DNA of 64,000 nucleotides from assembly GCA_017547805.1 (NCBI GenBank), contig JAFYOR010000028.1, forward strand, positions 102,789 through 166,788, given 5' to 3'. The DNA comes from Clostridia bacterium (GTDB lineage: Bacteria > Bacillota > Clostridia > Christensenellales > Aristaeellaceae). The notes under the pieces are model-generated. The model was not told the origin of the DNA, searched no databases, and worked only from the letters and a program-made list of their open reading frames with translations. Positions 1 to 64,000 of the stretch are shown here, in pieces (the first letter of the stretch is position 1; each line of letters opens with the position of its first letter). The translations under genes and the position numbers were made by a program.

Positions 1-175
1 TGCCGCCAGAAAAGCTTCTGGGCCACGGCAGTGCAATCACATCCGCCCGTTCTGGCAGATTGTCAAGTTCCTCCCGCCTCCGGACATGCATGCATGAAAA
101 GCCGGCTTTCTCCGCCGCATGAAGCATCCCGTTCATCCGCAAGTCTCCGCCAAACGCAATCAGCAGCACAATCAT
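1..175 (-). CDS. dpaA: Probable dipicolinate synthase subunit A, N-terminal fragment (runs off the left edge)
   Basis: An open minus-strand frame of 58 codons runs without a stop from an ATG at 175 to the window edge. It begins MIVLLIAFGGDLRM and later reads ADVIALPWPRSF. A beta-strand followed by GGD, then a helix, then an ADVI-LP strand is what the Rossmann-like N-terminus of DpaA (SpoVFA) looks like; that enzyme makes dipicolinic acid for the spore core. A GGGAGGGG Shine-Dalgarno sequence abuts the ATG, so the GTG at 169 is an equally good start. The spore-former context (sigE, spoIIGA) fits. The assignment rests on a short fragment and could instead be another Rossmann protein. Confidence 0.5.
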   Translation of the reverse strand, partial: MIVLLIAFGGDLRMNGMLHAAEKAGFSCMHVRRREELDNLPERADVIALPWPRSFSGG

Positions 176-442
176 CCCCTCCCGGCGAATCTATGCAGCA
201 GATTCCCGGAACATGCAAAACGCGGCCGGTGGATTCCGACCGCGTGATTTGCCTCTCCTTTCCTGTCGCATGGGAAATATGTGGTATGGTTGGTTCTTTA
301 TTATACAGACGCATATAACATTCACTTTGTTTCAGTCGGCTGCAAAGTTTTCCAAAAAACACGCCCGGATACATCCGGATCATTCTATATGCCTTTTTCT
401 TCCACATGCCGCAATCGATGTTTTATTCCCAAAAAGAAAAAA
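176..442. other. Intergenic region between dpaA fragment and mscL terminator
   Basis: No credible gene is seen. On the minus strand there is a TATAAT at 300-305 without a convincing -35, and a GC-rich hairpin at 221-244 (nine-base arms with one G-U pair, followed by TTTT). These could be a promoter and an attenuator or secondary terminator ahead of the dpaA fragment. Confidence 0.4.
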
Positions 443-466
443 GCCGCAGTCCTTTGGAACTGCGGC
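430..466 (-). terminator. Rho-independent terminator of mscL
   Basis: Reading the minus strand, a GCCGCAGT/ACTGCGGC stem (443-466) is followed by TTTTTTCTTTTT. It lies 12 bases past the mscL stop. Confidence 0.85.
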
Positions 467-477
467 ATAAAGGATCC

Positions 478-924
478 TTACTTGAGTTCGCTGGTGCAGT
501 GCGGGCAGCGGGTCGCCTCGTCGTGAATCTCCGTCTTGCAGAACGGGCACAGACGCGGTTCCTTCGCCGGGGCCGGCGCCGGCTCCGGCTTCTTCATCTT
601 CGCCATGAACTTGATCACAAGGAACATGCACATCGCGATGAGCAGGAAATCAACGATATTCTGAATGAACGCGCCGTAGTTGAGCGTGCCCACGCCCGCT
701 TCGGCCGCCGCCTCGATGGAGGCGTACTTCTGGCCGTCCAGCGCATAGAACAGGCCGCCGAAATTGACGCCGCCGGTGAGAATGCCCAGAACCGGCATAA
801 AGATATCGTTGACCAGAGAGGTCGTGATCTTGCCGAACGCGCCGCCAATGACAACACCGATGGCCATGTCCACAACATTGCCGCGCATGGCAAATGCCTT
901 GAAGTCTTCAAAGAACTTTTTCAT
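478..924 (-). CDS. mscL: Large-conductance mechanosensitive channel with C-terminal zinc ribbon
   Basis: Encodes a 148-residue MscL, the membrane-tension-gated channel that vents solutes on osmotic downshock. The N-terminal amphipathic helix (MKKFFEDFKAFAMRGN), the first pore-lining transmembrane helix with the VVDMAIGVVIGGAFG signature (residues about 17-31) and the second membrane helix (about 85-107, IVDFLLIAMCMFLVIKF) are all present. After a Pro/Ala-rich linker (PEPAPAPAKEP) the protein ends in a CPFC...CPHC zinc ribbon (about 126-143) that classical MscL lacks. Start chosen by AAGGAGA seven bases upstream. It is monocistronic in appearance, with its own terminator downstream and only 56 bases from scpB upstream. 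Confidence 0.95.
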   Translation of the reverse strand: MKKFFEDFKAFAMRGNVVDMAIGVVIGGAFGKITTSLVNDIFMPVLGILTGGVNFGGLFYALDGQKYASIEAAAEAGVGTLNYGAFIQNIVDFLLIAMCMFLVIKFMAKMKKPEPAPAPAKEPRLCPFCKTEIHDEATRCPHCTSELK

Positions 925-980
925 TGTAGTCTCTCCTTCTTATGGTAATTCTATATACAACGGTTTCCCGCTGATTTCAC

Positions 981-1577
981 TCATTCGTTGCTTTCCGCCG
1001 TTTCCTCCGCCTTGGCGGCAAGACGGGAAAAATCTATCTCCGGCAGCTCAGAAAGCGAAGAAATGCAGAAATGCCGGAGAAAGGAATCTGTCGTGCCGTA
1101 GAGAATCGGCTTCCCCAGCGCATCCTTGCGGCCAACCTCTTCAATCAGTCCCTTTGCCACCAGCGACTGCACCGAGTAATCGCACTTGACGCCGCGGATC
1201 AGCTCGACCTCCGCCTTGGTCACCGGCTGTCGATAGGCAATGACCGCCAGCGTTTCCATGATCGCCTGAGAAAGCGACTGTTTCTGCACAGGCTGCAGCA
1301 GCTTTTCCACATACGGAGCGTAATCCGGGCGCGTTGCAAGCTGCACATGCGCGCCGAAACGAAGCAGCCGCAAGCCCCTGCGGTCAAAATCATACCCGCT
1401 TTCAAGCGCATCCAGTGTTTCTTCCAGCTCAGCCTCGGTGATTTCCATCGCGCGGCAAATCTCGCGTTTTTCCACAGCATTTCCGGTTACGAACAGGATC
1501 GCCTCCACAATGCCCACGCGCTCGCCAAGCTCAAGCTTCGGCTTCTCCTGCGTCGGCGTCTGCTCCATCTTCTCCAT
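981..1577 (-). CDS. scpB: Segregation and condensation protein B
   Basis: A 198-residue ScpB, the winged-helix kleisin-associated subunit of the SMC-ScpAB condensin that compacts and segregates chromosomes. Family features visible are the opening VGIVEAILFVTGNAV, the ETLAVIAYRQPVTKAEVELIRGVK segment (start of the second winged helix) and a GLIEEVGRKDALGKP-type wing near residue 140. The ATG at 1577 has GGAGGG seven bases upstream and lies 47 bases inside the end of scpA, the usual translationally coupled arrangement. Confidence 0.95.
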   Translation of the reverse strand: MEKMEQTPTQEKPKLELGERVGIVEAILFVTGNAVEKREICRAMEITEAELEETLDALESGYDFDRRGLRLLRFGAHVQLATRPDYAPYVEKLLQPVQKQSLSQAIMETLAVIAYRQPVTKAEVELIRGVKCDYSVQSLVAKGLIEEVGRKDALGKPILYGTTDSFLRHFCISSLSELPEIDFSRLAAKAEETAESNE

Positions 1578-2304
1578 CGGTATCCCTCCTGCCGGGCAGA
1601 ATCAGTATATCATCATAGGCATGCTCCTGCTGGACATGAAGCCTGCCGATCTTGATCAGTTCAAGCATCGCCATAAAATAGGTCACAATCTCATCACGCG
1701 TCACCTGCGATGAAAGCATATCGGTAAAAAGGACAGGTCCCTTTTTAAGCCGCGATGTCAGGTTGAACACGCACTGCTCGATGGTGAACTTGTCCCGTGT
1801 AATCGATCTGATCACGCGGCCCGGATCATCCTGCATCGTCTGCCGGGCAATGATGCGCTCCAGCGCACGGACAAGACCGCTTAAGGAAAGTCCCGTCAGC
1901 TCCACCGGCTGCGGCGGAAGCGGGTATTCCTCCGGCAGTTTTGAAAACACCTGCATTGCAGCCAGCTCAAATTCCTTCATCCGGCCGGCCGATTCCTTGT
2001 AGAGCTTATATTCCTCCAGCCTTCGGATGAGCGCCTGCTCCGGGGTTTCTTCCCCTTCCTCCTGCGGCTTGGGCGGCCTTGGCAAGAGCGCACGGGATTT
2101 GATTTCCAGCAGCATGGCCGCCATCGTCAGAAACTCGCTGGCGACATCCATATCCAGCTCATCCACATTTCGCATCGATTCCAGATACTGCTCAGTGATC
2201 TCGGAAACAAAAATATCCTTGATATCCACCTTGGCTTTGGAAATCAGATGCAGCAGCAGATCAAGCGGTCCTTCAAACTGCTTGAGCGAAACAACATATG
2301 CCAT
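1531..2304 (-). CDS. scpA: Segregation and condensation protein A
   Basis: A 257-residue ScpA kleisin. The N-terminal SMC-binding domain begins with the diagnostic VSLKQFEGPLDLLLHLI, followed by ISEIT-type EITEQYLE and AAMLLEIKSRALLP helices; the C-terminal winged helix (about 175-235) contacts the other SMC head. It follows the M50 protease gene with only three bases between stop and ATG and overlaps scpB, so the three genes form one operon. Confidence 0.95.
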   Translation of the reverse strand: MAYVVSLKQFEGPLDLLLHLISKAKVDIKDIFVSEITEQYLESMRNVDELDMDVASEFLTMAAMLLEIKSRALLPRPPKPQEEGEETPEQALIRRLEEYKLYKESAGRMKEFELAAMQVFSKLPEEYPLPPQPVELTGLSLSGLVRALERIIARQTMQDDPGRVIRSITRDKFTIEQCVFNLTSRLKKGPVLFTDMLSSQVTRDEIVTYFMAMLELIKIGRLHVQQEHAYDDILILPGRRDTDGEDGADADAGEAEA

Positions 2305-2307
2305 GCC

Positions 2308-3087
2308 TTACCCCCAGATGAACCGGATCGGAAGGAGGATCAGCTGCTGCAGCGGATAAACCACCGCGCTGATGATGCTGCCCAGAATGCCGCGCCAGGC
2401 CAGCACCATCACGACCAGCATACAGATGCGGAACGCCTTTTCCGAGAGATGAAAACGTCCTTTGAAAATCAGATCATTCACGACATGATAGCCATCCAGC
2501 GGCGGAATCGGCAGCAGATTGAATACCGCCAGATTCATATTGACCAGCGCCGTATACGCGCACAGGCGCACGACGGGCAGCAGCCACGGCATGGCGAGCA
2601 GCGCGCCGAACTCCTCGGCGGCCGTGCCGGAAATGATCGACCAGACCGCCACATAGTTGTAATCAAGCAGCACGGAAAGGCCGCTGTATGCAATCACATC
2701 CGGCGCCCACATCGCAAGGCTGGCAAACGCAGCCGCAGCCGTAAAAAGCACACAGAGAATCAGATTCACCACAATGCCGGCAATGGACACAAGAAAATCA
2801 CAGCGCACGCGGTTTCCCTTGAAATTCCGCGGATCCACAGGAACCGGCTTGGCATAGCCAAAGCCGGCAAAGAGCATCAGCACCGTGCCGATCGGATCCA
2901 GATGGCGCAGCGGATTGAGCGTGAGGCGGCCTCTGCGCTTAGCTGTGTTGTCTCCGCACAGATACGCTGCGTACGCATGCCCCCACTCGTGGCAGCACAG
3001 GCCGATGAGCACCGCCGCCATGCGAAAAAAAGCAGACTCAAAGAAGGCGATCGGCTCGCCAAGCGTACTGATCATCGTATCAAGCAT
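2308..3087 (-). CDS. Site-2-type intramembrane zinc metalloprotease (peptidase M50 family)
   Basis: A 259-residue polytopic membrane protease. The catalytic zinc motif HEWGHAYAA (HExxH, about residues 33-41) sits in an early transmembrane helix, and the LLPIPPLDGYHV segment (about 204-215) supplies the NPxPxxDG-like third ligand. Members of this YwhC-like group commonly sit directly upstream of scpAB. The start at 3087 is preferred over an upstream in-frame ATG (3126) because AAAGGAGGA lies at ideal spacing in front of it. The substrate is not evident from the sequence. Confidence 0.9.
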   Translation of the reverse strand: MLDTMISTLGEPIAFFESAFFRMAAVLIGLCCHEWGHAYAAYLCGDNTAKRRGRLTLNPLRHLDPIGTVLMLFAGFGYAKPVPVDPRNFKGNRVRCDFLVSIAGIVVNLILCVLFTAAAAFASLAMWAPDVIAYSGLSVLLDYNYVAVWSIISGTAAEEFGALLAMPWLLPVVRLCAYTALVNMNLAVFNLLPIPPLDGYHVVNDLIFKGRFHLSEKAFRICMLVVMVLAWRGILGSIISAVVYPLQQLILLPIRFIWG

Positions 3088-3138
3088 CGCCGTTTCTCCT
3101 CCTTTTGGCGCATACGGCGCCGCCAAAGTATTTTTAAT

Positions 3139-3168
3139 ATATTATCGCAGAAAAGATACATCTGTCAA
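3139..3168 (-). promoter_or_regulatory. Promoter for M50 protease-scpA-scpB
   Basis: Minus strand: TTGACA (3163-3168), 18-base spacer, TAATAT (3139-3144), about 50 bases before the chosen start at 3087. Confidence 0.6.
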
Positions 3169-3195
3169 GCATTCCGCTTCATGCATTCAAAGCGA

Positions 3196-3240
3196 AAAAA
3201 AACGCGGAGTACGCGCTTCGCCGCGCTCTCCGCGTTTTTC
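3196..3240 (-). terminator. Terminator after sigE
   Basis: AAACGCGGAG (3200-3209) pairs with CTCCGCGTTT (3228-3237); on the minus strand a run of eight T follows. A weaker T-run on the plus side would also allow bidirectional use. Confidence 0.85.
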
Positions 3241-3248
3241 TGTTTCCA

Positions 3249-3980
3249 TTAACCCATCTGCACCATATCCTTATGAAGCCTGACAAGAATCCTCTTTTCA
3301 AGGCGCGATATGTAGCTCTGGCTGATACCCATGATATCAGCCACTTCCTTCTGTGTCTTTTCATTTCCTCCGCCAAGACCAAAGCGCAGACGCATAATCT
3401 CCTTTTCCCGAAGCGAAAGACGGGACAGCGCGCTTGAGAGCATCTGCCGCTCAACCGTTTCCTCTATCGAGCGATACACCAGATCGCCATCCGTGCCCAG
3501 CACGTCAGAAAGGAGCAGCTCGTTTCCATCCCAGTCCGTATTGAGCGGTTCATCCAGCGACACCTCCAGCTTCTGCCGGCTTGTCCTGCGCAGGAACATC
3601 AGAATTTCGTTTTCAATGCATCGGGACGCATACGTCGCCAGCTTGATCTTTTTTTCCGGATCGAACGTGTTCACCGCCTTGATCAGACCGATCGTACCGA
3701 TTGAAATCAGATCCTCGATGCCAACACCTGTGTTTTCAAACTTTCTGGCAATGTAAACGACCAGCCGCAGATTGCGCTCGATGAGCGTGCGCCGAACGGC
3801 ATCGGGTTCCGTTTTCATCCGGCCAAAGAGCGCCTGTTCCTCCTCGCGGTCAAGCGGCTCCGGCAGCGATTCGCTTCCGCCGATATAGCATACCGATCCC
3901 TCCGGACGAATGATGGCCAGCACCGGTCCGGATGGCCGGCGAAAATAGTTTCTCCTGTTCATCTCCTGTTTTCTTTCCAT
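3249..3980 (-). CDS. sigE: RNA polymerase sporulation sigma factor SigE (pro-sigma-E)
   Basis: A 243-residue sigma-70 family protein acting in the mother cell early in sporulation. It carries a pro-sequence of about 30 residues, then [13 protein letters not shown] matching the mature SigE N-terminus, region 2 ([46 protein letters not shown]), the SigE-typical [22 protein letters not shown] linker, and region 4 ([36 protein letters not shown]). The start at 3980 has GGAGGGGG nine bases upstream; an internal ATG at 3962 lacks spacing. The neighbouring spoIIGA gene confirms sigE rather than sigG/sigK. Confidence 0.95.
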
Positions 3981-4011
3981 CGGTCAATTCCCCCTCCGTT
4001 GATAAATCCCC

Positions 4012-4782
4012 TTATCCCTCTTTTTCAAGCAGCGCCGTCGGCATCAGCGCAGGCATTTCCGCCTGCATTCCGGGCGAAATCGCCAGCGCCGCCCGAACAT
4101 GCAGGCGCTTCTTTCCTGCGCTGACAATCGTCTCCTGCGGAATGATCATCCGCATCATCATCCTGCCGCCGGCTGTATCCGCAAAAATCAGCCGTGTACG
4201 CCTGCGTTCAAAAGCATTCCTCAGCCGCTCGGTTTCCCCGGTCACAATCACCGGCCTGTGCGTAAGATAATCCCTCAGGCTGTTTCCGCTGTCCGCAATC
4301 GCATCAAAATGAAAGCTTTCACCTTCAATCACACATCGCACATGCACCTTTTGCGTATCCTGCGCAGCATGCGCCGCCTGCACACAGCCGACAAAAACCG
4401 CCCCGGCAAGTATCCCGCTGAGCGCATGGGCAGCAAACAGGGAGCCCAGCGCGCCGCCAAGCGCCGTTACCGTTCCGCCAAGAAATCCGGCGCATGCCAG
4501 CAGCGTCAGCATGCGGCGCAGCGCGCTGCCCATTCCCTTTGGCTCCCCCGCAGCAGCGCGCATCATGATCCATGCCAGCGGCGCCCACAGCAGCACAACC
4601 TGTCCGCGCGACAGCCGCGCAAATCCTGCTAAAAACGCTACCGCCGTCCCGAAAAAAGCTGCGATTCCGACGCGAAACGGGCGAATCCTGACACAAAGAA
4701 TGCGAAGCGCCATCATCAGCATCAGCGTATTGTGGAACATGTCCACACAGGCAACCACAAGCGCCCTGCGTATATCGGTCAT
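4012..4782 (-). CDS. spoIIGA: Sigma-E processing peptidase SpoIIGA
   Basis: A 256-residue septal membrane protein that removes the pro-sequence of SigE when signalled by SpoIIR. About five N-terminal transmembrane segments (residues 1-140) precede a soluble domain containing the aspartic-protease motif ADSGNSLRDYLT (near residue 165) and VIVTGE, typical for SpoIIGA. The start at 4782 is chosen because GATGGAGGGAAGAG lies directly upstream; an open frame continues further up but lacks a ribosome site. It lies 31 bases upstream of sigE in the classical spoIIG order. Confidence 0.9.
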   Translation of the reverse strand: MTDIRRALVVACVDMFHNTLMLMMALRILCVRIRPFRVGIAAFFGTAVAFLAGFARLSRGQVVLLWAPLAWIMMRAAAGEPKGMGSALRRMLTLLACAGFLGGTVTALGGALGSLFAAHALSGILAGAVFVGCVQAAHAAQDTQKVHVRCVIEGESFHFDAIADSGNSLRDYLTHRPVIVTGETERLRNAFERRRTRLIFADTAGGRMMMRMIIPQETIVSAGKKRLHVRAALAISPGMQAEMPALMPTALLEKEG

Positions 4783-4863
4783 CTCTTCCCTCCATCGTCC
4801 GCCCTGCGCCGTACCGCCTGAATTGCGTTCGAAAACCCTTGCGTTCGTCCTGTCCATGGCTGC

Positions 4864-4938
4864 ATTATAGCGCGCTGCAGCTTTTTTCCCTGTCGTTTCA
4901 GAGCGCAAAAAAAGAGGAAAGCTCGCCGAATTTCGACA
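4864..4938 (-). promoter_or_regulatory. Candidate Spo0A-controlled spoIIG promoter
   Basis: On the minus strand a TATAAT (4864-4869) lies about 80 bases ahead of spoIIGA. A perfect Spo0A box, TGTCGAA, occupies 4938-4932, and a degenerate one (TGTCGTT, plus strand) sits at 4891-4897. In Bacillus the spoIIG promoter is activated by Spo0A bound upstream of a SigA promoter, so the arrangement is plausible, but the -35 is not clear. Confidence 0.4.
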
Positions 4939-4950
4939 AGCTTTCCTCTT
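4904..4950 (-). terminator. Terminator of cysE-cysS operon
   Basis: A 12-bp stem (AAGAGGAAAGCT at 4912-4923 with its complement at 4939-4950) is followed on the minus strand by a T-run. Its loop contains the Spo0A box noted for spoIIG. Confidence 0.9.
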
Positions 4951-4983
4951 GTTGTTTCTATGATGTTATTGCAGCTTTTCCGA

Positions 4984-6384
4984 TCAGATGGCCTTGGAAA
5001 TCTGCTGGCCCTGCTTGGTATCCTTGAGGATATAGCCAAGCTTGGTGATTTCATCGCGCAGGCGGTCGCTCTCCGCCCAGTTCTTGTTGGCGCGGGCCTC
5101 GGCGCGGGCGGCGAGCAGCGCTTCCACCGCATCGTCCTTCGCGTCGGTCTTGCGGCGCAGGATGCCCAGCACGCTGGTCAACTCCTCCATCGCATCCAGA
5201 ACGGCCTTGGCCGCCGCCTTCGGGCTCTGTTCATTGAGCGCAGCGTTCGCCTCGCGTACCAGTTCAAAGAGCTGGCCGATGGCGTTGGCGGTATTCATGT
5301 CGTCATCCATCGCCGCATCAAAGTTCTCGCGAACAGCCCTGACCTTTTCCATCAGCGCAGTTTCCTTCTCGCCCATCTCGCCTTCCGGCGCATTCTCCAT
5401 GAGGAAGGTATAATGATCGCGCGCCGTGTACAGACGGTCAAGAGACGCCTTCGCCTGCTCGATCATCTCGCGGGAGAAGTTGATCGGGCTGCGGTAATGC
5501 GCGCTGAGCATGAACATGCGCACCGCCTCAAGGTCAAACTCCTTGGCGATATCGCGGACGGTAAAGAAGTTGCCCAGAGACTTGCTCATCTTCTGGTTAT
5601 CGACGTTGATAAAGCCATTGTGCATCCAGTAACGCACGAACGGCTTGCCGGTCGCGCCTTCGCTCTGCGCGATTTCGTTTTCATGGTGCGGGAAGACGAG
5701 ATCCTTGCCGCCGCAGTGGATATCGATCGTCTCGCCCAGATACTTCATGCTCATCGCGGAGCATTCAATGTGCCAGCCCGGACGACCCATGCCCCACGGG
5801 GATTCCCATGCCGGCTCGCCCGGCTTCTGCGCCTTCCAGAGGGCAAAGTCCATGGGATTGCGCTTGATGGAATCGACCTCAATGCGCGCGCCGCTTTCAA
5901 GGTCTTCCATGCACTGGCCGCAGAGCTTGCCATAGCCCGCAAAGCCCTGCGTATTGTAGTACACGTCGCCGTTTTCAACGGCATAGGCAAGGCCCTTCGC
6001 CTCAAGCCTTTTGATGATATCGATGATCTCCGGAATATGCTCGGTCGCCTTCGGGTTGACGCTCGCGCGCTCAATGCCCAGCGCGTCGGCGTCCTTATAG
6101 TATTCAGCGATGAAACGCTCGCCCAGCTCCTTGACGGTGATGCCTTCCTCGTTGGCACGGCGGATCATCTTGTCGTCGATATCGGTGAAGTTCTGCACGA
6201 AGGTCACGTCGTAGCCCTTGTGCTCCAGATAGCGGCGCAGCGTGTCAAAGACGATGAACGGGCGCGCGTTGCCGATGTGGAAATAATTGTATACCGTCGG
6301 GCCGCAGGCGTAGATGGACACCTTGCCCTCGTGAAGCGGAACAAATTCTTCCTTCCTTCTGGTCTGCGTGTTGTAGATCTGCAT
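4984..6384 (-). CDS. cysS: Cysteinyl-tRNA synthetase
   Basis: A 466-residue class I aminoacyl-tRNA synthetase charging tRNA-Cys. The HIGNARPF (HIGH) motif is near residue 37, the zinc-binding/cysteine-recognition residues include C28 (YACGPTVYN), C208 (HIECSAM) and HHENE, and KMSKSLGN (KMSKS) is near residue 266. The helical anticodon-binding DALR-like domain completes the protein at normal family length. It is the second gene of an operon with serine acetyltransferase, 21 bases apart, both behind a cysteine T-box leader, so both respond to uncharged tRNA-Cys. Confidence 0.97.
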   Translation of the reverse strand: MQIYNTQTRRKEEFVPLHEGKVSIYACGPTVYNYFHIGNARPFIVFDTLRRYLEHKGYDVTFVQNFTDIDDKMIRRANEEGITVKELGERFIAEYYKDADALGIERASVNPKATEHIPEIIDIIKRLEAKGLAYAVENGDVYYNTQGFAGYGKLCGQCMEDLESGARIEVDSIKRNPMDFALWKAQKPGEPAWESPWGMGRPGWHIECSAMSMKYLGETIDIHCGGKDLVFPHHENEIAQSEGATGKPFVRYWMHNGFINVDNQKMSKSLGNFFTVRDIAKEFDLEAVRMFMLSAHYRSPINFSREMIEQAKASLDRLYTARDHYTFLMENAPEGEMGEKETALMEKVRAVRENFDAAMDDDMNTANAIGQLFELVREANAALNEQSPKAAAKAVLDAMEELTSVLGILRRKTDAKDDAVEALLAARAEARANKNWAESDRLRDEITKLGYILKDTKQGQQISKAI

Positions 6385-6405
6385 AAAAGAAATCCTCCTT
6401 CTCGT

Positions 6406-7053
6406 TTATCTGTCAGATGGGTGATTGATCTGTGCTTCCAATTCAAGAATCCGTTTTTCAAGCCTGTCAATGCGTTCCTTCACAGGGTCGGGCAGGTTCA
6501 CCTGATCCAGGTCGACGCCGCCCACATATCCTTCGCGCCGGACAATTCTGCCCGGATTGCCAACAACCGTACAATTGGGCGGCACCGCCTTCAAGACCAC
6601 CGCGCTTGCGCCGATCTTGCTGCCGCAGCCCACGGTAAAAGGACCCAGCACCTTTGCGCCCGCGCCGATGGTCACGTTTGAGCCGATGGTCGGATGGCGC
6701 TTGCCGACATCCTTACCCGTTCCGCCCAGCGTTACGCCCTGATACACCGTCACATTGTCGCCGATGATTGTCGTTTCGCCGATGACCACGCCGTCGCCAT
6801 GGTCGATGAAAAAACCCTTGCCGATCTGCGCGCCGGGATGAATCTCGATGCCCGTCTTATGCCGGCTGTGCTGAGAAATCCAGCGCGCCAGCGTCGTATA
6901 TCCCTTTTGATACAGCCTGTGGGCGATTCGGTGATAAGCCATCGCCTTGATGGACGGATAACACAGCAGCACTTCCCATCGGGATTTCGCCGCCGGATCA
7001 CGCGCCATGACCGCATCAATGTCTGAACGGATATTGTCAAACACCGCGCTCAT
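6406..7053 (-). CDS. cysE: Serine O-acetyltransferase
   Basis: A 215-residue enzyme making O-acetylserine from serine and acetyl-CoA, the committed step of cysteine synthesis. A short helical N-terminal domain ([20 protein letters not shown]) is followed by left-handed hexapeptide repeats with the signature [22 protein letters not shown] and [16 protein letters not shown], and the active-site His of GKRHPTIG. The start at 7053 is set by the conserved N-terminus; an open frame continues upstream but this is the T-box leader, not protein. Co-transcribed with cysS. Confidence 0.95.
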
Positions 7054-7080
7054 CCTTTCTCTATTCAGTTTCAGAGATGA

Positions 7081-7370
7081 AAAAAGCCCTGCCATCTCCT
7101 CTTTAGAGACGGCAGAGCCGCGGTTCCACTCCAATTGTCGGCAGAGCCGACAGCCGCATCCGAAGCAATCTGTCACTTGACAAACTGCTGCGACCGAGGC
7201 CGTAACTCTCGCTGACCACTTTATCGCCTTAACACAGCGTCTATGCCGCAGCCTACGTTTCCTTCGGTGCGGAGCTCCCGGATGCACTTCTCCCTGACGC
7301 TGACCCGAATGCGCTTTCAGCCGACGACGCATTCTCTCTTGGGGCGCGGTCAAGGATACTCTTCCGTTCT
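7081..7370 (-). ncRNA. T-box leader, cysteine-specific (UGC specifier)
   Basis: The minus-strand leader before cysE contains the T-box core GGAGTGGAACCGCGG (7132-7118), which pairs with the uncharged tRNA acceptor end, directly followed by a competing terminator hairpin ending in a T-run (about 7117-7081). Stem I starts with a GGAAGAGTA element (near 7361), carries an AGAGAG motif (near 7335), and its specifier loop reads GAAGTGCATC with UGC (Cys) at 7286-7284 followed by a purine. The specifier codon agrees with the regulated genes cysE and cysS. Confidence 0.92.
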
Positions 7371-7385
7371 TTGCCTGTACGGAAT

Positions 7386-7414
7386 ATTATATGCGGCAAA
7401 ACGAAAAGTGTCAA
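7386..7414 (-). promoter_or_regulatory. Consensus SigA promoter of the T-box cysE-cysS operon
   Basis: Minus strand: perfect TTGACA (7409-7414), 17-base spacer, perfect TATAAT (7386-7391). The -35 box overlaps the TGA stop of the upstream membrane-protein gene. Confidence 0.9.
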
Positions 7415-8196
7415 GCGGTTTTCTCTTTCCCGCCTGTGCGGATCAGCTTGAAAAGCGCTAAAGCAAGACACGCGCAGAACAGCACGTCCACCAGCCAAAG
7501 GCCAAGCGTATATCTCTGACCAAACGGGGTGATTACCAGATTCAAAAACGAAATCAGCACGCGCCCCAGAATGCTCCGGGAACGGATAAAAAGCAGCACC
7601 ATCAGCGCGTATTCAATCCCGGCTGCCAGAAGGGTCATCCACACAGCGGGATTGGCAAGCATCCCCGTCCCGGTAGGCCGGAGGAAGACGTCCAGAATGC
7701 CATACAGCAGATCCAAACAGACAAAGGCGATCACAATTTCGCGCTCGGTGTATCCCCTGCGCTGCAGATGCTGTATGCCAAAGACATCCAGGCACAATCC
7801 ATTCATAACAGAAAAGAGGAAGGCAAACAGCAGATATCCGCCGAGCGACCTGGTATTGTATTCAATGCCGACGGTGCCTCCGGCGATCATCCAGAATACG
7901 CAACGCAAAACATACGCCGCCGCAGTAATAGCAATCAACCCACCAAAGCGAAGCAGCGGCGCGACGGAAAATGGATTCTGCGCCATCATGCCCTTCTTTT
8001 TGAGAATCACATACAATGCCAGACATACAATGACCTCTCCGCCCGCCGCCGCGGCGAGGCTGTCGGGATGATCGATGCCCACCAGAATACACGGCAGAAA
8101 CAGCAGCATGGCCCCGATCAGCATGCCCAGCATCGCCAGAATGCGCACGCCTTCTATACTCAGCACATCCCTTACAATACGCTTGTCTTTCATCAT
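7411..8196 (-). CDS. Polytopic membrane protein of unknown function
   Basis: A 261-residue hydrophobic protein with about seven to eight predicted membrane spans (for example VRILAMLGMLIGAMLLFLP, GLIAITAAAYVLRCVFWMI, LLFAFLFSVMNGLCLDVFG, LVDVLFCACLALALF). I recognise no family signature; it lacks the EExxxR motif of CPBP proteases. The first of two adjacent ATGs (8196 and 8193) is reported; both have AAAAGGGGG upstream. It is transcribed alone, divergent from a small membrane protein, and its stop codon lies in the cysE promoter. Confidence 0.75.
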   Translation of the reverse strand: MMKDKRIVRDVLSIEGVRILAMLGMLIGAMLLFLPCILVGIDHPDSLAAAAGGEVIVCLALYVILKKKGMMAQNPFSVAPLLRFGGLIAITAAAYVLRCVFWMIAGGTVGIEYNTRSLGGYLLFAFLFSVMNGLCLDVFGIQHLQRRGYTEREIVIAFVCLDLLYGILDVFLRPTGTGMLANPAVWMTLLAAGIEYALMVLLFIRSRSILGRVLISFLNLVITPFGQRYTLGLWLVDVLFCACLALALFKLIRTGGKEKTA

Positions 8197-8214
8197 GCTT
8201 CCCCCTTTTCTCAA

Positions 8215-8243
8215 ATTATAGCACAGACGCATATGCGCAGCAA
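8215..8243 (-). promoter_or_regulatory. Promoter of the polytopic membrane protein gene
   Basis: Minus strand: TTGCTG, 17-base spacer ending in TGC (extended -10), TATAAT at 8215-8220, 19 bases upstream of the ATG. Confidence 0.6.
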
Positions 8244-8303
8244 TAGACCGTCAATTCATTTTCCATGCACACAAAATTTTCTCTATACGGATTGCACTTT
8301 TTA

Positions 8304-8312
8304 TGCTATAAT
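8304..8312 (+). promoter_or_regulatory. Extended -10 promoter of the 45-residue membrane protein gene
   Basis: TGCTATAAT (8304-8312) lies 34 bases before the ATG at 8347; no good -35 is seen, as is usual for extended -10 promoters. Confidence 0.5.
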
Positions 8313-8346
8313 GATCGAAGCATATTCGAAATGGAGGGAATCGCCC

Positions 8347-8484
8347 ATGTCTTCCAAGGAAGCCCGCGCCGCGAAGGCCGCGAAGAAGAAGAATCTCTAT
8401 CGCATCATCGCCGGCGTCGCCTGCGCCGCTCTGCTGCTGACGGCCATCCTGCCGTACATCATCTCCGGCATGTACAGCTGGTAA
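8347..8484 (+). CDS. Small single-pass membrane protein (45 residues)
   Basis: A short gene with a strong GGAGGG ribosome site eight bases before the ATG, its own extended -10 promoter and its own terminator. The product begins with a highly basic Ala/Lys segment (SSKEARAAKAAKKKN) and ends in one hydrophobic helix (IIAGVACAALLLTAILPYII). Function is unknown; the basic cytosolic face plus one helix could bind nucleic acid, lipids or a membrane partner. Confidence 0.75.
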   Translation: MSSKEARAAKAAKKKNLYRIIAGVACAALLLTAILPYIISGMYSW

Positions 8485-8500
8485 CTTTTTAAGCGAAATT

Positions 8501-8532
8501 CGCCGCTCCCTGAAGGGAGCGGCGTTTTCTTA
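8501..8532 (+). terminator. Terminator of the 45-residue protein gene
   Basis: Perfect 10-bp stem CGCCGCTCCC / GGGAGCGGCG with a TGAA loop (8501-8524), followed by TTTTCTTATT. Confidence 0.9.
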
Positions 8533-8590
8533 TTATGGAAATGTCGGTCAGGCTGTTTCTGACACGGCCATGACTTGAATGATTCAGCGC

Positions 8591-10384
8591 TCAGATCTGT
8601 CCGTCCTTTTGGTCCTTGGGCAGAATCTCTGCCGCGCTCACCTTGAGCTGATCGATCAGACGGCGGATTTCTCTGGCCTGCAGCTCTTCAATCTCTTCGG
8701 GTTTCGTCTTGTGCACCATCTTCTTGAGCGCGGCGATATCGTCCTTGATCTGCTTCTTTTTGTCCTTATCCAGTTCCTTGTGCTCGCCAAGCGCCTTCTC
8801 CGCCGCGAAGATCAGCCATTCGCCCTCGTTGCGGGTTTCCATGGCCGACCTGCGCATTCTGTCCTGCGCCTCGTAACGTTTTGCGTCTTCCGTTGCCCGG
8901 CGGATTTCCTCCTCGCTCATGTTGCTTGTGGAAGAAATCGTAATCTCCTGCTGATTGCCCGTGCCAAGATCCTTCGCCGATACCTTCACAATGCCGTTGT
9001 GGTCGATTGTGAACGTCACCTCAATCTGCGGAACGCCGGCCATCGCACGGCGGATGCCCTTCAGGCGGAAATTGCCCAGCAGCTTATTATCGCGCGCAAA
9101 ATGGCGTTCTCCCTGCAGCACTTTGATGTCCACGGCCGTCTGGAACGGCGCTGCGGTCGTAAAAATCTGGCTGACACGCGCCGGAATCGTCGTATTGCGG
9201 TCGATGAGCTTCGTCGCCACGCCGCCGACGGTTTCAATGGACAGCGAAAGCGGCGTCACATCCAGAAGCAGGATGTCCTGCGCCTTGGAGGAGAGCACCA
9301 TGCTGCTGCCCGGGCTGCCGGCGGAAAGCTTGCCGGCCATCAGCGCCGCGCCGAGCGCAACGCATTCATCCGGGTTCATCGCCCTGCTGGGCGTCTTCCC
9401 GGTCAGCCGCCTGACCATCTCCTGCACGGCGGGCATGCGCGTGCTGCCGCCAACCAGAATCACCTGATTGAGCTCATTCATGCTCATGCCGGAGTCGGTC
9501 ATCACCTGATTGACCGGACCGGCCGTACGCTCCACAAGGTCGCGCGTCATTCCCTCAAACTGGGCGCGCGTCAAGGTGATATCCATGTGGTGCGGACCGT
9601 CCTTGTCCTGCGTGAGGAAGGGCAGCATCACCTGCGCGCTCATCTGAGAGGAAAGCTCGCGCTTGGCCTTTTCCGCCGCCTCCCTTACGCGTAGCATCGC
9701 CGCAGGATCGCGCGTCAGGTCAACTTTCTCCGTTTTTCTGAACTCCGCAACCAAATGCCCCGTCAGCCGTTCGTCAAAATCGTCTCCGCCAAGATGGTTA
9801 TCACCGCTGGTGGCAACCACCTCGATCACCGTGTCGTCAATCTCAATGAGCGACACATCAAACGTGCCGCCGCCAAGATCGTACACGAGAATCTTCTGAC
9901 TCTGTCCGTGGTCAAGGCCATACGCGAACGCTGCCGCCGTCGGCTCGTTGATGATACGAAGCACGTCAAGGCCCGCGATGCGTCCCGCGTCCTTCGTTGC
10001 CTGACGCTGTGCATCGCTGAAATACGCCGGAACGGTGATGACCGCCTGCGAAACCGTTTCGCCGAGGTAGGCTTCGGCGTCGCGGCGAAGCTTCTGCAGG
10101 ATCATCGCGGAGATTTCCTGCGGCGCATACGCCTTGCCATCGATTTTCGCGCGGGTATCGTTACCCATTTCACGCTTGATGGAAAGGATCGTACGGCCAG
10201 CATTAACCGCCTGCTGCCTGCGCGCCGCCTCGCCGACAACACGCTCGCCATTCTTTGTGAAGCCCACCACGGAAGGCGTCGTACGCCCGCCCTCCGAATT
10301 GGGGATGATAACCGGCTCGCCGTTTTCAATCACAGCGACACAGCTGTTGGTCGTGCCCAGATCAATACCGATAACCTTGCCCAT
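8591..10384 (-). CDS. dnaK: Hsp70 chaperone, DnaK family
   Basis: A 597-residue Hsp70 with ATPase-domain signatures [13 protein letters not shown] (residue 6 on), [12 protein letters not shown] (near 170) and [11 protein letters not shown] (near 310), and the substrate-binding domain with [17 protein letters not shown] (near 367) and the [10 protein letters not shown] beta-region. The start at 10384 has GGAGG seven bases upstream; upstream in-frame codons are not needed. No grpE, dnaJ, hrcA or CIRCE element is nearby, and the C-terminus ends KDGQI rather than in an acidic EEVD/EED-like tail, so this may be a second, specialised DnaK. Confidence 0.93.
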
Positions 10385-10424
10385 ATTAACCTCCGGGAGG
10401 ATTCTTTCAATCTTTGTCACGACT

Positions 10425-10453
10425 ATTGTACCCGCAGACCCGCGCGAAAGCAA
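10425..10453 (-). promoter_or_regulatory. Promoter of dnaK
   Basis: Minus strand: TTGCTT (10448-10453), 17-base spacer, TACAAT (10425-10430), about 40 bases before the ATG. Confidence 0.6.
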
Positions 10454-10574
10454 GGGCGCAATTGTGAAAAAGCCGGTAAGGTCAATGCAAATCCGCCCAC
10501 CTGATATACATTCGCCCCTTTTTCCGCTGTCATGATCCGCATCTTACGGAAAATTACCGGTTTATCCTTTTTTG

Positions 10575-10601
10575 TGAAATCATTCCCCGGTTTCTTTCGT
10601 C
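10575..10601 (+). promoter_or_regulatory. Candidate ECF-type autoregulatory promoter
   Basis: TGAAAT (10575-10580), 17 bases, CGTC (10598-10601) resembles the TGAAAC-N16/17-CGT promoters used by ECF sigma factors of Bacillota. It lies 27 bases ahead of the ECF sigma gene start. Confidence 0.4.
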
Positions 10602-10628
10602 TTGCAATCAGGGAGGTGAACGGCCTTT

Positions 10629-11135
10629 ATGCCATCCTATACACAAGAGGAACGTGAGCAGGCGCTGATCCGGCTCATGCAGACCTATGGCGACAGCGTC
10701 AAGCGCTTGTGCTGTATGTATCTGCGTGAACTGGGTGCCGCCGAAGATGCCGCGCAGGATACATTCATCAAAGCGTTTTCACATATCGACGCGCTGCTTG
10801 CAGGCGACGTGCGCAACGAGAAAGCCTGGATCATGCGCATCGCCATCAACACCTGCAAGGATCTGCTGCGTTCTTCCTGGCTGCGCCGTTTTGATCGCCG
10901 CCGTTCCATCGATGAATTGCCCCTCTCCGCGCTGCCCGACCACGAGGATAATCTGGCGCTGATGCAGGCCGTCTGCGCGCTGCCGCCCAACCTCAAAGAG
11001 CTTGTGCTGCTGCATTATTATCAGGATTTCAACCTACGCACCTGCGCACATATTCTGGGCATCTCCTCCGCAACCGCAAGCCGCAGGCTGCAGCAGGCCC
11101 AGCAGAAACTCAGACATGAATTGGAAAGGAGCTGA
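10629..11135 (+). CDS. ECF-family RNA polymerase sigma factor
   Basis: A 168-residue group 4 sigma factor. Region 2 is visible as YGDSVKRLCCMYLRELGAAEDAAQDTFIKAF (residues about 20-50) and KAWIMRIAINTCKDLLRSSWLR (about 67-90); region 4 as LPPNLKELVLLHYYQDFNLRTCAHILG followed by the recognition helix SSATASRRLQQAQQKLRHEL. A GGAGGTGA ribosome site precedes the ATG. Five bases separate it from a membrane protein gene that is probably its regulator, the usual sigma/anti-sigma arrangement. Confidence 0.92.
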   Translation: MPSYTQEEREQALIRLMQTYGDSVKRLCCMYLRELGAAEDAAQDTFIKAFSHIDALLAGDVRNEKAWIMRIAINTCKDLLRSSWLRRFDRRRSIDELPLSALPDHEDNLALMQAVCALPPNLKELVLLHYYQDFNLRTCAHILGISSATASRRLQQAQQKLRHELERS

Positions 11136-11140
11136 TTTTC

Positions 11141-12244
11141 ATGAACCGACGTCTTTCGTCCTCCCTCCCGCATGGACAGAAAACCGGGAAGAACAGCTTC
11201 CTTACGCCGAATGATGACAGTCTGCGCATCCGTCAGTCCATCGAGGAAAGCCTGTATACCGTGCGCTTTAACGCCCATGATATGCACGCCGTCATGCGTG
11301 CAGTCAAGACCGGCAGAAAAGCTGCCCCATCCAGAAAAAAACGCCGGATGATCCGGGCAGATCTCGTCTTTACCCTGTCTTTCATGATCATGATCGCCCT
11401 GCCGCTGACCCTTTACGTCATCCGCTCAAAGGAAAACCTGACGACAATCGTTTTAAACAACAATCCTGTGACCGTCTCGCCGCAGCCGGCATCACAGCTC
11501 AGCAGCAATACCACCCATGCCGGACAGGGCGTCGAGCCGACAGCTCAGCCCGAGCATGAGCAGCTGACCAGCGCTTCCCCCGATCTTGCCCACAGCGAAG
11601 CGGTGCGCATCGCACGCGAGTGCTTTGAAACGCAATGCGACACCACAATCTTCACGTTCGAAGAATACACCGTCACAACCACATATAACGATCAAAGAGA
11701 TCAATATGCCGTTTCCCTTGAAAGCATCTACGACAACGGCTGCAGCTTCACGGTGATTCTTTCCGGTGAAACCGGCAGCGTTATTCAGTATTCCTCGCCC
11801 AAGCTGGCCACCGTTCCCACGCGTATCAATAACGACTCCCCCGAAATTGGCGCATGGTTTGATCAGCATGGCAAACTCCTGATCACATGGCCGCAGGATG
11901 TTCAGGCGGAATTCTCCCGCCGTTATCAGGGCGCGACAATCCGCGCTGCGAAAGGCGGTGAACTCACCGCAGAGGCCGCCATCGCCACCGTGCGCGTGCC
12001 CATCGAAAGCAATGCGCCGGGGGTATTCAGCGCTTACTACTGCGCGCTGTATTCCGAACGCGCTTCCGGCAGCGCACGAGCTGCTTATCAGGTATACTGC
12101 TATGCGCAGGAAATCACCGACATCCTGCCGGATGAAGAACCCCTTGTGGTTACCCTGGACGCACAAACGGGCGCTATCCTTTCTTACTCCGGCAATCTTC
12201 CTGAAAGCGATCTGGATCTTGCAGCAGTCTTTCACATGAGGTAA
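11141..12244 (+). CDS. Single-pass membrane protein, probable anti-sigma partner of the ECF factor
   Basis: A 367-residue protein with an N-terminal cytosolic part (about 1-70, basic), one transmembrane segment (DLVFTLSFMIMIALPLTLYVI, about 74-95) and a long extracytoplasmic part with a Ser/Thr/Gln-rich stalk and two PepSY-like repeats (for example EAVRIARECFETQ...FTVILSGETGSVIQYSS, and PLVVTLDAQTGAILSYSG near the end). Topology and position right after the ECF gene suggest a membrane anti-sigma or signal receptor, but no ZAS zinc anti-sigma motif is present, so the role is inferred from context only. Confidence 0.7.
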   Translation: MNRRLSSSLPHGQKTGKNSFLTPNDDSLRIRQSIEESLYTVRFNAHDMHAVMRAVKTGRKAAPSRKKRRMIRADLVFTLSFMIMIALPLTLYVIRSKENLTTIVLNNNPVTVSPQPASQLSSNTTHAGQGVEPTAQPEHEQLTSASPDLAHSEAVRIARECFETQCDTTIFTFEEYTVTTTYNDQRDQYAVSLESIYDNGCSFTVILSGETGSVIQYSSPKLATVPTRINNDSPEIGAWFDQHGKLLITWPQDVQAEFSRRYQGATIRAAKGGELTAEAAIATVRVPIESNAPGVFSAYYCALYSERASGSARAAYQVYCYAQEITDILPDEEPLVVTLDAQTGAILSYSGNLPESDLDLAAVFHMR

Positions 12245-12248
12245 ATAC

Positions 12249-12277
12249 TTGCATGCCTTCGCGTCCGGCGGTATAAT
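12249..12277 (+). promoter_or_regulatory. Promoter of the 76-residue protein gene
   Basis: TTGCAT (12249-12254), 17 bases, TATAAT (12272-12277), 33 bases before the ATG. Confidence 0.75.
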
Positions 12278-12310
12278 AGACAACAACGCACACAGCGAAG
12301 GAGCATCCTC

Positions 12311-12541
12311 ATGAACAGTATTCTCATCAAAGACACGACCCGCGAGCAGCGCGAAGCGATTGTTTCCGAATCCCTCGGCTATATGGAATCCGCCTGCGAC
12401 GGCGCCAATGCCGGCATCGCTGAAATGTATCAGGACTACATCGACGGCAAGCGCGAATTGCGGGAAATCAACGCTGAATACCGTGCGCGCTATGTTTCGC
12501 CTGATCGCCGCCCACCGCGAGCCGGCTGCGGCATGGGCTGA
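12311..12541 (+). CDS. Conserved small protein of unknown function (76 residues)
   Basis: Starts MNSILIKDTTREQREAIV, contains CDGANAGIAEMYQDYIDGKRELREIN and ends in a Cys-containing basic tail. From memory, similar small Clostridia proteins (ILIKDTT...YQxYIDGxxEL) are often mislabelled as a purine biosynthesis protein; nothing in the sequence supports PurH activity. It has its own promoter (TTGCAT-17-TATAAT), a GAAGGAG ribosome site and a bidirectional terminator, so it is an independent small gene. Confidence 0.75.
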   Translation: MNSILIKDTTREQREAIVSESLGYMESACDGANAGIAEMYQDYIDGKRELREINAEYRARYVSPDRRPPRAGCGMG

Positions 12542-12552
12542 TCCAGAAATGA

Positions 12553-12594
12553 CGAAAAAACGGAAGCAGACCAATGGTCTGCTTCCGTTTTTTG
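12553..12594. terminator. Bidirectional terminator
   Basis: Perfect 13-bp stem (12560-12572 with 12576-12588) with an AAT loop, flanked by six A on the left and a T-run on the right, placed between convergent genes. Confidence 0.95.
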
Positions 12595-12596
12595 TG

Positions 12597-13739
12597 TCAG
12601 AAGCTGTCGGGTTCTGGAATATACACCGGCAGCGGGAACCAGTTTTCCGGGATTTCAGCTTGAATCTTCGGCGCTGCAAAGCGGTTGTAGCCAAAGATCA
12701 GCTGGTGGAAATCGATCTGCGACAGCGTATCGTGCGGCGCTTCTTCCGTCTTCCTGACGGTGATTTCCCCGCCGCTGACGCGGAATTCATACGCGCCGTT
12801 TCCCTCCCAGCCCAGAACAACGCGTCCATCAGAAAGCGGATGCATCGTGTTTTGCAGCTTCATGTATGCCGGAAGAACGGTTTCCGGCTTGAGCACGCGG
12901 AGCATGATGCTCGGATTGAGGGAAAAGCTCTCGCAGATCGGCGCAAGCAATCCGCCCAGTACGCTGTCATACGGCGCGGCAGATAGATGAAGATTCTTAA
13001 CCTGTCTTTGCTCCACCCACGCCTTAATCGCCGGCAGAATCAGCGCTGCTTCTTCAAGGACAATCTCGCCGATGGTCTGCCCATCCGCCGTCGCACTGAT
13101 ATAGCCGACCGGCTTATCCGCGCGGAGAATCATCCACGCGTCGCGTCGATAGCTCTTCAGGGTTGCGATGAAGTTATCCTCTCTCCGCGCACCGGCAACA
13201 ACCTGCCTGTCGTACAGGCAAAGCATCGCCGGAACATCCTCCTGCGCCATCGTGCGGAAGGAAATATCCCCGGCATCCGTATCCGCCAGCGCATGGCGTA
13301 CGTTCGCGCGGCTGATGGAATAGACATATCCCGCACCGCCGGTTTCAAAACCGCTGCGCTGATAGCGTTGACGCTGGCCGCCCAGCACCATCAGATCAAG
13401 CCCGAGTTCATACCCGCGCTCAATCTGCTTGCGCATCAGCGTGCCCATCGTCCCCTGACCGCGCACACGGGGATGCACCGCCATAGAACCCAGATATCCT
13501 ACGCGCAGCACAGTATCGCAAACGCGCAGCGGGAACACGTACATGCCGAGGCATCCCCCAATGCGTCCGTCCTCCTCCTCAGCGATCACATGCATATCGT
13601 CGATGCGATGCTCTTTGCCATAAACCTTTGGAAGCATTTCCTCAAAATTATGGGGCGTGCGAAGCATGGAAAAGATCATGTTGATATGATCGATCAACCC
13701 TTCCATGTCGCTTGACTGTGACAAACGATAACGAATCAT
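12597..13739 (-). CDS. GNAT N-acetyltransferase with C-terminal SCP2-like domain (Eis-like)
   Basis: A 380-residue protein. The first GNAT fold contains the acetyl-CoA loop VHPRVRGQGTMGTLM (Q/RxxGxG/A, about residues 85-99) and LMVLGGQRQRYQRSGFE, typical of Eis/YkgP-type multi-domain acetyltransferases; a second degenerate GNAT unit follows, and the last ~100 residues resemble a sterol-carrier (SCP2) domain (GRVVLGWEGNGAYEFRVSGGEITV). Substrate unknown. Start at 13739 chosen for AGAGGA seven bases upstream; an ATGA overlap with the kinase gene at 13760 is an alternative. It is the second gene after the GlcNAc-kinase-like gene, so an amino-sugar link is possible. Confidence 0.85.
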   Translation of the reverse strand: MIRYRLSQSSDMEGLIDHINMIFSMLRTPHNFEEMLPKVYGKEHRIDDMHVIAEEEDGRIGGCLGMYVFPLRVCDTVLRVGYLGSMAVHPRVRGQGTMGTLMRKQIERGYELGLDLMVLGGQRQRYQRSGFETGGAGYVYSISRANVRHALADTDAGDISFRTMAQEDVPAMLCLYDRQVVAGARREDNFIATLKSYRRDAWMILRADKPVGYISATADGQTIGEIVLEEAALILPAIKAWVEQRQVKNLHLSAAPYDSVLGGLLAPICESFSLNPSIMLRVLKPETVLPAYMKLQNTMHPLSDGRVVLGWEGNGAYEFRVSGGEITVRKTEEAPHDTLSQIDFHQLIFGYNRFAAPKIQAEIPENWFPLPVYIPEPDSF

Positions 13740-13756
13740 ACCCTGTTCCTCTTTTC

Positions 13757-14692
13757 TCATTCACCTGCGCGATAACGTTCAATCGCCCAGCGCACCGCAC
13801 CCTGCGCCGCATCAATCGGCGCAATCACAATAGATGCATTCGGAAATGCCTCGCTCAGCAAATCCGTAAGCAGCCTGCGCTGATACGTTCCCTTGAGAAT
13901 CGTGCTTCCCCACAAACCGATGGAAAACGCATCCTGCGGATCATAGCTCAGCGCGCCCGCAAGTTCCTGCAGCAGATCGAAATTCCCCTGTGCAGCGCGC
14001 TTAAGAATGGCGCACGCACACGCATCGCCCTGTTCGGCGGATGCATTCACCAGCGCTCCAAGCCTCGGCGTTGGATGCGGCGGTCCAAACATCGCCATGC
14101 CGAACTCCATCATTTCCTTCGCTGTAGAAACCCCCGTCACGCTTCGGATCGCCTCCATCATGGGCGTTTTGGGGCGCACACCATCCAGAAAACGCGTGTA
14201 CTCATGCATCGCCCACGCATCCACAAATCGTCCGGATCCCTCTTCGCCCATCACGCTCAATGGCCAGCCGCCCACGCGCCGGGTTTCTCCGGATGCATTT
14301 CTGCCAAAGGCAATGCTTCCCGTTCCCGCTACGAGCAGCAATCCTACGCCGCCAGTTGCGGTATAGTGCGCCAGTTCTGCATCGTTTACGCAGTATACCG
14401 GACAGGCAAAACCGCAAAGCCCTGTGTATAGATCATGCAGCAGCTGCTGATCCTCCTCGCTGTCGCACCCGGTAGAGCCGCTGAGCATGTAGACACAATC
14501 TTCTCTTTTTCCGCCAAACTGGGCAAGGCATCTGTCGATGCTTTCATCGATCAGGCGCTTTACCTCATCGAGCGACTGCATGTAATGATTGGCCGCCTGC
14601 CCCTCATCCATGCCAAGCAGGTTTCCATCGAGATCCGCCGCGCGCACCAGATACTTGGTTCCGCCGCTGTCCATCCCCAATACATACTCCAT
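13757..14692 (-). CDS. BadF/BadG/BcrA-type ATPase, probable N-acetylglucosamine kinase
   Basis: A 311-residue ASKHA-fold protein. Phosphate-1 motif MDSGGTKYLVR (about 7-17), adenosine/phosphate-2 region LLLVAGTGSIAFGRN (about 117-131), and VGGWPLSVMGEEGSGRFVD (about 138-156), characteristic of eukaryotic-type GlcNAc kinases and their bacterial relatives, are all present. It would phosphorylate GlcNAc (or MurNAc/glucosamine) to the 6-phosphate. The context of solute importer, NagZ and MurQ-like genes supports amino-sugar salvage. An AGGGGGAGC ribosome site lies ahead of the ATG. Confidence 0.85.
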   Translation of the reverse strand: MEYVLGMDSGGTKYLVRAADLDGNLLGMDEGQAANHYMQSLDEVKRLIDESIDRCLAQFGGKREDCVYMLSGSTGCDSEEDQQLLHDLYTGLCGFACPVYCVNDAELAHYTATGGVGLLLVAGTGSIAFGRNASGETRRVGGWPLSVMGEEGSGRFVDAWAMHEYTRFLDGVRPKTPMMEAIRSVTGVSTAKEMMEFGMAMFGPPHPTPRLGALVNASAEQGDACACAILKRAAQGNFDLLQELAGALSYDPQDAFSIGLWGSTILKGTYQRRLLTDLLSEAFPNASIVIAPIDAAQGAVRWAIERYRAGE

Positions 14693-14760
14693 ATAGCTCC
14701 CCCATTATATACGTTTTTCGCTTGCGACGCTCTACCGTTCATTGTCAAAGCGAGATTCAG

Positions 14761-14796
14761 AAAAGGGCTGCTGCCTTTCAGCAGCAGCCCCAAAGG
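14761..14796 (-). terminator. Terminator of the ABC importer operon
   Basis: Minus strand GGGCTGCTGC / GCAGCAGCCC stem with a TGAAAG loop followed by TTTTC, 40-odd bases past the solute-binding protein gene. Confidence 0.85.
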
Positions 14797-14832
14797 GTTT
14801 ATTCCGTTTGCAGATTGCTTTATGGTCTCAAA

Positions 14833-16296
14833 TTACTTCGCGGCCATGAAAGCGTCGAGCTGAGCCTGGATCTCAGCGATGACCTCGTTCAGGCCAACGG
14901 CTTCGAGCTCTTCGCGCAGCTGCGGGAGGACTTCGGCCGGATCAGAAGTACCGGTCTGCAGTTCGTAGATGTACTGCTCCCAGATGTTCTTCATCGCGAG
15001 GCACTGGTCAGCAACCGGCTCGATGTTCGGCAGGAAGCCCAGAGCGGAAGAGGTGATCGCTTCAGCGGAGTAGCGCTCAACGAGCTCGGTCCACTGATTC
15101 GGGTTGGCCGGAACAGCCTCAAAAGCGGAAGCTTCGACCGGGCCCAGAGCGTAGGAACCCTGACCATAAGCGCTCAGGCTCATGTTGGTGTTGCCCAGAT
15201 CGGTGCGCTGCACGACGCCATCAGCAACGACTTCGTAGTGCTTGCCTTCGATGCCGTAACGAGCGATGGTGCGGTACTCCGGATCGGAGTTCATCAGGTT
15301 GATGGCCTTGATGGCCTCTTCCGGATAGTTGGTGTAGGAAGAAACGGCGGTGATGGAACCGATCAGACCGTCGGTGGTCAGATACGGACCGTCGAAGCGA
15401 GAGATGAAGATTTCGTTCTGGCAAGCGTTGGCCCAAACGGTCTCAGCGCCGAACCAGCCCTGACCGGACTGGACGATACCAGCGATGGAGCGCGGCATGG
15501 ACTCGGTAACGGCGGCGTCAGCGTTGATGTAGCCCTTCTCGTACCAGTCATGCAGGGTCTCGACGTACTTAACAAACTTCGGGATATCCAGAGCGGACTT
15601 AACCTTCAGTTCATCCTCGGTGCCCTTCAGATCCCAGTCGAGGCCGAGCCAGTATTCAAAGGTGATCCAGTCGGCGATGCCGTTGGTCCAGGAAGTGGTG
15701 CCGGCCTTGGAGATCTTCAGCGGGACCTCGCCCGGGTGGAGCTCAACGTACTTGGCCATGTATTCGCCCATCTCAGCGAAGCCGATGTGCTGCGCTTCGT
15801 AGGACTTGAGATCCATGCCCAGCTCGTCACGGAAGAACGCGGAGTCGAGAATCCAGAAAACCTCGATGCCGTAGTCCTTAACGTGCGGGAAGCCGTAGAT
15901 CGCGTCGCCCTGAGTAACGCCGGCCCAGAGGTTATCCGGGGTCAGCGCCTTGGCATCAGCCAGCAGATCCATGTACGGAGCGATGTCCAGGAACATGCCG
16001 TTGGCCAGGTTGGTGGCATAGTCATTGTACCAGCCGCAGGTGAAGGCAAGGTCAAAGTACTCGCCGGACTGAACGGCCAGGTTGATCTGGTCAAAGTTCT
16101 TGTATTCGTAGTCGATTTCAACGCCGATCTTCTCGATGGAGATCTCGTTGAGCTTGTCTTCAACTTCCTGCCAATCCACGGGGCCGTCACCGGACGTAAA
16201 GAGCCACCAGGTCAGCTTCACAGGTTCTTCGGCAGACGCGATGCCCATGGCCATGAGCATAACGAGAGCCAGCACGATAGCGAGCAGTTTCTTCAT
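14833..16296 (-). CDS. ABC transporter extracellular solute-binding protein (family 1, LplA/YtcQ-like)
   Basis: A 487-residue secreted receptor. A signal peptide (MKKLLAIVLALVMLMAMGIASA, cleavage about A22/E23) lacks a lipobox cysteine, unusual for a Gram-positive binding protein, which would leave it unanchored unless held by the permeases. The mature part starts PVKLTWWLFTSGDG, the typical first strand of carbohydrate-binding family 1 receptors, and contains repeated Trp/Tyr residues suited to sugar stacking. It is the last gene of the importer operon. No ATPase gene is present; such CUT1 systems often share MsmX-like ATPases encoded elsewhere. The ligand is inferred to be a cell-wall or complex-glycan sugar from the neighbours. 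Confidence 0.92.
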   Translation of the reverse strand: MKKLLAIVLALVMLMAMGIASAEEPVKLTWWLFTSGDGPVDWQEVEDKLNEISIEKIGVEIDYEYKNFDQINLAVQSGEYFDLAFTCGWYNDYATNLANGMFLDIAPYMDLLADAKALTPDNLWAGVTQGDAIYGFPHVKDYGIEVFWILDSAFFRDELGMDLKSYEAQHIGFAEMGEYMAKYVELHPGEVPLKISKAGTTSWTNGIADWITFEYWLGLDWDLKGTEDELKVKSALDIPKFVKYVETLHDWYEKGYINADAAVTESMPRSIAGIVQSGQGWFGAETVWANACQNEIFISRFDGPYLTTDGLIGSITAVSSYTNYPEEAIKAINLMNSDPEYRTIARYGIEGKHYEVVADGVVQRTDLGNTNMSLSAYGQGSYALGPVEASAFEAVPANPNQWTELVERYSAEAITSSALGFLPNIEPVADQCLAMKNIWEQYIYELQTGTSDPAEVLPQLREELEAVGLNEVIAEIQAQLDAFMAAK

Positions 16297-16381
16297 AAGG
16301 GGTACCTCCTAGTTTATTTTTGCAAACGGTCAGGTATTTTCGTCCCTGTTGCCGTTTAAGCCAAGGTAAAGCGTTTGTCCA

Positions 16382-17356
16382 TCAGCCCTTGACAGCGCCG
16401 ACCGTCAGGCCGGAGATGTAGTACTTCTGGAAGAAGGGATAAGAGAACATGATCGGCACAACCGCGATAACGACGATCGCCATTCGCATGGTCTCGCTGG
16501 GCAGATCCTGCGCATCCGCGCCGACGTAGTTGGCGTTGTTGATCAGGAATTGAATCTTCTGTTCGATGGAAACCAGAACGAACTGCAGCGGGAAGAGATC
16601 CGAGCGGCTGGTAGAGAGATAGATGCTGGCGTTGTACCACTCGTTCCAGTACGCAAACGTCAGGAACAGCGCGATGGTCGCAATCGCCGGCAGACAGATC
16701 GGAAGCACGAGCTGAACAAAGATGCGCAGCTGGCTGGCGCCGTCGATCTTGCCCGATTCAATCATTTCATCCGGCACGGTCGTCGTAAAGAACGTACGCA
16801 TGATGATGATGTTGAACGTCGTGCAGCAGATCGGCAGGATCAGAGCCCAGTAGGTATCCTTCAGGTGCATGACCTGCGTATTGACCACGTAGGACGCGAG
16901 CGTACCGCCGCGGAAAAGCATCGGGATGAAGATGAACCACGTGAAGAAGTTGCGGAACTTGTAGCTCTTTCTGGAGAGCGCGTAGCCCATGGTCGCCGTC
17001 AAAATGACGCCAAGGCAAGTGCCCACCACCGTGATGCCGATAGAATTCAGAATCGAACGACCGACCAGCTCACGCATGTTCCACACATACTGGTAAGACG
17101 CAACGGAGAACTGCTTCGGGAAGAAGCTGTAACCGTAGAGACCAATGGATTTTTCCGCCGTGAAGGAAATGATGATAACGAAGAGCACCGGAAGCACGCA
17201 GATTGCCGCGATGAAGATGAACAGTGCGGAATACATTGCGTTGGCAAGCGGGGAAACACGGTTAAAACGAATCATTCCGTCAGAAACGTTCGATACGTTT
17301 TTCTTGGCATCCAGCTCATTGTAAGCGTCCGCTTCCTTTTTCTTGAAGATAGCCAT
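16382..17356 (-). CDS. ABC transporter permease, CUT1 class (YtcP/MalG-like)
   Basis: A 324-residue inner-membrane permease with six predicted spans. The ATPase-coupling EAA loop is visible as ESGKIDGASQLRIFVQLVLPICLPAIAT (about residues 209-236). The C-terminus KYYISGLTVGAVKG is the usual end of LplC/YtcP-type permeases. It sits between the partner permease and the binding protein, all in one orientation with short gaps. Confidence 0.95.
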   Translation of the reverse strand: MAIFKKKEADAYNELDAKKNVSNVSDGMIRFNRVSPLANAMYSALFIFIAAICVLPVLFVIIISFTAEKSIGLYGYSFFPKQFSVASYQYVWNMRELVGRSILNSIGITVVGTCLGVILTATMGYALSRKSYKFRNFFTWFIFIPMLFRGGTLASYVVNTQVMHLKDTYWALILPICCTTFNIIIMRTFFTTTVPDEMIESGKIDGASQLRIFVQLVLPICLPAIATIALFLTFAYWNEWYNASIYLSTSRSDLFPLQFVLVSIEQKIQFLINNANYVGADAQDLPSETMRMAIVVIAVVPIMFSYPFFQKYYISGLTVGAVKG

Positions 17357-17372
17357 CGTATTTCCTCCCTTC

Positions 17373-18356
17373 TTAGAAGAATGCGCTCTCTTTGTCGAAC
17401 TTGCTGACGATCGCGTTGGCCGTCACCAGCGTCACGCAGCCGAACACGGACTGCATAAAGCCGGCGGCAGATGCGTAACCGTAGGTCGGGATCGTCGAGT
17501 TGAACAAAGAGTTGTAGACGTAAACGTCCAGCGTAACGAAGGAATTATACAGCGCCGCCGAGTTGCGGGTCGTGCGATAGAACAGACCAAAGTCGGAGTT
17601 GAAGATTCGACCAACCGCCATGATGAACATGATGATGATGACCGGCTTGAGCAGCGGAATGGTGATATACTTGGTCTGCTGATGCTTGGTCGCACCGTCG
17701 ATAACCGCAGCCTCGTAAAGCGATCCGTCAATGCCGTTGATGGAAGCCATGTAGACGATCATGTTATAGCCCACATTCTTCCATACGTTGAGGAAAACAA
17801 TGAAGTATGGCCAGTATGGCATACCTTCTTTCTGATACCACTTGACGGGGTCAAAGCCCATGGACAGCAGAACGTTGTTGACCAGACCTTCCTTCGTGGC
17901 GAGGAACGCATACACGAAGTAGCCAACGATAACCCAAGACAAGAAGTGCGGCAGGAAGATCAGCGTCTGGCAGAACTTCGCCAATTTCTTTGAATAGAGA
18001 TGGGAAATGATAATCGCCAGCGCCACCGGAATGACAATTCCAAGGACGATGAAGACGATGTTGTAACCGACCGTATTGCGGAACATCGCGATCGTCGTCT
18101 TCGCGTTTGACTTAAAGAGGAACTTGAAGTTATCCAGTCCGCACCACTTACTATTGTAAACCAAGGACCACAGGAAGCCCTTGCCCGGTGCAACCTTATA
18201 CTTCTTGAACGCGATCAGGATACCAAACATCGGCACATAGCAGAACATGATAAACCAGATCGTCGTAGGAAGAGAAAGCAGGAAAAGCTGAATGTCATCC
18301 AGCGTCAGCTTACTCTTTTTCTTTGGTTTGATGTCTTTTTTTGCAATCTGGCTCAT
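17373..18356 (-). CDS. ABC transporter permease, CUT1 class (LplB/MalF-like)
   Basis: A 327-residue partner permease. After a basic cytosolic N-terminus come six spans; YVPMFGILIAFKKYKVAPGKGFLWS and the EAAVIDGATKHQQTKYITIPLLKPVI coupling loop (about 206-232) are diagnostic for the LplB group. First gene of the importer operon, with AAGGAGGCGGAGCA ahead of its ATG and a promoter plus perfect inverted repeat upstream. Confidence 0.95.
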   Translation of the reverse strand: MSQIAKKDIKPKKKSKLTLDDIQLFLLSLPTTIWFIMFCYVPMFGILIAFKKYKVAPGKGFLWSLVYNSKWCGLDNFKFLFKSNAKTTIAMFRNTVGYNIVFIVLGIVIPVALAIIISHLYSKKLAKFCQTLIFLPHFLSWVIVGYFVYAFLATKEGLVNNVLLSMGFDPVKWYQKEGMPYWPYFIVFLNVWKNVGYNMIVYMASINGIDGSLYEAAVIDGATKHQQTKYITIPLLKPVIIIMFIMAVGRIFNSDFGLFYRTTRNSAALYNSFVTLDVYVYNSLFNSTIPTYGYASAAGFMQSVFGCVTLVTANAIVSKFDKESAFF

Positions 18357-18385
18357 TGCTCCGCCTCCTTACTGTTTTGCCGGAA

Positions 18386-18405
18386 AATGTGTGCAAACAC
18401 ACATT
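18386..18405. promoter_or_regulatory. Perfect inverted repeat, candidate operator of the ABC importer operon
   Basis: AATGTGTG-CAAA-CACACATT: eight-base arms with a four-base centre, placed between the promoter and the first permease gene. The TGTGTGCAAACACACA core resembles a LacI/CcpA-like or other symmetric regulator site; the regulator is not in this window. Confidence 0.55.
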
Positions 18406-18461
18406 CCATACATTTTGTTTGCACGGGCCCAAAGTTGTCACTTGAATATCTTGTACAATTC

Positions 18462-18489
18462 ATCTTAACATAATTAGGCATCCTGTCAA
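18462..18489 (-). promoter_or_regulatory. Promoter of the ABC importer operon
   Basis: Minus strand: TTGACA (18484-18489), 16-base spacer, TAAGAT (18462-18467). The long leader down to 18356 holds the 18386-18405 inverted repeat. Confidence 0.65.
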
Positions 18490-18536
18490 GCCTTTTCAGC
18501 AAAGTTAATGAATTATTTAACATTTATTGATCAAAG

Positions 18537-19586
18537 TCATCCGACCTTTATGCATTTTACACCCGCCGCATACAACACATTATGCATTCTTCTTCTGAAT
18601 CTGAACAGGTTCGCATTCTCCCGCGTGGGATGAACACGGTTGGAAAGCAGAATAACAAACAGACCCGTGGTCGGATCAACCATCAGCGACGTTCCGGTGA
18701 ACCCGGTATGTCCAAACGCGCACTCCGGAACCAGATCGCCCATGTAGTTTTCCGGCGTTCCCGCCAGGTGGAAGCCAAGACCGCGCCTTGCATCGGCGCT
18801 CTGCGCGTGGCACTGGATCGCCTTGGAAAGCGTCGCGCCTGAAAGATACGCTTTGCCCTCCCCGGCCAGCATCTGCGCAAAACGGATCATGTCGTGGATA
18901 TCAGAAAACACGCCGGCATTCGCGGATACGCCGCGGAGGAAGCGTGCATTTTCATCGTGAACAATGCCCTGCCACGCGATGCCGGTTTCCTTATCCACCT
19001 CGGTCGCGGCAATATTGTCCCCCGTCGGGCAGTAGCAGGTATTGAGCATGCCAAGCGGCTCAAACACACGCTCACGCGCCAGCACGTCAAGCGGCTGAGC
19101 GTATACGGTTTCCAGCACCTTGCCAAGGGTGATATAGCCCATGCAGCTGTAATGCACCTCGGCGCCAACGGGCGTGGCAAGCGGATGGGCAAGCAGCGCA
19201 TCAAGCGCCTCCTCCGGCGTCGCCGCCTCCTCGCTGAGCCAGAAGGCAGGCGCAAAGCCCGCGGTATGCGTCATCAGCTGCTTGATCGTTATCGCCTTTT
19301 TATCCTCCGGACAGTTCGGGAAAAAACGCTCCAGCCTGTCCCAAAGGGTCAGCTTCCCTTCCTCAAGCGCGCGCAGGGCCAGCATCGTGGGACCGAGCAC
19401 CTTGGAAAGGGAGGCCATGTCATAGCGCGTGGCAGCGTTGACGTCAGGGCCGTTTTCCGAAATTTTTCCCACACAGGAAATGGCGAAAACCTGATCCCTG
19501 CAGCCACAAGCAGCCGCCGCACCGGGGTAACAGCCATCGCGGAGCCCTTCTTCAAGGAGGGCATCCAGGATTTTTTGCATATTCAT
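18537..19586 (-). CDS. Serine beta-lactamase-like hydrolase (class C / penicillin-binding-protein fold)
   Basis: A 349-residue protein without a signal peptide, so probably cytosolic. The nucleophile motif SxxK is SLSK (MASLSKVLG, about residue 58). The second motif, normally Y-x-N, reads YSC (HYSCMGYITLG, near 148), an Asn-to-Cys change in an otherwise well-conserved block, and FGHTGFTGTS (near 293) gives the HTG third motif. It likely hydrolyses a peptide, amide or ester bond in a muropeptide or related compound. Its ATG lies only six bases past a candidate -10, so its transcript may be leaderless. It is divergent from the SIS/MurQ-like gene. Confidence 0.88.
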   Translation of the reverse strand: MNMQKILDALLEEGLRDGCYPGAAAACGCRDQVFAISCVGKISENGPDVNAATRYDMASLSKVLGPTMLALRALEEGKLTLWDRLERFFPNCPEDKKAITIKQLMTHTAGFAPAFWLSEEAATPEEALDALLAHPLATPVGAEVHYSCMGYITLGKVLETVYAQPLDVLARERVFEPLGMLNTCYCPTGDNIAATEVDKETGIAWQGIVHDENARFLRGVSANAGVFSDIHDMIRFAQMLAGEGKAYLSGATLSKAIQCHAQSADARRGLGFHLAGTPENYMGDLVPECAFGHTGFTGTSLMVDPTTGLFVILLSNRVHPTRENANLFRFRRRMHNVLYAAGVKCIKVG

Positions 19587-19592
19587 GCCATT

Positions 19593-19628
19593 ATTCTACT
19601 TGCAAAATTGTGCATTGTCAAATACAAT
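19593..19628. promoter_or_regulatory. Fully overlapping divergent promoter pair
   Basis: Plus strand: TTGCAA (19600-19605), 17 bases, TACAAT (19623-19628), serving the SIS gene. Minus strand: TTGACA (19621-19616), 17 bases, TAGAAT (19598-19593), serving the hydrolase. The two promoters occupy the same 36 bp, so polymerase could serve only one direction at a time. Confidence 0.65.
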
Positions 19629-19695
19629 ATAGGTAGAGTTTGTCATTTTGTTTTCATTCCTCTGCACATAAAGTATCAAGAAAGAAGGGTTTGCT

Positions 19696-21465
19696 ATGCA
19701 GGATTACAAGCAGGCAGCAAGAGACTTTATCGACAACGAGAAGCAGTTCCACCTTGGCGCCATCCCCACCGAGCAGTCTAACCCCCTCACCCGCGGCCTT
19801 TCCGGCAGAATCAAGAAGAATACCGCTGACGGCGTGAAGATGATCCTTGATGCCGATCGGTATATTCCGGAAGTATCCGCCAAATGCTTTGAAAGCGACG
19901 CCTTCAAGGCGCTTGTCGCGGATATCCGCCGCTGCATCGATCAGCGCCGCCGCTTCCACTTCTCCTCCGTCGGCGCGTCCGGACGCATGGCGCTTCAGCT
20001 GGATTCCACCTGGCGTCTTTTCTGGAACGATCTGGTGAACAAGCTCCCCCTTCGCGCGAAGGAGTGGGTTGAGATCGCCGAGTGCTCCAACAGCTTCATG
20101 ACCGGCGGCGACCGCGCGTGCGTGCGTTCCGTCGAAAACTTCGAGGACTACCAGACCTTCGGCGCGCAGCAGACCGTCGATTCCGGCGCAACCCCGGGCG
20201 ATGTGCTGATCGTTCTGGCCGAATGCTCCCTGTCCTCCTCCACCATCGGTTCCGCCTGCAAGGGCGCGGACATGGGCATCGCCACCTACTACCTCTACTG
20301 CAATCCCAAGGAGATCCTCTGCGAGCATCTGGAGCGTGCGCGCCGCGTCTTCTCCTATGACAACATCACCTTCCTGCCGCTGTTCGTGGGCAACATGGCC
20401 GTCGCCGGCTCCACCCGCATGCAGGTAACGACCGTTGAGCTGCTGGTTGCCGGCGTCGCGCTTGAGCTGGCTGCCTGGGCATGGCTCAAGGACAACTGCA
20501 CCATCGAAGAGCTCGCCGCCATCGGCGTGGGCGCGCTTGAGCCGGCCGAGTATGCCGCGCAGTTCAAGAACTGTGTTGAGCAGATGCAGCGCGGCGCAGC
20601 GCTTGAAGGCATGGCCAAGGCCGTCGAGTTTGAGGCGGAAACCTACACCGCCAAGGGCCTGATCACCTATGTCACCCACGACTACCTGCAGGACATCCTT
20701 ACCGACACCACCGAGCGCCAGCCGACCTTCACCCTCCCGCCCTTCCGCCGCACGGACGATACTACCAGCCCGCTTTCTTGGGCGTATGCGAAGGATCCGC
20801 TCTACCCGGCGTCCATCGCCTGGCAGCACATCATCCGCCGTCCGCTCAAGGGCCTTGACTGGTCGGTTGAGCTCTACAAGGAAATGAACGCCGCGCAGTC
20901 CATCATCGACAATCCGCCGGTCGTCGGCAGCGATCAGCTGTCCTACTACGATCTGGGCAACAGCGACGACGCCACCCGCTACTCTCAGCATCCGGCGAAG
21001 CTCGTTCTGGTCGATATCGACGGACGCAGCGCGCACAACGGCTGCGTTGAATGGTACAAGGCCAACCTGCCCAAGTTTGACGGCGGTCTCGTGCTGCGCA
21101 TGGGCGACATCCCGGCGGAGAAGATCGACGAAAACGAACTGTGCATCCCGGTCGAGCTCCCGCACACGATCATGGAGATCCTCCCGCACCTGATGGTCAA
21201 GCTTGCCTTCAACCTCCTGTCCACCGCGACAATGGCGAAGATGGGCCGCGTGTGGAGCAACTGGATGATCCAGGTGCTGCCCACCAACAAGAAGCTCATC
21301 GACCGTTCCACCCGCGTCATCGCCGAGCTGGCGAAGATCCCCTACGAGCAGGCCTGTGAAGAGTTCTTCAAGAGCTATCTGGGCCGCAGCAAGGACGAGG
21401 AATACCGCGAGAGCTACGTCGTGGAAACCCTCAAGCGCCTCGGCGTTGATCCCGATACCCTGTAA
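19696..21465 (+). CDS. Double-SIS-domain sugar-phosphate protein, MurQ / glucokinase-regulator-like
   Basis: A 589-residue cytosolic protein. The opening SNPLTRGLSGRI resembles the TE.rNp.t..ld start of N-acetylmuramate 6-phosphate etherases, and the first SIS domain has SVGASGRMALQLDSTWRLF (MurQ: GAGTSGRLG), ECSLSSSTIGSACKGA and MAVAGSTRMQVTTVE (MurQ: AGSTRLKAGTAQK). A second, diverged SIS domain follows (about 300-560), so the length is about twice a MurQ. A MurNAc-6-P etherase or related amino-sugar isomerase role is the best guess, supported by the adjacent NagZ gene. AGAAGGG lies before the ATG. Confidence 0.75.
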   Translation: MQDYKQAARDFIDNEKQFHLGAIPTEQSNPLTRGLSGRIKKNTADGVKMILDADRYIPEVSAKCFESDAFKALVADIRRCIDQRRRFHFSSVGASGRMALQLDSTWRLFWNDLVNKLPLRAKEWVEIAECSNSFMTGGDRACVRSVENFEDYQTFGAQQTVDSGATPGDVLIVLAECSLSSSTIGSACKGADMGIATYYLYCNPKEILCEHLERARRVFSYDNITFLPLFVGNMAVAGSTRMQVTTVELLVAGVALELAAWAWLKDNCTIEELAAIGVGALEPAEYAAQFKNCVEQMQRGAALEGMAKAVEFEAETYTAKGLITYVTHDYLQDILTDTTERQPTFTLPPFRRTDDTTSPLSWAYAKDPLYPASIAWQHIIRRPLKGLDWSVELYKEMNAAQSIIDNPPVVGSDQLSYYDLGNSDDATRYSQHPAKLVLVDIDGRSAHNGCVEWYKANLPKFDGGLVLRMGDIPAEKIDENELCIPVELPHTIMEILPHLMVKLAFNLLSTATMAKMGRVWSNWMIQVLPTNKKLIDRSTRVIAELAKIPYEQACEEFFKSYLGRSKDEEYRESYVVETLKRLGVDPDTL

Positions 21466-21483
21466 TTCGAAATTCATCACGTA

Positions 21484-21515
21484 TGCGGGCGGATAATATC
21501 CGCCCCTACGTTTTC
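21484..21515 (+). repeat. Palindromic intergenic hairpin
   Basis: GGGCGGATA-A-TATCCGCCC with outer CGTA/TACG pairing and a following TTTTC between the SIS and nagZ genes. The GGGCGGATAATATCCGCCC core looks like dispersed palindromes common in gut Clostridia; only this copy is seen here. It may act as a weak terminator or mRNA-processing site. Confidence 0.5.
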
Positions 21516-21538
21516 TGCAAAAAGGAGTGCATATCCCT

Positions 21539-23062
21539 ATGGAGCTTACCCTTCGCCAGAAAATCGGTCAGCTGGTGCTCTACAGCCTGGACAGCAATGA
21601 AATCACGCCCGAAACCGAGGCGTTCATGCGCGAATACTGCATCGGCAACGTCATTCACTTTGGCAACAACGTCACCGACTTTGCCGGATCAAAAAAGCTC
21701 AACGCCCAGCTTCGTGCGCTGATGCTTGACACCTGCGCCGGCATCGAGCCCTTCATCAGCATCGACCATGAGGGCGGCCGCGTTTTCCGCTTCAGTCAGG
21801 ATTTCACATGGTTCCCTTCTCACCTGACGCTCAGCGCCGCGGATGACGAAGCGCTCACCGAGGCCGTCGGTCATGCAATGGGCAAGGAGCTGCGCGCGGC
21901 GGGCTTTAACCTCAACTTCGCCCCGGTCGTCGACGTCAACAGCAACATCGGCAACGTCGTCATCGGCGTACGCTCCTTCGGCGATGATCCCGAGACCGTC
22001 GCCAGACACGGCGCTGCGATGGCCCGCGGCATGCAGGCAGCCGGCGTCATGGCGTGCCTGAAGCACTTCCCGGGTCACGGCGATACGACGCTTGACTCCC
22101 ACTATTTCCTGCCGACCGTCGACAAGAGCCTTGAAGAGCTGCGCGAAAACGAGCTCTACCCGTATGCGAAGATCTTCCCGCAGGGTGCTGTCGATTCCAT
22201 CATGACCACGCACATTCTCTTCCCGCAGATCGAAAAGGAAAACGTTCCGGCGACGATGTCCCCGGCGATCCTCAAAGGCATTCTGCGCGATGAGCTGAAG
22301 TTTAACGGCGTGGTCGTCACCGACGGCATGCAGATGCTCGCTATCAAGGATCACTACGGTGTAGCCAACGGCTGCGTGATGGCCATCCGCGCCGGCGCGA
22401 ATCTGCTATGCATCGGAACCGGCGGCAGCGGCGTGCAGGCGGTTCAGAAGGAATGCCTTGACCGCCTTTATGAAGCTGCGCTCAGCGGCGAGCTGCCCAT
22501 GGCATGCATCGACGAAGCGGTTGCATACGTGCTCAAGGCCAAAGAGAAATTCGGCGGACCGTATGAAGACGCCGTCATCGACGCCGAAAACCACGCCGTC
22601 ATCAATCAGGCCGTCTGCGCAAAGGCGGTTACCTGCCTCGCCCCCGGCGGCATGACCGGCAAAGCGCTCTACGCCAGCGCCCCCGTCAAGGAACTCGCTT
22701 TCGGTCTGACCCATGCCGACCCGCGGAAGCTGACGTTCGGTCAGATGGCCAACATGCACACCGGCGATTCATTTGCTTATCTTGACAAACTGGATGAAGC
22801 CGGCGAATACGACACGCTGGTTATCGGCATGCAGGCCGTCAAGGAGGACAGCATCGAGCTGATCGCTGCAAAAGAAGCGCTGGCAAAGGGCAAAAACGTC
22901 GCCATCGTCCTTCTCGGCGCGCCGTACAACGCCCATCTCCTTCCCGAAGGCTGTGCAGTTGTGTGCTGCTATTCCCTGACGCTGGAGGCTGTCGCCGCAG
23001 CGATCGATGTGCTGCGCGGCAAGACTGCGCCGCAGGGAAAACTGCCCGTTAAACTCGCCTGA
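21539..23062 (+). CDS. nagZ: Beta-N-acetylhexosaminidase, glycoside hydrolase family 3 (NagZ)
   Basis: A 507-residue enzyme without signal peptide that removes GlcNAc from muropeptides or their fragments. Family signatures: FISIDHEGGRVFRF (about 76-89), LNFAPVVDVNSN, MACLKHFPGHGDTTLDSH (about 170-187, the Asp-His acid/base element unique to NagZ) and VVVTDGMQM with the nucleophile Asp (about 261). A C-terminal alpha/beta domain makes it longer than Gram-negative NagZ. The ATG at 21539 is chosen over a GTG at 21527 because the GTG lies inside the AAAGGAG ribosome site. Follows the MurQ-like gene by 73 bases. Confidence 0.95.
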   Translation: MELTLRQKIGQLVLYSLDSNEITPETEAFMREYCIGNVIHFGNNVTDFAGSKKLNAQLRALMLDTCAGIEPFISIDHEGGRVFRFSQDFTWFPSHLTLSAADDEALTEAVGHAMGKELRAAGFNLNFAPVVDVNSNIGNVVIGVRSFGDDPETVARHGAAMARGMQAAGVMACLKHFPGHGDTTLDSHYFLPTVDKSLEELRENELYPYAKIFPQGAVDSIMTTHILFPQIEKENVPATMSPAILKGILRDELKFNGVVVTDGMQMLAIKDHYGVANGCVMAIRAGANLLCIGTGGSGVQAVQKECLDRLYEAALSGELPMACIDEAVAYVLKAKEKFGGPYEDAVIDAENHAVINQAVCAKAVTCLAPGGMTGKALYASAPVKELAFGLTHADPRKLTFGQMANMHTGDSFAYLDKLDEAGEYDTLVIGMQAVKEDSIELIAAKEALAKGKNVAIVLLGAPYNAHLLPEGCAVVCCYSLTLEAVAAAIDVLRGKTAPQGKLPVKLA

Positions 23063-23080
23063 ACCTGATCCACGACACAC

Positions 23081-23118
23081 ACGCTCCGCAGAATTCATCG
23101 TCTGCGGAGCGTCTTTTT
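23081..23118 (+). terminator. Terminator of nagZ
   Basis: ACGCTCCGCAG (23081-23091) pairs with CTGCGGAGCGT (23102-23112), followed by CTTTTTA. Confidence 0.9.
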
Positions 23119-23163
23119 ATGTTCACAATGGATGCACATTTCCATCACAGAATTGACAAATGG

Positions 23164-23192
23164 TTGAAATATCCCGGTCGTTGTAGTATACT
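23164..23192 (+). promoter_or_regulatory. Promoter of the vWA/tubulin-like operon
   Basis: TTGAAA (23164-23169), 17 bases, TATACT (23187-23192). It is the only good plus-strand promoter found ahead of the ten-gene run; the 5' leader would be about 125 bases long. Confidence 0.6.
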
Positions 23193-23323
23193 GTCATTAT
23201 ATTGTAGTTTTTTTGCATTTTCTGCTTGCGCAAGACTCGTCAGCGTGAAATTGTCGAGACAGTATAAGCGTTCTGCAGAAAGACTCACAGCATTGATTTG
23301 CTTGAAAGGACGGTTGTTACAGA

Positions 23324-26300
23324 ATGAAAATCATGCGCATCCTCCTGGCCTTTGCGGTTATGCTCGCCATGCTGCTGCCCATGAGCGCATGGGCAGACGA
23401 TGGCCTCAAGGACAGCAAGGGGCAGTCTGTCGATATCGTTATCGTCATGGACCACAGCAACTCCATGGACAAGAACGACAGCGCCGATAACCGCATTATC
23501 GCCGCTGAAATGATCACCGCCATGTGCGATATGAACGGTTCCCGCGTTGCGTTTGTCCCGTTCAACAAAAAGGTTGTCTACAAAGGCACCTTTGTGGAGA
23601 TGAGCAATTTCACGTCCGCGGATAATCTGCGCCGTGAAATCGCGCACTATTCCACGATGATCAACCAGAGCATGAACCGCGGCAACCACAGTGTCTCCAC
23701 AACCGGCGGCACGGACTTTGGCGAGCCGCTTGCCTACGCCTATAACCTGCTTGAAGAAGCCAGGAGAGAAGGCTCCCAGAACAGCCCGATGATCATCCTG
23801 CTCTCCGACGGTGAGAACAGCCTGATTGTCAGCGGATCGCTCGTCGAGAAGGACGTGTATTTCTGGAACGACGCAAATAAGAACTACGCGCTCGTGCCCA
23901 ACAAGACGATCAAGAACGTCAAGAAAATGTCGGACATCACGGGCAACCCGGTGTTTGATAATCTGTATGACTACAGCGGCGAACCGCTGTCCACGCTCAA
24001 CGAAAACCTTCTGAGCGCCTTCAAGAAGTATGACGCGGACGACGCCACCGCCCTTGCCGAGGACGTAGCCCTGCGCAGCCAGGACGCTGGCATCCCGATC
24101 TATACCCTTCCGCTGTATGAAGCCGGCAAGGAGCACGACAGCTACATCTCTCTGCTTGGCCACATCGCGGACATCACCGGTGCCAAGAGCAACGCCATCA
24201 GCGCCAAGGATACCGATCAGCTTCCGTTCTTCTTCGGCGACATGTTTGCCGACAAGATCGGCAGTACGCAGCGTCTGCTCACCATTAACAAGACCGACGT
24301 GGAAAACGAATACGTCGTCGACATCCCCCTGCTCAACAGTTCCGTGCAGGAAGCCAATATCTACATCCCGCTCAAGTATGTCGATTCCGATTCCATCTAC
24401 CTCAAGGACAGCACCGGAAAGACCCGCCGCGCCAACAACGGCGACATCATCCGCATCGACATTCCCAAGGCCTTTGTGCTCTACAAGCTGCGTGTGGATT
24501 CCCCGCTCGGGATCTGGAAGCTTTACTTCCGCACCAACAAGGAAAACATCCAGCCCTCGGATATTTCCTTCAGCCTTCTGTATAATTACAACATCACCCT
24601 GACCTCTTCCCTCAACGGCGCATCCCTCAGCAAGAGCGGTACGCTGGATATGGTCAGCTACTTCTTTGATAACGAGACCAACAGCAAGTCTCTGGATACC
24701 AATCTGTATGTTCCCTGTCAGGACAATCTGAGCGAAGAAGACAAGATCAAGTTCACCTACCAGCTGCTCAATGCCAACCAGCAGCCCATCAGCGGCGCTC
24801 AGGGCAACATGGTCTACGACGCCTCCAACCAGATGATGAAGGCCTCTCTGGATCTGTCCGGATTTGATCTTCTGTCCGGCAGCTACTACTGCCAGATCAT
24901 CGCCAGCGGCGCCGGTCTGTATCGCGAAAACCGCATTCCCGTCACCCTCACCAACAATGCCCCGGCGGAAACCGCGCGCATTCAGAGCACGCTCAATGTT
25001 GAGTATCAGGACGATCCGTCCACCTACAGCCCGCAGACGCTGACCATCGATCTGATGGATTATGTCGAGGACATCGACCAGGATACGCTGACCTTCGGCA
25101 ACCTCAGCTACACCAGCGGCGACGGCCTGACCACCATCGCCATCAACGGAACCAAGATGGAAGTGCGCACCAAGCAGGATCCCGCCACCGGCCATTATGC
25201 CTACGGCCTGCAGCAGGGCACCATCACCGCCGACGACGGCGATAACGGCGTGTGCGACATCCACTTCTCCATCCAGATCAATTCCGGCTGGGCGGACGTC
25301 AATGACTGCGATTATCACACCACGGTTCTGGGCGCCGAGAACGGCGTCGCAGCCAAGAACGACACCATCACCTTCGCCATGACCCGTGTTTCCAAGACGA
25401 CGGGCGCTCAACTCGGCGTTGGTCTGGTGACCGGCGTGGTAACCCTCACCGACGCCAAGACCGGCATGCCCATCGCCACGCTGAACATGGCGCCCAGCGC
25501 AGACGGCAGCAGGCTGGAGCACAGCTACCAGACCGGCAACACCGCCAGCAGCTGGATTGCAAAGTGCGAATACTTCTACAACAACGAGGTGATTTCCAGC
25601 ACGGATATTCCCGTTGTCGTAAATAACGTCGCTCCGACCGCAAAGACGTTTGATGAGGTTTCCTCCCTCTTCCCCAAGAAACTGACGTTCAACGCTTCCT
25701 TCTTCGAGTTCCTTGAGAAGGAAAACCCGACCGCCTCTGTCGATCTGACGAAGATTTTCTCCGATGCTGACAACGAGCTGGGTCTGGTATATTCCATGGA
25801 CGCCGCTTCCCTGAGCGATAAGCTCGACTGCCGCATCAACGGCAGCACGCTCACCTTCACCGGCAAGGGCGCGGGCAGCATTCCCTTCACCGTAATCGCT
25901 ACGGACGGTGACAACGCCACCGCTACCTTCACCGGCACGATCAAGGTGGTCAACCTCTTCATGTACTGGATGATCCGTCTGCTGCTGCTGGTCGCAGCGG
26001 TGATCGGCGTGATCGTGATGATCGTCATCCTCATCCAGCGCGGCAAGCCCGCCCTGCCCAAGAACGGCAACCTGAGCGTGACCATCGGCAACATGCAGTT
26101 CGCCACCACCACCCAGCCGCCGTTCCCCTTCAAGGATATTTCCAAGCCGAAGGAGGCGCTGCCGCTGACTGCAGTGGTGACGATTGAAACCTGCGAAGCG
26201 GTTCAGTTCGAGTTCACCGATCTGGCATTCCTGAAGATCAGCCCGGTGAAGAACAGCGAAAAGATCCGCCTCACCCTGACCAAGAAGCCGGCTTCCTTCA

Positions 26301-26821
26301 TCGTCAAGCTCGATAACGACGATGCGAAGGTGCTCTCCGCCGGCAAGTCCGTTCTGCTCAACCAGAATCAGGAAATCACGCTTCAGGCTGTCGGCACGAC
26401 CGATCCTGAGCACTGCGTCCATATCAGCTACACCTTCGGCAGCGCGGATGCTCATACTCCCGATCCGGACGACTTCGGTCCTGACGCATTTGTCCCTCAG
26501 GACGGCGTTGATTTCTCCATTGGCTCCGTTGGCTCTGGCGACAACGGCTTTGACGGCGGCTCCGCGTTTGACGGCGGCGCTGCCTTCGCGCAGCCCCAGC
26601 AGTCCTTTACCAGCGGCAAGAATACCGGCTTCGGTGGAGACAGCGGCTTCGGCGGCGGCAGCGGCTTCGGCAGCGACAATGGCTTCGGCGGCGGCAGCGG
26701 CTTTGGCAGCGACAGCAGCTTCGGCGGCGACAGCGGCTTCGGCAGCGGCAGCAGCTTTGGCGGCGACAGCGGCTTCGGCAGCGACAACGGCTTCGGAGAC
26801 TGCAACGGCTTCGGCGGCTAA
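23324..26821 (+). CDS. Secreted, membrane-anchored vWA protein with Gly/Phe-rich cytosolic tail
   Basis: A 1165-residue protein of unrecognised overall family. Signal peptide 1-24 (ends SAWA/DD). A von Willebrand A domain follows with a complete MIDAS: DHSNS (43-47), TGGTDF threonine (about 128) and LLSDGE (about 151). Residues ~330-880 form beta-rich extracellular modules with cadherin-like D-x-D stretches (VEDIDQDTLTF, IFSDADNELGLVYS). One membrane helix (about 882-907) leads to a ~160-residue cytosolic domain and then a tail (about 1068-1165) of tandem FGGGSGFGSD-like repeats. First gene of the ten-gene run. Codon use is strongly biased to C/G-ending codons, suggesting high expression. The start is the first of two ATGs (23324, 23333); the ribosome site GAAAGGA is somewhat distant. 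Confidence 0.85.
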   Translation: MKIMRILLAFAVMLAMLLPMSAWADDGLKDSKGQSVDIVIVMDHSNSMDKNDSADNRIIAAEMITAMCDMNGSRVAFVPFNKKVVYKGTFVEMSNFTSADNLRREIAHYSTMINQSMNRGNHSVSTTGGTDFGEPLAYAYNLLEEARREGSQNSPMIILLSDGENSLIVSGSLVEKDVYFWNDANKNYALVPNKTIKNVKKMSDITGNPVFDNLYDYSGEPLSTLNENLLSAFKKYDADDATALAEDVALRSQDAGIPIYTLPLYEAGKEHDSYISLLGHIADITGAKSNAISAKDTDQLPFFFGDMFADKIGSTQRLLTINKTDVENEYVVDIPLLNSSVQEANIYIPLKYVDSDSIYLKDSTGKTRRANNGDIIRIDIPKAFVLYKLRVDSPLGIWKLYFRTNKENIQPSDISFSLLYNYNITLTSSLNGASLSKSGTLDMVSYFFDNETNSKSLDTNLYVPCQDNLSEEDKIKFTYQLLNANQQPISGAQGNMVYDASNQMMKASLDLSGFDLLSGSYYCQIIASGAGLYRENRIPVTLTNNAPAETARIQSTLNVEYQDDPSTYSPQTLTIDLMDYVEDIDQDTLTFGNLSYTSGDGLTTIAINGTKMEVRTKQDPATGHYAYGLQQGTITADDGDNGVCDIHFSIQINSGWADVNDCDYHTTVLGAENGVAAKNDTITFAMTRVSKTTGAQLGVGLVTGVVTLTDAKTGMPIATLNMAPSADGSRLEHSYQTGNTASSWIAKCEYFYNNEVISSTDIPVVVNNVAPTAKTFDEVSSLFPKKLTFNASFFEFLEKENPTASVDLTKIFSDADNELGLVYSMDAASLSDKLDCRINGSTLTFTGKGAGSIPFTVIATDGDNATATFTGTIKVVNLFMYWMIRLLLLVAAVIGVIVMIVILIQRGKPALPKNGNLSVTIGNMQFATTTQPPFPFKDISKPKEALPLTAVVTIETCEAVQFEFTDLAFLKISPVKNSEKIRLTLTKKPASFIVKLDNDDAKVLSAGKSVLLNQNQEITLQAVGTTDPEHCVHISYTFGSADAHTPDPDDFGPDAFVPQDGVDFSIGSVGSGDNGFDGGSAFDGGAAFAQPQQSFTSGKNTGFGGDSGFGGGSGFGSDNGFGGGSGFGSDSSFGGDSGFGSGSSFGGDSGFGSDNGFGDCNGFGG
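26626..26815 (+). repeat. Tandem FGGGSGFGSD-type coding repeat
   Basis: About ten imperfect units of 18-21 bases (GGCTTCGGC.GCGGCAGC-like) encode the Gly/Phe/Ser/Asp-rich tail of the vWA protein. Phe recurs every six or seven residues. Confidence 0.85.
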
Positions 26822-26952
26822 ACCACATACCTCTCCCGGGAAGCGGCGCAAATGCCGCTTCCCTCTTCCCACATTTTCCCCCTTCCGCTTTTTCTGTACG
26901 CCATTTCTACTATATCTAATGTACGTGCATTCTGTATAAAAAGGTGATCAAT
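26822..26952 (+). other. Intergenic gap with perfect hairpin
   Basis: GGGAAGCGGC (26838-26847) pairs perfectly with GCCGCTTCCC (26854-26863). The downstream sequence is pyrimidine-rich rather than a clean T-run, so it may be a partial terminator or an mRNA stabiliser allowing higher expression of the first gene than of the next. Confidence 0.6.
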
Positions 26953-29556
26953 TTGCCTCATCAATTGCATTCGGATGATTTTGAGCAGATTCTTTATGAT
27001 CGTGTAGAAAAAGTCGTTTCTCCGCTTCTGGTCATCGGCCTTGGCGGCGCCGGCGCAGACGCCGTGCGCACAATCAAGAAGACGTTCTCTGAGCGATTTG
27101 AGCTTCATCCGACGGAGGATGGCAAACAACTTCCGTACAATACGCGCTATCTCGTCTTTGACAGCGATTCTACCAGCGCTAACGGGTTTGACGCAGATGA
27201 GTTTGTCGATATCTCGCAGGGCGTCAACGTCAACAGACTGCTCGCTGATCCGATGCACCTGCATCTTTCTCCCTGCCAGAAACGCTGGATTCATCGCGAT
27301 CTACGCCTGACAACCCCGGTTTATTTCGGTTCCGGCTCATATCGCGCTGTTGCGCGTTTGATGCTTGACGAACATTCCAATGCCGTTTTCAGCAGTCTTC
27401 ATCAAGCGCTGAGAAAACTGGTCAGCGCGGAACTCGGCGCTCACCCTCCCGTCAATGCAATCCATATTATCGTGGTATCCGGCATGGGCGGAGGCACAGG
27501 CTCCGGCATATTCCTTGACATCGCTCAGATCGTCCAAAACATTATGGGACGCTTTCCGGGCATTGCCCATACGCTCTGCGGCTATTTCATTATGCCGGAT
27601 ATAACAGTTGCCCATGCGGCAAATACCGGCAACATGGCCAGGCTCGATACGATCCAGCGCAACGGCTATGCCGCGCTTAAAGAGCTCGATTTCTGGATGA
27701 ACTACGCGCATCATCAAACCAGGTATGAGATGGAATACACCAACGGTATACAGGTTGTCTGGAAAAAACCGTTTGATCACGTCACCCTGATCTGCGGCAC
27801 CGATGTTCAGGGTTGTGCCTTCAATAACCCATACAGGCATGCGCAGCAAACCATTGCAAAAACGCTGCTGCATCTTATGGCTGATAAGCCTGACAACAAC
27901 GGTTTTGATTCTTTGCGCGCCTACGACAGCACGCTTGAGGCCATGGCACATGCTTTCCCCGGACCGATGTTTCCGACAAATACCCATGGTTATCGCGCTA
28001 TCGCGTCATGCTCTCTGTCGTATCCGATAAAGGAACTGCTCAACTACGAGTGCAGGCTGCTCTTCAAGGATTTCATGCCCGCGCGCGATGAAAACGGCAA
28101 GTACATTCTCGATGACATGTTTAAGGCAAGCGGCTTTGCTGTCCGATGCTTTCAGAAGATCATGGCGGAAGACTTTCCCCAGCTCTATCAAGACTTTGTC
28201 AGAACCGTTCCTTTCCCCCATTACTGTCTTGATTTTGACGCGAGAAACACGTCGCTGGTGGAGGCACTGCGACTGCTTCGGCCGATTCCTCATAGCGCAT
28301 GCGCCGCGTGGCAGATTCAACAAGTCGCGCCATCCGCGCAGGCATTTGTGGATCGCCACTTCAACACAGTTTGGATGAACTTCATCGATCTTTGCCGCAG
28401 CTTCATCTCTTCTCCCGGATCCAGTGTTTTCAACCTGGTGCAGATTCTCAGGGATAATCCCGAAAACCTCCTTCGTGTTTTCCGCGATCATACTGACAGA
28501 GCGCACACCCTGTGTGACATGCTCTACAGCCAGATCCATACTGCGCAACGACACTGTGACGAAACCTACCAGAGGTTCCTCAATCCCCCGCTGCTAAGCA
28601 GAACAAGGTCAATTCAGACGTATCTTGACGCATTGCGCAATCTGCTGGATACCATCCGCCAGTTTGAGCTGGCCAAGCAATATGCACTTGTCATGAAGCA
28701 GCTCTTCAAGCGCATCGCCACCTTTGTCGACAGCGCGCTTGTTCCGCTGTGTGAGCTGTTTGAATCGATGGAGGCCGACCTCAACCATCCGCAAAGCCTC
28801 ATGAACATCCCGGGCAGCGATCTGTTTGACAGTTCCTTGCTGCAGCAGGATATTCACAACGCATTCGACGCCGCAAACATCAACCACGCTGTCAGCTGCA
28901 GATTTTTAAGCAAAGTGTGCGACTGCGCATTCGAATTTGACCCGGATCACGCTGCAAGCGACGGTATGATCTTTCCCTTCATGCAAAATGGCAGCGTCAA
29001 AGTGCTTGAGCTGATCAAGCAGGAGCTTTCCGCCCGCTTTGCAGACATCAACAGCATGTCTGCGGATGATATCATGCGCCGCCAGTGCTGCAGCCACAAT
29101 CCTGAAGTACAGCATGCTAACCAGCTGATGTACCTCAACACGCTTTGCAATACCATGGCGCACAGAACACATCCGCTCTTTTCCCTGAACGCACACGACT
29201 ATAATATTCAGTACAGTACTACAAAGCTTCTCTATATTTCTGTCCCTAAAGACGCGCCTGATACCTATCATTATTTCGATTCTGTCCGGCAACTCCCCGG
29301 ATTCGCCGGAATTCAGACGCTTACGCGCTCCTGTGCTTTACGGGATGAGATTTTCTGCTGCATAACCTGGGATGCGCTGCCGCTCTCCAGCTACAGCTGG
29401 ATGGAACAAATGAGGCAATCCTATGATATGCTCTTCCAAAGGTATCCGCACAGCGCTGAAGCAGCAGCCCTTCATCTGGTATGGAGCGGCAACGACGATA
29501 ACAACATCCGCGAAAACTGGCGTCTCCTGCCCTCACCAGCCATCACCCAAGGCTAA
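26953..29556 (+). CDS. Tubulin/FtsZ-like GTPase, short paralogue (Tubulin_2-type)
   Basis: An 867-residue cytosolic protein. Residues 1-~330 form a tubulin/FtsZ-type nucleotide-binding domain: T1 loop VIGLGGAGADAVRTIK (near 25), and the tubulin signature GGGTGSG (179-185) in VVSGMGGGTGSGIFLD. The remaining ~540 residues are mainly helical and of unknown fold. It is clearly homologous to the next gene over its whole length (shared RVEK..PLL.IGLGG.GADAVRT, ALKELDFWMNY, YEMEYTNG, LPPLYQDF-like blocks) but lacks that protein's C-terminal extension. Start taken as TTG at 26953 because AAAAAGGTGATCAAT precedes it exactly as AAGGTGATTGAT precedes the paralogue's ATG; a GTG at 26944 lies inside that ribosome site. 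Codon use is less biased than in the flanking genes. Confidence 0.85.
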   Translation: MPHQLHSDDFEQILYDRVEKVVSPLLVIGLGGAGADAVRTIKKTFSERFELHPTEDGKQLPYNTRYLVFDSDSTSANGFDADEFVDISQGVNVNRLLADPMHLHLSPCQKRWIHRDLRLTTPVYFGSGSYRAVARLMLDEHSNAVFSSLHQALRKLVSAELGAHPPVNAIHIIVVSGMGGGTGSGIFLDIAQIVQNIMGRFPGIAHTLCGYFIMPDITVAHAANTGNMARLDTIQRNGYAALKELDFWMNYAHHQTRYEMEYTNGIQVVWKKPFDHVTLICGTDVQGCAFNNPYRHAQQTIAKTLLHLMADKPDNNGFDSLRAYDSTLEAMAHAFPGPMFPTNTHGYRAIASCSLSYPIKELLNYECRLLFKDFMPARDENGKYILDDMFKASGFAVRCFQKIMAEDFPQLYQDFVRTVPFPHYCLDFDARNTSLVEALRLLRPIPHSACAAWQIQQVAPSAQAFVDRHFNTVWMNFIDLCRSFISSPGSSVFNLVQILRDNPENLLRVFRDHTDRAHTLCDMLYSQIHTAQRHCDETYQRFLNPPLLSRTRSIQTYLDALRNLLDTIRQFELAKQYALVMKQLFKRIATFVDSALVPLCELFESMEADLNHPQSLMNIPGSDLFDSSLLQQDIHNAFDAANINHAVSCRFLSKVCDCAFEFDPDHAASDGMIFPFMQNGSVKVLELIKQELSARFADINSMSADDIMRRQCCSHNPEVQHANQLMYLNTLCNTMAHRTHPLFSLNAHDYNIQYSTTKLLYISVPKDAPDTYHYFDSVRQLPGFAGIQTLTRSCALRDEIFCCITWDALPLSSYSWMEQMRQSYDMLFQRYPHSAEAAALHLVWSGNDDNNIRENWRLLPSPAITQG

Positions 29557-29683
29557 GCAGAGAAGACAGAAGACATGCCTGAACCGGCCATAACCGTCTC
29601 ACGCGCAGAAAATCCGATCAAATCGGCAATTCTGCCTGAAATATGTATCGCAACACTCAAAATCATTCAGGAAGGTGATTGAT
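29557..29683 (+). other. Short intergenic gap within the operon
   Basis: 127 bases without a gene, hairpin or clear promoter; it ends in the strong GGAAGGTGATT ribosome site of the next gene. Confidence 0.5.
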
Positions 29684-32600
29684 ATGGCAACCAAAGACCT
29701 CGCTTCCCAGATCCGGCAGGACGAACAGCTGGATGTCTCCTACGAGCGTGTTGAGAAACTCAATGCGCCTCTGCTCATCATCGGCCTTGGCGGCACCGGC
29801 GCCGACGCCGTGCGCACGGTCAAGAGAACCTTTGCCGAGCGCTTCAACCTGCCCGTAACCGCGGACGGCAAGGTGGTCCCCATCCCGCGCCGCACCGGCT
29901 ATCTCGTTTTTGACAGCGACATCACCGGCAAAGACGGTCTTGATGACAACGAAATCGTCAACATCGCGAAAAACGTCAATCTCGGCGCCAAGCTGATCGA
30001 TCCTGATCACAACAAGCTCACCCCGAGCCAGAAGCGCTGGGTGCACCGCAATCTGCATAAGGTCGGTCCGCAGGGCGGCACCGGCGCCGGCACCTATCGC
30101 GCCGCTTCCCGCCTGATGCTCGATGAAAGCTCCGACACCGTCTTCAGAAGCATCGAAGATGCCCTGACGAAGCTGTGTGACACGGAAGCCGGCGGTCAGG
30201 GCACTGCAGGCGCCACGCAGATCATCGTCGTCACCGGCATCGGCGGCGGCACCGGCTCCGGTACGTTCCTTGATATGGGCCAGATCATCCGCTATGTCAT
30301 CAAGAACACGTCCGGTCTGCAGCACCTCGCCTATAACCTCACCTGCTACATCGTCATGCCTGATCTCTCCATCAAGCATGTCATCGAAGAAGGCGGCGCC
30401 ACGGCCATGGTCGAGATCATCCAGCGCAACAGCTACGCCGCGCTCAAGGAACTCGACTTCTGGATGAACTATGAGCGTCATCATACCCAGTATGAGATGG
30501 AATACACCAACGGCAAGCGTGTCACCTGGGAGCAGCCGTATGATCATGTGACCCTCATGTGCGGCAGCAATATTCAGGGTCAGTCCTTCACCGGCTCCTA
30601 CAAGCTCGTGCAGCGCACCATCGCCGAAACCCTGCTGCACTATATGGCGGATGAAGAAGCCGACACCTCGGTTGGCGGCACCTCTCAGTTCTCCTTCCTC
30701 AGCTACGAAAACAACCTCGATGCGCAGAAGCATACCAGCTTCGCCAAGATGCTCCTGCCGCTCAACTACGGTTATCGTGCGGTCGGCGCGTATTCCAAGC
30801 GCATCCCCAAGAAGAAGATCCTCTTCTACGAAGGCATGCTCCTTTACGAGACCTTCATGCCCCCGCGCAACGAGTACGGCAAGCTCGTGCCCAACGACAA
30901 GCTGCTGCGCGACGGCAAGGCCACCCAGCGCTTTGGTCAGGTCGCGATGAAGACCTTCCCGCTGCTCTATCAGGACTTCGCCAAGACCGCTCCCTTCCCC
31001 AAGACCTTCCAGGATTTCAGCGCGAGGAACAACACGCTGGTGGAAGGCATGCGCCGCCTCAATCCGCCCGCGCACCAGAAGTTTAACCAGTGGCAGCAGA
31101 ATTCCGTCGCACCCGTCGCGCGTGAATTTGCGGAGAACTACCGCAAGGCCGTGTGGGACAACTTCGCCAAGCTGTGCAAGAGCATCATGTCCGATCCGGA
31201 GTACGGTCCCTACAGCCTGCTGCAGTACCTCAAGGACGATTCCGTCAGCCTGCGCGTGGCGTTCCGCAATTACGCCGCCAGCGCCCAGAGTGTGTGCAAC
31301 AACCTTTACGGCAGCATCGGCCAGGCGCAGCAGGTTTGCGTCAACACCTATCAGAACTTCCTCAAGCCGCCGCTGCTTGGCGGCGACAAGGCTGTGCAGA
31401 CGTATCTCTCCGCCCTGCGCGATCTGCTGGACACCGTACGCCAGTATGAGCTGGCCAAGCAGTACGCCCATGTGATGGAGCTGATCTGCAAGAGCATCGA
31501 TTCCTACATCGCCAACGCACTTGAGCCGCTGTGCGACCTGCTGGAGGAGCTGGAGGCCGACTTTGGCAATCCGGAGAACATCGCCGATTCCCTGAGCAGC
31601 GACCTGTTTGACGTCTCCACCCTGCACCAGAACATTAAGGATACGTTCGCTGCCGCCAACGCGGAAGGCACTGTCAGCCGCAGCTTCCTTGGCAAGCTGT
31701 GCGAAAGCACGTTCGAGTTTGAGCCCAATGTCGATACCGGCAGCTGTGGCATGACGTTCCTGTTTAAGCTCGACGGCCGCATCAAGGCGCTTCAGCTGAT
31801 GAAGTCGGAGATGGACGTGTGCTTCAAGAACATCAACAGCATGTCTCTTGAAAGCATCCTTCAGCTCCAGTGCTACGATCCCGATCCCGGCGCACAGACC
31901 GAGAAGCAGCAAAAGTACATCACGAACCTGGCCAATTCCGTCGTGGACAGCGCCATCCCGCTCTTCAGCATCATCCAGAACAGCAGCAACATCCGCACCA
32001 ACGCTGCCAAGTGCCTCTACTTCTCCGTCCCCAACGACGCGCCCAGCGTTCTTGACCACCTCAATCCGGGTGGAAACCCGATCAAGGTTCAGGGCGTGTC
32101 CATGACGCCCAAGGCCAGTTCCCTCACGGATCACATCTACTGCAGCATGACCTGGGATGTCCTGCCGCTCTACAGCTACGGTCCGATGGAAAGCCTGAAG
32201 GCAGCGTACGACACCACCCTCAACAACCCGAACCATCCGGACGCACCTGCCATTCACCTCGTGTGGAACGGCGATCCTGAGGGCGACTACCGCCAGAACT
32301 GGAGCCGTCTGCCCTCTCCCTCCCCGTACTACCTCTTCGGCGCGGACACGGTTTCCCAGAGCGAGAAGACGGAATACGAGGCTGCCCGCAAGCTGGCCAT
32401 GCGTGCGCTTGACAGCGGCATGCTGACTGTGAATTCCAGCGTCGCTAACCCGGTCATGCATCCGACCTACACCTTCCGCGTGTTCCGCGATGCCCATATC
32501 ACGCAGCACAACGCGATCATCCAGCGCAAGCTGAACGAGCTGCTCGCACGCAGGGATCCGATTACCGGCGCGCCGCTCTCTCCGGACGCCATGCTGGAAC

Positions 32601-33994
32601 TGCTGCGCGGTTTCGTGGCCACGGCTGAGCCGGTCAAGCATTCCGCCGACAAGTCCCCGACGGTGATGAACACCATCGTGGGCATCAACGAGAACCTGTA
32701 CAAGATCAATCCGTTCGATCCGACGGTTACCGGCAATCCGGAGCTGTATGATCAGGCGAAGGCGAATTATCACACGCTGACGATCGAGTACGCCGTGCAC
32801 ATCCTGCTGCAGACCCCGGCTCTGCTCACCGACGTCGAGTACCAGATCGAGTCCTTTGAGAAGATTGCCGAGGCGATCGACAAGCTTGAGGGCAACGCCA
32901 AGGTTTGGGAGCCGCGCATCGCCTATGCCGAAACCTTCGCCAAGCTCTATGCCTACGATTTCGTCAACTTCGATATGACAGGCAACCCCATCTACGTCAA
33001 CGAAGCCGGCGAAGTCGCGCCGCTGATCCAGCAGGCCATCTTCAAGGAGGACCTCAAGGAGTGCCGCCAGATCACCAAGTCTGTCGCCGTCGCTTCCGAC
33101 CTGACGGCCAAACACGCCATCCGTCAGGCGCTGGAGTTCAAGCTGAGTGTTGCCGAAAAGGCTTGGAGCGACGATGCGCTCCACGGCGCCCTGACCAAGG
33201 AAGCCATTGAAAAGCAGATTGCCCGTCTGACTGATCTGCTTTCCGAAACCACCGCCGAGCGCAAGGCCTGCGTCTCCGAAAAGCAGACCAACAGCAAGGC
33301 CGACCACGCGCTGCTGGATAAGTACATCGCGCTGCTGGACGGCGTGATCAAGTACGCTTCCAAGCGCGTTGAAGACCTGAAGAAGACGCTCAGCAAGCTC
33401 GGCTCTGCTCCGGCTGCACCCGCCGAAGCGCCGGTCGAATCCGCCAAGGCTGCGCCGGCTGCCGGCACGTGGAACTGCGCCTGCGGCATGACCGGCATCA
33501 AGGGCAAGTTCTGCCCCGAGTGCGGCGCGCAGAAGCCCGAAGAGAAGAAGGCTGACACCTGGAACTGCGCCTGCGGCAACACCGGCATCAAGGGCAAGTT
33601 CTGCCCCGAGTGCGGCGCAAAGAAGCCCGAAGAAAAGGCCGATACCTGGAACTGCGCCTGCGGCAACACCGGCATCAAGGGCAAGTTCTGCCCCGAGTGC
33701 GGCGCGAAGAAGCCCGAAGAAAAGGCTGATACCTGGAACTGCGCCTGCGGCATGACCGGCATCAAGGGCAAGTTCTGCCCCGAGTGCGGCGCGAAAAAGC
33801 CCGCCGGACAGGGCAGCGACACCTGGAACTGCGCCTGTGGCATGACCGGCATCAAGGGTAAGTTCTGCCCCGAGTGCGGCGCGCAGAAGCCCGGCGCTGC
33901 CCCTGTGAAGCTGACGTGGATCTGCACGGAATGCGGCACGCGCGACATCCCCGGCAAGTTCTGCCCGGAATGCGGCAATAAGCGCCCGAACTAA
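29684..33994 (+). CDS. Tubulin/FtsZ-like GTPase, long paralogue with six C-terminal zinc ribbons
   Basis: A 1436-residue protein. The N-terminal tubulin-like domain has the T1 loop IIGLGGTGADAVRTVK (near 32-46), a GGTGAGTYR loop (near 130) and the tubulin signature GGGTGSG (187-193). A long helical middle homologous to the shorter paralogue runs to about residue 880; an extra ~380 residues follow, including a coiled coil (about 1145-1245, ending ASKRVEDLKKTLSKLG). After an Ala/Pro linker come six zinc ribbons: five near-identical units W-N-C-A-C-G...GKFCPECG and one diverged WICTECG...GKFCPECG. From memory such tubulin-like proteins match Pfam family Tubulin_2, which has no defined function. 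ATG 29684 has a perfect AAGGTGATT ribosome site. Strong codon bias suggests this is the abundant member. Confidence 0.88.
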   Translation: MATKDLASQIRQDEQLDVSYERVEKLNAPLLIIGLGGTGADAVRTVKRTFAERFNLPVTADGKVVPIPRRTGYLVFDSDITGKDGLDDNEIVNIAKNVNLGAKLIDPDHNKLTPSQKRWVHRNLHKVGPQGGTGAGTYRAASRLMLDESSDTVFRSIEDALTKLCDTEAGGQGTAGATQIIVVTGIGGGTGSGTFLDMGQIIRYVIKNTSGLQHLAYNLTCYIVMPDLSIKHVIEEGGATAMVEIIQRNSYAALKELDFWMNYERHHTQYEMEYTNGKRVTWEQPYDHVTLMCGSNIQGQSFTGSYKLVQRTIAETLLHYMADEEADTSVGGTSQFSFLSYENNLDAQKHTSFAKMLLPLNYGYRAVGAYSKRIPKKKILFYEGMLLYETFMPPRNEYGKLVPNDKLLRDGKATQRFGQVAMKTFPLLYQDFAKTAPFPKTFQDFSARNNTLVEGMRRLNPPAHQKFNQWQQNSVAPVAREFAENYRKAVWDNFAKLCKSIMSDPEYGPYSLLQYLKDDSVSLRVAFRNYAASAQSVCNNLYGSIGQAQQVCVNTYQNFLKPPLLGGDKAVQTYLSALRDLLDTVRQYELAKQYAHVMELICKSIDSYIANALEPLCDLLEELEADFGNPENIADSLSSDLFDVSTLHQNIKDTFAAANAEGTVSRSFLGKLCESTFEFEPNVDTGSCGMTFLFKLDGRIKALQLMKSEMDVCFKNINSMSLESILQLQCYDPDPGAQTEKQQKYITNLANSVVDSAIPLFSIIQNSSNIRTNAAKCLYFSVPNDAPSVLDHLNPGGNPIKVQGVSMTPKASSLTDHIYCSMTWDVLPLYSYGPMESLKAAYDTTLNNPNHPDAPAIHLVWNGDPEGDYRQNWSRLPSPSPYYLFGADTVSQSEKTEYEAARKLAMRALDSGMLTVNSSVANPVMHPTYTFRVFRDAHITQHNAIIQRKLNELLARRDPITGAPLSPDAMLELLRGFVATAEPVKHSADKSPTVMNTIVGINENLYKINPFDPTVTGNPELYDQAKANYHTLTIEYAVHILLQTPALLTDVEYQIESFEKIAEAIDKLEGNAKVWEPRIAYAETFAKLYAYDFVNFDMTGNPIYVNEAGEVAPLIQQAIFKEDLKECRQITKSVAVASDLTAKHAIRQALEFKLSVAEKAWSDDALHGALTKEAIEKQIARLTDLLSETTAERKACVSEKQTNSKADHALLDKYIALLDGVIKYASKRVEDLKKTLSKLGSAPAAPAEAPVESAKAAPAAGTWNCACGMTGIKGKFCPECGAQKPEEKKADTWNCACGNTGIKGKFCPECGAKKPEEKADTWNCACGNTGIKGKFCPECGAKKPEEKADTWNCACGMTGIKGKFCPECGAKKPAGQGSDTWNCACGMTGIKGKFCPECGAQKPGAAPVKLTWICTECGTRDIPGKFCPECGNKRPN
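33467..33990 (+). repeat. Tandem zinc-ribbon coding repeat (six units)
   Basis: Units begin with TGGAAC or TGGATC codons at about 33467, 33557, 33644, 33731, 33821 and 33914, spaced 90, 87, 87, 90 and 93 bases. Units 1-5 are nearly identical at the DNA level, pointing to recent duplication or gene conversion; unit 6 is diverged and probably ancestral. Confidence 0.95.
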
Positions 33995-34010
33995 ACCACT
34001 TTAGACGCTG

Positions 34011-34038
34011 AGGTGGGCCGGAGCAATCCGGCCCGCCT
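34011..34038 (+). other. Intra-operon hairpin
   Basis: AGGTGGGCCGGA pairs with TCCGGCCCGCCT (one G-T) around a GCAA loop, in the gap before the next gene. No T-run follows, so it is more likely a processing or stability element than a terminator. Confidence 0.6.
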
Positions 34039-34080
34039 TGGCCATTGGTATACTGCAATATGACTGGAGAGTGACTTTTC

Positions 34081-36633
34081 TTGCCTATCAAACCGAAATT
34101 TGCGAATGTCATTGTTTTCTTCGGAGGCGATTCCCTGATTCGCCTTGAATCCATGCTTCGCTATTATCATACTATTCTCAGCGAGGACGTCTGGCAGAAT
34201 TTCCTCTTCATTCTTGCTACGCCCAACGGAAAGAGTGTTTCTTCTCTTCCGACCGATATTCCCAAACATATCCGCGCCCGCTGCTGCGACGGCTGCGGCG
34301 ATCCGCGGTCGATCATCTATCAGGATACGGCGCATGCGATTCACCGCATGTACCGTGACGGTATGCTCAACCTGCATCTCGTCTGCGACGATTTTGCCAG
34401 CGCCCTCTTCCCGGCGCAGTCGCCTGCTGTCCTTACGCAGATTATCCGCGATGTTACGCACATCAACCTCATGCCTCATTATTACTTCGTCCTGCATGCA
34501 CGCGATCCCGAAAAGACGTCGCGCCAGCGCCAGCTGCTCCAGCGTCTTCATCGCGACGAGCAAAACGGCGTCCATCAGTATCCCTATCTGCTGAGCGTCG
34601 AGCAGGATGATTATTCGCTGACCGATATCGACAGCCTCTGGCGCGCACTGATGTGCGAGATTCTCGTCATCAGCTCCGGCCGCCGCTTCCTGCAGCACAA
34701 TGTGGTCAGCTCGCTGGGATATACCAGCCTGAATGCGAACGAAAAGGAGCTCGTCAACCTGCGTCGTCAGCATTTGCTTGAACTGATGCAAACCTACTGC
34801 TCCTCTCCATATACAGACACCGCCGCCTGGCAGGATCTTCTGAGAACAAACGATCCCATTCCGGAACTCCACAATACCGTTGATACCGTCTCGCGCCTGC
34901 GTTTCTGGCTGCAAAACCGCATCCGGCAGGACATGGTTTCACCCGCGCCCTATCAGATCAACAACTACCGTTCACTCAGCGGCGCACTTTCTCAGAAAGA
35001 GCCCGACGGACTGGCAGCAAACGCGAAGCGCTTTTATGAGATGAACCTGCGCTACAAGAATACTGCGCAGGACAAACGCCCTGAATACGTAAGCGCGGAA
35101 CGCTACTGCAGTGATCTTCTCTCCCGCCTGTGCGCCCGCTATAATCTCTGCGGTTTCCCGATCCACGTGATCGACCTCGTCCTGCAGGGACTCAAAGCTC
35201 TGCTTACCTACAGACCTTCCACCTCCGTGCCCGCCTATCCGCAGGAAACTCTCCTGCAGAAAACCATTGCCCAGCAGCACCGCAAGTATATGCTCCAGTG
35301 CTGCTCAATCGCCGAAGAAGCGGCTCGCCGGCAGGTTGAAGAGGGTCTGATTCCCGTCTATGCCAAGGCATACGGCGAAATGTTCCTCTACGTGCGCAAG
35401 TTGCTGGCAAACGCCGGCTCGATCCACGCAGAGATTGCCCGGCAGATGATTTCGCCCGACAACTACGCCCATCTGCAAACCAAATATCCGCAGTACCATG
35501 ATGACGTAGTAAAAACCCTGAATCTTTCTCAAGCCACGCTCTTTGGCGGCGTACGTTTCTATCAGACCAGAACCATTGCGCCGGACGGGCAGCAAATCAA
35601 GGCTGCGCTGCGCAGCGCGGATGAACAGCTGCTCAGCAAGATGTCTTTCGGCTTCCGTTCCAGCTTTATCAGCGCCATCAAGCACGAATTCTCAACGGCA
35701 AGCGATATGGAGAAGTTCCTTGGCAACTATCTCACCAACAGTCGCCGCATGTTCCACAGCATTTTTGAGCCCTCCGTTACGCCCGATGTAACCCACTTCT
35801 CCAACGAACAGCTCGCCGCCACCAACTGGGCTACTGTGCATCGTGGCAATACCTTCTTCGTTAAGAACGATAACGTCGAACGTCTGGATTATTTCCCGCT
35901 GCAGCAGAAGCTGGCCGAATATCTCTCTGAAGAAAACCGGGAAAACCCGCATAACGAATACTTCTGGCAGATGAGCCCCGACGAAGAAATCATCGATCTG
36001 CCCGATGCGCCGGCAGCCTTCCATCAGGCCATTATTCTTCCGGATGTCAAACCGGAAGCCGCAGAGAGCATGACAGACGCACAGCCCGCTGCCGCAGCGC
36101 ACGAAACAGGCGGCATGCGCCTGCTTGAAGATCAGGGGCGCAGCCTGCTCACTTGGGAGTGGGATCCCGCCGTTCCCTTCTATGAAGTGCGGATCAACAA
36201 CAAGCCCTACCCCATCCATCAGGCGAAATATGGTGCGAACCACGGCATGGCGCTCAACGGCCTGCTTCGCCCGGGCAAAAACGACATCGCGCTGTTTATC
36301 CTCAATGGCGAAAAGGTCGCCGAGCAATCCTTCTGCGGACCGCAGACGCATGTGGACTACAAGCGTACGGCAAATGCGCTGTATACCGCTTATGTTCCTG
36401 AAGCAGTCAGCAGCCTTGTCGTGCGCGAAACCTTTATCATGCGCAATGCAAACGGAGAAGAATGCGCTTCGCACTTCTACTATCCGCTCGGCGCATGTGA
36501 ACCGGCCCGTGGCAAGGACGCGGTCTGTTATGAAGGATTGGCGTTCTCCGGCAGCTGGGATCTGATCAGCAACCCAGACGACCCCTTCTGCCGCTATGCA
36601 CCGCGTCAGAATACCAACCTTTCTATCCTGTAA
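34081..36633 (+). CDS. Large soluble protein of unknown function (850 residues) in the tubulin-like operon
   Basis: No family is recognised. No signal peptide or membrane helix. The N-terminal ~200 residues look alpha/beta (VIVFFGGDSL, FLFILATPNG, LHLVCDDF, HYYFVLHAR), the middle (about 200-610) is helical, and the last ~160 residues (LLTWEWDPAVPFYEVRINN...DIALFILNG...SLVVRETFIM) look like two beta-sandwich modules of fibronectin type. An acidic Ala/Pro linker near 655-690 separates them. It starts with TTG at 34081 behind GGAGAG. The mixed fold and position suggest an adaptor for the tubulin-like proteins; that is inference only. Confidence 0.8.
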   Translation: MPIKPKFANVIVFFGGDSLIRLESMLRYYHTILSEDVWQNFLFILATPNGKSVSSLPTDIPKHIRARCCDGCGDPRSIIYQDTAHAIHRMYRDGMLNLHLVCDDFASALFPAQSPAVLTQIIRDVTHINLMPHYYFVLHARDPEKTSRQRQLLQRLHRDEQNGVHQYPYLLSVEQDDYSLTDIDSLWRALMCEILVISSGRRFLQHNVVSSLGYTSLNANEKELVNLRRQHLLELMQTYCSSPYTDTAAWQDLLRTNDPIPELHNTVDTVSRLRFWLQNRIRQDMVSPAPYQINNYRSLSGALSQKEPDGLAANAKRFYEMNLRYKNTAQDKRPEYVSAERYCSDLLSRLCARYNLCGFPIHVIDLVLQGLKALLTYRPSTSVPAYPQETLLQKTIAQQHRKYMLQCCSIAEEAARRQVEEGLIPVYAKAYGEMFLYVRKLLANAGSIHAEIARQMISPDNYAHLQTKYPQYHDDVVKTLNLSQATLFGGVRFYQTRTIAPDGQQIKAALRSADEQLLSKMSFGFRSSFISAIKHEFSTASDMEKFLGNYLTNSRRMFHSIFEPSVTPDVTHFSNEQLAATNWATVHRGNTFFVKNDNVERLDYFPLQQKLAEYLSEENRENPHNEYFWQMSPDEEIIDLPDAPAAFHQAIILPDVKPEAAESMTDAQPAAAAHETGGMRLLEDQGRSLLTWEWDPAVPFYEVRINNKPYPIHQAKYGANHGMALNGLLRPGKNDIALFILNGEKVAEQSFCGPQTHVDYKRTANALYTAYVPEAVSSLVVRETFIMRNANGEECASHFYYPLGACEPARGKDAVCYEGLAFSGSWDLISNPDDPFCRYAPRQNTNLSIL

Positions 36634-36679
36634 TTACAGCTTTTCCCGATCATATCCGCGAAAGCGAGGAAGATTTTCC

Positions 36680-38167
36680 ATGCAACATACCTGTCCGTAT
36701 TGTAGCTATCCGATCACATCCGAAAATGTACTCTTCCAGTATAACTCCCGAAAAATGCCATATCGCGACGAACGCCGCTATGCATTCTACACCCTTTGTT
36801 CCAAAAGCTGGCCGCTGACCAGCGACAAGTTTGAGGGTCTGTATTTCTTCGCCGACGATGCCGAAGACGGGCAGATCGTCTGCGACAGCACCGGCTTCCC
36901 CCAAAGCATCACCGTCAAGCCGTGCAACGGCAAAACGCCGTCCCAGCTTGAGGAAATGGAGATTCCCGGCGCGCCGCTGACTGATTATATCTCGCAGTAT
37001 TCCAGCGGTAATCCCCATGCCGCGCAGGACACCGGCATGGGCGCCGCTGTCCCTGCCTCCGTTTCCGTCTTCAGCACGCAAAGCGCGCCGGAACAAAAGA
37101 GCGAAACCAATCAGCTGGATGATGACGGTTCGCTTGTTACGCTGGCGACCCGCGCCTGCCCGAACTGCCATAACGAACTGCATCAGCGCTTTGGTCAGAT
37201 TGAAACCATCAACGTCACCCTGCTGGGCGGACCGAGCGCGGGAAAAACGGCGTATCTGCTTTCTCTGGTTCATCAGCTTTCCATCCAGTTGGCTGCCCGC
37301 GGTCTGGGCACTGCGCAGCTGCTGAAAGCCAGCTACCAGTATTACAGTTATCTCAATACAAGCTTTAAGCAGATGCGCACCACCATGTCCACCGTCCGCG
37401 ATGAAAAGCTCTTCCCGTTCATCTTCTATTACCGCAACGAATGGAATAAAGAATGCTTCGTCAAGTTTTCCGACATTGCCGGTGAAACAACCGCCGAAGC
37501 TGATTCCCTGCTCAACCACAACGGCACCATGGAGGCCTCTACGCTGCTGATGATCCTGGATCCCAACCAGCTCAACGGCGGCATGTTCACCTTCACCCAG
37601 AATCCGGGCAACGATCATTACTCCACCTCCAGCAGCGTGGAAAGCTTCAATGAAGACATCCCCAGCTACATCACCAAATCGATCGCAATCAATCTGGACC
37701 TGGGTGCCTTCAAAAATGTCAGCAAAGTGATCGCTGTTTTCTCCAAAATGGATATGGTGCTCACCGCGCGCAAAGACGCCTTTGGCGCAGGCCGCACGGA
37801 TGTCGACTGCGTCGTGCGCTATGATCTGGGCAATGCACACAGAGGCGCTCTGGATGAAGCTGTGATCAACCGCGTCGGACGCGATCTTGACCGCTTCATC
37901 AATCTTGAAATGGGCATGCGCAATTTCAATCTGCGCGCCTATCTGCGCAGCCTTTTCCCCGGCAACAGAAACATCAGCGTTCTTCTGCTTGGCGTTTCCA
38001 CTCACACGCTGGTGGACGCCAAGGAAATCGAATTCAAGAATTACTGCCACGAAAACGCCCCCAAGCACAGAATCATTGAACCGTTCCTGTGCATCCTCGC
38101 GCAGAATGGCATGATTCCCATCCGTTTTGCTGCACGCAAGGAAGCGCAGGACAGCAAGAACAAATAA
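36680..38167 (+). CDS. Zinc-ribbon P-loop GTPase (TRAFAC, double-GTPase-like)
   Basis: A 495-residue soluble protein. A zinc ribbon is split by an insertion: CPYC at residues 5-8 and CPNC at 160-163. The GTPase core has Walker A GGPSAGKT (183-190), a switch-II region FSDIAGE (about 263-269, DxxG) and a base-recognition strand VIAVFSKMDMV, in which SKMD replaces the usual NKxD. Large insertions follow the Walker A region. From memory this resembles the DO-GTPase family found in computationally predicted GTPase-centred conflict or signalling clusters. The start at 36680 has GAGGA nine bases upstream and yields the complete first zinc knuckle. Confidence 0.82.
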   Translation: MQHTCPYCSYPITSENVLFQYNSRKMPYRDERRYAFYTLCSKSWPLTSDKFEGLYFFADDAEDGQIVCDSTGFPQSITVKPCNGKTPSQLEEMEIPGAPLTDYISQYSSGNPHAAQDTGMGAAVPASVSVFSTQSAPEQKSETNQLDDDGSLVTLATRACPNCHNELHQRFGQIETINVTLLGGPSAGKTAYLLSLVHQLSIQLAARGLGTAQLLKASYQYYSYLNTSFKQMRTTMSTVRDEKLFPFIFYYRNEWNKECFVKFSDIAGETTAEADSLLNHNGTMEASTLLMILDPNQLNGGMFTFTQNPGNDHYSTSSSVESFNEDIPSYITKSIAINLDLGAFKNVSKVIAVFSKMDMVLTARKDAFGAGRTDVDCVVRYDLGNAHRGALDEAVINRVGRDLDRFINLEMGMRNFNLRAYLRSLFPGNRNISVLLLGVSTHTLVDAKEIEFKNYCHENAPKHRIIEPFLCILAQNGMIPIRFAARKEAQDSKNK

Positions 38168-38192
38168 ACTATCGGCAAGGAGCTGAAATTCC

Positions 38193-41100
38193 ATGATTGT
38201 ACAGCATCGATTGATCGGCAATATTCCGGGCCGCGGCCACGGCGATCCGCTGCTGTCCCCGGCCTTCCCGCTCGATTCTGCGCTGACGACGACGACAGCC
38301 TATCGCGCGCCGGATGCAGGCTATATCCCTGCACAGGCCGGACGGCTCTCGGATGACGGCAAATACCATGTCCATCTGACGACGTTTGAAATTCAATCCA
38401 CGCATTTTGGCCGTCCTGTGTTGATTTCCGCCAATGTATTCCGTCCCGCGAACACCACTGTTCGTCCGATGATCTACATGAACACGGTTGCCATGACGCA
38501 GGAAAATGGCGCCCCCATCAGCGGTCTCAGCCCGGAAACGCTGCTCAGCTTCGACCGGTTTATTACCCCTGCGCATTTTGCCAAACTGAATGCGATGTCA
38601 AGCAGCCTGAGTGCTGATACATGGATACCTGTTCTGCCGCCGATGCGCAAGCCTTTCTTCGCGCCGCATACCGCTGCCCATCGCGCGCTGCTCGGACGCT
38701 ACTGGGCGGCAGCTTCTGCGCGCCTGTTCGGCGGCAATGCGCAGGTGTTTTCCATCTGCCTCGGTCCGCAGACCACCTGCGAAGCCATCATTGAAAATGC
38801 GAAATCGCTCCTGCTGTGCGATATTCTGCCCTATCTGCCCGCTGCGGTGAATGGCATCGCCTCCATGAGCGCCTGCGTGCTTGAATCCGCTGTGCGTACG
38901 CTGTTTAAGGACAGCGCGCTTGCCGTCGTGTTCCCCACCGACGCAGCGGAACCTCTTCAGCCGACGTTTGATCTGCGCAGAAGGGACGGCTTCCCGACCC
39001 TTTCCACGCTGGAAGACAGCTTCATCTCCGCCGTTCTTGACGGCAGCTGCGCATTCATGAACGGCGTTCTCGCACGCCATACCGCGCTGCCGGGCTGCGA
39101 TGATCCGGCAAACGCATCCTTTGCCGCCGATTATGACATCGCCCTCATGCTTTATCAGCTTGAGCGTACGCTGCTCCACGGCGAAGCGCTCATTCCTGAA
39201 GAGAAGCTGATCACCGCATGGAAAATGCTCAATTCTCTGCTGATCAACCGCCATCACCTGACCGATGGACAGGTGAACCATCTGCTTGCAGATGTGGAGC
39301 AAACCCTGTTTTCCAAGCTGAACACCATGCAAACGGCGCTTTCCGCCATTGCGCAGGACGATCTGCCCGCCCTGTGGCATAAGGCGCTCAGCGTAAATGA
39401 AAACCTCTTTCCCGAAATCGCAGGCGTTATCGCCGCCTCGCCCACCGCTCCGTCGTTCCTGAAGATGCTTGAATCAGCGCCCGACCTGGACGCCGATCGC
39501 ACAAACCGTGTCGCCTCCATGATCACCCGGATCTGTGAGACGTACTATACCAGAAAATCGTTCGGCGACGAGCAGATTGCGCAGCTTACCTCCGATCCGA
39601 TGCTCGCCAAGCTCAATGCCATGCCGGAAATCCGCGCAGCGCTGAGCGAAGGTCTGCGTCGCAGCAACGGCGTTTTCTCCGATAATCTGCTGCAGACGCT
39701 GCCGCTCACCTGTCTTCTCCTTGACGGCAAGCAGGCGCTTCTGGACGCCGTCGCCCTGCTTCACGCGCGTTACCTTTCTGCCCTTCCCTCCGCTCAGGAG
39801 ATTGGCAATCTGGCGTCCGCCTACAAGCACTATGCCGATGAGCAGGTCGCCCATGCGTTCTGTGCGTATTTCTGCGACTGCCTGCCCATCCAGATCACGC
39901 ATATTCAGCCGCTGTGCGCCATGATTTCAAGCATCCTGCCTGAAACGGACGGCGTCATCGCCCAGCTGCTTGACAGCGCAAGAAACAACGGCATCCTGCT
40001 TGACGCCGCGCAGACCTGCACCCTGTTTATGCAGCTGCTGCCCAAGTGCACCGCCCCCAAGCTTCTGGCGGACGTTTATGCCGGATACGAACAAAGCATG
40101 ACGGCCGCTGCCGGCGAAAGCGCCGCCGACCGACTGATGCGCCTGAGCCGCTGTGCCGCCGTGCTCAACAATATCGCTTTTGACGCCGCGCCGGCCGTCG
40201 CCGACATCCTTGTCAGCAGCGGCGCCGACGCCATGATCTTCACCAAAGCGCAAGGCGAAGCCTTTGCCAACGATCTCTGGCCGATCTGCCATGCCAGAAA
40301 CCTCGTGTTTGATGCCTTCAGGGATTATCTGAGCGCCATCACCGCTAACGATCAGTCACGCTATTTCACAGATGTTGCGCTGCTTGACGGCGTTCCTCTG
40401 TTTGCTGAGCAGATCCGGGAAAGCTTCACCGGCATCGTCTACAACATCCTCGCAGAAGTCACGAAAACCCACCTGTGTGCGCCGGTCGCTCAGATTGATG
40501 AGTTCTTTGGAACGCTTCTGCCTCTTTGCACGGAGCGCTCCGCCATCCAGCATCAGCTCATCCGCTACGTGGACGCCTCCGCAAAGAGCGCAGAAGGCAA
40601 TGCCGTCGATCTCTTCCCGTGGCTGCGCAACATGTATGAACTGGCTAAGATGCATGGTCTTCTCCCCCGCCTCTCGCCCCATGAGCTTGCCCTGATCAGC
40701 GTGCGGTATCTGTGCAGCCGCTGCGGCAGGCACAACCGTCCTCTGTCGGAAAACGAATTCGCATGGATGACGGACTTTGCCGCGCAGGAACCGGCCGCCT
40801 TCAGCGAAGTGAGCAAAGACGTGCTTTCCCTTTACGATGGCCTGCTTGCCGCCTCCGCCGGCGGGCAGACCGAAGCACAGGCCATTCGCCTGCTTGCCAG
40901 TTCCTCGTCCACGGCCAGCTATCCGAGCCTTTGCGAGCTTGATAAGCGCATGGTCTGCAATGTATTCGTCGGGGCGCTTGCCGAAAGCGGCTATGACGCC
41001 GCCTTCTCCGCCGCGGCGCGTGACATGGAGCGCTGCGCCATGACCGAAGAAGAGCTCCTTGCAAGAACGCAGAAGGAAGCACGGGAAGCGCTCAACCGCC

Positions 41101-41822
41101 AGTTCGCAGCTTTCAGAAAGATTTCCGATTTCGAAAAGGCCCTGCGCAGCTCCACCGCCCCGCGTGATCTGCTGTATAACGCCGTTCTCAAGGAACATTT
41201 CGTCAAGCTGAGGGATTCGCACGCGGGCAAGCATCTCTCCCTTGAACAGATGGATCGCCTGAATTCCGTTTCCAACCTGTTTGGCATCGGCACGAGCGAT
41301 CTTCCCCAGACCATCCGCAGGATCAGCGAGATCATCAGCCAGCCCGTTTATGACGGCAGCACCTTCGCGCAGTGCATGGACATCCTGCGAAAGAACCAGA
41401 TCGACCCGCCCGCCATTTCCAAGGAGCTTTACAGCCTGCTCAAAGACAGCCTGCCGTATCTGAGTTTCCCGCAGAATGTTCACGCTGCCATGCTCTGCTG
41501 CCTGAGCGCCAACGCGAAAAACGTGAAATGGAAATCGGTATTTGCAATGCTTGGCATGACGGTGCCGGAAAAGATGCCCAAGCCCTTCAGCGCGCAGGGG
41601 CAGAGCTGGCTGGCGTTCATTCACGCGCTTATGCGTGCGCTGGATCTGCTTGAAGCGTATCCCGGCTGCAGCTACGGCCGGCAGCTGATTGATTACCTGT
41701 GCAACGCGGAATTTGCCGAGTTCACGCAGAGCCTTGTCTCCAGCAAGCCCCAGCGGCTCGCTGCCGTCTATCCCGAGTATCCTGGCCGCAGCCCGCTCCT
41801 TGGGCAGTGGCTCTCCTGCTGA
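38193..41822 (+). CDS. Very large soluble helical protein of unknown function (1209 residues)
   Basis: No family is recognised with certainty. The N-terminal ~250 residues (MIVQHRLIGNIPGRGHGD..., HVHLTTFEIQSTHFGRPVLISANVFRP) are beta-rich and placed like the N-terminal domain of GTPase-associated proteins (GAP1-like) that follow double-GTPases, a weak resemblance from memory. The rest is a long run of helices resembling a helical-repeat scaffold. There is no signal peptide or membrane helix. AAGGAG lies nine bases before the ATG; it follows the GTPase gene by 25 bases, so the pair probably act together. Confidence 0.8.
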   Translation: MIVQHRLIGNIPGRGHGDPLLSPAFPLDSALTTTTAYRAPDAGYIPAQAGRLSDDGKYHVHLTTFEIQSTHFGRPVLISANVFRPANTTVRPMIYMNTVAMTQENGAPISGLSPETLLSFDRFITPAHFAKLNAMSSSLSADTWIPVLPPMRKPFFAPHTAAHRALLGRYWAAASARLFGGNAQVFSICLGPQTTCEAIIENAKSLLLCDILPYLPAAVNGIASMSACVLESAVRTLFKDSALAVVFPTDAAEPLQPTFDLRRRDGFPTLSTLEDSFISAVLDGSCAFMNGVLARHTALPGCDDPANASFAADYDIALMLYQLERTLLHGEALIPEEKLITAWKMLNSLLINRHHLTDGQVNHLLADVEQTLFSKLNTMQTALSAIAQDDLPALWHKALSVNENLFPEIAGVIAASPTAPSFLKMLESAPDLDADRTNRVASMITRICETYYTRKSFGDEQIAQLTSDPMLAKLNAMPEIRAALSEGLRRSNGVFSDNLLQTLPLTCLLLDGKQALLDAVALLHARYLSALPSAQEIGNLASAYKHYADEQVAHAFCAYFCDCLPIQITHIQPLCAMISSILPETDGVIAQLLDSARNNGILLDAAQTCTLFMQLLPKCTAPKLLADVYAGYEQSMTAAAGESAADRLMRLSRCAAVLNNIAFDAAPAVADILVSSGADAMIFTKAQGEAFANDLWPICHARNLVFDAFRDYLSAITANDQSRYFTDVALLDGVPLFAEQIRESFTGIVYNILAEVTKTHLCAPVAQIDEFFGTLLPLCTERSAIQHQLIRYVDASAKSAEGNAVDLFPWLRNMYELAKMHGLLPRLSPHELALISVRYLCSRCGRHNRPLSENEFAWMTDFAAQEPAAFSEVSKDVLSLYDGLLAASAGGQTEAQAIRLLASSSSTASYPSLCELDKRMVCNVFVGALAESGYDAAFSAAARDMERCAMTEEELLARTQKEAREALNRQFAAFRKISDFEKALRSSTAPRDLLYNAVLKEHFVKLRDSHAGKHLSLEQMDRLNSVSNLFGIGTSDLPQTIRRISEIISQPVYDGSTFAQCMDILRKNQIDPPAISKELYSLLKDSLPYLSFPQNVHAAMLCCLSANAKNVKWKSVFAMLGMTVPEKMPKPFSAQGQSWLAFIHALMRALDLLEAYPGCSYGRQLIDYLCNAEFAEFTQSLVSSKPQRLAAVYPEYPGRSPLLGQWLSC

Positions 41823-41854
41823 CCTTCATCATCAAAGCAAGGAAGTGTGCGTAT

Positions 41855-42373
41855 ATGAATACATCCAGAACACGCGTCAACGGCGTCTCCGCCGCATTCT
41901 CCGTCGCCATGGTGCTGACATATCTGCTGGCGCCGTTTTACAGCATCTCCCTGTCCGGCTTTTCCATCAGCGGTTTTCGCCTGATTGGACTGAGCCCCAT
42001 CACCATCGTGCCGGTGCTGCTGGGCATTTTCATGACGATTGGCGCCTGCCTGTTTCCCCCGCTCGTCGCCATCATCATTGAATCCCTGACGACGCTGTCC
42101 GTTCTCGTGTTTATGTTCATGGGCAATTCCATCGCTGCCACCTTTGTCAGCAGCTCGCTGAAGCTTCCCCCGGAATGGGGCATTGCCCTGAACACCACGC
42201 AGTCGCTCCTGCCGACAATCCAGCCCAGCTGGGGAGCAATCGTCGCGCTGGGACTGTGCATTGTCGCGCTGGTAATCGACATTCTGGCCAACATCTCCGG
42301 CCGTACCGAACCGAGCAAACTCTATATCGCCGGACAGGATCAGAATTTTGACCCGTTTGACAGTGGTTTCTAA
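41855..42373 (+). CDS. Small polytopic membrane protein of unknown function (172 residues)
   Basis: Four probable membrane spans (about 10-30 AAFSVAMVLTYLLAPFY, 48-70 ITIVPVLLGIFMTIGACLF, 70-95 PPLVAIIIESLTTLSVLVFMF, 125-148 WGAIVALGLCIVALVIDILA) and a short cytosolic tail ending QDQNFDPFDSGF. That last Phe/Asp/Gly motif recalls the Phe/Gly-rich tails of other operon members. The start at 41855 follows AAGGAAG. Confidence 0.8.
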   Translation: MNTSRTRVNGVSAAFSVAMVLTYLLAPFYSISLSGFSISGFRLIGLSPITIVPVLLGIFMTIGACLFPPLVAIIIESLTTLSVLVFMFMGNSIAATFVSSSLKLPPEWGIALNTTQSLLPTIQPSWGAIVALGLCIVALVIDILANISGRTEPSKLYIAGQDQNFDPFDSGF

Positions 42374-42416
42374 GGCAATTTCCTCATTCATCCAGTTGGA
42401 AAAGAGGCTTGATTCA

Positions 42417-45293
42417 ATGCATAAACCGTTATTTCAGATTCTTTCAGCCATGCTGCTGCTGTGCCTGCTCCTTCCGGGATGCGTCATGGCGGAGGAAGGC
42501 GCTGCACAGGTGTATATTGCCGTGGACAGCGGCACAAACCGTGCCATGCTGCCGCTGGCTGGTGTGCTGGCCTATCAGGCAGAGCAGAACGGAGCCGGCG
42601 TGCAGGTGATCGATCTGTTTGATCCCGCTGCTCCCGCCCTGTATACCAGCGGCAGCGGCGCTTCGCTTTCTGATGCGCTGAGCAGCTATGCAGGCAAAAA
42701 GCTCAATGAGAACCAGCAGAAGACGCACATCAGCACGTTCTGTGAAAGCTTCTTTGGCGAGTCCTTCTCCGCTTCCGGTCCGGCTGATGTATACGTTCTC
42801 TCCGGTTATGAGCGCGAGCTGATGACCTCCGGAAAATGGGATGAAAGCAAGAGTGCCTTTGCGCAAAAAGCGCTCAAAAACGCTTATTCCGCCGTCAGCA
42901 CCGCCATGGAAGCCAATCCGGAACTGAATATCCACTTTTTCTACTGCAACGTCAAGGAAAACACGCAGGATAAACTCGATGAAAAGCTGAAGGATTTTTA
43001 TGGCGATCGCGTAAACATGACCGTGCTGCCGGAAAATGCGGCCGTTCCTGATAGTATCGATCCTTCTGCGATCATGAGCGCGGTATTTGACAGCGTCAAA
43101 CACGTTGCCCAGTCTTCCTGCGACGTTCTTCCCGCCGACGGAATGGCCGCTTATCATTCCACCGGTACGCGCACGTGGCTGAGGATGGAGTTTAATTCGT
43201 CTCATGCGCCCTCAGCCGCGGAATTCATCCCGGACGGGGACGCGTCTTCCCCCATTCCCGCCTTCTGTGATACGATGGACCGCTTCTGGCTGCTGCTGCC
43301 CAAGGGAACACCCAGCGGCATCCTCTCCACGATGGACGAAGCAGGCGCAGCAAGCAATGCGCCGTACACCCTGACGGTGGCTTCCGAGCTTGAAAACGGC
43401 GTTCTGACGCTTTCAGGCGCGGATGGGCTGGCGTATACCCCCGGTCAGGCGCTGTCCCTGCCCAATGAAAACATCCAGCTTACCCTGACCATCGATCATC
43501 CGGGCTTTGAAACTGCCGCTCTCGTCCCCTCTCTTTCCTACGCCTTTAGCATCACGGACGAGAACGGAAATTCCACGAAACACATTACGCCGCTGTCCCT
43601 TACGCCGGATGAAACGCTGGCCAATACGTGGCATGCGGAGCTTCCCGCTCTGGCTATCGGCAGCGCCGGCGAACTCTGTGCGCTGTATTCGGTCTGGAAT
43701 CAGCCGCTGCCCGAGCAGGTTTATCCCTTCTCTGTCGGAAACCGCGCGCCCACGCTGCACGCGGACATTGCACAGCCGCTCAGCCTGACGGCATATTACG
43801 ACCTCCCCGGTATGGCATCCGTTCCGATGACGTTCGATCTGGCGCAGTACTTTACCGATTCGGACGTCAACGATCAGCTTTCTGCCGCAGCGCCTGAAAC
43901 ACACGAATCTTTCTATGATTATCAAACCCTCGGCACTTCGCTGGTCTACACCGCAAAAATGCCTTTGAGCGCCGATACGCCCGTGACCGAAATCACCGTG
44001 AACATGGAGGACAACCATTGCGCGCAGACACCGTGCCTGATTCATGTCACGCATCAATCCGTCATGGAACTTGTGGATGCGCTTCACATGGCGCTGCCCG
44101 AAGCGCTTAGCATGCCGGTCAACGAAAGCAGGCAATATGATCTGACGCTTTCTGCGCAGGCAATCTCCGCAGTCGATGAGGCATTCAGCGCGCTTTCCCT
44201 TCCTGCTTTGAAGGATGCGCTGCGCATCTATGTCAACGATGAGCTCAAGGAATTGACGCTTGCTGAGGATGGCAGCATCATGCTGAGCATCCCTGTCGCC
44301 GCGCCTTCTCAGGTAGGCGAGCAGGCGTTCACCGTTCGCGCTGAGCTGTCTTTCTTCCCCGAGGCAGTGCCTGTTTCGCTCCAGAAATTCTTCGCCGCGC
44401 CGCAGTTCACCATTCGCTTCATCAACAATCCGCCCCGTCTGGCAGAGAACGTCAGCGCCTCCCGGTCTGCGGATATCGATATCTCCGGCTTCCCGGGCAG
44501 CTACAAGGCCGTTCGTTTGGATGAAATCTTCGGCACAATCATTCCCGTCAGCCTGTTCGCCAATGACGAAAACGAAACACTGACCTATCAGTTGAAAGCG
44601 CCGAAGAACCTTGCTCTCGTGTATGGGCTTTCGGATGTGCAGGATTCAGGTCAGACGTTCCTCTATTCCTTCACCAGCAATGACGCAGCTGCCGCCCAGC
44701 CGCTCAACATCGAATTCCTTGCGCCGGGCAAAGCGACCATTGAACTGAAAGTCATCGACAGCGGAAACAATGAACTGACCGTATACTATTTTGCCACGCT
44801 TCATTCCGTTTTCTCGCGGATTCTTCTGATTATCGTCATCGTCGTGCTTCTCCTCGCTGCCGCTGCCGCCGCAACGCTGCTGATTCTCAAGCGGATGCGT
44901 CCCTCCTTTGAGGGCGCCTGCGCGGACATCAGCCTCCTGCGTGCCCAGAGCGATGACAAATGGTTTAATCCGCAGACGTATATCACCCTCCCGCTTTCCG
45001 GCTACGAAAAGAATCCTGTCACGCTAATGACGCTGCTCACTGCCGGCGGCCTGCTTCCTCCCAGAGACTGTGAAGCCGACGTGCTGACCCACATCGTCTT
45101 TGCTCCCGAAAAGGACGGTTCTTTCCGCGTCAGCTGCTCCGGTTCTGCGGCAAAGGACGCTGCAGCGCTGCTCATCAACGGCAGATCTCTTGACGAAACG
45201 CGCGTCTGCTTCTGCGGCGATCAGGAACTGACCATCCGCTTCACGGATTCTTCCACCAATGAAATGCTCTTTATCCGCATGTATAGAAGATAA
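42417..45293 (+). CDS. Secreted single-pass ectodomain protein (958 residues), partner-like to the vWA protein
   Basis: A signal peptide (MHKPLFQILSAMLLLCLLLPGCVMA) has a lipobox-like LPGC and also a signal-peptidase I site (VMA/EE). Near its mature start, YIAVDSGTNRAM looks like a degenerate vWA first strand lacking the full MIDAS. Beta-rich repeats with cadherin-like stretches (YFTDSDVNDQL, LFANDENETLTYQL) fill residues ~330-795. A membrane helix (about 801-825) leads to a ~130-residue cytosolic domain. Domain order matches the first gene of the operon (signal peptide, ectodomain, one span, cytosolic domain) but it lacks the Gly/Phe tail. AGAGG lies nine bases before the ATG. Confidence 0.82.
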   Translation: MHKPLFQILSAMLLLCLLLPGCVMAEEGAAQVYIAVDSGTNRAMLPLAGVLAYQAEQNGAGVQVIDLFDPAAPALYTSGSGASLSDALSSYAGKKLNENQQKTHISTFCESFFGESFSASGPADVYVLSGYERELMTSGKWDESKSAFAQKALKNAYSAVSTAMEANPELNIHFFYCNVKENTQDKLDEKLKDFYGDRVNMTVLPENAAVPDSIDPSAIMSAVFDSVKHVAQSSCDVLPADGMAAYHSTGTRTWLRMEFNSSHAPSAAEFIPDGDASSPIPAFCDTMDRFWLLLPKGTPSGILSTMDEAGAASNAPYTLTVASELENGVLTLSGADGLAYTPGQALSLPNENIQLTLTIDHPGFETAALVPSLSYAFSITDENGNSTKHITPLSLTPDETLANTWHAELPALAIGSAGELCALYSVWNQPLPEQVYPFSVGNRAPTLHADIAQPLSLTAYYDLPGMASVPMTFDLAQYFTDSDVNDQLSAAAPETHESFYDYQTLGTSLVYTAKMPLSADTPVTEITVNMEDNHCAQTPCLIHVTHQSVMELVDALHMALPEALSMPVNESRQYDLTLSAQAISAVDEAFSALSLPALKDALRIYVNDELKELTLAEDGSIMLSIPVAAPSQVGEQAFTVRAELSFFPEAVPVSLQKFFAAPQFTIRFINNPPRLAENVSASRSADIDISGFPGSYKAVRLDEIFGTIIPVSLFANDENETLTYQLKAPKNLALVYGLSDVQDSGQTFLYSFTSNDAAAAQPLNIEFLAPGKATIELKVIDSGNNELTVYYFATLHSVFSRILLIIVIVVLLLAAAAAATLLILKRMRPSFEGACADISLLRAQSDDKWFNPQTYITLPLSGYEKNPVTLMTLLTAGGLLPPRDCEADVLTHIVFAPEKDGSFRVSCSGSAAKDAAALLINGRSLDETRVCFCGDQELTIRFTDSSTNEMLFIRMYRR

Positions 45294-45305
45294 GAGGTGA
45301 ATGAC

Positions 45306-46796
45306 ATGTCTCAATTCAACAACGGCAACTTCGATGATCCTTTCTCCGGTGGCAGCAGCGGCGGCTTCGGCGGCGGTAGCGGCAGCTTCGGCGGAGGCAG
45401 CGACTTTAGCGGCGGAAATCATTTTTCCAACGCTTTTGATCAGACCACCTATGCCGGTCCGCCGACAAGAAAGCGCTACGGTCTTCACTGGTTACAGACG
45501 CTGTTCGTCTTTGGCTTTGCAATCGGCGCCTGCCTGCTGCTGAAGGGAACGCTTGATATCCGCTATGCTGCAAACCCGACGCTTACGCCCCATCTTGTTC
45601 CCTTCAACGCGCTTTTCTTTGGCGTTCTCGCTGCGGTGATTCTCCTGACGGTCTTCTTTGTTGAGGTCTTTACCTCGGCCATGACGCCCCACTTCAGCCG
45701 CAAGCTTCAGCTGCTTGTCGTCGTGATCGCCGTTGCGCTTTGTTCCCTGATCGGCGCGCTAACCGAGCTGTTCTACGTCAACTACTACGTCGCGCCGCAG
45801 CTTGTGCCCACGCCGATACCCGTCGCCACCCCGACGCCGGGACCGACAGCCACGCCTTCGCCCACGCCTGTTCCCAGCAACGAGCTGATCGTCTTCGCGC
45901 TGGACAAGAGCGGCTCCATGTCCGGCGATAAAGACAAACAGGCTGTTGCTGCGCTCAATACGGTTATCCAGAAAATGTCCTCCACGACCAAGGTTGGTCT
46001 TATCGTCTTTGACGACGAGATTCTTACCACCGTCCCCATCGCTGAGAACACGGCAGCGCAGCGCAGCAAGCTCTCCGCTGCAATCGCTACGCCCATCTCC
46101 GGCTTGACCGACTTCCCCAATGTCATGGATGCAGCGCTTCCGATGTTCTCCAAGGTTTCCATTCCGGCCAATACGGATGCGAAGCTCGTCTTCGTCACGG
46201 ATGGTTCCGGCGGATCGGTGGACAAATACGTAGCGCAGTGCAAACAGATGGGCATTCAGGTTTCCTGCGTGCTGATCGGCAATATCGCCATGCAAGACCT
46301 GAACAAAATCATCAAAGAGACCGGCGGTATGCTTGTCACGGCAAAGAACCCCACGGATATCCTGAACGTGACGCAGTCCATCGTTCTGCAGAACACGCCG
46401 GTGCCCACGCCCACGCCTTTCCTGGGTACGCCGACTCCTACACCGATTCCCAAGATCGGCAACATGATGTACACCACCCCTGATTCCGACGCTTATCTTG
46501 CCGCGGCGCTTATCCTCTTCGGCCTGATCATCGGCGTCTCCGTTACGCTCATGCTCAGCCTGCATGGACAGCTTCGCCTGCAGCTCTTCCTCTCTCCGCT
46601 GACAGGTCTGCTTGTGCTTCTGTCGATCCGCAATGGCTGGGTCGCGCCCGATGAGTACTGTATGCTCTTCTCGCTGTTCGGTCTGCTGCTGATGCGCCGC
46701 AACTCCGCCTATGGCTCCGGCAGCACACCCAGCCGCCCTGCCGGAAACAGCCAGAACGCCTTCCCCAGCTCTTCCGGCAGCGACTGGACGTTCTAA
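45306..46796 (+). CDS. Polytopic membrane protein with extracellular vWA domain
   Basis: A 496-residue protein. A cytosolic Gly/Ser/Phe-rich N-terminus (residues 3-43, GGFGGGSGSFGGGS-like) precedes three membrane spans (about 60-160). A Thr/Pro linker (about 173-195) leads to a vWA domain with MIDAS DKSGS (200-204), FPNVMDA (TxxD-like position) and LVFVTDGSGG. A second Thr/Pro linker (about 365-384) returns to three C-terminal spans and a Ser-rich cytosolic tail ending SDWTF. Counting spans places the vWA domain outside. Start at 45306 chosen for AAGAGGTGA upstream; 45297 GTG lies inside that site. Confidence 0.85.
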   Translation: MSQFNNGNFDDPFSGGSSGGFGGGSGSFGGGSDFSGGNHFSNAFDQTTYAGPPTRKRYGLHWLQTLFVFGFAIGACLLLKGTLDIRYAANPTLTPHLVPFNALFFGVLAAVILLTVFFVEVFTSAMTPHFSRKLQLLVVVIAVALCSLIGALTELFYVNYYVAPQLVPTPIPVATPTPGPTATPSPTPVPSNELIVFALDKSGSMSGDKDKQAVAALNTVIQKMSSTTKVGLIVFDDEILTTVPIAENTAAQRSKLSAAIATPISGLTDFPNVMDAALPMFSKVSIPANTDAKLVFVTDGSGGSVDKYVAQCKQMGIQVSCVLIGNIAMQDLNKIIKETGGMLVTAKNPTDILNVTQSIVLQNTPVPTPTPFLGTPTPTPIPKIGNMMYTTPDSDAYLAAALILFGLIIGVSVTLMLSLHGQLRLQLFLSPLTGLLVLLSIRNGWVAPDEYCMLFSLFGLLLMRRNSAYGSGSTPSRPAGNSQNAFPSSSGSDWTF

Positions 46797-46895
46797 TCAC
46801 CTCATTTGCATCAAAGGGGCGGAATCGTTCTTTTCGATTTCTGCCCCTTCCTTTCACAAATGAACACCATTGTTCAAGATCAGGAGTGATTCGAC
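46797..46895 (+). other. Intra-operon gap with hairpin
   Basis: AAGGGGCGGAATCG pairs with CGATTTCTGCCCCTT (about 46815-46853) around a TTCTTTT loop. No clean T-run follows. The next gene's AGGAG ribosome site lies just beyond, so it may be a processing or attenuating element. Confidence 0.55.
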
Positions 46896-48767
46896 ATGGC
46901 CAAGAAATCTCAGGGCGGACCGGATCAAACGCCGAATTTCGGCAATCCGTTTGCCTCCAATCCTGTCAACGCTTTCGGTTCTTCCGATCCTTTCACTTCC
47001 GACGACCCCTTCAGCGCGCCTGCCGGCGCCCCGCCCCGCGCCCAGCGCGCCAATGACGCCTATGGCGGCCCTTTTGCCGATGATTCGGACGGATTTGGCA
47101 GCGGCGGCGGCTACGGCGGTCATAGCGGCGGCCCCAACCGCACACTGCTGCTCCTGCTGATCTGCGTTGGACTTCCGCTTCTCATCTCCGCGCTGCTGTA
47201 TATCACCAGCCCGAAAGATATCCCGCCGGAGCTCGTGCCGACGCTTGACACCGGCACCATCACCTCCACCGTTACGTCACAGGCCGATGGCAACTACCAT
47301 GTCCTGCTCACGCACAACATGACCGATCTGGATCCGCAGCAGGTGTATGTTGCCGGCTTCATGATGGCGCCGCAGGGCGAAACGCTGGTCGCCGTCAACG
47401 AGCCGGAGTTCATCCGCAATGTGACCTCCCATACAGCCAGCGCGCAGCTGCTGATCACGCGCCCGGGCACGTATCAGATTGCGTTCTACTCCTATTCGCT
47501 GCTTCACACCGCGCCGGCCATTACCGCCACGCAGGTGCTGACGATTGGCGATGGTTCCGCACAGCCGGTTCAGCCGGATGAGACGAGCATCATCGTCATC
47601 ACGCCTTCGCCGTCTCCCACGCCGACGCCCACGCCCAGTCCGACGCCTTCTCCCAGCCCGACGCCGTACGTGCCGAATGTAACGCCCACGCCGACGCCCG
47701 TGCCGCTGAAGACGACGCCTTCTTCCGATCTGTTCAAGCTCTACGATATCAATACGAGGTACTACTATCAGACGCTGACAGACAAGCAGAAGCAGACATA
47801 TTCGGAAATGTACGACGGCATCGCCAATTTCTCCAAGAACATTACCCTTACCCCCTGCAGCGAGGCGGATTACAAGCTGGCATACGCTGTGCTGAAGTAC
47901 GATACGCCGGAACTCTTCCATTGGGACTATGAAGACGATACCGTGTATTATACGACCGACATCAGCGGAATGCGCATCGCAATGAAGCCCTCGCTCTATA
48001 CCTATTCGCAGACGGACTTCCGCACGAAGCTCAATCAGATCATCAGCGAAATCAAGTCCGTTGCTGCACGCTGCGGCAGCGGCGCAAGCGATTATCAGAT
48101 CGAGCTGGCGCTTTACGAGCATGTCATCAATTCCTGTTATTACGACAAGGTACTGCCGCATTGCTCGTATGCGGACTCTGTATACCTGTACGAGTACGCC
48201 AAGTGTACCGGCTACGCCAACGCGCTGAACCTCGCGCTGCGCATCTGCGGCATCCCCTGCGCCAGCGTCATCGGCAACACCTATGACAACGGCGTCATCG
48301 CACCGACGTCGCACATGTGGAGCGTGGTCAAGATCGGCGGAAAGTGGTATGGCTGCGACGCCACATGGGACGAGATGGACGAACTGCCTGTATCTCACAA
48401 GTATTTCAACATCAACGATTCTTTGATGTACAAGGCTCGTACCATCGCCGAGGAATATGACCTGCCCGCCCCTCCGAGGTGTACCAGTCTGGATGCCAAC
48501 TACGTCCGCAAGGAGCAGGTATACGTTACCGCCGGCTCCGACGTTCATGCCATCGTCGCCAGAAGTATGGCGAATACCATCGATAACGGCGGCGGAATTC
48601 TGGAGCTGCTGTTCGAGAGCGGCGCCGACTTCAATACTGCCCGTATCCAGCTTGGTAATTCCAAGATCTACAACCAGGTTAAGAAGTATACGAGCAGGGG
48701 ATTCAAGTTTACATACCTGTGTCCCGCTGCCGAAGTCAACCACATTTATCTCGAACTCAAACGCTGA
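46896..48767 (+). CDS. Membrane-anchored extracellular transglutaminase-like protein
   Basis: A 623-residue protein with a cytosolic, Gly/Phe/Pro/Asp-rich N-terminus (about 7-83, FGNPFASNPVNAFGSSDPF...DGFGSGGGYGG), one membrane helix (about 86-106), a beta domain, and a Thr/Pro/Ser linker (about 238-268) typical of wall-spanning stalks. The C-terminal papain-like transglutaminase domain has the catalytic triad Cys437 (KCTGYANALN), His473 (TSHMW) and Asp488 (GCDATWD). Such bacterial domains act as proteases, transamidases or peptidoglycan amidases. Last gene of the operon, followed by a strong terminator. Confidence 0.88.
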   Translation: MAKKSQGGPDQTPNFGNPFASNPVNAFGSSDPFTSDDPFSAPAGAPPRAQRANDAYGGPFADDSDGFGSGGGYGGHSGGPNRTLLLLLICVGLPLLISALLYITSPKDIPPELVPTLDTGTITSTVTSQADGNYHVLLTHNMTDLDPQQVYVAGFMMAPQGETLVAVNEPEFIRNVTSHTASAQLLITRPGTYQIAFYSYSLLHTAPAITATQVLTIGDGSAQPVQPDETSIIVITPSPSPTPTPTPSPTPSPSPTPYVPNVTPTPTPVPLKTTPSSDLFKLYDINTRYYYQTLTDKQKQTYSEMYDGIANFSKNITLTPCSEADYKLAYAVLKYDTPELFHWDYEDDTVYYTTDISGMRIAMKPSLYTYSQTDFRTKLNQIISEIKSVAARCGSGASDYQIELALYEHVINSCYYDKVLPHCSYADSVYLYEYAKCTGYANALNLALRICGIPCASVIGNTYDNGVIAPTSHMWSVVKIGGKWYGCDATWDEMDELPVSHKYFNINDSLMYKARTIAEEYDLPAPPRCTSLDANYVRKEQVYVTAGSDVHAIVARSMANTIDNGGGILELLFESGADFNTARIQLGNSKIYNQVKKYTSRGFKFTYLCPAAEVNHIYLELKR

Positions 48768-48788
48768 TTATTCTATCGGACATCGGCC

Positions 48789-48824
48789 AGAAAACCCGGA
48801 CAGCAAAAGCTGTCCGGGTTTTCT
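48789..48824. terminator. Terminator of the vWA/tubulin-like operon
   Basis: Perfect 16-bp stem (48789-48804 with 48809-48824), AAAA loop, GGGTTTTCT at its 3' side; usable in both directions. Confidence 0.92.
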
Positions 48825-48835
48825 GCTACCATACG

Positions 48836-48862
48836 AAAAAGGCGGAGAATCTCCGCCTTTTT
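48836..48862 (-). terminator. Terminator of the namZ operon
   Basis: GGCGGAGA/TCTCCGCC stem flanked by five A and five T, just past the namZ stop on the minus strand. Confidence 0.88.
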
Positions 48863-48881
48863 GCCATATCGTTTTGCTCCA

Positions 48882-50021
48882 TCAGTCGTAGAGCCAGTAT
48901 GCCTTGCTCATCTCCTGCCAGGCAAGGATCTTTTCCCGATGCGCGTCAATCAGTTCCTGCGCGGAAAGCTTTCCAAGCCGGTAATCATCCGTACCGAGAA
49001 TCTTATCGATCGTCTTGTACTCGGCATCTTCAATGCCCGTCCAGACAAGTTCATCGGGATACATTTCCCGGATGGTATTAAGCAGATACAATCCCGCAGC
49101 GAAGGTATCCGCCTTCGCGTAATCGGTGATGTGCACCTGCACGCCGCAGCACTGCTGCCCCTGATGCTTGCTGAACTGCGGGGTGAAATACGCCGGACGA
49201 TAATGCACGCCGGGAAGACCAAGGGCGTTCATCCGCTGCGAGAGCTTTACTGCATCGATATACGGCGCGCCGATATACTCAAACGGAAGTACGGTACCGC
49301 GTCCTTCGGAAACGTTGGTGCCTTCAAAGACGCAGGTACCGATATAGATATATGCCGCGTGCAGCGTCGCGCAGTTCGGGCTCGGCGGAACGAAGGAAAG
49401 GCCCGTATCCTCATAGCGCATGCTGCGCTTCCAGCCTGTAAGCGGGGCGACATACAGTTCAAGGTCGAGTTTCAGGTACTCCTTTACCCAACGCGCGTAT
49501 TCGCCCATCGTCAGGCCATAGCGCGTCGGGATGGCATACTCGCCGACAAAGGACTTGACCCGTTCGTCAAGCAGCGTGCCGGCAACAATCTCGCCGCCCT
49601 GCGGATTGGGTCTGTCCAGCACAACGACAGGTTTGCCCGCACGCGCGCAGTCCTCCATCGCAAAGGACAGCGAATACATATACGTATAAAACCGCGCGCC
49701 GACATCCTGAATATCAAACAGGAAGACGTCAAAGCTGCTAAGCATCTCCTCGCTCAGGTGATGGGACTTACCGTACACGCTGTATACCATCACGCCGGTG
49801 AGCGGATCAGTCATGGACTCGATATGCGCGCCGGCCTGCACGTCGCCGCGCACGCCATGCTCGCAGGCAAACAGCGCAGTCAGGTTGTAGTTTTCATGCA
49901 GAATATCGATCGTCGAGCGCAGGTTCACATCAACGCCCGTAGGGTTGGTCATCAGGCCAAGACGCTTGCCCTTGAGCACGTCGTGCACCAGATGCAAATT
50001 GTCAACACCGGTTCTGACCAC
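48882..50021 (-). CDS. namZ: Exo-beta-N-acetylmuramidase, NamZ family (DUF1343, GH171)
   Basis: A 379-residue member of the DUF1343 family, whose characterised member (Bacillus NamZ/YbbC) releases MurNAc from muropeptide ends. Visible signatures: GLMTNPTGVD (about 21-30), ALFACEHGVRGD with the conserved Glu/His (about 50-61), PVVVLDRPNPQGG (about 131-143), TRYGLTMGEYA and the SFVPPSPNCATLHAAYIY block (about 208-225). No signal peptide is present, whereas Bacillus NamZ is secreted. It starts with GTG at 50021 behind AGGAGGG. Last gene of a four-gene minus-strand operon; functionally it complements NagZ. Confidence 0.93.
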   Translation of the reverse strand: MVRTGVDNLHLVHDVLKGKRLGLMTNPTGVDVNLRSTIDILHENYNLTALFACEHGVRGDVQAGAHIESMTDPLTGVMVYSVYGKSHHLSEEMLSSFDVFLFDIQDVGARFYTYMYSLSFAMEDCARAGKPVVVLDRPNPQGGEIVAGTLLDERVKSFVGEYAIPTRYGLTMGEYARWVKEYLKLDLELYVAPLTGWKRSMRYEDTGLSFVPPSPNCATLHAAYIYIGTCVFEGTNVSEGRGTVLPFEYIGAPYIDAVKLSQRMNALGLPGVHYRPAYFTPQFSKHQGQQCCGVQVHITDYAKADTFAAGLYLLNTIREMYPDELVWTGIEDAEYKTIDKILGTDDYRLGKLSAQELIDAHREKILAWQEMSKAYWLYD

Positions 50022-50034
50022 GCTTCTTCCCTCC

Positions 50035-50730
50035 TCAGGTTTCCATAATCACACGCTTGGCATATTCATCAATGCCAAACGCCGTGCCGTATTCCTTCTT
50101 GATCAGCGCGCCGCGCATGCGTGCGAGGCCTTCATAATACTGAAGATACTTAAAGTCCCTGCTGTTTTCCGTCAGCCAGAGCTTCTTGACCGCTTCTTTC
50201 CACAACGGGAAGGCTTCGGTCACGTCAAAATACGCGTACGGAACAAATCCCTCGCTGTCCTCCCAGTTTTCTGCATAGAGGAAGCGGCGGATCGGCGCAG
50301 GCGGCAGCGGACGCTCAAATGTACGCAGGGACGCAAAGAAGATTGCGTCCGTCGTCAGCTTGCTGGCGGCAATGTGATCCTTATGCATGGAATTCTTCCA
50401 GTGATACAGGACGGTGGACACCTCGTATTCGCGCATGATGTCAGCGATCTTAATCGCCAGCTCCTGCGAATACTCCAGCTCGCCATCCGGCGTATCCAGC
50501 ACGATACTCTTGCCGCCGAGCATTTCCGCAAACTGACCGGCGCACTCAATATTGTACTGGCGGAAGCTCTCCTGCGTAAAGCCCGCGGGCGTTCCGCGCT
50601 CGCCGGCGGTCAGGTCAAGGGTGATGATCCTGTCGCCCTGCTGCGCATGACGCGCAAGGAGCATGCCGCTGGTAAGCTGCGCATCGCCGGTATGCGCGCC
50701 GACTGCCATGATCGTTTTGGCCATATTCAT
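50035..50730 (-). CDS. PIG-L/LmbE-type deacetylase with altered active-site motif
   Basis: A 231-residue zinc-dependent deacetylase-fold protein acting on N-acetylglucosamine-like groups. The usual AHPDDE motif reads AHTGDA (residues ~12-17): the zinc-binding His and second Asp are kept, but the Asp that serves as general base is Gly. The distal zinc ligand region HKDHIAASK (about 115-123) is intact. It may use another base, have a different substrate or be non-catalytic. It lies 13 bases upstream of namZ, so a muramyl/GlcNAc substrate is plausible. Two possible ATGs at 50730 and 50724 share one AAAGGA site. Confidence 0.85.
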   Translation of the reverse strand: MNMAKTIMAVGAHTGDAQLTSGMLLARHAQQGDRIITLDLTAGERGTPAGFTQESFRQYNIECAGQFAEMLGGKSIVLDTPDGELEYSQELAIKIADIMREYEVSTVLYHWKNSMHKDHIAASKLTTDAIFFASLRTFERPLPPAPIRRFLYAENWEDSEGFVPYAYFDVTEAFPLWKEAVKKLWLTENSRDFKYLQYYEGLARMRGALIKKEYGTAFGIDEYAKRVIMET

Positions 50731-50760
50731 TCCATCCTTTCGTGAAATCCGGAGTTTCGC

Positions 50761-51744
50761 TTACACATTCTTGACCATGATTGCAAAGTAACGCGCGGGT
50801 CGGAAGCCCGTCTTCAGATACAGGCGCTGCGCGTGGTTTTCCGTACCGGTGAAAAGCGTGGAATACGCTGCGCCAACCTTGATAAACTCACCCATCAGAT
50901 CATTAAACAGGACGCCTGCGATGCCGCGGCGCTCATAGAGCGGATCGGTACAGATGCCCGTGAACCAGCCGCGGCCGTTTTCCTGTCTGTCCACAGGACC
51001 GGTAAAGCCGACAATGTGACCATCCGTCACAGCCGCAAGGATCGGGCGCGGATTTTCCTTCGCCGTCTCCTCCCTGAGCACCATACGCCAGTATTCGCTG
51101 CCAACGCGGTCGCACATCCCGTCAAACTCGGCGCCAATCGTTGTGTCGTAAAGCCCCGCCGCAATGCCCTGCTTAAAAAGCTGCGCGCGCTTTTCCTCGA
51201 CCTCCGGCTTCTTTTCGTAATCGGCCAGATTCAGATACATCGCCACTTCGCGGACATAAACGCCGTAGCCGCGCTTTTTTAGGAACTCATATCCCATGCA
51301 TCCTTCGTCCATGCCGGGCATGTTGTTATGCTCGTGACCCGGCGTGCCGGGAATCACCCAGTCAAGATTGATCGGACAGAGGCTGGATACGGAGAATTTC
51401 TTCTTGCCCATTGCGGCAAAATGCGCCTCAAACGCATCAAGCAGCGCGCTGCCCACGCCCTGTTTTCTCTTTTCCGGGGCAACCATCACCACGGAAAGAT
51501 ACGCCGGCGTATTTTCCTGCGTCTGTCCGGGAAGAAAGCTGGTCAGGCAGCAGCCCGCAAGAAATCCGCAGAGCACGCCTGCTTCATGCGCGACAAAGAC
51601 TTCCGCGCCCGCCTGCTGCAAAAACTTTTCTTCAAAGTACTCCGCCTTCAGCGGCCGGTAAAGCACTTCCTCCCTGCGGACACAGCCGTTCCACAACTCA
51701 ATAATCGCAGGAAGATCGCCTTTTTCAAACGTTCGGATATCCAT
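50761..51744 (-). CDS. GNAT N-acetyltransferase (two GNAT units)
   Basis: A 327-residue protein with two acetyltransferase folds. The first has the acetyl-CoA loop VAPEKRKQGVGSALL (Q/RxxGxG, about 91-105); the second has TDPLYERRGIAGVLFNDLM (about 265-283) and ends FTGTENHAQRLYLKTGFRPAR, the classical last GNAT strand. Substrate unknown. AAGGAGGAGAAAC precedes the ATG. Second gene of the MATE-GNAT-PIG-L-namZ operon. Confidence 0.88.
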   Translation of the reverse strand: MDIRTFEKGDLPAIIELWNGCVRREEVLYRPLKAEYFEEKFLQQAGAEVFVAHEAGVLCGFLAGCCLTSFLPGQTQENTPAYLSVVMVAPEKRKQGVGSALLDAFEAHFAAMGKKKFSVSSLCPINLDWVIPGTPGHEHNNMPGMDEGCMGYEFLKKRGYGVYVREVAMYLNLADYEKKPEVEEKRAQLFKQGIAAGLYDTTIGAEFDGMCDRVGSEYWRMVLREETAKENPRPILAAVTDGHIVGFTGPVDRQENGRGWFTGICTDPLYERRGIAGVLFNDLMGEFIKVGAAYSTLFTGTENHAQRLYLKTGFRPARYFAIMVKNV

Positions 51745-51756
51745 GTTTCTCCTCCT

Positions 51757-53127
51757 TTATGCATGATGAGAAAGCCACTTTTCTCCCTTGACGCGAATGC
51801 GCAGCATCACCGCGCGCACCAGCCATTCCACCATCATGCCAACCCACACGCCCGGAACACCAAGCCCCATGACGATGGTCAGCAGATAACCGATAGCAAT
51901 ACGACCGATAAACAGCGAAACAACGGATACCACCGTGGAATACATCACGTCGCCCGACGCACGCAGCGCCATCGGCGTAATATATCCGTCGCTCCAGATC
52001 GTCGGCATGCCGACAGAAGCGATCAGCAGACAGGTATAGATGATGGGGGTTGCCTGTGCGCTGGGCTGGTACATATACAAAAGCGCAGGCAGCAGCGGAA
52101 TGATCAAGGCACAGGTTGCAAGCAGGATGAACCGTCCGACGACGACAAACTTCTGGCAATACCTGCGGACCATCAGATACATGCCGGCGCCGAAGCACTG
52201 GCCGCAGACCGTGCTGGCAAGGGATGTCACCGCGTTGCCCGTCACGTTGTAGAGCATCAGCACGGAGTTGGCGACGCCGTGCGCAGCGAGATCCGTCGTG
52301 GTAAGGCGCGCCAGATAAATCTGAACCAGCAGCATGCCGCCCTGGAACAGCGCCGACTCGGAAGCAATCGGCAGGCCGAGCGCGACAATCTCACGCGTGA
52401 TACGTTTGGAGAAATGCAGCAGATGCTTGGGACGCACATGATGCTCGTTGTGGATGACCAGCATCCATACCAGCGCCAGCGCAGCGCCGATCATGCGGGC
52501 AACAATATAGGAAAGACCCGCACCGTCAATGCCCATCTTCATGATGTTGATGAAGGTAAAGCTGCACACCAGATGCACGACGTTGATCACAACGGTCAGC
52601 AGCAGGCTCGATCTCGTATCGCCAAGGCTTCGGAAGGTATTGAACACCGCATTGAACAGCGCATACGGAATAAAGGAAACCGCAATCAGCCGCATATAGC
52701 GGATGGAATACTCAACAAGCAGCGGCTCCGCAGCCGGATACAGCGTATTGACCAGAACGGTAGACAGCGCAATCAAGCCGATGGCCAGCACAAGCGCCGT
52801 CGAGCCGCACATGGCGATCGTTCCGCCGATGGCGTGACGGATGCCATGCTCATCGCCGTGTCCCTTCGCCCGGGCAATCACAATGGATCCGCCGATGGCA
52901 AAGGAATTGAACACCAGCGCGACGATGGAGTTGATTGAGCCGACCATATTCGCCGCCGCAATCGCCGCCTCGCCGGTGGAGGAAACCATGGCGGTTGAAA
53001 GCATATTGATAAATACGATAAAGAACTGGTCAACCACCAGCGTGAAGAACATGCCGCGCAGCTGTTTGTAGGTAAACAGATCGGAGGTAAATGCATCCTC
53101 CAGCCAGCTGTTCATTTTTCGAATCAT
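51757..53127 (-). CDS. MATE-family efflux transporter
   Basis: A 456-residue transporter with twelve predicted spans in two homologous halves. The N-half contains FFTLVVDQFFIVFINMLSTAMVSSTGEAAIAAANMVGSINSI and the C-half the repeat ATTDLAAHGVANSVLMLYNVTGNAV, both typical of MATE proteins that export cationic or toxic compounds with H+ or Na+. The start at 53127 is chosen for AAAGGGGA six bases upstream; the open frame extends further but through the promoter. First gene of its operon; linkage to namZ suggests export of a wall-related or toxic product. Confidence 0.9.
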   Translation of the reverse strand: MIRKMNSWLEDAFTSDLFTYKQLRGMFFTLVVDQFFIVFINMLSTAMVSSTGEAAIAAANMVGSINSIVALVFNSFAIGGSIVIARAKGHGDEHGIRHAIGGTIAMCGSTALVLAIGLIALSTVLVNTLYPAAEPLLVEYSIRYMRLIAVSFIPYALFNAVFNTFRSLGDTRSSLLLTVVINVVHLVCSFTFINIMKMGIDGAGLSYIVARMIGAALALVWMLVIHNEHHVRPKHLLHFSKRITREIVALGLPIASESALFQGGMLLVQIYLARLTTTDLAAHGVANSVLMLYNVTGNAVTSLASTVCGQCFGAGMYLMVRRYCQKFVVVGRFILLATCALIIPLLPALLYMYQPSAQATPIIYTCLLIASVGMPTIWSDGYITPMALRASGDVMYSTVVSVVSLFIGRIAIGYLLTIVMGLGVPGVWVGMMVEWLVRAVMLRIRVKGEKWLSHHA

Positions 53128-53211
53128 GATGATCCCCTTTACAAAATGGTTGTTTGATTCAGACGGGCTGATCATTTTCTCATCCCGGAAAAACCGGAAA
53201 ATGACAAATAT

Positions 53212-53240
53212 AGTATAGAACAAATATGGTTTTACAGCAA
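53212..53240 (-). promoter_or_regulatory. Promoter of the MATE-GNAT-PIG-L-namZ operon
   Basis: Minus strand: TTGCTG (53235-53240), 17 bases, TATACT (53212-53217). A CCGG-AAAAA-CCGG element (53186-53198) within CATTTTC...GAAAATG arms (53173-53203) lies just downstream and may be an operator. Confidence 0.65.
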
Positions 53241-53269
53241 GAGGAAATCGCGCATTTTGCTGGCGATTC

Positions 53270-53298
53270 TTGACAACAAAAGTTGTGGGTTTTATAAT
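53270..53298 (+). promoter_or_regulatory. Consensus promoter of the epimerase-nagA operon with internal palindrome
   Basis: TTGACA (53270-53275), 17 bases, TATAAT (53293-53298). The ACAAC-AAAA-GTTGT palindrome (53274-53287) overlaps the -35 and spacer, a natural repressor position. Confidence 0.88.
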
Positions 53299-53347
53299 AT
53301 TTTCAACGACGTTTGACGACCGCTATATTTCCGAAAGGAGATTTTTT

Positions 53348-54439
53348 ATGAAGATCACCGATATCCGGCTGGCGAAAATCAGCGTTCCCCTGCGCGTTCC
53401 GTTCAAGACTGCGCTGCGCACGGTAGACAGCGTTGAAGACGTGATCGTGGAAATCCATACCGACACGGGACTTGTTGGCTACGGCGAAGCGCCGCCCACC
53501 GGCGCCATCACCGGCGATACGACCGGTGCGATTCTCGGCGCGCTGCGCGACCATATCATCCCCGCCCTGCGCGGGCAATCGCTGGAAGAATTTGAGCCGC
53601 TGATGAAGCGCCTGCAGAAAGCCGTCGTCCACAACACCAGCGCAAAAGCAGCCGTGGACATTGCGCTCTACGACCTGTATGGCAAGATGCTTGGCGCGCC
53701 GGTCTATCAGCTGCTGGGCGCCAGCCGCAGGAGCATCACCACCGACATCACCATCAGCGTCAATCCGCCTGAGGAAATGGCGCGAGACGCCCTTGTCGCC
53801 CTCGCGCGCGGATATGACACGCTGAAAATCAAGGTCGGCATCGATCCGACGCTCGATGTCGCCCGCCTTTGCGCCGTGAGGCAGGCTGTCGGACCGGATA
53901 TCCGCCTGCGCATCGACGCCAATCAGGCGTGGACGCCCAAACAGGCCGTCATGCTCCTCAACCAGATGCAGGAAAAGGGGCTTGATATCGAGCTCGTCGA
54001 GCAGCCTGTCGCTGGGCGCGACTTTGCCGGCCTTAAATACGTCACCGAGCGCAGCTATGTGCCTGTCATGGCGGATGAAAGCGTATTCTCCGCGGAAGAC
54101 GCGATGACCATCATGCAGATGGGCGCCGCGGACCTGATCAACATCAAGCTCATGAAGTGCGGCGGATTGTATAACGCGCTCAAAATCGCTTCCGCTGCCG
54201 AGGTCTTCGGCGTGGAGTGCATGATCGGCTGCATGCTGGAGGCAAAGGTCAGCGTCAATGCCGCGGTGCATCTTGCCTGCGCCAAATCCATCATTACGAA
54301 GGTCGATCTTGACGGCCCTGTTCTGTGCAGCGAAGATCCGGTCGATGGCGGCAGTGTCTTTGATGAAAAGATCATCACCGTCAGCGATGCGCCTGGACTC
54401 GGCGTGACCGGCATCCGCGGCCTTCAGTACCTTGACTAA
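53348..54439 (+). CDS. Dipeptide epimerase, enolase superfamily (L-Ala-D/L-Glu epimerase-like)
   Basis: A 363-residue enolase-superfamily protein of the muconate-lactonizing subgroup. Active-site features: KIKVG (KxK base, about 160-164), metal ligands in RIDANQAW (Asp), VEQP (Glu) and MADESVF (Asp), and NIKLMKCGG with the second catalytic Lys (about 266). The following EVFGVECMIGCMLE segment is typical of Ala-Glu epimerases such as YkfB, which convert L-Ala-D-Glu from murein peptides. AAAGGAG seven bases before the ATG. First gene of an operon with hydrolase, nagA and ROK kinase, fitting wall-peptide salvage. Confidence 0.88.
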   Translation: MKITDIRLAKISVPLRVPFKTALRTVDSVEDVIVEIHTDTGLVGYGEAPPTGAITGDTTGAILGALRDHIIPALRGQSLEEFEPLMKRLQKAVVHNTSAKAAVDIALYDLYGKMLGAPVYQLLGASRRSITTDITISVNPPEEMARDALVALARGYDTLKIKVGIDPTLDVARLCAVRQAVGPDIRLRIDANQAWTPKQAVMLLNQMQEKGLDIELVEQPVAGRDFAGLKYVTERSYVPVMADESVFSAEDAMTIMQMGAADLINIKLMKCGGLYNALKIASAAEVFGVECMIGCMLEAKVSVNAAVHLACAKSIITKVDLDGPVLCSEDPVDGGSVFDEKIITVSDAPGLGVTGIRGLQYLD

Positions 54440-54448
54440 GGAGGAAAG

Positions 54449-55486
54449 ATGATGACACCGTGGAAACTCGTCAATACGCCTGAGGAGGCAGGACTCTCCT
54501 CCCGCGCGATGCTCGATCTCCTCGACGCAGCAAAAGCCGCAGACATCCAGCTGCACAGCGTCATGGTCATCAAGGATGACAAGCTCGCCGTCAACATGCA
54601 TTTCGCTCCCCATACGCAGAAGACGCCGCACATCTGCTACTCCGTCAGCAAGCCGTTTACCTCCGCCGCAGCAGGCTTTGCCGTCGCGGAAGGACTGCTT
54701 CGCTGGGACGACCGCGTAATCGACGTGCTCTGCGACAGCGCGCCGGCCAATCCGGACCCGTGGCTCGCTCAGGTCACGCTCCACCATCTGCTGAGCATGA
54801 GCTCCGGTCTGAATCAGAAGTCCGACCAGATGAATCATGTGTTTGATCCGGACGGTGCCGAGGAAGACTGGGCAAAAAACACGCTTGCCTGGGGCTGCGA
54901 TGCGCAGCCGGGCAGCATCTTCCGCTACAACAGTCACGGCTCCTATCTGATTTCCTGCATGGTGCAGAAGGCGACCGGCATGACGGTGCTCGATTACCTG
55001 ATGCCGCGCCTGTTTGAGCCGCTGGGCATCGCGCGTCCCCGCTGGGACATGAGCCCGCAGGGCGTCTGCTGCGGCGGATGGGGGCTGTATCTCCCCTGCG
55101 AGGACATCGCCAAATTCGGCGTCTGCCTCCTGCAGGAGGGAAAATGGAACGGCACACAAGTGCTCCCGCAGGAATGGCTTGATAAGGCCATCAAGGAGCA
55201 TATCGCCACCAACACCGTTCCCCGCCATCGCGAATGGAGCGAAGGATACGGCTACCACCTCTGGCGTTCGACAAATAACCGTTTCCGCGGCGACGGTTCC
55301 AACGGTCAGTTCTGCATTGTTTCCAGAAAGCAGAATATGATTGTCGCCGCAACCGCAGATACCCAGAACCTGACAGGCGAACACGACCTGTTTGACGAAT
55401 TCATCTTTAACGAAGCGCGCTGGACGCCCGCGTCTGCCGAAGATCAGCAGACGCTGCTTCGCCGCGTCGCCTCGCTTCATATCTGA
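54449..55486 (+). CDS. Serine beta-lactamase-like hydrolase
   Basis: A 345-residue class-C-type serine hydrolase. SxxK is SVSK (CYSVSKPFTSAAAG, about 67-70); the second motif is YNSHGSYLIS (about 158), and the C-terminal GYGYHLW / GDGSNGQF block (about 268-290) is typical of this esterase/D-aminopeptidase-like group. No signal peptide. It probably cleaves a wall-derived peptide or ester. AAGGAGGAAAG is followed by two possible ATGs (54449, 54452). It is the second such hydrolase in the window, but not a close copy of the one at 18537. Confidence 0.88.
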   Translation: MMTPWKLVNTPEEAGLSSRAMLDLLDAAKAADIQLHSVMVIKDDKLAVNMHFAPHTQKTPHICYSVSKPFTSAAAGFAVAEGLLRWDDRVIDVLCDSAPANPDPWLAQVTLHHLLSMSSGLNQKSDQMNHVFDPDGAEEDWAKNTLAWGCDAQPGSIFRYNSHGSYLISCMVQKATGMTVLDYLMPRLFEPLGIARPRWDMSPQGVCCGGWGLYLPCEDIAKFGVCLLQEGKWNGTQVLPQEWLDKAIKEHIATNTVPRHREWSEGYGYHLWRSTNNRFRGDGSNGQFCIVSRKQNMIVAATADTQNLTGEHDLFDEFIFNEARWTPASAEDQQTLLRRVASLHI

Positions 55487-55496
55487 GGAGAATACT

Positions 55497-56624
55497 ATGC
55501 GCATTCATGCTCAGCAGCTTTTCACACCCGCCGGCGTCCTGCGCGACCGGATCATCACCATCGACGATGGAACAATCGTATCCGTTGTTCCGGGCACAGA
55601 CGCGCCGGTTTCCTGCCCGATTCTTACGCCGGGTCTCATCGATGTGCATATCCACGGCGGCGAAGGCTTCAACGCGCGCGATTTTGATCTTCGCACGATT
55701 GCGCCATTCCTTGACAAGCTCCTTTCCTGCGGCGTGACTGACTTTCTCATGACCATCTCCACCGGAAGGCGCGAGGTCATGCGCCATGGGCTGGAGGTGA
55801 CGCGCAGGGCCATGGACATGCAGCGTGAAGGAACGCTGGGCGGCGCGCGGATTCTCGGCGCACATCTGGAAGGACCATTTCTGAGCACGCAGCGGGCCGG
55901 CGCGATGCAGCTTGACATGATCATCCCGCCCAGCGCCGAAACCTACGATTCCTTCTTCGCAGGATATGAAGACATCATCCGCCTGGTCACCCTCGCGCCG
56001 GAGGAAGAAGGCGCACACGACCTCATCCGCCATCTTCGTCAAAAGAGCGTGTGTGTTCAGTCCGGCCACACCTACGCCACATACGATCAGGCGCAGGCAG
56101 GCTTTGCCGCGGGCAGCACGTCGCTTTGCCACAGCTTCAACGCCTGCCGCGGGATCCATCATCGCGAGCCGGGCGTGGTGCTCGCCGCGCTGACAAATCC
56201 CGACGTCTATGCGGAGGCAATCTGCGACTTCGAGCATCTGCATCCAGCGGTGCTTGAGATGATTTACCGTATGAAAGGTCCGGATCGGATGATCCTCATC
56301 TCCGACTCCGTGGCCACGCATGGTCTTGCGGACGGCGAATACTTCATGGAAGGCTATCACATCGTTGTCAAAGACGGCGTCAGCCGCACGTTCGACGGCG
56401 CGCTTGACGGCGGCGGCGCGTATCTGGATCAGGCTGTGCGCAACATGCAGAAAATCGGCATCAGTTCGGAAAACGCTGTGCGCATGGCGACGCAGACGCC
56501 CGCTGAGCGGCTTGGTCTTTGCGATTTGGGCGTTCTCGCTCCCGGCATGCGCGCACACCTGACCGCGTGGAACGACGCTTTTACCCCCATTTTCACCGTG
56601 CTTGAAGACGGCATTCACAGATAA
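55497..56624 (+). CDS. nagA: N-acetylglucosamine-6-phosphate deacetylase
   Basis: A 375-residue amidohydrolase producing glucosamine-6-phosphate and acetate. Signatures: LTPGLIDVHIHGGEGF (HxH metal site, about 46-61), GAHLEGPFLS (about 120-129), SGHTYATYDQAQAGFAAGSTSLCHSFNAC (metal His residues, about 187-215) and ISDSVATHG with the catalytic Asp (about 267). Normal family length. It starts nine bases after the hydrolase stop with GAGGAG ahead and is followed after ten bases by the ROK kinase. Confidence 0.95.
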   Translation: MRIHAQQLFTPAGVLRDRIITIDDGTIVSVVPGTDAPVSCPILTPGLIDVHIHGGEGFNARDFDLRTIAPFLDKLLSCGVTDFLMTISTGRREVMRHGLEVTRRAMDMQREGTLGGARILGAHLEGPFLSTQRAGAMQLDMIIPPSAETYDSFFAGYEDIIRLVTLAPEEEGAHDLIRHLRQKSVCVQSGHTYATYDQAQAGFAAGSTSLCHSFNACRGIHHREPGVVLAALTNPDVYAEAICDFEHLHPAVLEMIYRMKGPDRMILISDSVATHGLADGEYFMEGYHIVVKDGVSRTFDGALDGGGAYLDQAVRNMQKIGISSENAVRMATQTPAERLGLCDLGVLAPGMRAHLTAWNDAFTPIFTVLEDGIHR

Positions 56625-56634
56625 GGAGAGCAGC

Positions 56635-57504
56635 ATGCGCATCGCAGGCATCGATATCGGCGGCACCAGCATCAAGGCCGGTATTTTCGAAGACGATCAG
56701 CTCCTTCACAAGGCAAGCGCCAAAACGCCTTTCGCCAACCCTGACGGCGTCGTCTCGGCGATTGCCCGAATGATCGACGGCTGGGATGTACAGAGTATCG
56801 GTGTGGGCACAGCCGGTTCGGTTGAGTTTCTTCATGACACTGTTTGCGCCAGCAACCTTGGCTGGACGAATGTCAAGCTCAAAAGCCTGCTTGAGCAGCA
56901 TCTGGGGATTCCGGTCTTTGTCGATAATGACGCGCAGGCAGCGCTTCTGGCCGAATGGAAAAACGGCGCATGCAAAGGAGCGCAGTGCGCATTATATCTG
57001 ACGCTGGGCACAGGCATTGGCGGTGCCATGCTCATAAACGGCAAACCCTTTCGCGGCAGAAACAATCTCGGAGCGGAGTTTGGTCACACCATCGTACGCA
57101 TGAACGGCCCCAAATGCGGCTGTGGACGGCGCGGCTGCTTTGAGTATTACGCATCCGCCACAGGTCTTCGCCGTCTGGCGGATGGTCGTCCGGTCCGGGA
57201 CATCATCGACGCCGCCATTGCCGGCGATCCCTGCATGAGCCGCGTTTTTAATCAGTATGTCCGCGATCTGTGTATCGGTCTGAACAATCTGATCATGATC
57301 TTCGACCCGGAGATCATCGTGCTGGGCGGCGGCGTGAGCGGCGCAGGCAGCTTCCTCGCCGACAAGTGCCAAAAGGAGCTCAGGCGTATCTTTTCCCGCA
57401 CGACGGATCCGCTGCTTTGTGAGATCAGAATCGCTACGCAGAAAAATGACGCCGGCATCATTGGTGCAGCGATGCTGGCGCCGGAAATCAAACAAAACAG
57501 ATGA
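56635..57504 (+). CDS. ROK-family sugar kinase
   Basis: A 289-residue kinase. Phosphate-1 motif GIDIGGTSIKAGIF (about 5-18), DNDAQAALLAEW (catalytic Asp region, about 96-108), LGTGIGGAML, and the ROK zinc motif CGCGRRGCFEYYAS (about 160-173) plus LGGGVSGAG near 227 are all present, so this is an active-looking kinase rather than a ROK repressor (no HTH). With nagA upstream the likely substrate is GlcNAc or ManNAc. Ends the operon. Confidence 0.92.
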   Translation: MRIAGIDIGGTSIKAGIFEDDQLLHKASAKTPFANPDGVVSAIARMIDGWDVQSIGVGTAGSVEFLHDTVCASNLGWTNVKLKSLLEQHLGIPVFVDNDAQAALLAEWKNGACKGAQCALYLTLGTGIGGAMLINGKPFRGRNNLGAEFGHTIVRMNGPKCGCGRRGCFEYYASATGLRRLADGRPVRDIIDAAIAGDPCMSRVFNQYVRDLCIGLNNLIMIFDPEIIVLGGGVSGAGSFLADKCQKELRRIFSRTTDPLLCEIRIATQKNDAGIIGAAMLAPEIKQNR

Positions 57505-57514
57505 CTGACATAAC

Positions 57515-57551
57515 AACCGGGACAGCGCAGAAAAGCGCCGCCCCGGTTTTC
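57515..57551 (+). terminator. Terminator of the epimerase-hydrolase-nagA-ROK operon
   Basis: AACCGGGACAGCGC (57515-57528) pairs, with minor mismatches, with GCGCCGCCCCGGTT (57535-57548), followed by TTCTATT; convergent with the DUF89 gene. Confidence 0.8.
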
Positions 57552-57554
57552 TAT

Positions 57555-58433
57555 TCAGCTTTGCTCATCCCTGACCAGCATCCCCTGAAGCTTTGGCACA
57601 CCAAACCGCTTGGCATAAAGCTCACATTTACAAAGGAAGATATAATATACATTCTTCTCACACCTGCGCAGCGTTTCAAAGTTGGCCTGACCCTTGGCAA
57701 TGATGACATCAGCTTCATCAATTGCCGCATGCGCCTGATCGGAAATCTTTTCAAGGCATGTGCCGGCGATGCCGCTGCCGTTGTGCATGACATGCGCATA
57801 TTCATCCAGCCCGCAGGCAAGCGCGTCGTCCATCGTCGCGTCATTGAGAACAGGCGCGCCTCGCGTCACCACCGTCAGGTCACACACCGGATTCAGCAGG
57901 TGAATCTGGCGCAGGAGCAGCTTATCCATGACGATTTCACCGCAATTGTCCGTGAGATAGACCGCCTTCTTCGCGCGCATCACGTCTTTTCGCAATGCCT
58001 CGTACGCATCCTTTTCCGGCACAAAACGCGAAGACTCCTCCATCAGCGCGCCAAGCGTCTTTTCATCCACCTGATCCATCGCGCCGAAGTCGATGTAATT
58101 GCCGATCATCGCAAACTGCACAGCAGCATAGAGCGGATCCTCCGCGCCGGCAATCCTCTGCCAGACGCCCGCCTCCAGCGAAAGCATCAATTGGTTAAAC
58201 GCCGACTTTTCCCGGGAAAAATCGCGCACAATGCCAAACATCTCCCGCTGCAGCGCTTCAATTTCGCTCACCAGCACCGGCGCGCCGTCATAGGGCGATG
58301 CATCGGCTATCAGGCGAAGCATGCGCTGCATATAGGCAACGCGCTGCGCTTCTGGCGCCGTTTCCGGCGCGGCATTGAGATGCTTCTTCAGCAGGCAGCA
58401 GATGCACTGCGGATCCAGCCTTACAAAAGCCAT
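57555..58433 (-). CDS. DUF89-family protein (metal-dependent damage-control phosphatase-like)
   Basis: A 292-residue protein starting with the Cys-rich DPQCICCLLKKHL segment typical of prokaryotic DUF89 members. The DUF89 active-site motif is visible as YLTDNCGEIVMDKLL (about 147-161: Asp-Asn and Glu), then TVVTRGAPVLNDATMDDA (about 178-195) and DEADVIIAKGQANFETL (about 235-251). Members dephosphorylate harmful or leftover sugar phosphates. Start at 58433 is preferred (GAGGTG seven bases away) over 58439, which sits too close to it. Second gene after the RpiR regulator, apposite for a sugar-phosphate operon. Confidence 0.88.
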   Translation of the reverse strand: MAFVRLDPQCICCLLKKHLNAAPETAPEAQRVAYMQRMLRLIADASPYDGAPVLVSEIEALQREMFGIVRDFSREKSAFNQLMLSLEAGVWQRIAGAEDPLYAAVQFAMIGNYIDFGAMDQVDEKTLGALMEESSRFVPEKDAYEALRKDVMRAKKAVYLTDNCGEIVMDKLLLRQIHLLNPVCDLTVVTRGAPVLNDATMDDALACGLDEYAHVMHNGSGIAGTCLEKISDQAHAAIDEADVIIAKGQANFETLRRCEKNVYYIFLCKCELYAKRFGVPKLQGMLVRDEQS

Positions 58434-58453
58434 TTCCATTCACCTCAGCAAAT

Positions 58454-59314
58454 TCAGTACTTCTTTTTGGACAGCGCCTGTTCGATGATATTCTGACGCG
58501 CATCGCCTTCCTGCTGGTGCCGCCTGACCGCAAGCGCCGAATACAGGCTATCGATGATCGTATACTGGCTGATGCGGCTGGACAGCGCGACAATGTGGTA
58601 GCTTGTCTCCTTCGACGCCGTATCCAGCCGGATATCCGCCATATCCCCCAGAGGAGACCGGCCGATGCCCGTCATGCAGATGACCTTCGCGCCGCGCTTC
58701 TTGGCCAGGAAGGCCGCCTCCACGACGTCTTTGGAGGAGCCGGAATGGCTGATGGCAATGCACACATCCCCGTTCTCCAGCGCCGTACCGGCGATGCACT
58801 GCATGTGGCTGTCGCTGAATGCCGTAGCGCGAAGACCAAGCCGCATGAGCTTGTGCTGCATGTCCATCGCGATGGCAGCGGAATTTCCGCAGCCGTAAAT
58901 ATGAATGATGCGGGCGCTGTGAATGGCATCCACAGCCAGCTTGAACTGACGCTTGTCGATGATGCGCAGCGTATATTCCAGCGTATGCATCGTGCTGGAA
59001 AACACCTTTGACAGCACGTCCGCTTCGCTGTCCGATTCGCCCACCTCTTCGTGGATGCTTTCAATCGGAGAGACCAGATCCTGCGCAAGGGCAACCTTGA
59101 GTTCCTGATAACCCTGCATATTCAGACGCCTTCTGCAAAAGCGCACGACTGTCGCATCGCTCACCTGGCTCTGCTCAGCCAATTCGGTGATAGACAGGTG
59201 CACAATGTCGCGCGGATGCGCAAGAATGCAGTTGGCAATGCGCGTCTCTGCGCCGCTCATCTCGGCCAGCGAAGATCTGATTTTCAGCAGCAGCGCAGAT
59301 TCTCCTTCATGCAC
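58454..59314 (-). CDS. RpiR/MurR-family transcriptional regulator
   Basis: A 286-residue regulator with an N-terminal HTH_6 domain (ETRIANCILAHPRDIVHLSITELAEQSQVSDATVVRFCRRL-type, about 20-60) and a SIS domain (about 115-250) with IYGCGNSAAIAMDMQHKL and CIAISHSGSSKDVVEAA that senses a sugar phosphate. GTG at 59314 is chosen because AGGAGGTG lies six bases upstream; the in-frame GTG at 59323 is inside that site. It probably controls the divergent isomerase-aldolase-kinase operon and itself. Confidence 0.92.
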   Translation of the reverse strand: MHEGESALLLKIRSSLAEMSGAETRIANCILAHPRDIVHLSITELAEQSQVSDATVVRFCRRRLNMQGYQELKVALAQDLVSPIESIHEEVGESDSEADVLSKVFSSTMHTLEYTLRIIDKRQFKLAVDAIHSARIIHIYGCGNSAAIAMDMQHKLMRLGLRATAFSDSHMQCIAGTALENGDVCIAISHSGSSKDVVEAAFLAKKRGAKVICMTGIGRSPLGDMADIRLDTASKETSYHIVALSSRISQYTIIDSLYSALAVRRHQQEGDARQNIIEQALSKKKY

Positions 59315-59337
59315 AGCCTTCACCTCCTGTTTTTCTC

Positions 59338-59366
59338 ATGATACCATCACTTCTGAGCAAAATCAA
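59338..59366 (-). promoter_or_regulatory. Promoter of the rpiR-DUF89 operon
   Basis: Minus strand: TTGATT (59361-59366), 17 bases, TATCAT (59338-59343), 24 bases ahead of the GTG. Confidence 0.65.
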
Positions 59367-59407
59367 GTTTGTCTGTAAAAATCACATATATACCATTTCT
59401 TGTTTTT

Positions 59408-59484
59408 GATATATATATCCCATAAAATGTTGACATTGAAAATGTTTTTTACTAAAATAGGATTGGGTTATGAAAATTATTTTC
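59408..59484 (+). promoter_or_regulatory. Promoter and candidate RpiR operators of the isomerase-aldolase-kinase operon
   Basis: TTGACA (59430-59435), 17 bases, TAAAAT (59453-59458). A 12-bp palindrome GATATATATATC (59408-59419) lies upstream and a near-perfect palindrome GAAAATTATTTTC (59472-59484) lies just after the expected start of transcription, the position expected for a repressor. Confidence 0.75.
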
Positions 59485-59542
59485 TTTTGCCATCTATGTT
59501 TTCTGTTCACATATCAACTGTACAAACTGGAGGTATTCTGTC

Positions 59543-60937
59543 ATGCTGAATTATCAGGTCAAAATCGGTCTTGCGCCGATGCGCCGCGACGTCACCCCGC
59601 GTCCCGGTATCTTCAACTGGGAAAAGGCTGAAGAGCGCGGTCACCGCATCGTCAAGTTCATCAAGGAAAACTTCACCACCGACAAGGTGACGTTCGTCGA
59701 TCTTGAAGGCATCAACCCGGTGAATGTCATGTACTGCGAAGCGGATGTTCCGAAGGTTGTTGAAAAGTTCAAGGCTGAAAAGGTCGATGCCGTGCTGGTC
59801 ATCAACTGCAACTTCGGCAACGAAGAAATCTGCGCGATGGTCGGCCGCGAGCTTGGCAAGCCGCTGTGCATCTGGGCTCCGATCGATGACAGCTTCCTGC
59901 CGGACGGCACCCGCTACACCGACAGCCAGTGCGGCATCTTCGGCGTCAGCCGTCAGCTGCAGCGCATGCATGTGCCCTTCTCCTTCATCAAGACCTGCGC
60001 CGTTGAGGACGAAGCCTTCGCCGAGGGGCTCAAGAAGTTCATCTCCGTCTCCTGCATGGTCAAGAATTTCCGCGGCATGCGCATCGCGCAGGTCGGCATG
60101 CGCCCGAAGCCCTTCTGCTCCGTCATCTTCAACGAGGGCGAGCTGATGGAGAAGTTCGGACTGCAGGTCGTTCCGGTGAACCTCGCTGTGGTCATCGACA
60201 AGTACAACAAGATCCTCGCGGAAAACGACGCGGAACTGGAAGAGGGCGCAAAGCTCCTCCTCTCCCGCTACGAAATGGACGACCTGACCCCGCCGCTGCT
60301 TAAGAAGGTTTACGCGTTCGTGCTGCTGTACCAGTGGGTGTTTGAAACCTACAACGTGCAGGCCGTGTCCGCCGAGTGCTGGACCGCCATGCAGCTGGGC
60401 GTCGGCGCCATGCCGTGCACCGCGTACAGCGTTCTGGCCGACATGGGCTACATCATCTCTTGCGAAAGCGACCTGCACGGCGCGATCACCATGGCGATGC
60501 TCTCCTGTGCGACGCTGGGCGAGAAGATCCCGTTCTTTGGCGAGTTCACCGTCCGCCATCCGGACGATCCCAACGGCGAGCTGCTGTGGCACTGCGGACC
60601 GTTCGCCTATTCCCTCAAGAAGGAAGGCGTTCCCTGCAAGAACGTCAACATGCGCCAGTGGTTCCAGGTCAAGGACGGCGAGTATACCGTCGCCCGCATG
60701 GATCAGGACAACGGCAAGTATACCCTGCTCTCCGGCACCTGCGAAACGATGGACGGCCCGTACACCTTCGGCACCTATCTGTGGGCGAAGTTTAACAATC
60801 TGGACGCCTGGGAGCGCAAGCTCGTTGAAGGTCCGTACATCCACCATATGGCCGAAATCGAAGGCGATGTGACCGAGGAACTCAAGGAGTTCACCAAGTA
60901 CGTTCCCTTCCTCACCATTGATACTGTTGAGGCGTAA
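59543..60937 (+). CDS. L-fucose/L-arabinose isomerase-like protein
   Basis: A 464-residue protein with the fucose-isomerase fold: an N-terminal alpha/beta half (VTFVDLEGINPVN..., AVLVINCNFGNEEICAMVG near 85-105) and a C-half with AVSAECWTAMQLGVGAMPCTAYSVLADMG (about 273-301; conserved Glu) and LLWHCGPFAYSL (conserved His). It probably interconverts an aldose and a ketose or a derivative. First gene of the operon with AGGAGG-like TGGAGG nine bases before ATG. Followed by aldolase, kinase and an FAD dehydrogenase, so it starts a sugar or sugar-acid pathway whose substrate I cannot name. Confidence 0.85.
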   Translation: MLNYQVKIGLAPMRRDVTPRPGIFNWEKAEERGHRIVKFIKENFTTDKVTFVDLEGINPVNVMYCEADVPKVVEKFKAEKVDAVLVINCNFGNEEICAMVGRELGKPLCIWAPIDDSFLPDGTRYTDSQCGIFGVSRQLQRMHVPFSFIKTCAVEDEAFAEGLKKFISVSCMVKNFRGMRIAQVGMRPKPFCSVIFNEGELMEKFGLQVVPVNLAVVIDKYNKILAENDAELEEGAKLLLSRYEMDDLTPPLLKKVYAFVLLYQWVFETYNVQAVSAECWTAMQLGVGAMPCTAYSVLADMGYIISCESDLHGAITMAMLSCATLGEKIPFFGEFTVRHPDDPNGELLWHCGPFAYSLKKEGVPCKNVNMRQWFQVKDGEYTVARMDQDNGKYTLLSGTCETMDGPYTFGTYLWAKFNNLDAWERKLVEGPYIHHMAEIEGDVTEELKEFTKYVPFLTIDTVEA

Positions 60938-60970
60938 TGCCGCGGCTGATTTGAAAGGAGAACCATTCCC

Positions 60971-61810
60971 ATGCTGACCACCATGAAAGAGCTTTTCGCC
61001 ATTGCCGAAAAGCGCAACTGCGCCATCCCCGCCTTCAACGTCTACAACGGCGAAACCGCCATGGGTATCTTCAAGGCTGCCGAAGAAGCTGACGCCTGCA
61101 TCATCGTGCAGATGTACAGCCGTCTGTTCATGAGCGAAGACAAGGAAGCGGAGTTCATCGCGCCCACGATCGTTGAGGCCGCGCACCGCTCCAAGTGCAA
61201 GATCGCGTTCCATCTGGATCACGGTTCCTGCGACGAGGCTGTCTTCCGCGCGATCAAGTACGGCTGCTCCTCCGTCATGCGTGACGCGAGCGCACTCCCG
61301 TTTGAAGAAAACGTCGCCGTGATCAAGAACATCACCCGCTTTGCTCACGATCTGGGCATCGATGTGGAGGCGGAGCTCGGTCATATCGGCTTTGCCAAGG
61401 ACGGCGTCACGACCGACTACACCAAGGTTGACGAGGCTGTCAGGTTCTGCGAGGAGACCGGCGTTGACGCGCTGGCTGTCGCTGTCGGCACCGCCCACGG
61501 CCACTACAAGCAGGCGCCGGTGCTGGCGATCGACCGCATCCGTGAGCTGCACGACGCCATCCCGGCTGCGCTCGTTCTGCACGGCGGCTCCGGCGTGCCG
61601 GACGATCAGATCCGCGCGGCGGTCAAGGCCGGCATCCGCAAGATCAACTTCGGCACCGACGTGTGTCTGGCTTTCCTTGACGGCGTGCGCGAGGTGGATC
61701 CGTCCATCATCGGCGTGGATACCTTCATGAAGAAGCCGGTACAGTGCGTCAAGGAATTCGCGCTGGAGAAGATCCGCCTGCTCGACGCGGAGGGAACCAA
61801 CAATGATTAA
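60971..61810 (+). CDS. Class II fructose/tagatose-bisphosphate aldolase family protein
   Basis: A 279-residue zinc aldolase. CAIPAFNVYNGETAMGIFKAAEE (about 17-39), AFHLDHGSCDEAVFRAIKYGCSSVMRDAS (about 77-105, metal His and catalytic Asp), DVEAELGHIG, AVGTAHGHYK and VLHGGSGVPDDQIRAAVKAGIRKINFGTD (about 195-223) match GatY/KbaY/FbaA. It cleaves a ketose (bis)phosphate made by the isomerase and kinase of this operon. AAAGGAG lies before the ATG; its end overlaps the kinase start by eight bases. Confidence 0.93.
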   Translation: MLTTMKELFAIAEKRNCAIPAFNVYNGETAMGIFKAAEEADACIIVQMYSRLFMSEDKEAEFIAPTIVEAAHRSKCKIAFHLDHGSCDEAVFRAIKYGCSSVMRDASALPFEENVAVIKNITRFAHDLGIDVEAELGHIGFAKDGVTTDYTKVDEAVRFCEETGVDALAVAVGTAHGHYKQAPVLAIDRIRELHDAIPAALVLHGGSGVPDDQIRAAVKAGIRKINFGTDVCLAFLDGVREVDPSIIGVDTFMKKPVQCVKEFALEKIRLLDAEGTNND

Positions 61811-62720
61811 GACCGATATCATCGGCATCGGCTCTACGGTTTATGACACGCTGATGGTCATCGACCAGTATCCCACGGAGGACACCAAGCTGCGCGGCCT
61901 TGAAACCCGCATTCAGGGCGGCGGTCCCTGCGCCACGGCGCTGGTCGCCGCCTCCCGTCTGGGCGTCTCCGCGGCGTATATGGGAACCGTCGGCGACGAT
62001 GGCTTTGGCAAGTATATGATCGACGACCTGAACCGCTTCGGCGTGGACACCTCCCACGTACGCATGGAGCACGGCGCGATCTCCTTCCACTCCACCGTCC
62101 TGCTCAATCAGAGCACCGCAAGCCGTACCTGCATCTGGAACCCCGGCACCGTCAAGCCTCCCAAGCCCGAAGAGCTTGATGAAAACGCCATTCTCAGCGC
62201 CCGCGCGCTCCATCTGGACGGTCACATGCTCGACGCTGCCATCCACGCGGCGAAGCTGTGCAAGGAAGCCGGTATCCCGGTCTGCCACGACGCGGGCGGC
62301 GTCTATCCGGGCATTGAAAAGCTCCTCCCCCACGTCACCTACCTGATCCCGTCTGAAGAGTTCGCGCTGAAGATCACGGGCGAAGCGACTGCCGAAGCCG
62401 CCGCGCACAAGCTGATGTACCTGTATCAGCCTGAGGTGATCGTCGTCACGCAGGGCAGCAAGGGCGGCATCATTCTTGATAAGAACGGCATGCGCCGCTA
62501 CGACTGCTACAAGGTCGATGTCAAGGACTCCAATGGCTGCGGCGACACCTTCCACGGCGCATTCCTCGCCGGCATGCTCAAGGGACTGGGCGTTGACAAC
62601 GCCTGCAAGTACGCCAGCGCCGCCGCCGCAATCAAGTGCACCCGCCTTGGCGCACGCCTTGCCATGCCCGACGATGCGGAATGCCGCGCATTCCTCGCCG
62701 CGCGCGGCGTCACTCTGTAA
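61803..62720 (+). CDS. PfkB/ribokinase-family carbohydrate kinase
   Basis: A 305-residue kinase. The N-terminal GIGSTVYDTLMVIDQYP, the RIQGGGPCATALVAASRLGVSAAYMGTVGDDGFG block (about 37-70) and the catalytic VKDSNGCGDTFHGAFLAGML (about 240-259, GxGD anion hole with base Asp) are present. It probably phosphorylates the ketose before aldol cleavage. GGAGGG of the upstream gene's end serves as its ribosome site, and the eight-base overlap means translational coupling. Confidence 0.93.
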   Translation: MIKTDIIGIGSTVYDTLMVIDQYPTEDTKLRGLETRIQGGGPCATALVAASRLGVSAAYMGTVGDDGFGKYMIDDLNRFGVDTSHVRMEHGAISFHSTVLLNQSTASRTCIWNPGTVKPPKPEELDENAILSARALHLDGHMLDAAIHAAKLCKEAGIPVCHDAGGVYPGIEKLLPHVTYLIPSEEFALKITGEATAEAAAHKLMYLYQPEVIVVTQGSKGGIILDKNGMRRYDCYKVDVKDSNGCGDTFHGAFLAGMLKGLGVDNACKYASAAAAIKCTRLGARLAMPDDAECRAFLAARGVTL

Positions 62721-62753
62721 TTGATTTATTCAGAAAACGAAGGAGAGAATATC

Positions 62754-64000
62754 ATGGAACTCAAAGCATTTATGCCCGGCATGATCCTTGACGAGCTCGC
62801 GGATGCCGTAGGCGGATATGACCATGTGTCCATCGAAATGAGCGACCGCGCGACGTACGGCGTTGACTACTTCTGGGTCGGCCGCATGTGGCAGGACCGC
62901 GGACAGGTTCCGCCGATGCCGGACTGGATTGTTCGTCCGGGCAGCGCTGAGGAAGTCTCCAAAATCCTCAAGATCGCCAACTATTACAAGATTCCGGTTC
63001 ATATCTGGGGCGGCGGCTCCGGCTCTCAGGGCGGCGCCCTGCCGATGTCCGGCGGCATCCTCATGGACATGAAGCGCATGAGCAAGCTCATCGAAATCGA
63101 CACCGAAAGCCGCACCATCACCGCGGAAGCCGGCATGATCTTCCAGCAGCTGGAGTGGTACGCCAATGAGAAGGGCTTCTCCTGCCAGCATATCCCCTCC
63201 TGCCTGACCTGCGGCACCATCGGCGGCGCGCTCGGTCATCGCGGCATCGGCATCACCTCCACCAAGTACGGCAAGATCGACGATCAGTGCCTTTCTATGG
63301 AAGTCGTCCTGCCCAACGGCGACATCATCAACACCCTGCCGGTGCCCAAGCACGCGGCGGGCCCGGATCTCAACCAGATCTTCATCGGCTCCGAGGGTAC
63401 GCTGGGCGTCATCACCAAGGCGACCTTTAAGCTCTTTGAGCAGCCGGAAAGCCGTCAGTTCCGCGCGTTCTTCTTCCCGGATATGCACTCGGGCTACATG
63501 GCCGGCCGCGACATCATGCAGAAGGTCAAGCCGTCCATCATGCGCTTCTACGATGAAGCCGAGTCCGGCTCCATCATCAAGAAGATTCTGGGCGTCGAGC
63601 GCCCGGGCTGCTTCATGAACCTCGCTGTTGAAGGCATCAAGCGCATTGTCGACATCGAGATGGAGATCATCCTTGACTGCGTCAAGGCCTGGGGCGGCGA
63701 AGACCTGGGCAGCGACTACGGCGAGAAGTGGTTTGAGAACCGCATCACCTTCTTCTATCCGGGTCACATCATGGACATCCCGCAGATGTTCGGCACGATG
63801 GATACCGTCGCGACCTACGCCAACATCGAAAAGATCTACTGGGCGATGAAGAAGGCCATCTACGACAAGTACGGCGACAAGGTCCGCTACATCTCCCATT
63901 CCAGCCACTGGTATGAGTGGGGCTGCATGAACTACACCCGCTTCATCGTCGATCCGGCGAACGTTCCGCAGGATCCGGAGGAGGCCCGCCGCCTGCACAA
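62754..64000 (+). CDS. FAD-binding dehydrogenase, GlcD/D-lactate dehydrogenase-like (3' end outside the window)
   Basis: Open frame of 415 codons still running at the edge. A PCMH-type FAD-binding domain: DWIVRPGSAEEVSKILKIANYYKIPVHIWGGGSGSQGGALPMSGGILMDMKRM (segments within residues 62-115), CGTIGGALGHRGIGITSTKYG (about 158-178) and FIGSEGTLGVITKATFKLF (about 208-226) are classical for the GlcD/AKR/VAO flavoprotein family. It oxidises a 2-hydroxy acid or polyol to the keto form. AAGGAGAG lies ahead of the ATG, 33 bases after the kinase stop, so it belongs to the isomerase operon and may act on a sugar acid. Confidence 0.9.
   Translation, partial: MELKAFMPGMILDELADAVGGYDHVSIEMSDRATYGVDYFWVGRMWQDRGQVPPMPDWIVRPGSAEEVSKILKIANYYKIPVHIWGGGSGSQGGALPMSGGILMDMKRMSKLIEIDTESRTITAEAGMIFQQLEWYANEKGFSCQHIPSCLTCGTIGGALGHRGIGITSTKYGKIDDQCLSMEVVLPNGDIINTLPVPKHAAGPDLNQIFIGSEGTLGVITKATFKLFEQPESRQFRAFFFPDMHSGYMAGRDIMQKVKPSIMRFYDEAESGSIIKKILGVERPGCFMNLAVEGIKRIVDIEMEIILDCVKAWGGEDLGSDYGEKWFENRITFFYPGHIMDIPQMFGTMDTVATYANIEKIYWAMKKAIYDKYGDKVRYISHSSHWYEWGCMNYTRFIVDPANVPQDPEEARRLH

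What the first reader, a model, noticed from the sequence alone, without database searches (positions are those of the whole stretch)
23324..48767. Ten-gene tubulin-like / vWA / GTPase / transglutaminase operon: candidate undescribed transmembrane system
Ten same-strand genes with one promoter and a strong terminal terminator encode cytosolic nucleotide-driven parts (two tubulin-like proteins, one zinc-ribbon GTPase, two giant soluble proteins) and envelope parts (two vWA proteins, a large ectodomain protein, a four-span protein, a transglutaminase-like protein). This suggests a GTP-regulated intracellular polymer or scaffold coupled to an extracellular adhesive or wall-modifying complex. Families are recognised from motifs; the joint function is inference. 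From memory, Tubulin_2, double-GTPase and vWA families occur in predicted conflict or signalling clusters, but I know no experimental account of this set.
Basis: partly seen in the sequence, partly recalled or inferred. Interest (0 to 1): 0.92.

Follow-up and report, generated by a model that had tools for sequence, protein, structure and literature searches.

The report
Tubulin-like scaffold with surface-protein arms
An unnamed bacterial genome carries a ten-gene block, absent as a whole from a close relative, that seems to couple tubulin-like GTP-binding proteins inside the cell to adhesive and enzyme-bearing proteins outside; its general kind was predicted before, but this version and its shared protein tails look new.

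Summary
In detail: ten same-strand genes (23324-48767) ending in a strong double terminator. Two Tubulin_2 proteins, a zinc-ribbon GTPase, two vWA proteins and a transglutaminase-like protein are confirmed or supported by HMM; four proteins match no family. The block is a unit: one relative has the flanks together without it; P4- or P6-type proteins occur in 14 of 308 family genomes, all with a strong Tubulin_2; P4-type loci keep the order. It is not an undescribed kind: Makarova and Koonin (2010) and Kaur et al. (2020) predicted such operons; neither main text names a transglutaminase in them. New here: P6 holds the GAP1 position without detectable GAP1 similarity; vWA1 and Ecto are paralogues sharing a cytosolic beta domain; tubulin pairs arose at least three times; membrane proteins of unrelated families carry F/G-rich or acidic-aromatic cytosolic tails, many ending in F or W in this subtype (not in distant loci), suggesting a common dock. 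Best reading: a GTP-switched submembrane tubulin-like scaffold that gathers surface proteins; a conflict system is the main rival. My paper searches listed no experiment on such operons. New variant of a known kind.

The parts
23081..23112 (+). terminator-like hairpin after the upstream GH3 gene; upstream edge of the block
   Evidence: alignment with the genome lacking the block breaks at 23063
23164..23192 (+). promoter-like site (TTGAAA-17-TATACT)
   Evidence: consensus match only
23324..26821 (+). vWA1: signal peptide, vWA with MIDAS DHSNS, ectodomain (weakly Ig/cadherin-like, under cut-off), one span, cytosolic beta domain, F/G-rich C-tail
26944..29556 (+). TubA: Tubulin_2 protein, short form, long branch in the tree
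29684..33994 (+). TubB: Tubulin_2 protein with long C-terminal part and six zinc-ribbon units
34081..36633 (+). P4: soluble protein without a known family; alpha/beta, helical, then beta-rich part in a low-confidence model
36680..38167 (+). GTPase: four zinc-ribbon cysteines (C5, C8, C160, C163), P-loop, DxxGE, KxD; DO-GTPase2-like
38193..41822 (+). P6: soluble protein in the GAP1 position, family unknown
41855..42373 (+). TM4: about four spans, ends FDPFDSGF
42417..45293 (+). Ecto: signal peptide, ectodomain, one span, cytosolic beta domain; paralogue of vWA1 without a recognisable vWA
45306..46796 (+). vWA2: F/G-rich N-tail, three spans, outer vWA (MIDAS DKSGS), two spans, tail ending DWTF
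46896..48767 (+). TGase: F-rich N-tail, one span, outer transglutaminase-like domain with Cys-His-Asp
48786..48870 (+). two tandem terminator hairpins

Best explanation
A membrane-spanning, GTP-regulated surface machine. Shown: the ten genes form one unit; two proteins carry an intact tubulin/FtsZ nucleotide loop; the zinc-ribbon GTPase has its P-loop, DxxGE and KxD motifs; the envelope proteins carry vWA/MIDAS and transglutaminase-like domains, on the outer side by hydropathy. Inferred: TubA/TubB assemble GTP-dependently under the membrane; the GTPase, with P6 in the place that GAP1 takes in a related locus, switches this assembly (in most relatives, though not in the window, the GTPase ends in a basic-aromatic stretch that could bind the membrane); vWA1, vWA2, TM4 and TGase are gathered by the scaffold through their F/G-rich or acidic-aromatic cytosolic tails and through the beta domain of vWA1/Ecto; outside, the MIDAS vWA domains bind a ligand and the transglutaminase-like enzyme cuts or crosslinks protein, for adhesion or wall remodelling.
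For: Families; motifs; absent as a block from one relative; P4 or P6 in 14 of 308 genomes, all 14 among the 21 with strong Tubulin_2, 0 of the other 287; kept order; shared beta domain of vWA1 and Ecto, hhalign E 1.9e-13; F/G tails: 17 of 682 ORFs in 36 stretches match, 13 of them labelled as system proteins, and in 364 kb of the own genome 4 of 1161 ORFs match, three of them vWA1, vWA2 and TGase; terminal F/W in 17 of 50 membrane components against 2 of 53 soluble ones and 11 of 141 other ORFs.
Against: No assay of polymerisation, localisation or binding. The tail criterion was set after seeing the tails, and terminal F/W did not recur in 15 more distant loci (2 of 16 vWA-type proteins against 18 of 205 others). 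TGase is in 4 of 7 complete P4-type loci. Seven of the 21 strong Tubulin_2 genomes have neither P4 nor P6 at E 1e-6. P4 gave no usable model and the beta domain no fold match at E 0.001. Makarova and Koonin find that FtsZl1 seems to lack parts used for FtsZ filaments, though they think filaments likely. The window's GTPase lacks the aromatic C-terminus.
Confidence: 0.42

Rival explanations
1. A conflict (defence) system: the GTPase/P6 pair senses an invader and triggers tubulin-like assembly and membrane or surface effectors, as Kaur et al. propose for GAP1-N2 systems.
For: Same component classes as the tubulin theme in PMC7159879; patchy presence: 2 of 29 genomes of the genus, window's own included, have Tubulin_2; absent at this site in a relative.
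Against: No PADLOC model matches any of the ten proteins at E 0.01; no toxin or nuclease domain in the Pfam scans; the eleven flanking proteins scanned are wall, sugar and transport types; no phage or plasmid match of TubB.
Confidence: 0.28
2. A membrane-remodelling or vesicle machine with tubulin-like proteins as the force-giving part, as Makarova and Koonin propose for FtsZl1.
For: FtsZl1 + vWA + GTPase + lineage-specific membrane proteins is their set; the GTPase C-terminus is basic and aromatic in 11 of the 13 complete rows (not in the window or G927).
Against: The large outer domains and the transglutaminase point to outer work; no remodelling factor was recognised.
Confidence: 0.2
3. Cell-wall recovery partner: the operon belongs functionally with the GH3, NamZ and epimerase genes around it.
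For: It sits between a GH3 and a NamZ gene.
Against: G003 and G009 have the wall cluster without the operon. The flanks of the other operons were not annotated.
Confidence: 0.07

Closest known systems
FtsZl1 (Tubulin_2) membrane operons, Makarova and Koonin 2010, PMC2875224
   Same: N-terminal FtsZ-like domain with long C-terminal extension, vWA protein with MIDAS, distinct GTPase with Walker motifs and KD, lineage-specific membrane proteins
   Different: Here two tubulins, P4, P6, a vWA1/Ecto paralogue pair with common tail domain, transglutaminase arm, shared tails; no OmpA protein or protein kinase
GAP1-N2 double-GTPase systems, tubulin theme of Firmicutes, Kaur et al. 2020, PMC7159879
   Same: Two tubulins, two vWA proteins (one with several spans and outer vWA), zinc-ribbon GTPase followed by a large soluble protein
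   Different: No detectable GAP1-N2 or GAP1-M, no YtkA match, GTPase under the Pfam cut-off; the one mention of transglutaminase there concerns another system
   Same: Tubulin_2, large soluble protein, multi-span vWA and DO-GTPase2 in one run
   Different: Its last protein is a clear GAP1 (GAP1-N2 2.2e-39, GAP1-M 1.7e-22)
SSB C-terminal tip and FtsZ C-terminal peptide (recalled, no call)
   Same: short tails used as docking tags, acidic and aromatic-ended in SSB
   Different: here on several unrelated membrane proteins; partner unknown

Membership tests
FtsZl1/Tubulin_2 operon (Makarova and Koonin 2010) | FtsZ-like protein with GGGTG(S/T)G and long C-terminal extension | tested here: met
   Tubulin_2 2.7e-43 and 1.6e-40; GMGGGTGSG and GIGGGTGSG
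FtsZl1/Tubulin_2 operon (Makarova and Koonin 2010) | vWA protein in the operon, MIDAS intact | tested here: met
   DxSxS in 11 of 13 first-gene proteins, window included
FtsZl1/Tubulin_2 operon (Makarova and Koonin 2010) | diverged GTPase with Walker A and B and TxKD-type signature | tested here: met
   invariant G183, G188-K189, D265, G268-E269, K356, D358 in 16 rows
FtsZl1/Tubulin_2 operon (Makarova and Koonin 2010) | OmpA-family or protein kinase genes (frequent, not universal) | tested here: not met
   no such Pfam match in the ten proteins
GAP1-N2 double-GTPase system | DO-GTPase with zinc ribbon and Walker B glutamate | tested here: inconclusive
   DO-GTPase2 23.9 bits in the window and 24.1 in G253, under 27; G286 27.7, G706 36.2, G626 38.5, G678 38.4 over it; Cys and Glu invariant
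GAP1-N2 double-GTPase system | GAP1 (N2, M, C domains) downstream of the GTPase | tested here: not met
   P6 has the position but neither it nor the seven relatives scanned match a GAP1 model at E 10; hhalign against three GAP1-position proteins E 0.88 and 0.78. Weak test: of those three only G706 passes Pfam, G626 is under the cut-off and G678 has no match
GAP1-N2 double-GTPase system | FNIII-repeat component | tested here: inconclusive
   P4 C-terminal part is beta-rich in a low-confidence model; among 15 P4-position proteins only one weak Fn3-type match, E 0.037, in G626
GAP1-N2 double-GTPase system, Firmicutes tubulin theme | two tubulins and two vWA, one multi-span with outer vWA | tested here: met
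   most relatives of this subtype have one tubulin
GAP1-N2 double-GTPase system, Firmicutes tubulin theme | one vWA fused to YtkA | tested here: not met
   no YtkA match in vWA1 or vWA2 at E 1
FtsZl1 and GAP1-N2 systems | GTP-dependent polymer or switch activity | not testable with these tools
   needs protein

The most novel reading that the evidence does not exclude
A plug-in surface array: a tubulin-like, GTP-switched scaffold under the membrane collects interchangeable outer modules (MIDAS vWA, transglutaminase, and large ectodomain proteins such as the 893- and 909-residue ones beside two relatives), all addressed by one kind of short cytosolic tag (F/G-rich or acidic-aromatic, often ending in F or W). 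This would be a bacterial cytoskeleton that organises surface proteins by a common tail code.
Probability: 0.22. Interest if true: 0.8.

Novelty: new variant of a known kind. Interest (0 to 1): 0.56.

Why it matters
The Tubulin_2 (FtsZl1) family was described in 2010, and my searches listed no experiment on its operons (one search listed 40 of 121 papers; subscription papers and preprints are not held). This locus gives a defined ten-gene unit, a natural empty site and a short tail motif, which make the question of what these tubulins hold on to directly testable. A bacterial tubulin that arranges adhesins and enzymes on the cell surface would be a new job for the superfamily.

Tried and rejected
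P6 as a plain GAP1: not claimed, since neither Pfam nor profile comparison supports it; by eye the first 130 residues look alike, which is a lead only. P4 as a degenerate tubulin: P4 profile against tubulin profile E 0.12; the P4-position proteins of three GTPase/GAP1-position loci (G706, G626, G678) gave E 0.0023 and one of them a Tubulin_2 hit at E 0.03; not claimed. Ecto as a second vWA: its first 300 residues align to vWA1 only over the signal peptide. Beta tail domain as FHA or FNIII: best Foldseek E 0.054, no decision. Terminal F/W as a feature of all Tubulin_2 loci: rejected. The count of 17 of 23 tails ending in F/W uses eight P4-type loci that I chose; with the left-out P4-bearing loci (G850, G1032, G008) it is 17 of 27 by the endings (Fisher against 11 of 141, 1.1e-9; rows are related). 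The hypergeometric values are not used as evidence: the P4 profile held rows from 10 of the 11 genomes that it found and the P6 profile from 7 of 13. Mobile carriage: no match of TubB in plasmids or phages. The genome-contig scan gave one locus, sharing only the zinc-ribbon tail. A search of the whole own genome with the vWA1 tail found only itself, missing even vWA2 and TGase, so it is insensitive.

Full report
What is there. Ten + strand genes fill 23324-48767, with gaps of 12-127 nt. The block starts 212 nt after a terminator-like hairpin behind a GH3 gene and ends in two tandem hairpins folding to -50.6 kcal/mol, z -10.4 against shuffles. In order: vWA1, TubA, TubB, P4, GTPase, P6, TM4, Ecto, vWA2, TGase. 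Pfam confirms both tubulins (Tubulin_2, 2.7e-43 and 1.6e-40), both vWA domains and a transglutaminase core; the GTPase is DO-GTPase2-like but below that family's cut-off; P4, P6, TM4 and Ecto match no family. NCBIfam gives only matches under its cut-offs and PADLOC none at E 0.01.

Motifs. Both tubulins keep the GGGTGSG loop, and TubB bears six zinc-ribbon units at its end. In 16 aligned GTPases four cysteines, the P-loop, DxxGE and KxD are invariant. The vWA1 MIDAS is present in 11 of 13 first-gene proteins. Cys, His and Asp are intact in 6 of 6 true transglutaminase rows; two further rows of that alignment (G998, G1015) lack them and were drawn in by low-complexity sequence.

A unit. Tubulin_2 was searched in 308 genomes of the family, the window's own included: 47 match at E 0.001; 21 of these have a strong match (best E 1e-41 or better) and 26 only weak ones, E 8e-8 or worse. 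A P4 profile matches 11 of 308 and a P6 profile 13 of 308 at E 1e-6; the 14 genomes together all lie within the 21, and none of the other 287 matches. The profiles were built from rows of these loci (10 of the 11, 7 of the 13), so the informative part is the 0 of 287. The P4 match is on the tubulin's contig in 11 of 11; the P6 match in 11 of 13, partly in G847, while in G910 and G1032 it is on another contig. In the 11 P4-type loci, reading away from the tubulin: Tub then P4 and P4 then GTPase 11 of 11; GTPase then P6 9 of 9 where the contig runs on; P6 then TM4 8 of 8; TM4 then an Ecto/vWA1-type protein 7 of 7; Ecto then vWA2 5 of 7; a transglutaminase in 4 of 7, directly after vWA2 on the same strand in two (window, G974) and on the other strand in G816 and G286. 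In G286 vWA2 stands before the tubulin; G850 was assembled because the map dropped its tubulin. Locus G974 repeats the window's order to the last gene with one tubulin. In wider samples Tubulin_2 over the cut-off is rare: 9 of 396 genomes of the order, 11 of 391 of the class.

Empty site. In G003, of the same genus, the window's 18564-23063 and 50034-57487 align with about 80 nt between them; the ten genes and the neighbouring NamZ are absent from that place (G003 has NamZ-type genes elsewhere). G009 keeps NamZ beside the next genes but has no operon; G017 has the GH3 with other genes after it. The neighbours form what looks like a peptidoglycan-recovery cluster: GH3, NamZ, two PF00144 hydrolases and an enolase-type epimerase. 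No tRNA is in the window, and TubB has no plasmid or phage match.

Inner relations. vWA1 and Ecto are paralogues: profiles of 13 and 11 rows align at E 1.3e-23 over 466 columns of the second half, and their cytosolic domains at E 1.9e-13; Ecto shows no vWA. Tubulin pairs arose separately at least three times: the G253 pair and the G626 pair each stand together with full support, and the window's pair groups with the single tubulin of G008 (100/100, order within it open); TubA has a long branch, 0.97 against 0.21 for TubB. G678 and G1041 are long branches whose place is unsure.

Tails. vWA1 (C-tail), vWA2 and TGase (N-tails), inner by hydropathy, are F/G/S/D-rich. With one criterion 17 of 682 ORFs in 36 stretches match; 13 are labelled system proteins, and three of the other four are membrane proteins lying in or beside the operons of G399, G816 and G927. 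In 364 kb of the own genome (of 2.67 Mb; 1161 ORFs, shadows included) four match: the three operon proteins and one short serine-rich ORF. Many membrane components end in F or W after acidic residues (DDFDF, DDEW, NDFEF, DWTF): 17 of 50 against 2 of 53 soluble components and 11 of 141 other ORFs (Fisher 2.8e-5; rows are related, so the value is generous). The criterion came after seeing the tails, and in 15 more distant loci terminal F/W is at background, 2 of 16 against 18 of 205. It is a trait of this subtype, and even there the window's vWA1 ends in FGG. That the tails share one partner is inference.

Prior work. I read section 29 and passages of PMC7159879 and the outline, parts 1 and 2 of 5 and passages of PMC2875224: both describe this kind, from genomes alone. 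PMC9871819 (passages) sets Tubulin_2 apart from the main FtsZ/tubulin line; PMC11237479 (one passage) cites DO-GTPases as predicted in membrane stress. Searches for more listed no title that treats these operons by experiment; three further papers that hold 'FtsZl1' (PMC4672568, PMC5898192, PMC9723716) were seen as listings only.

Verdict. The window holds a P4/P6 subtype of the FtsZl1 operons; it meets the core features of that set. Membership in the GAP1-N2 system is not met on GAP1 and YtkA by sequence and is open on the rest; it may still work like one. I favour a GTP-switched scaffold that gathers surface proteins (0.42) over a conflict system (0.28) and membrane remodelling (0.2).

Structure attempts. 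P4 alone gave mean pLDDT 35 and is no use beyond a hint of secondary structure; the vWA1/Ecto tail domain gave an all-beta model of pLDDT 56 with no fold match at E 0.001. At E 1 no solved structure matches TubB outside its zinc ribbons; the GTPase profile drew only weak partial matches.

Noticed in passing
L038:6947-19827, L051:9429-22226, L084:10439-16455 and others: A second kind of Tubulin_2 locus in nine stretches: tubulin, then a 625-752 residue protein with one or two spans, then a 996-1498 residue protein with four to six spans, mostly after a vWA-type protein; six proteins scanned gave no Pfam family over cut-off.
   Followed up: partly
window 16382-23062 and 48885-55486: What looks like a peptidoglycan-recovery cluster around the operon: GH3, NamZ, two PF00144 hydrolases, enolase-type epimerase, ABC permeases, MATE, PIG-L, GNAT.
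   Followed up: partly
L095 (G816) 3-8631; L101 (G927) 2473-5154: Similar 909- and 893-residue proteins with F-rich inner N-tail, one span and large ectodomain beside the operon, and three vWA2-type genes in G816: possible interchangeable outer modules.
   Followed up: partly
window 38080-38167 and relatives: GTPases of 11 of 13 complete rows end in a basic-aromatic stretch (GLFGRRNK type); possible membrane-binding helix. The window's own and that of G927 lack it.
   Followed up: partly
L047:3348-6095: HerA/DUF87-type ATPase after the GAP1-position protein of the G678 locus, with one small gene between (4.5e-11).
   Followed up: no
genomes of family f1, e.g. G379, G881, G397: 26 genomes with only weak Tubulin_2 matches (8e-8 to 1e-3), mostly in open frames of 535-898 residues: perhaps another divergent tubulin-like family.
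   Followed up: no
L004:8573-10390: Protein of a Clostridia MAG sharing only the zinc-ribbon tail with TubB.
   Followed up: no
window 23285-26872 -, 29663-33307 - and others: Very long opposite-strand open frames over real genes; read as shadows.
   Followed up: no
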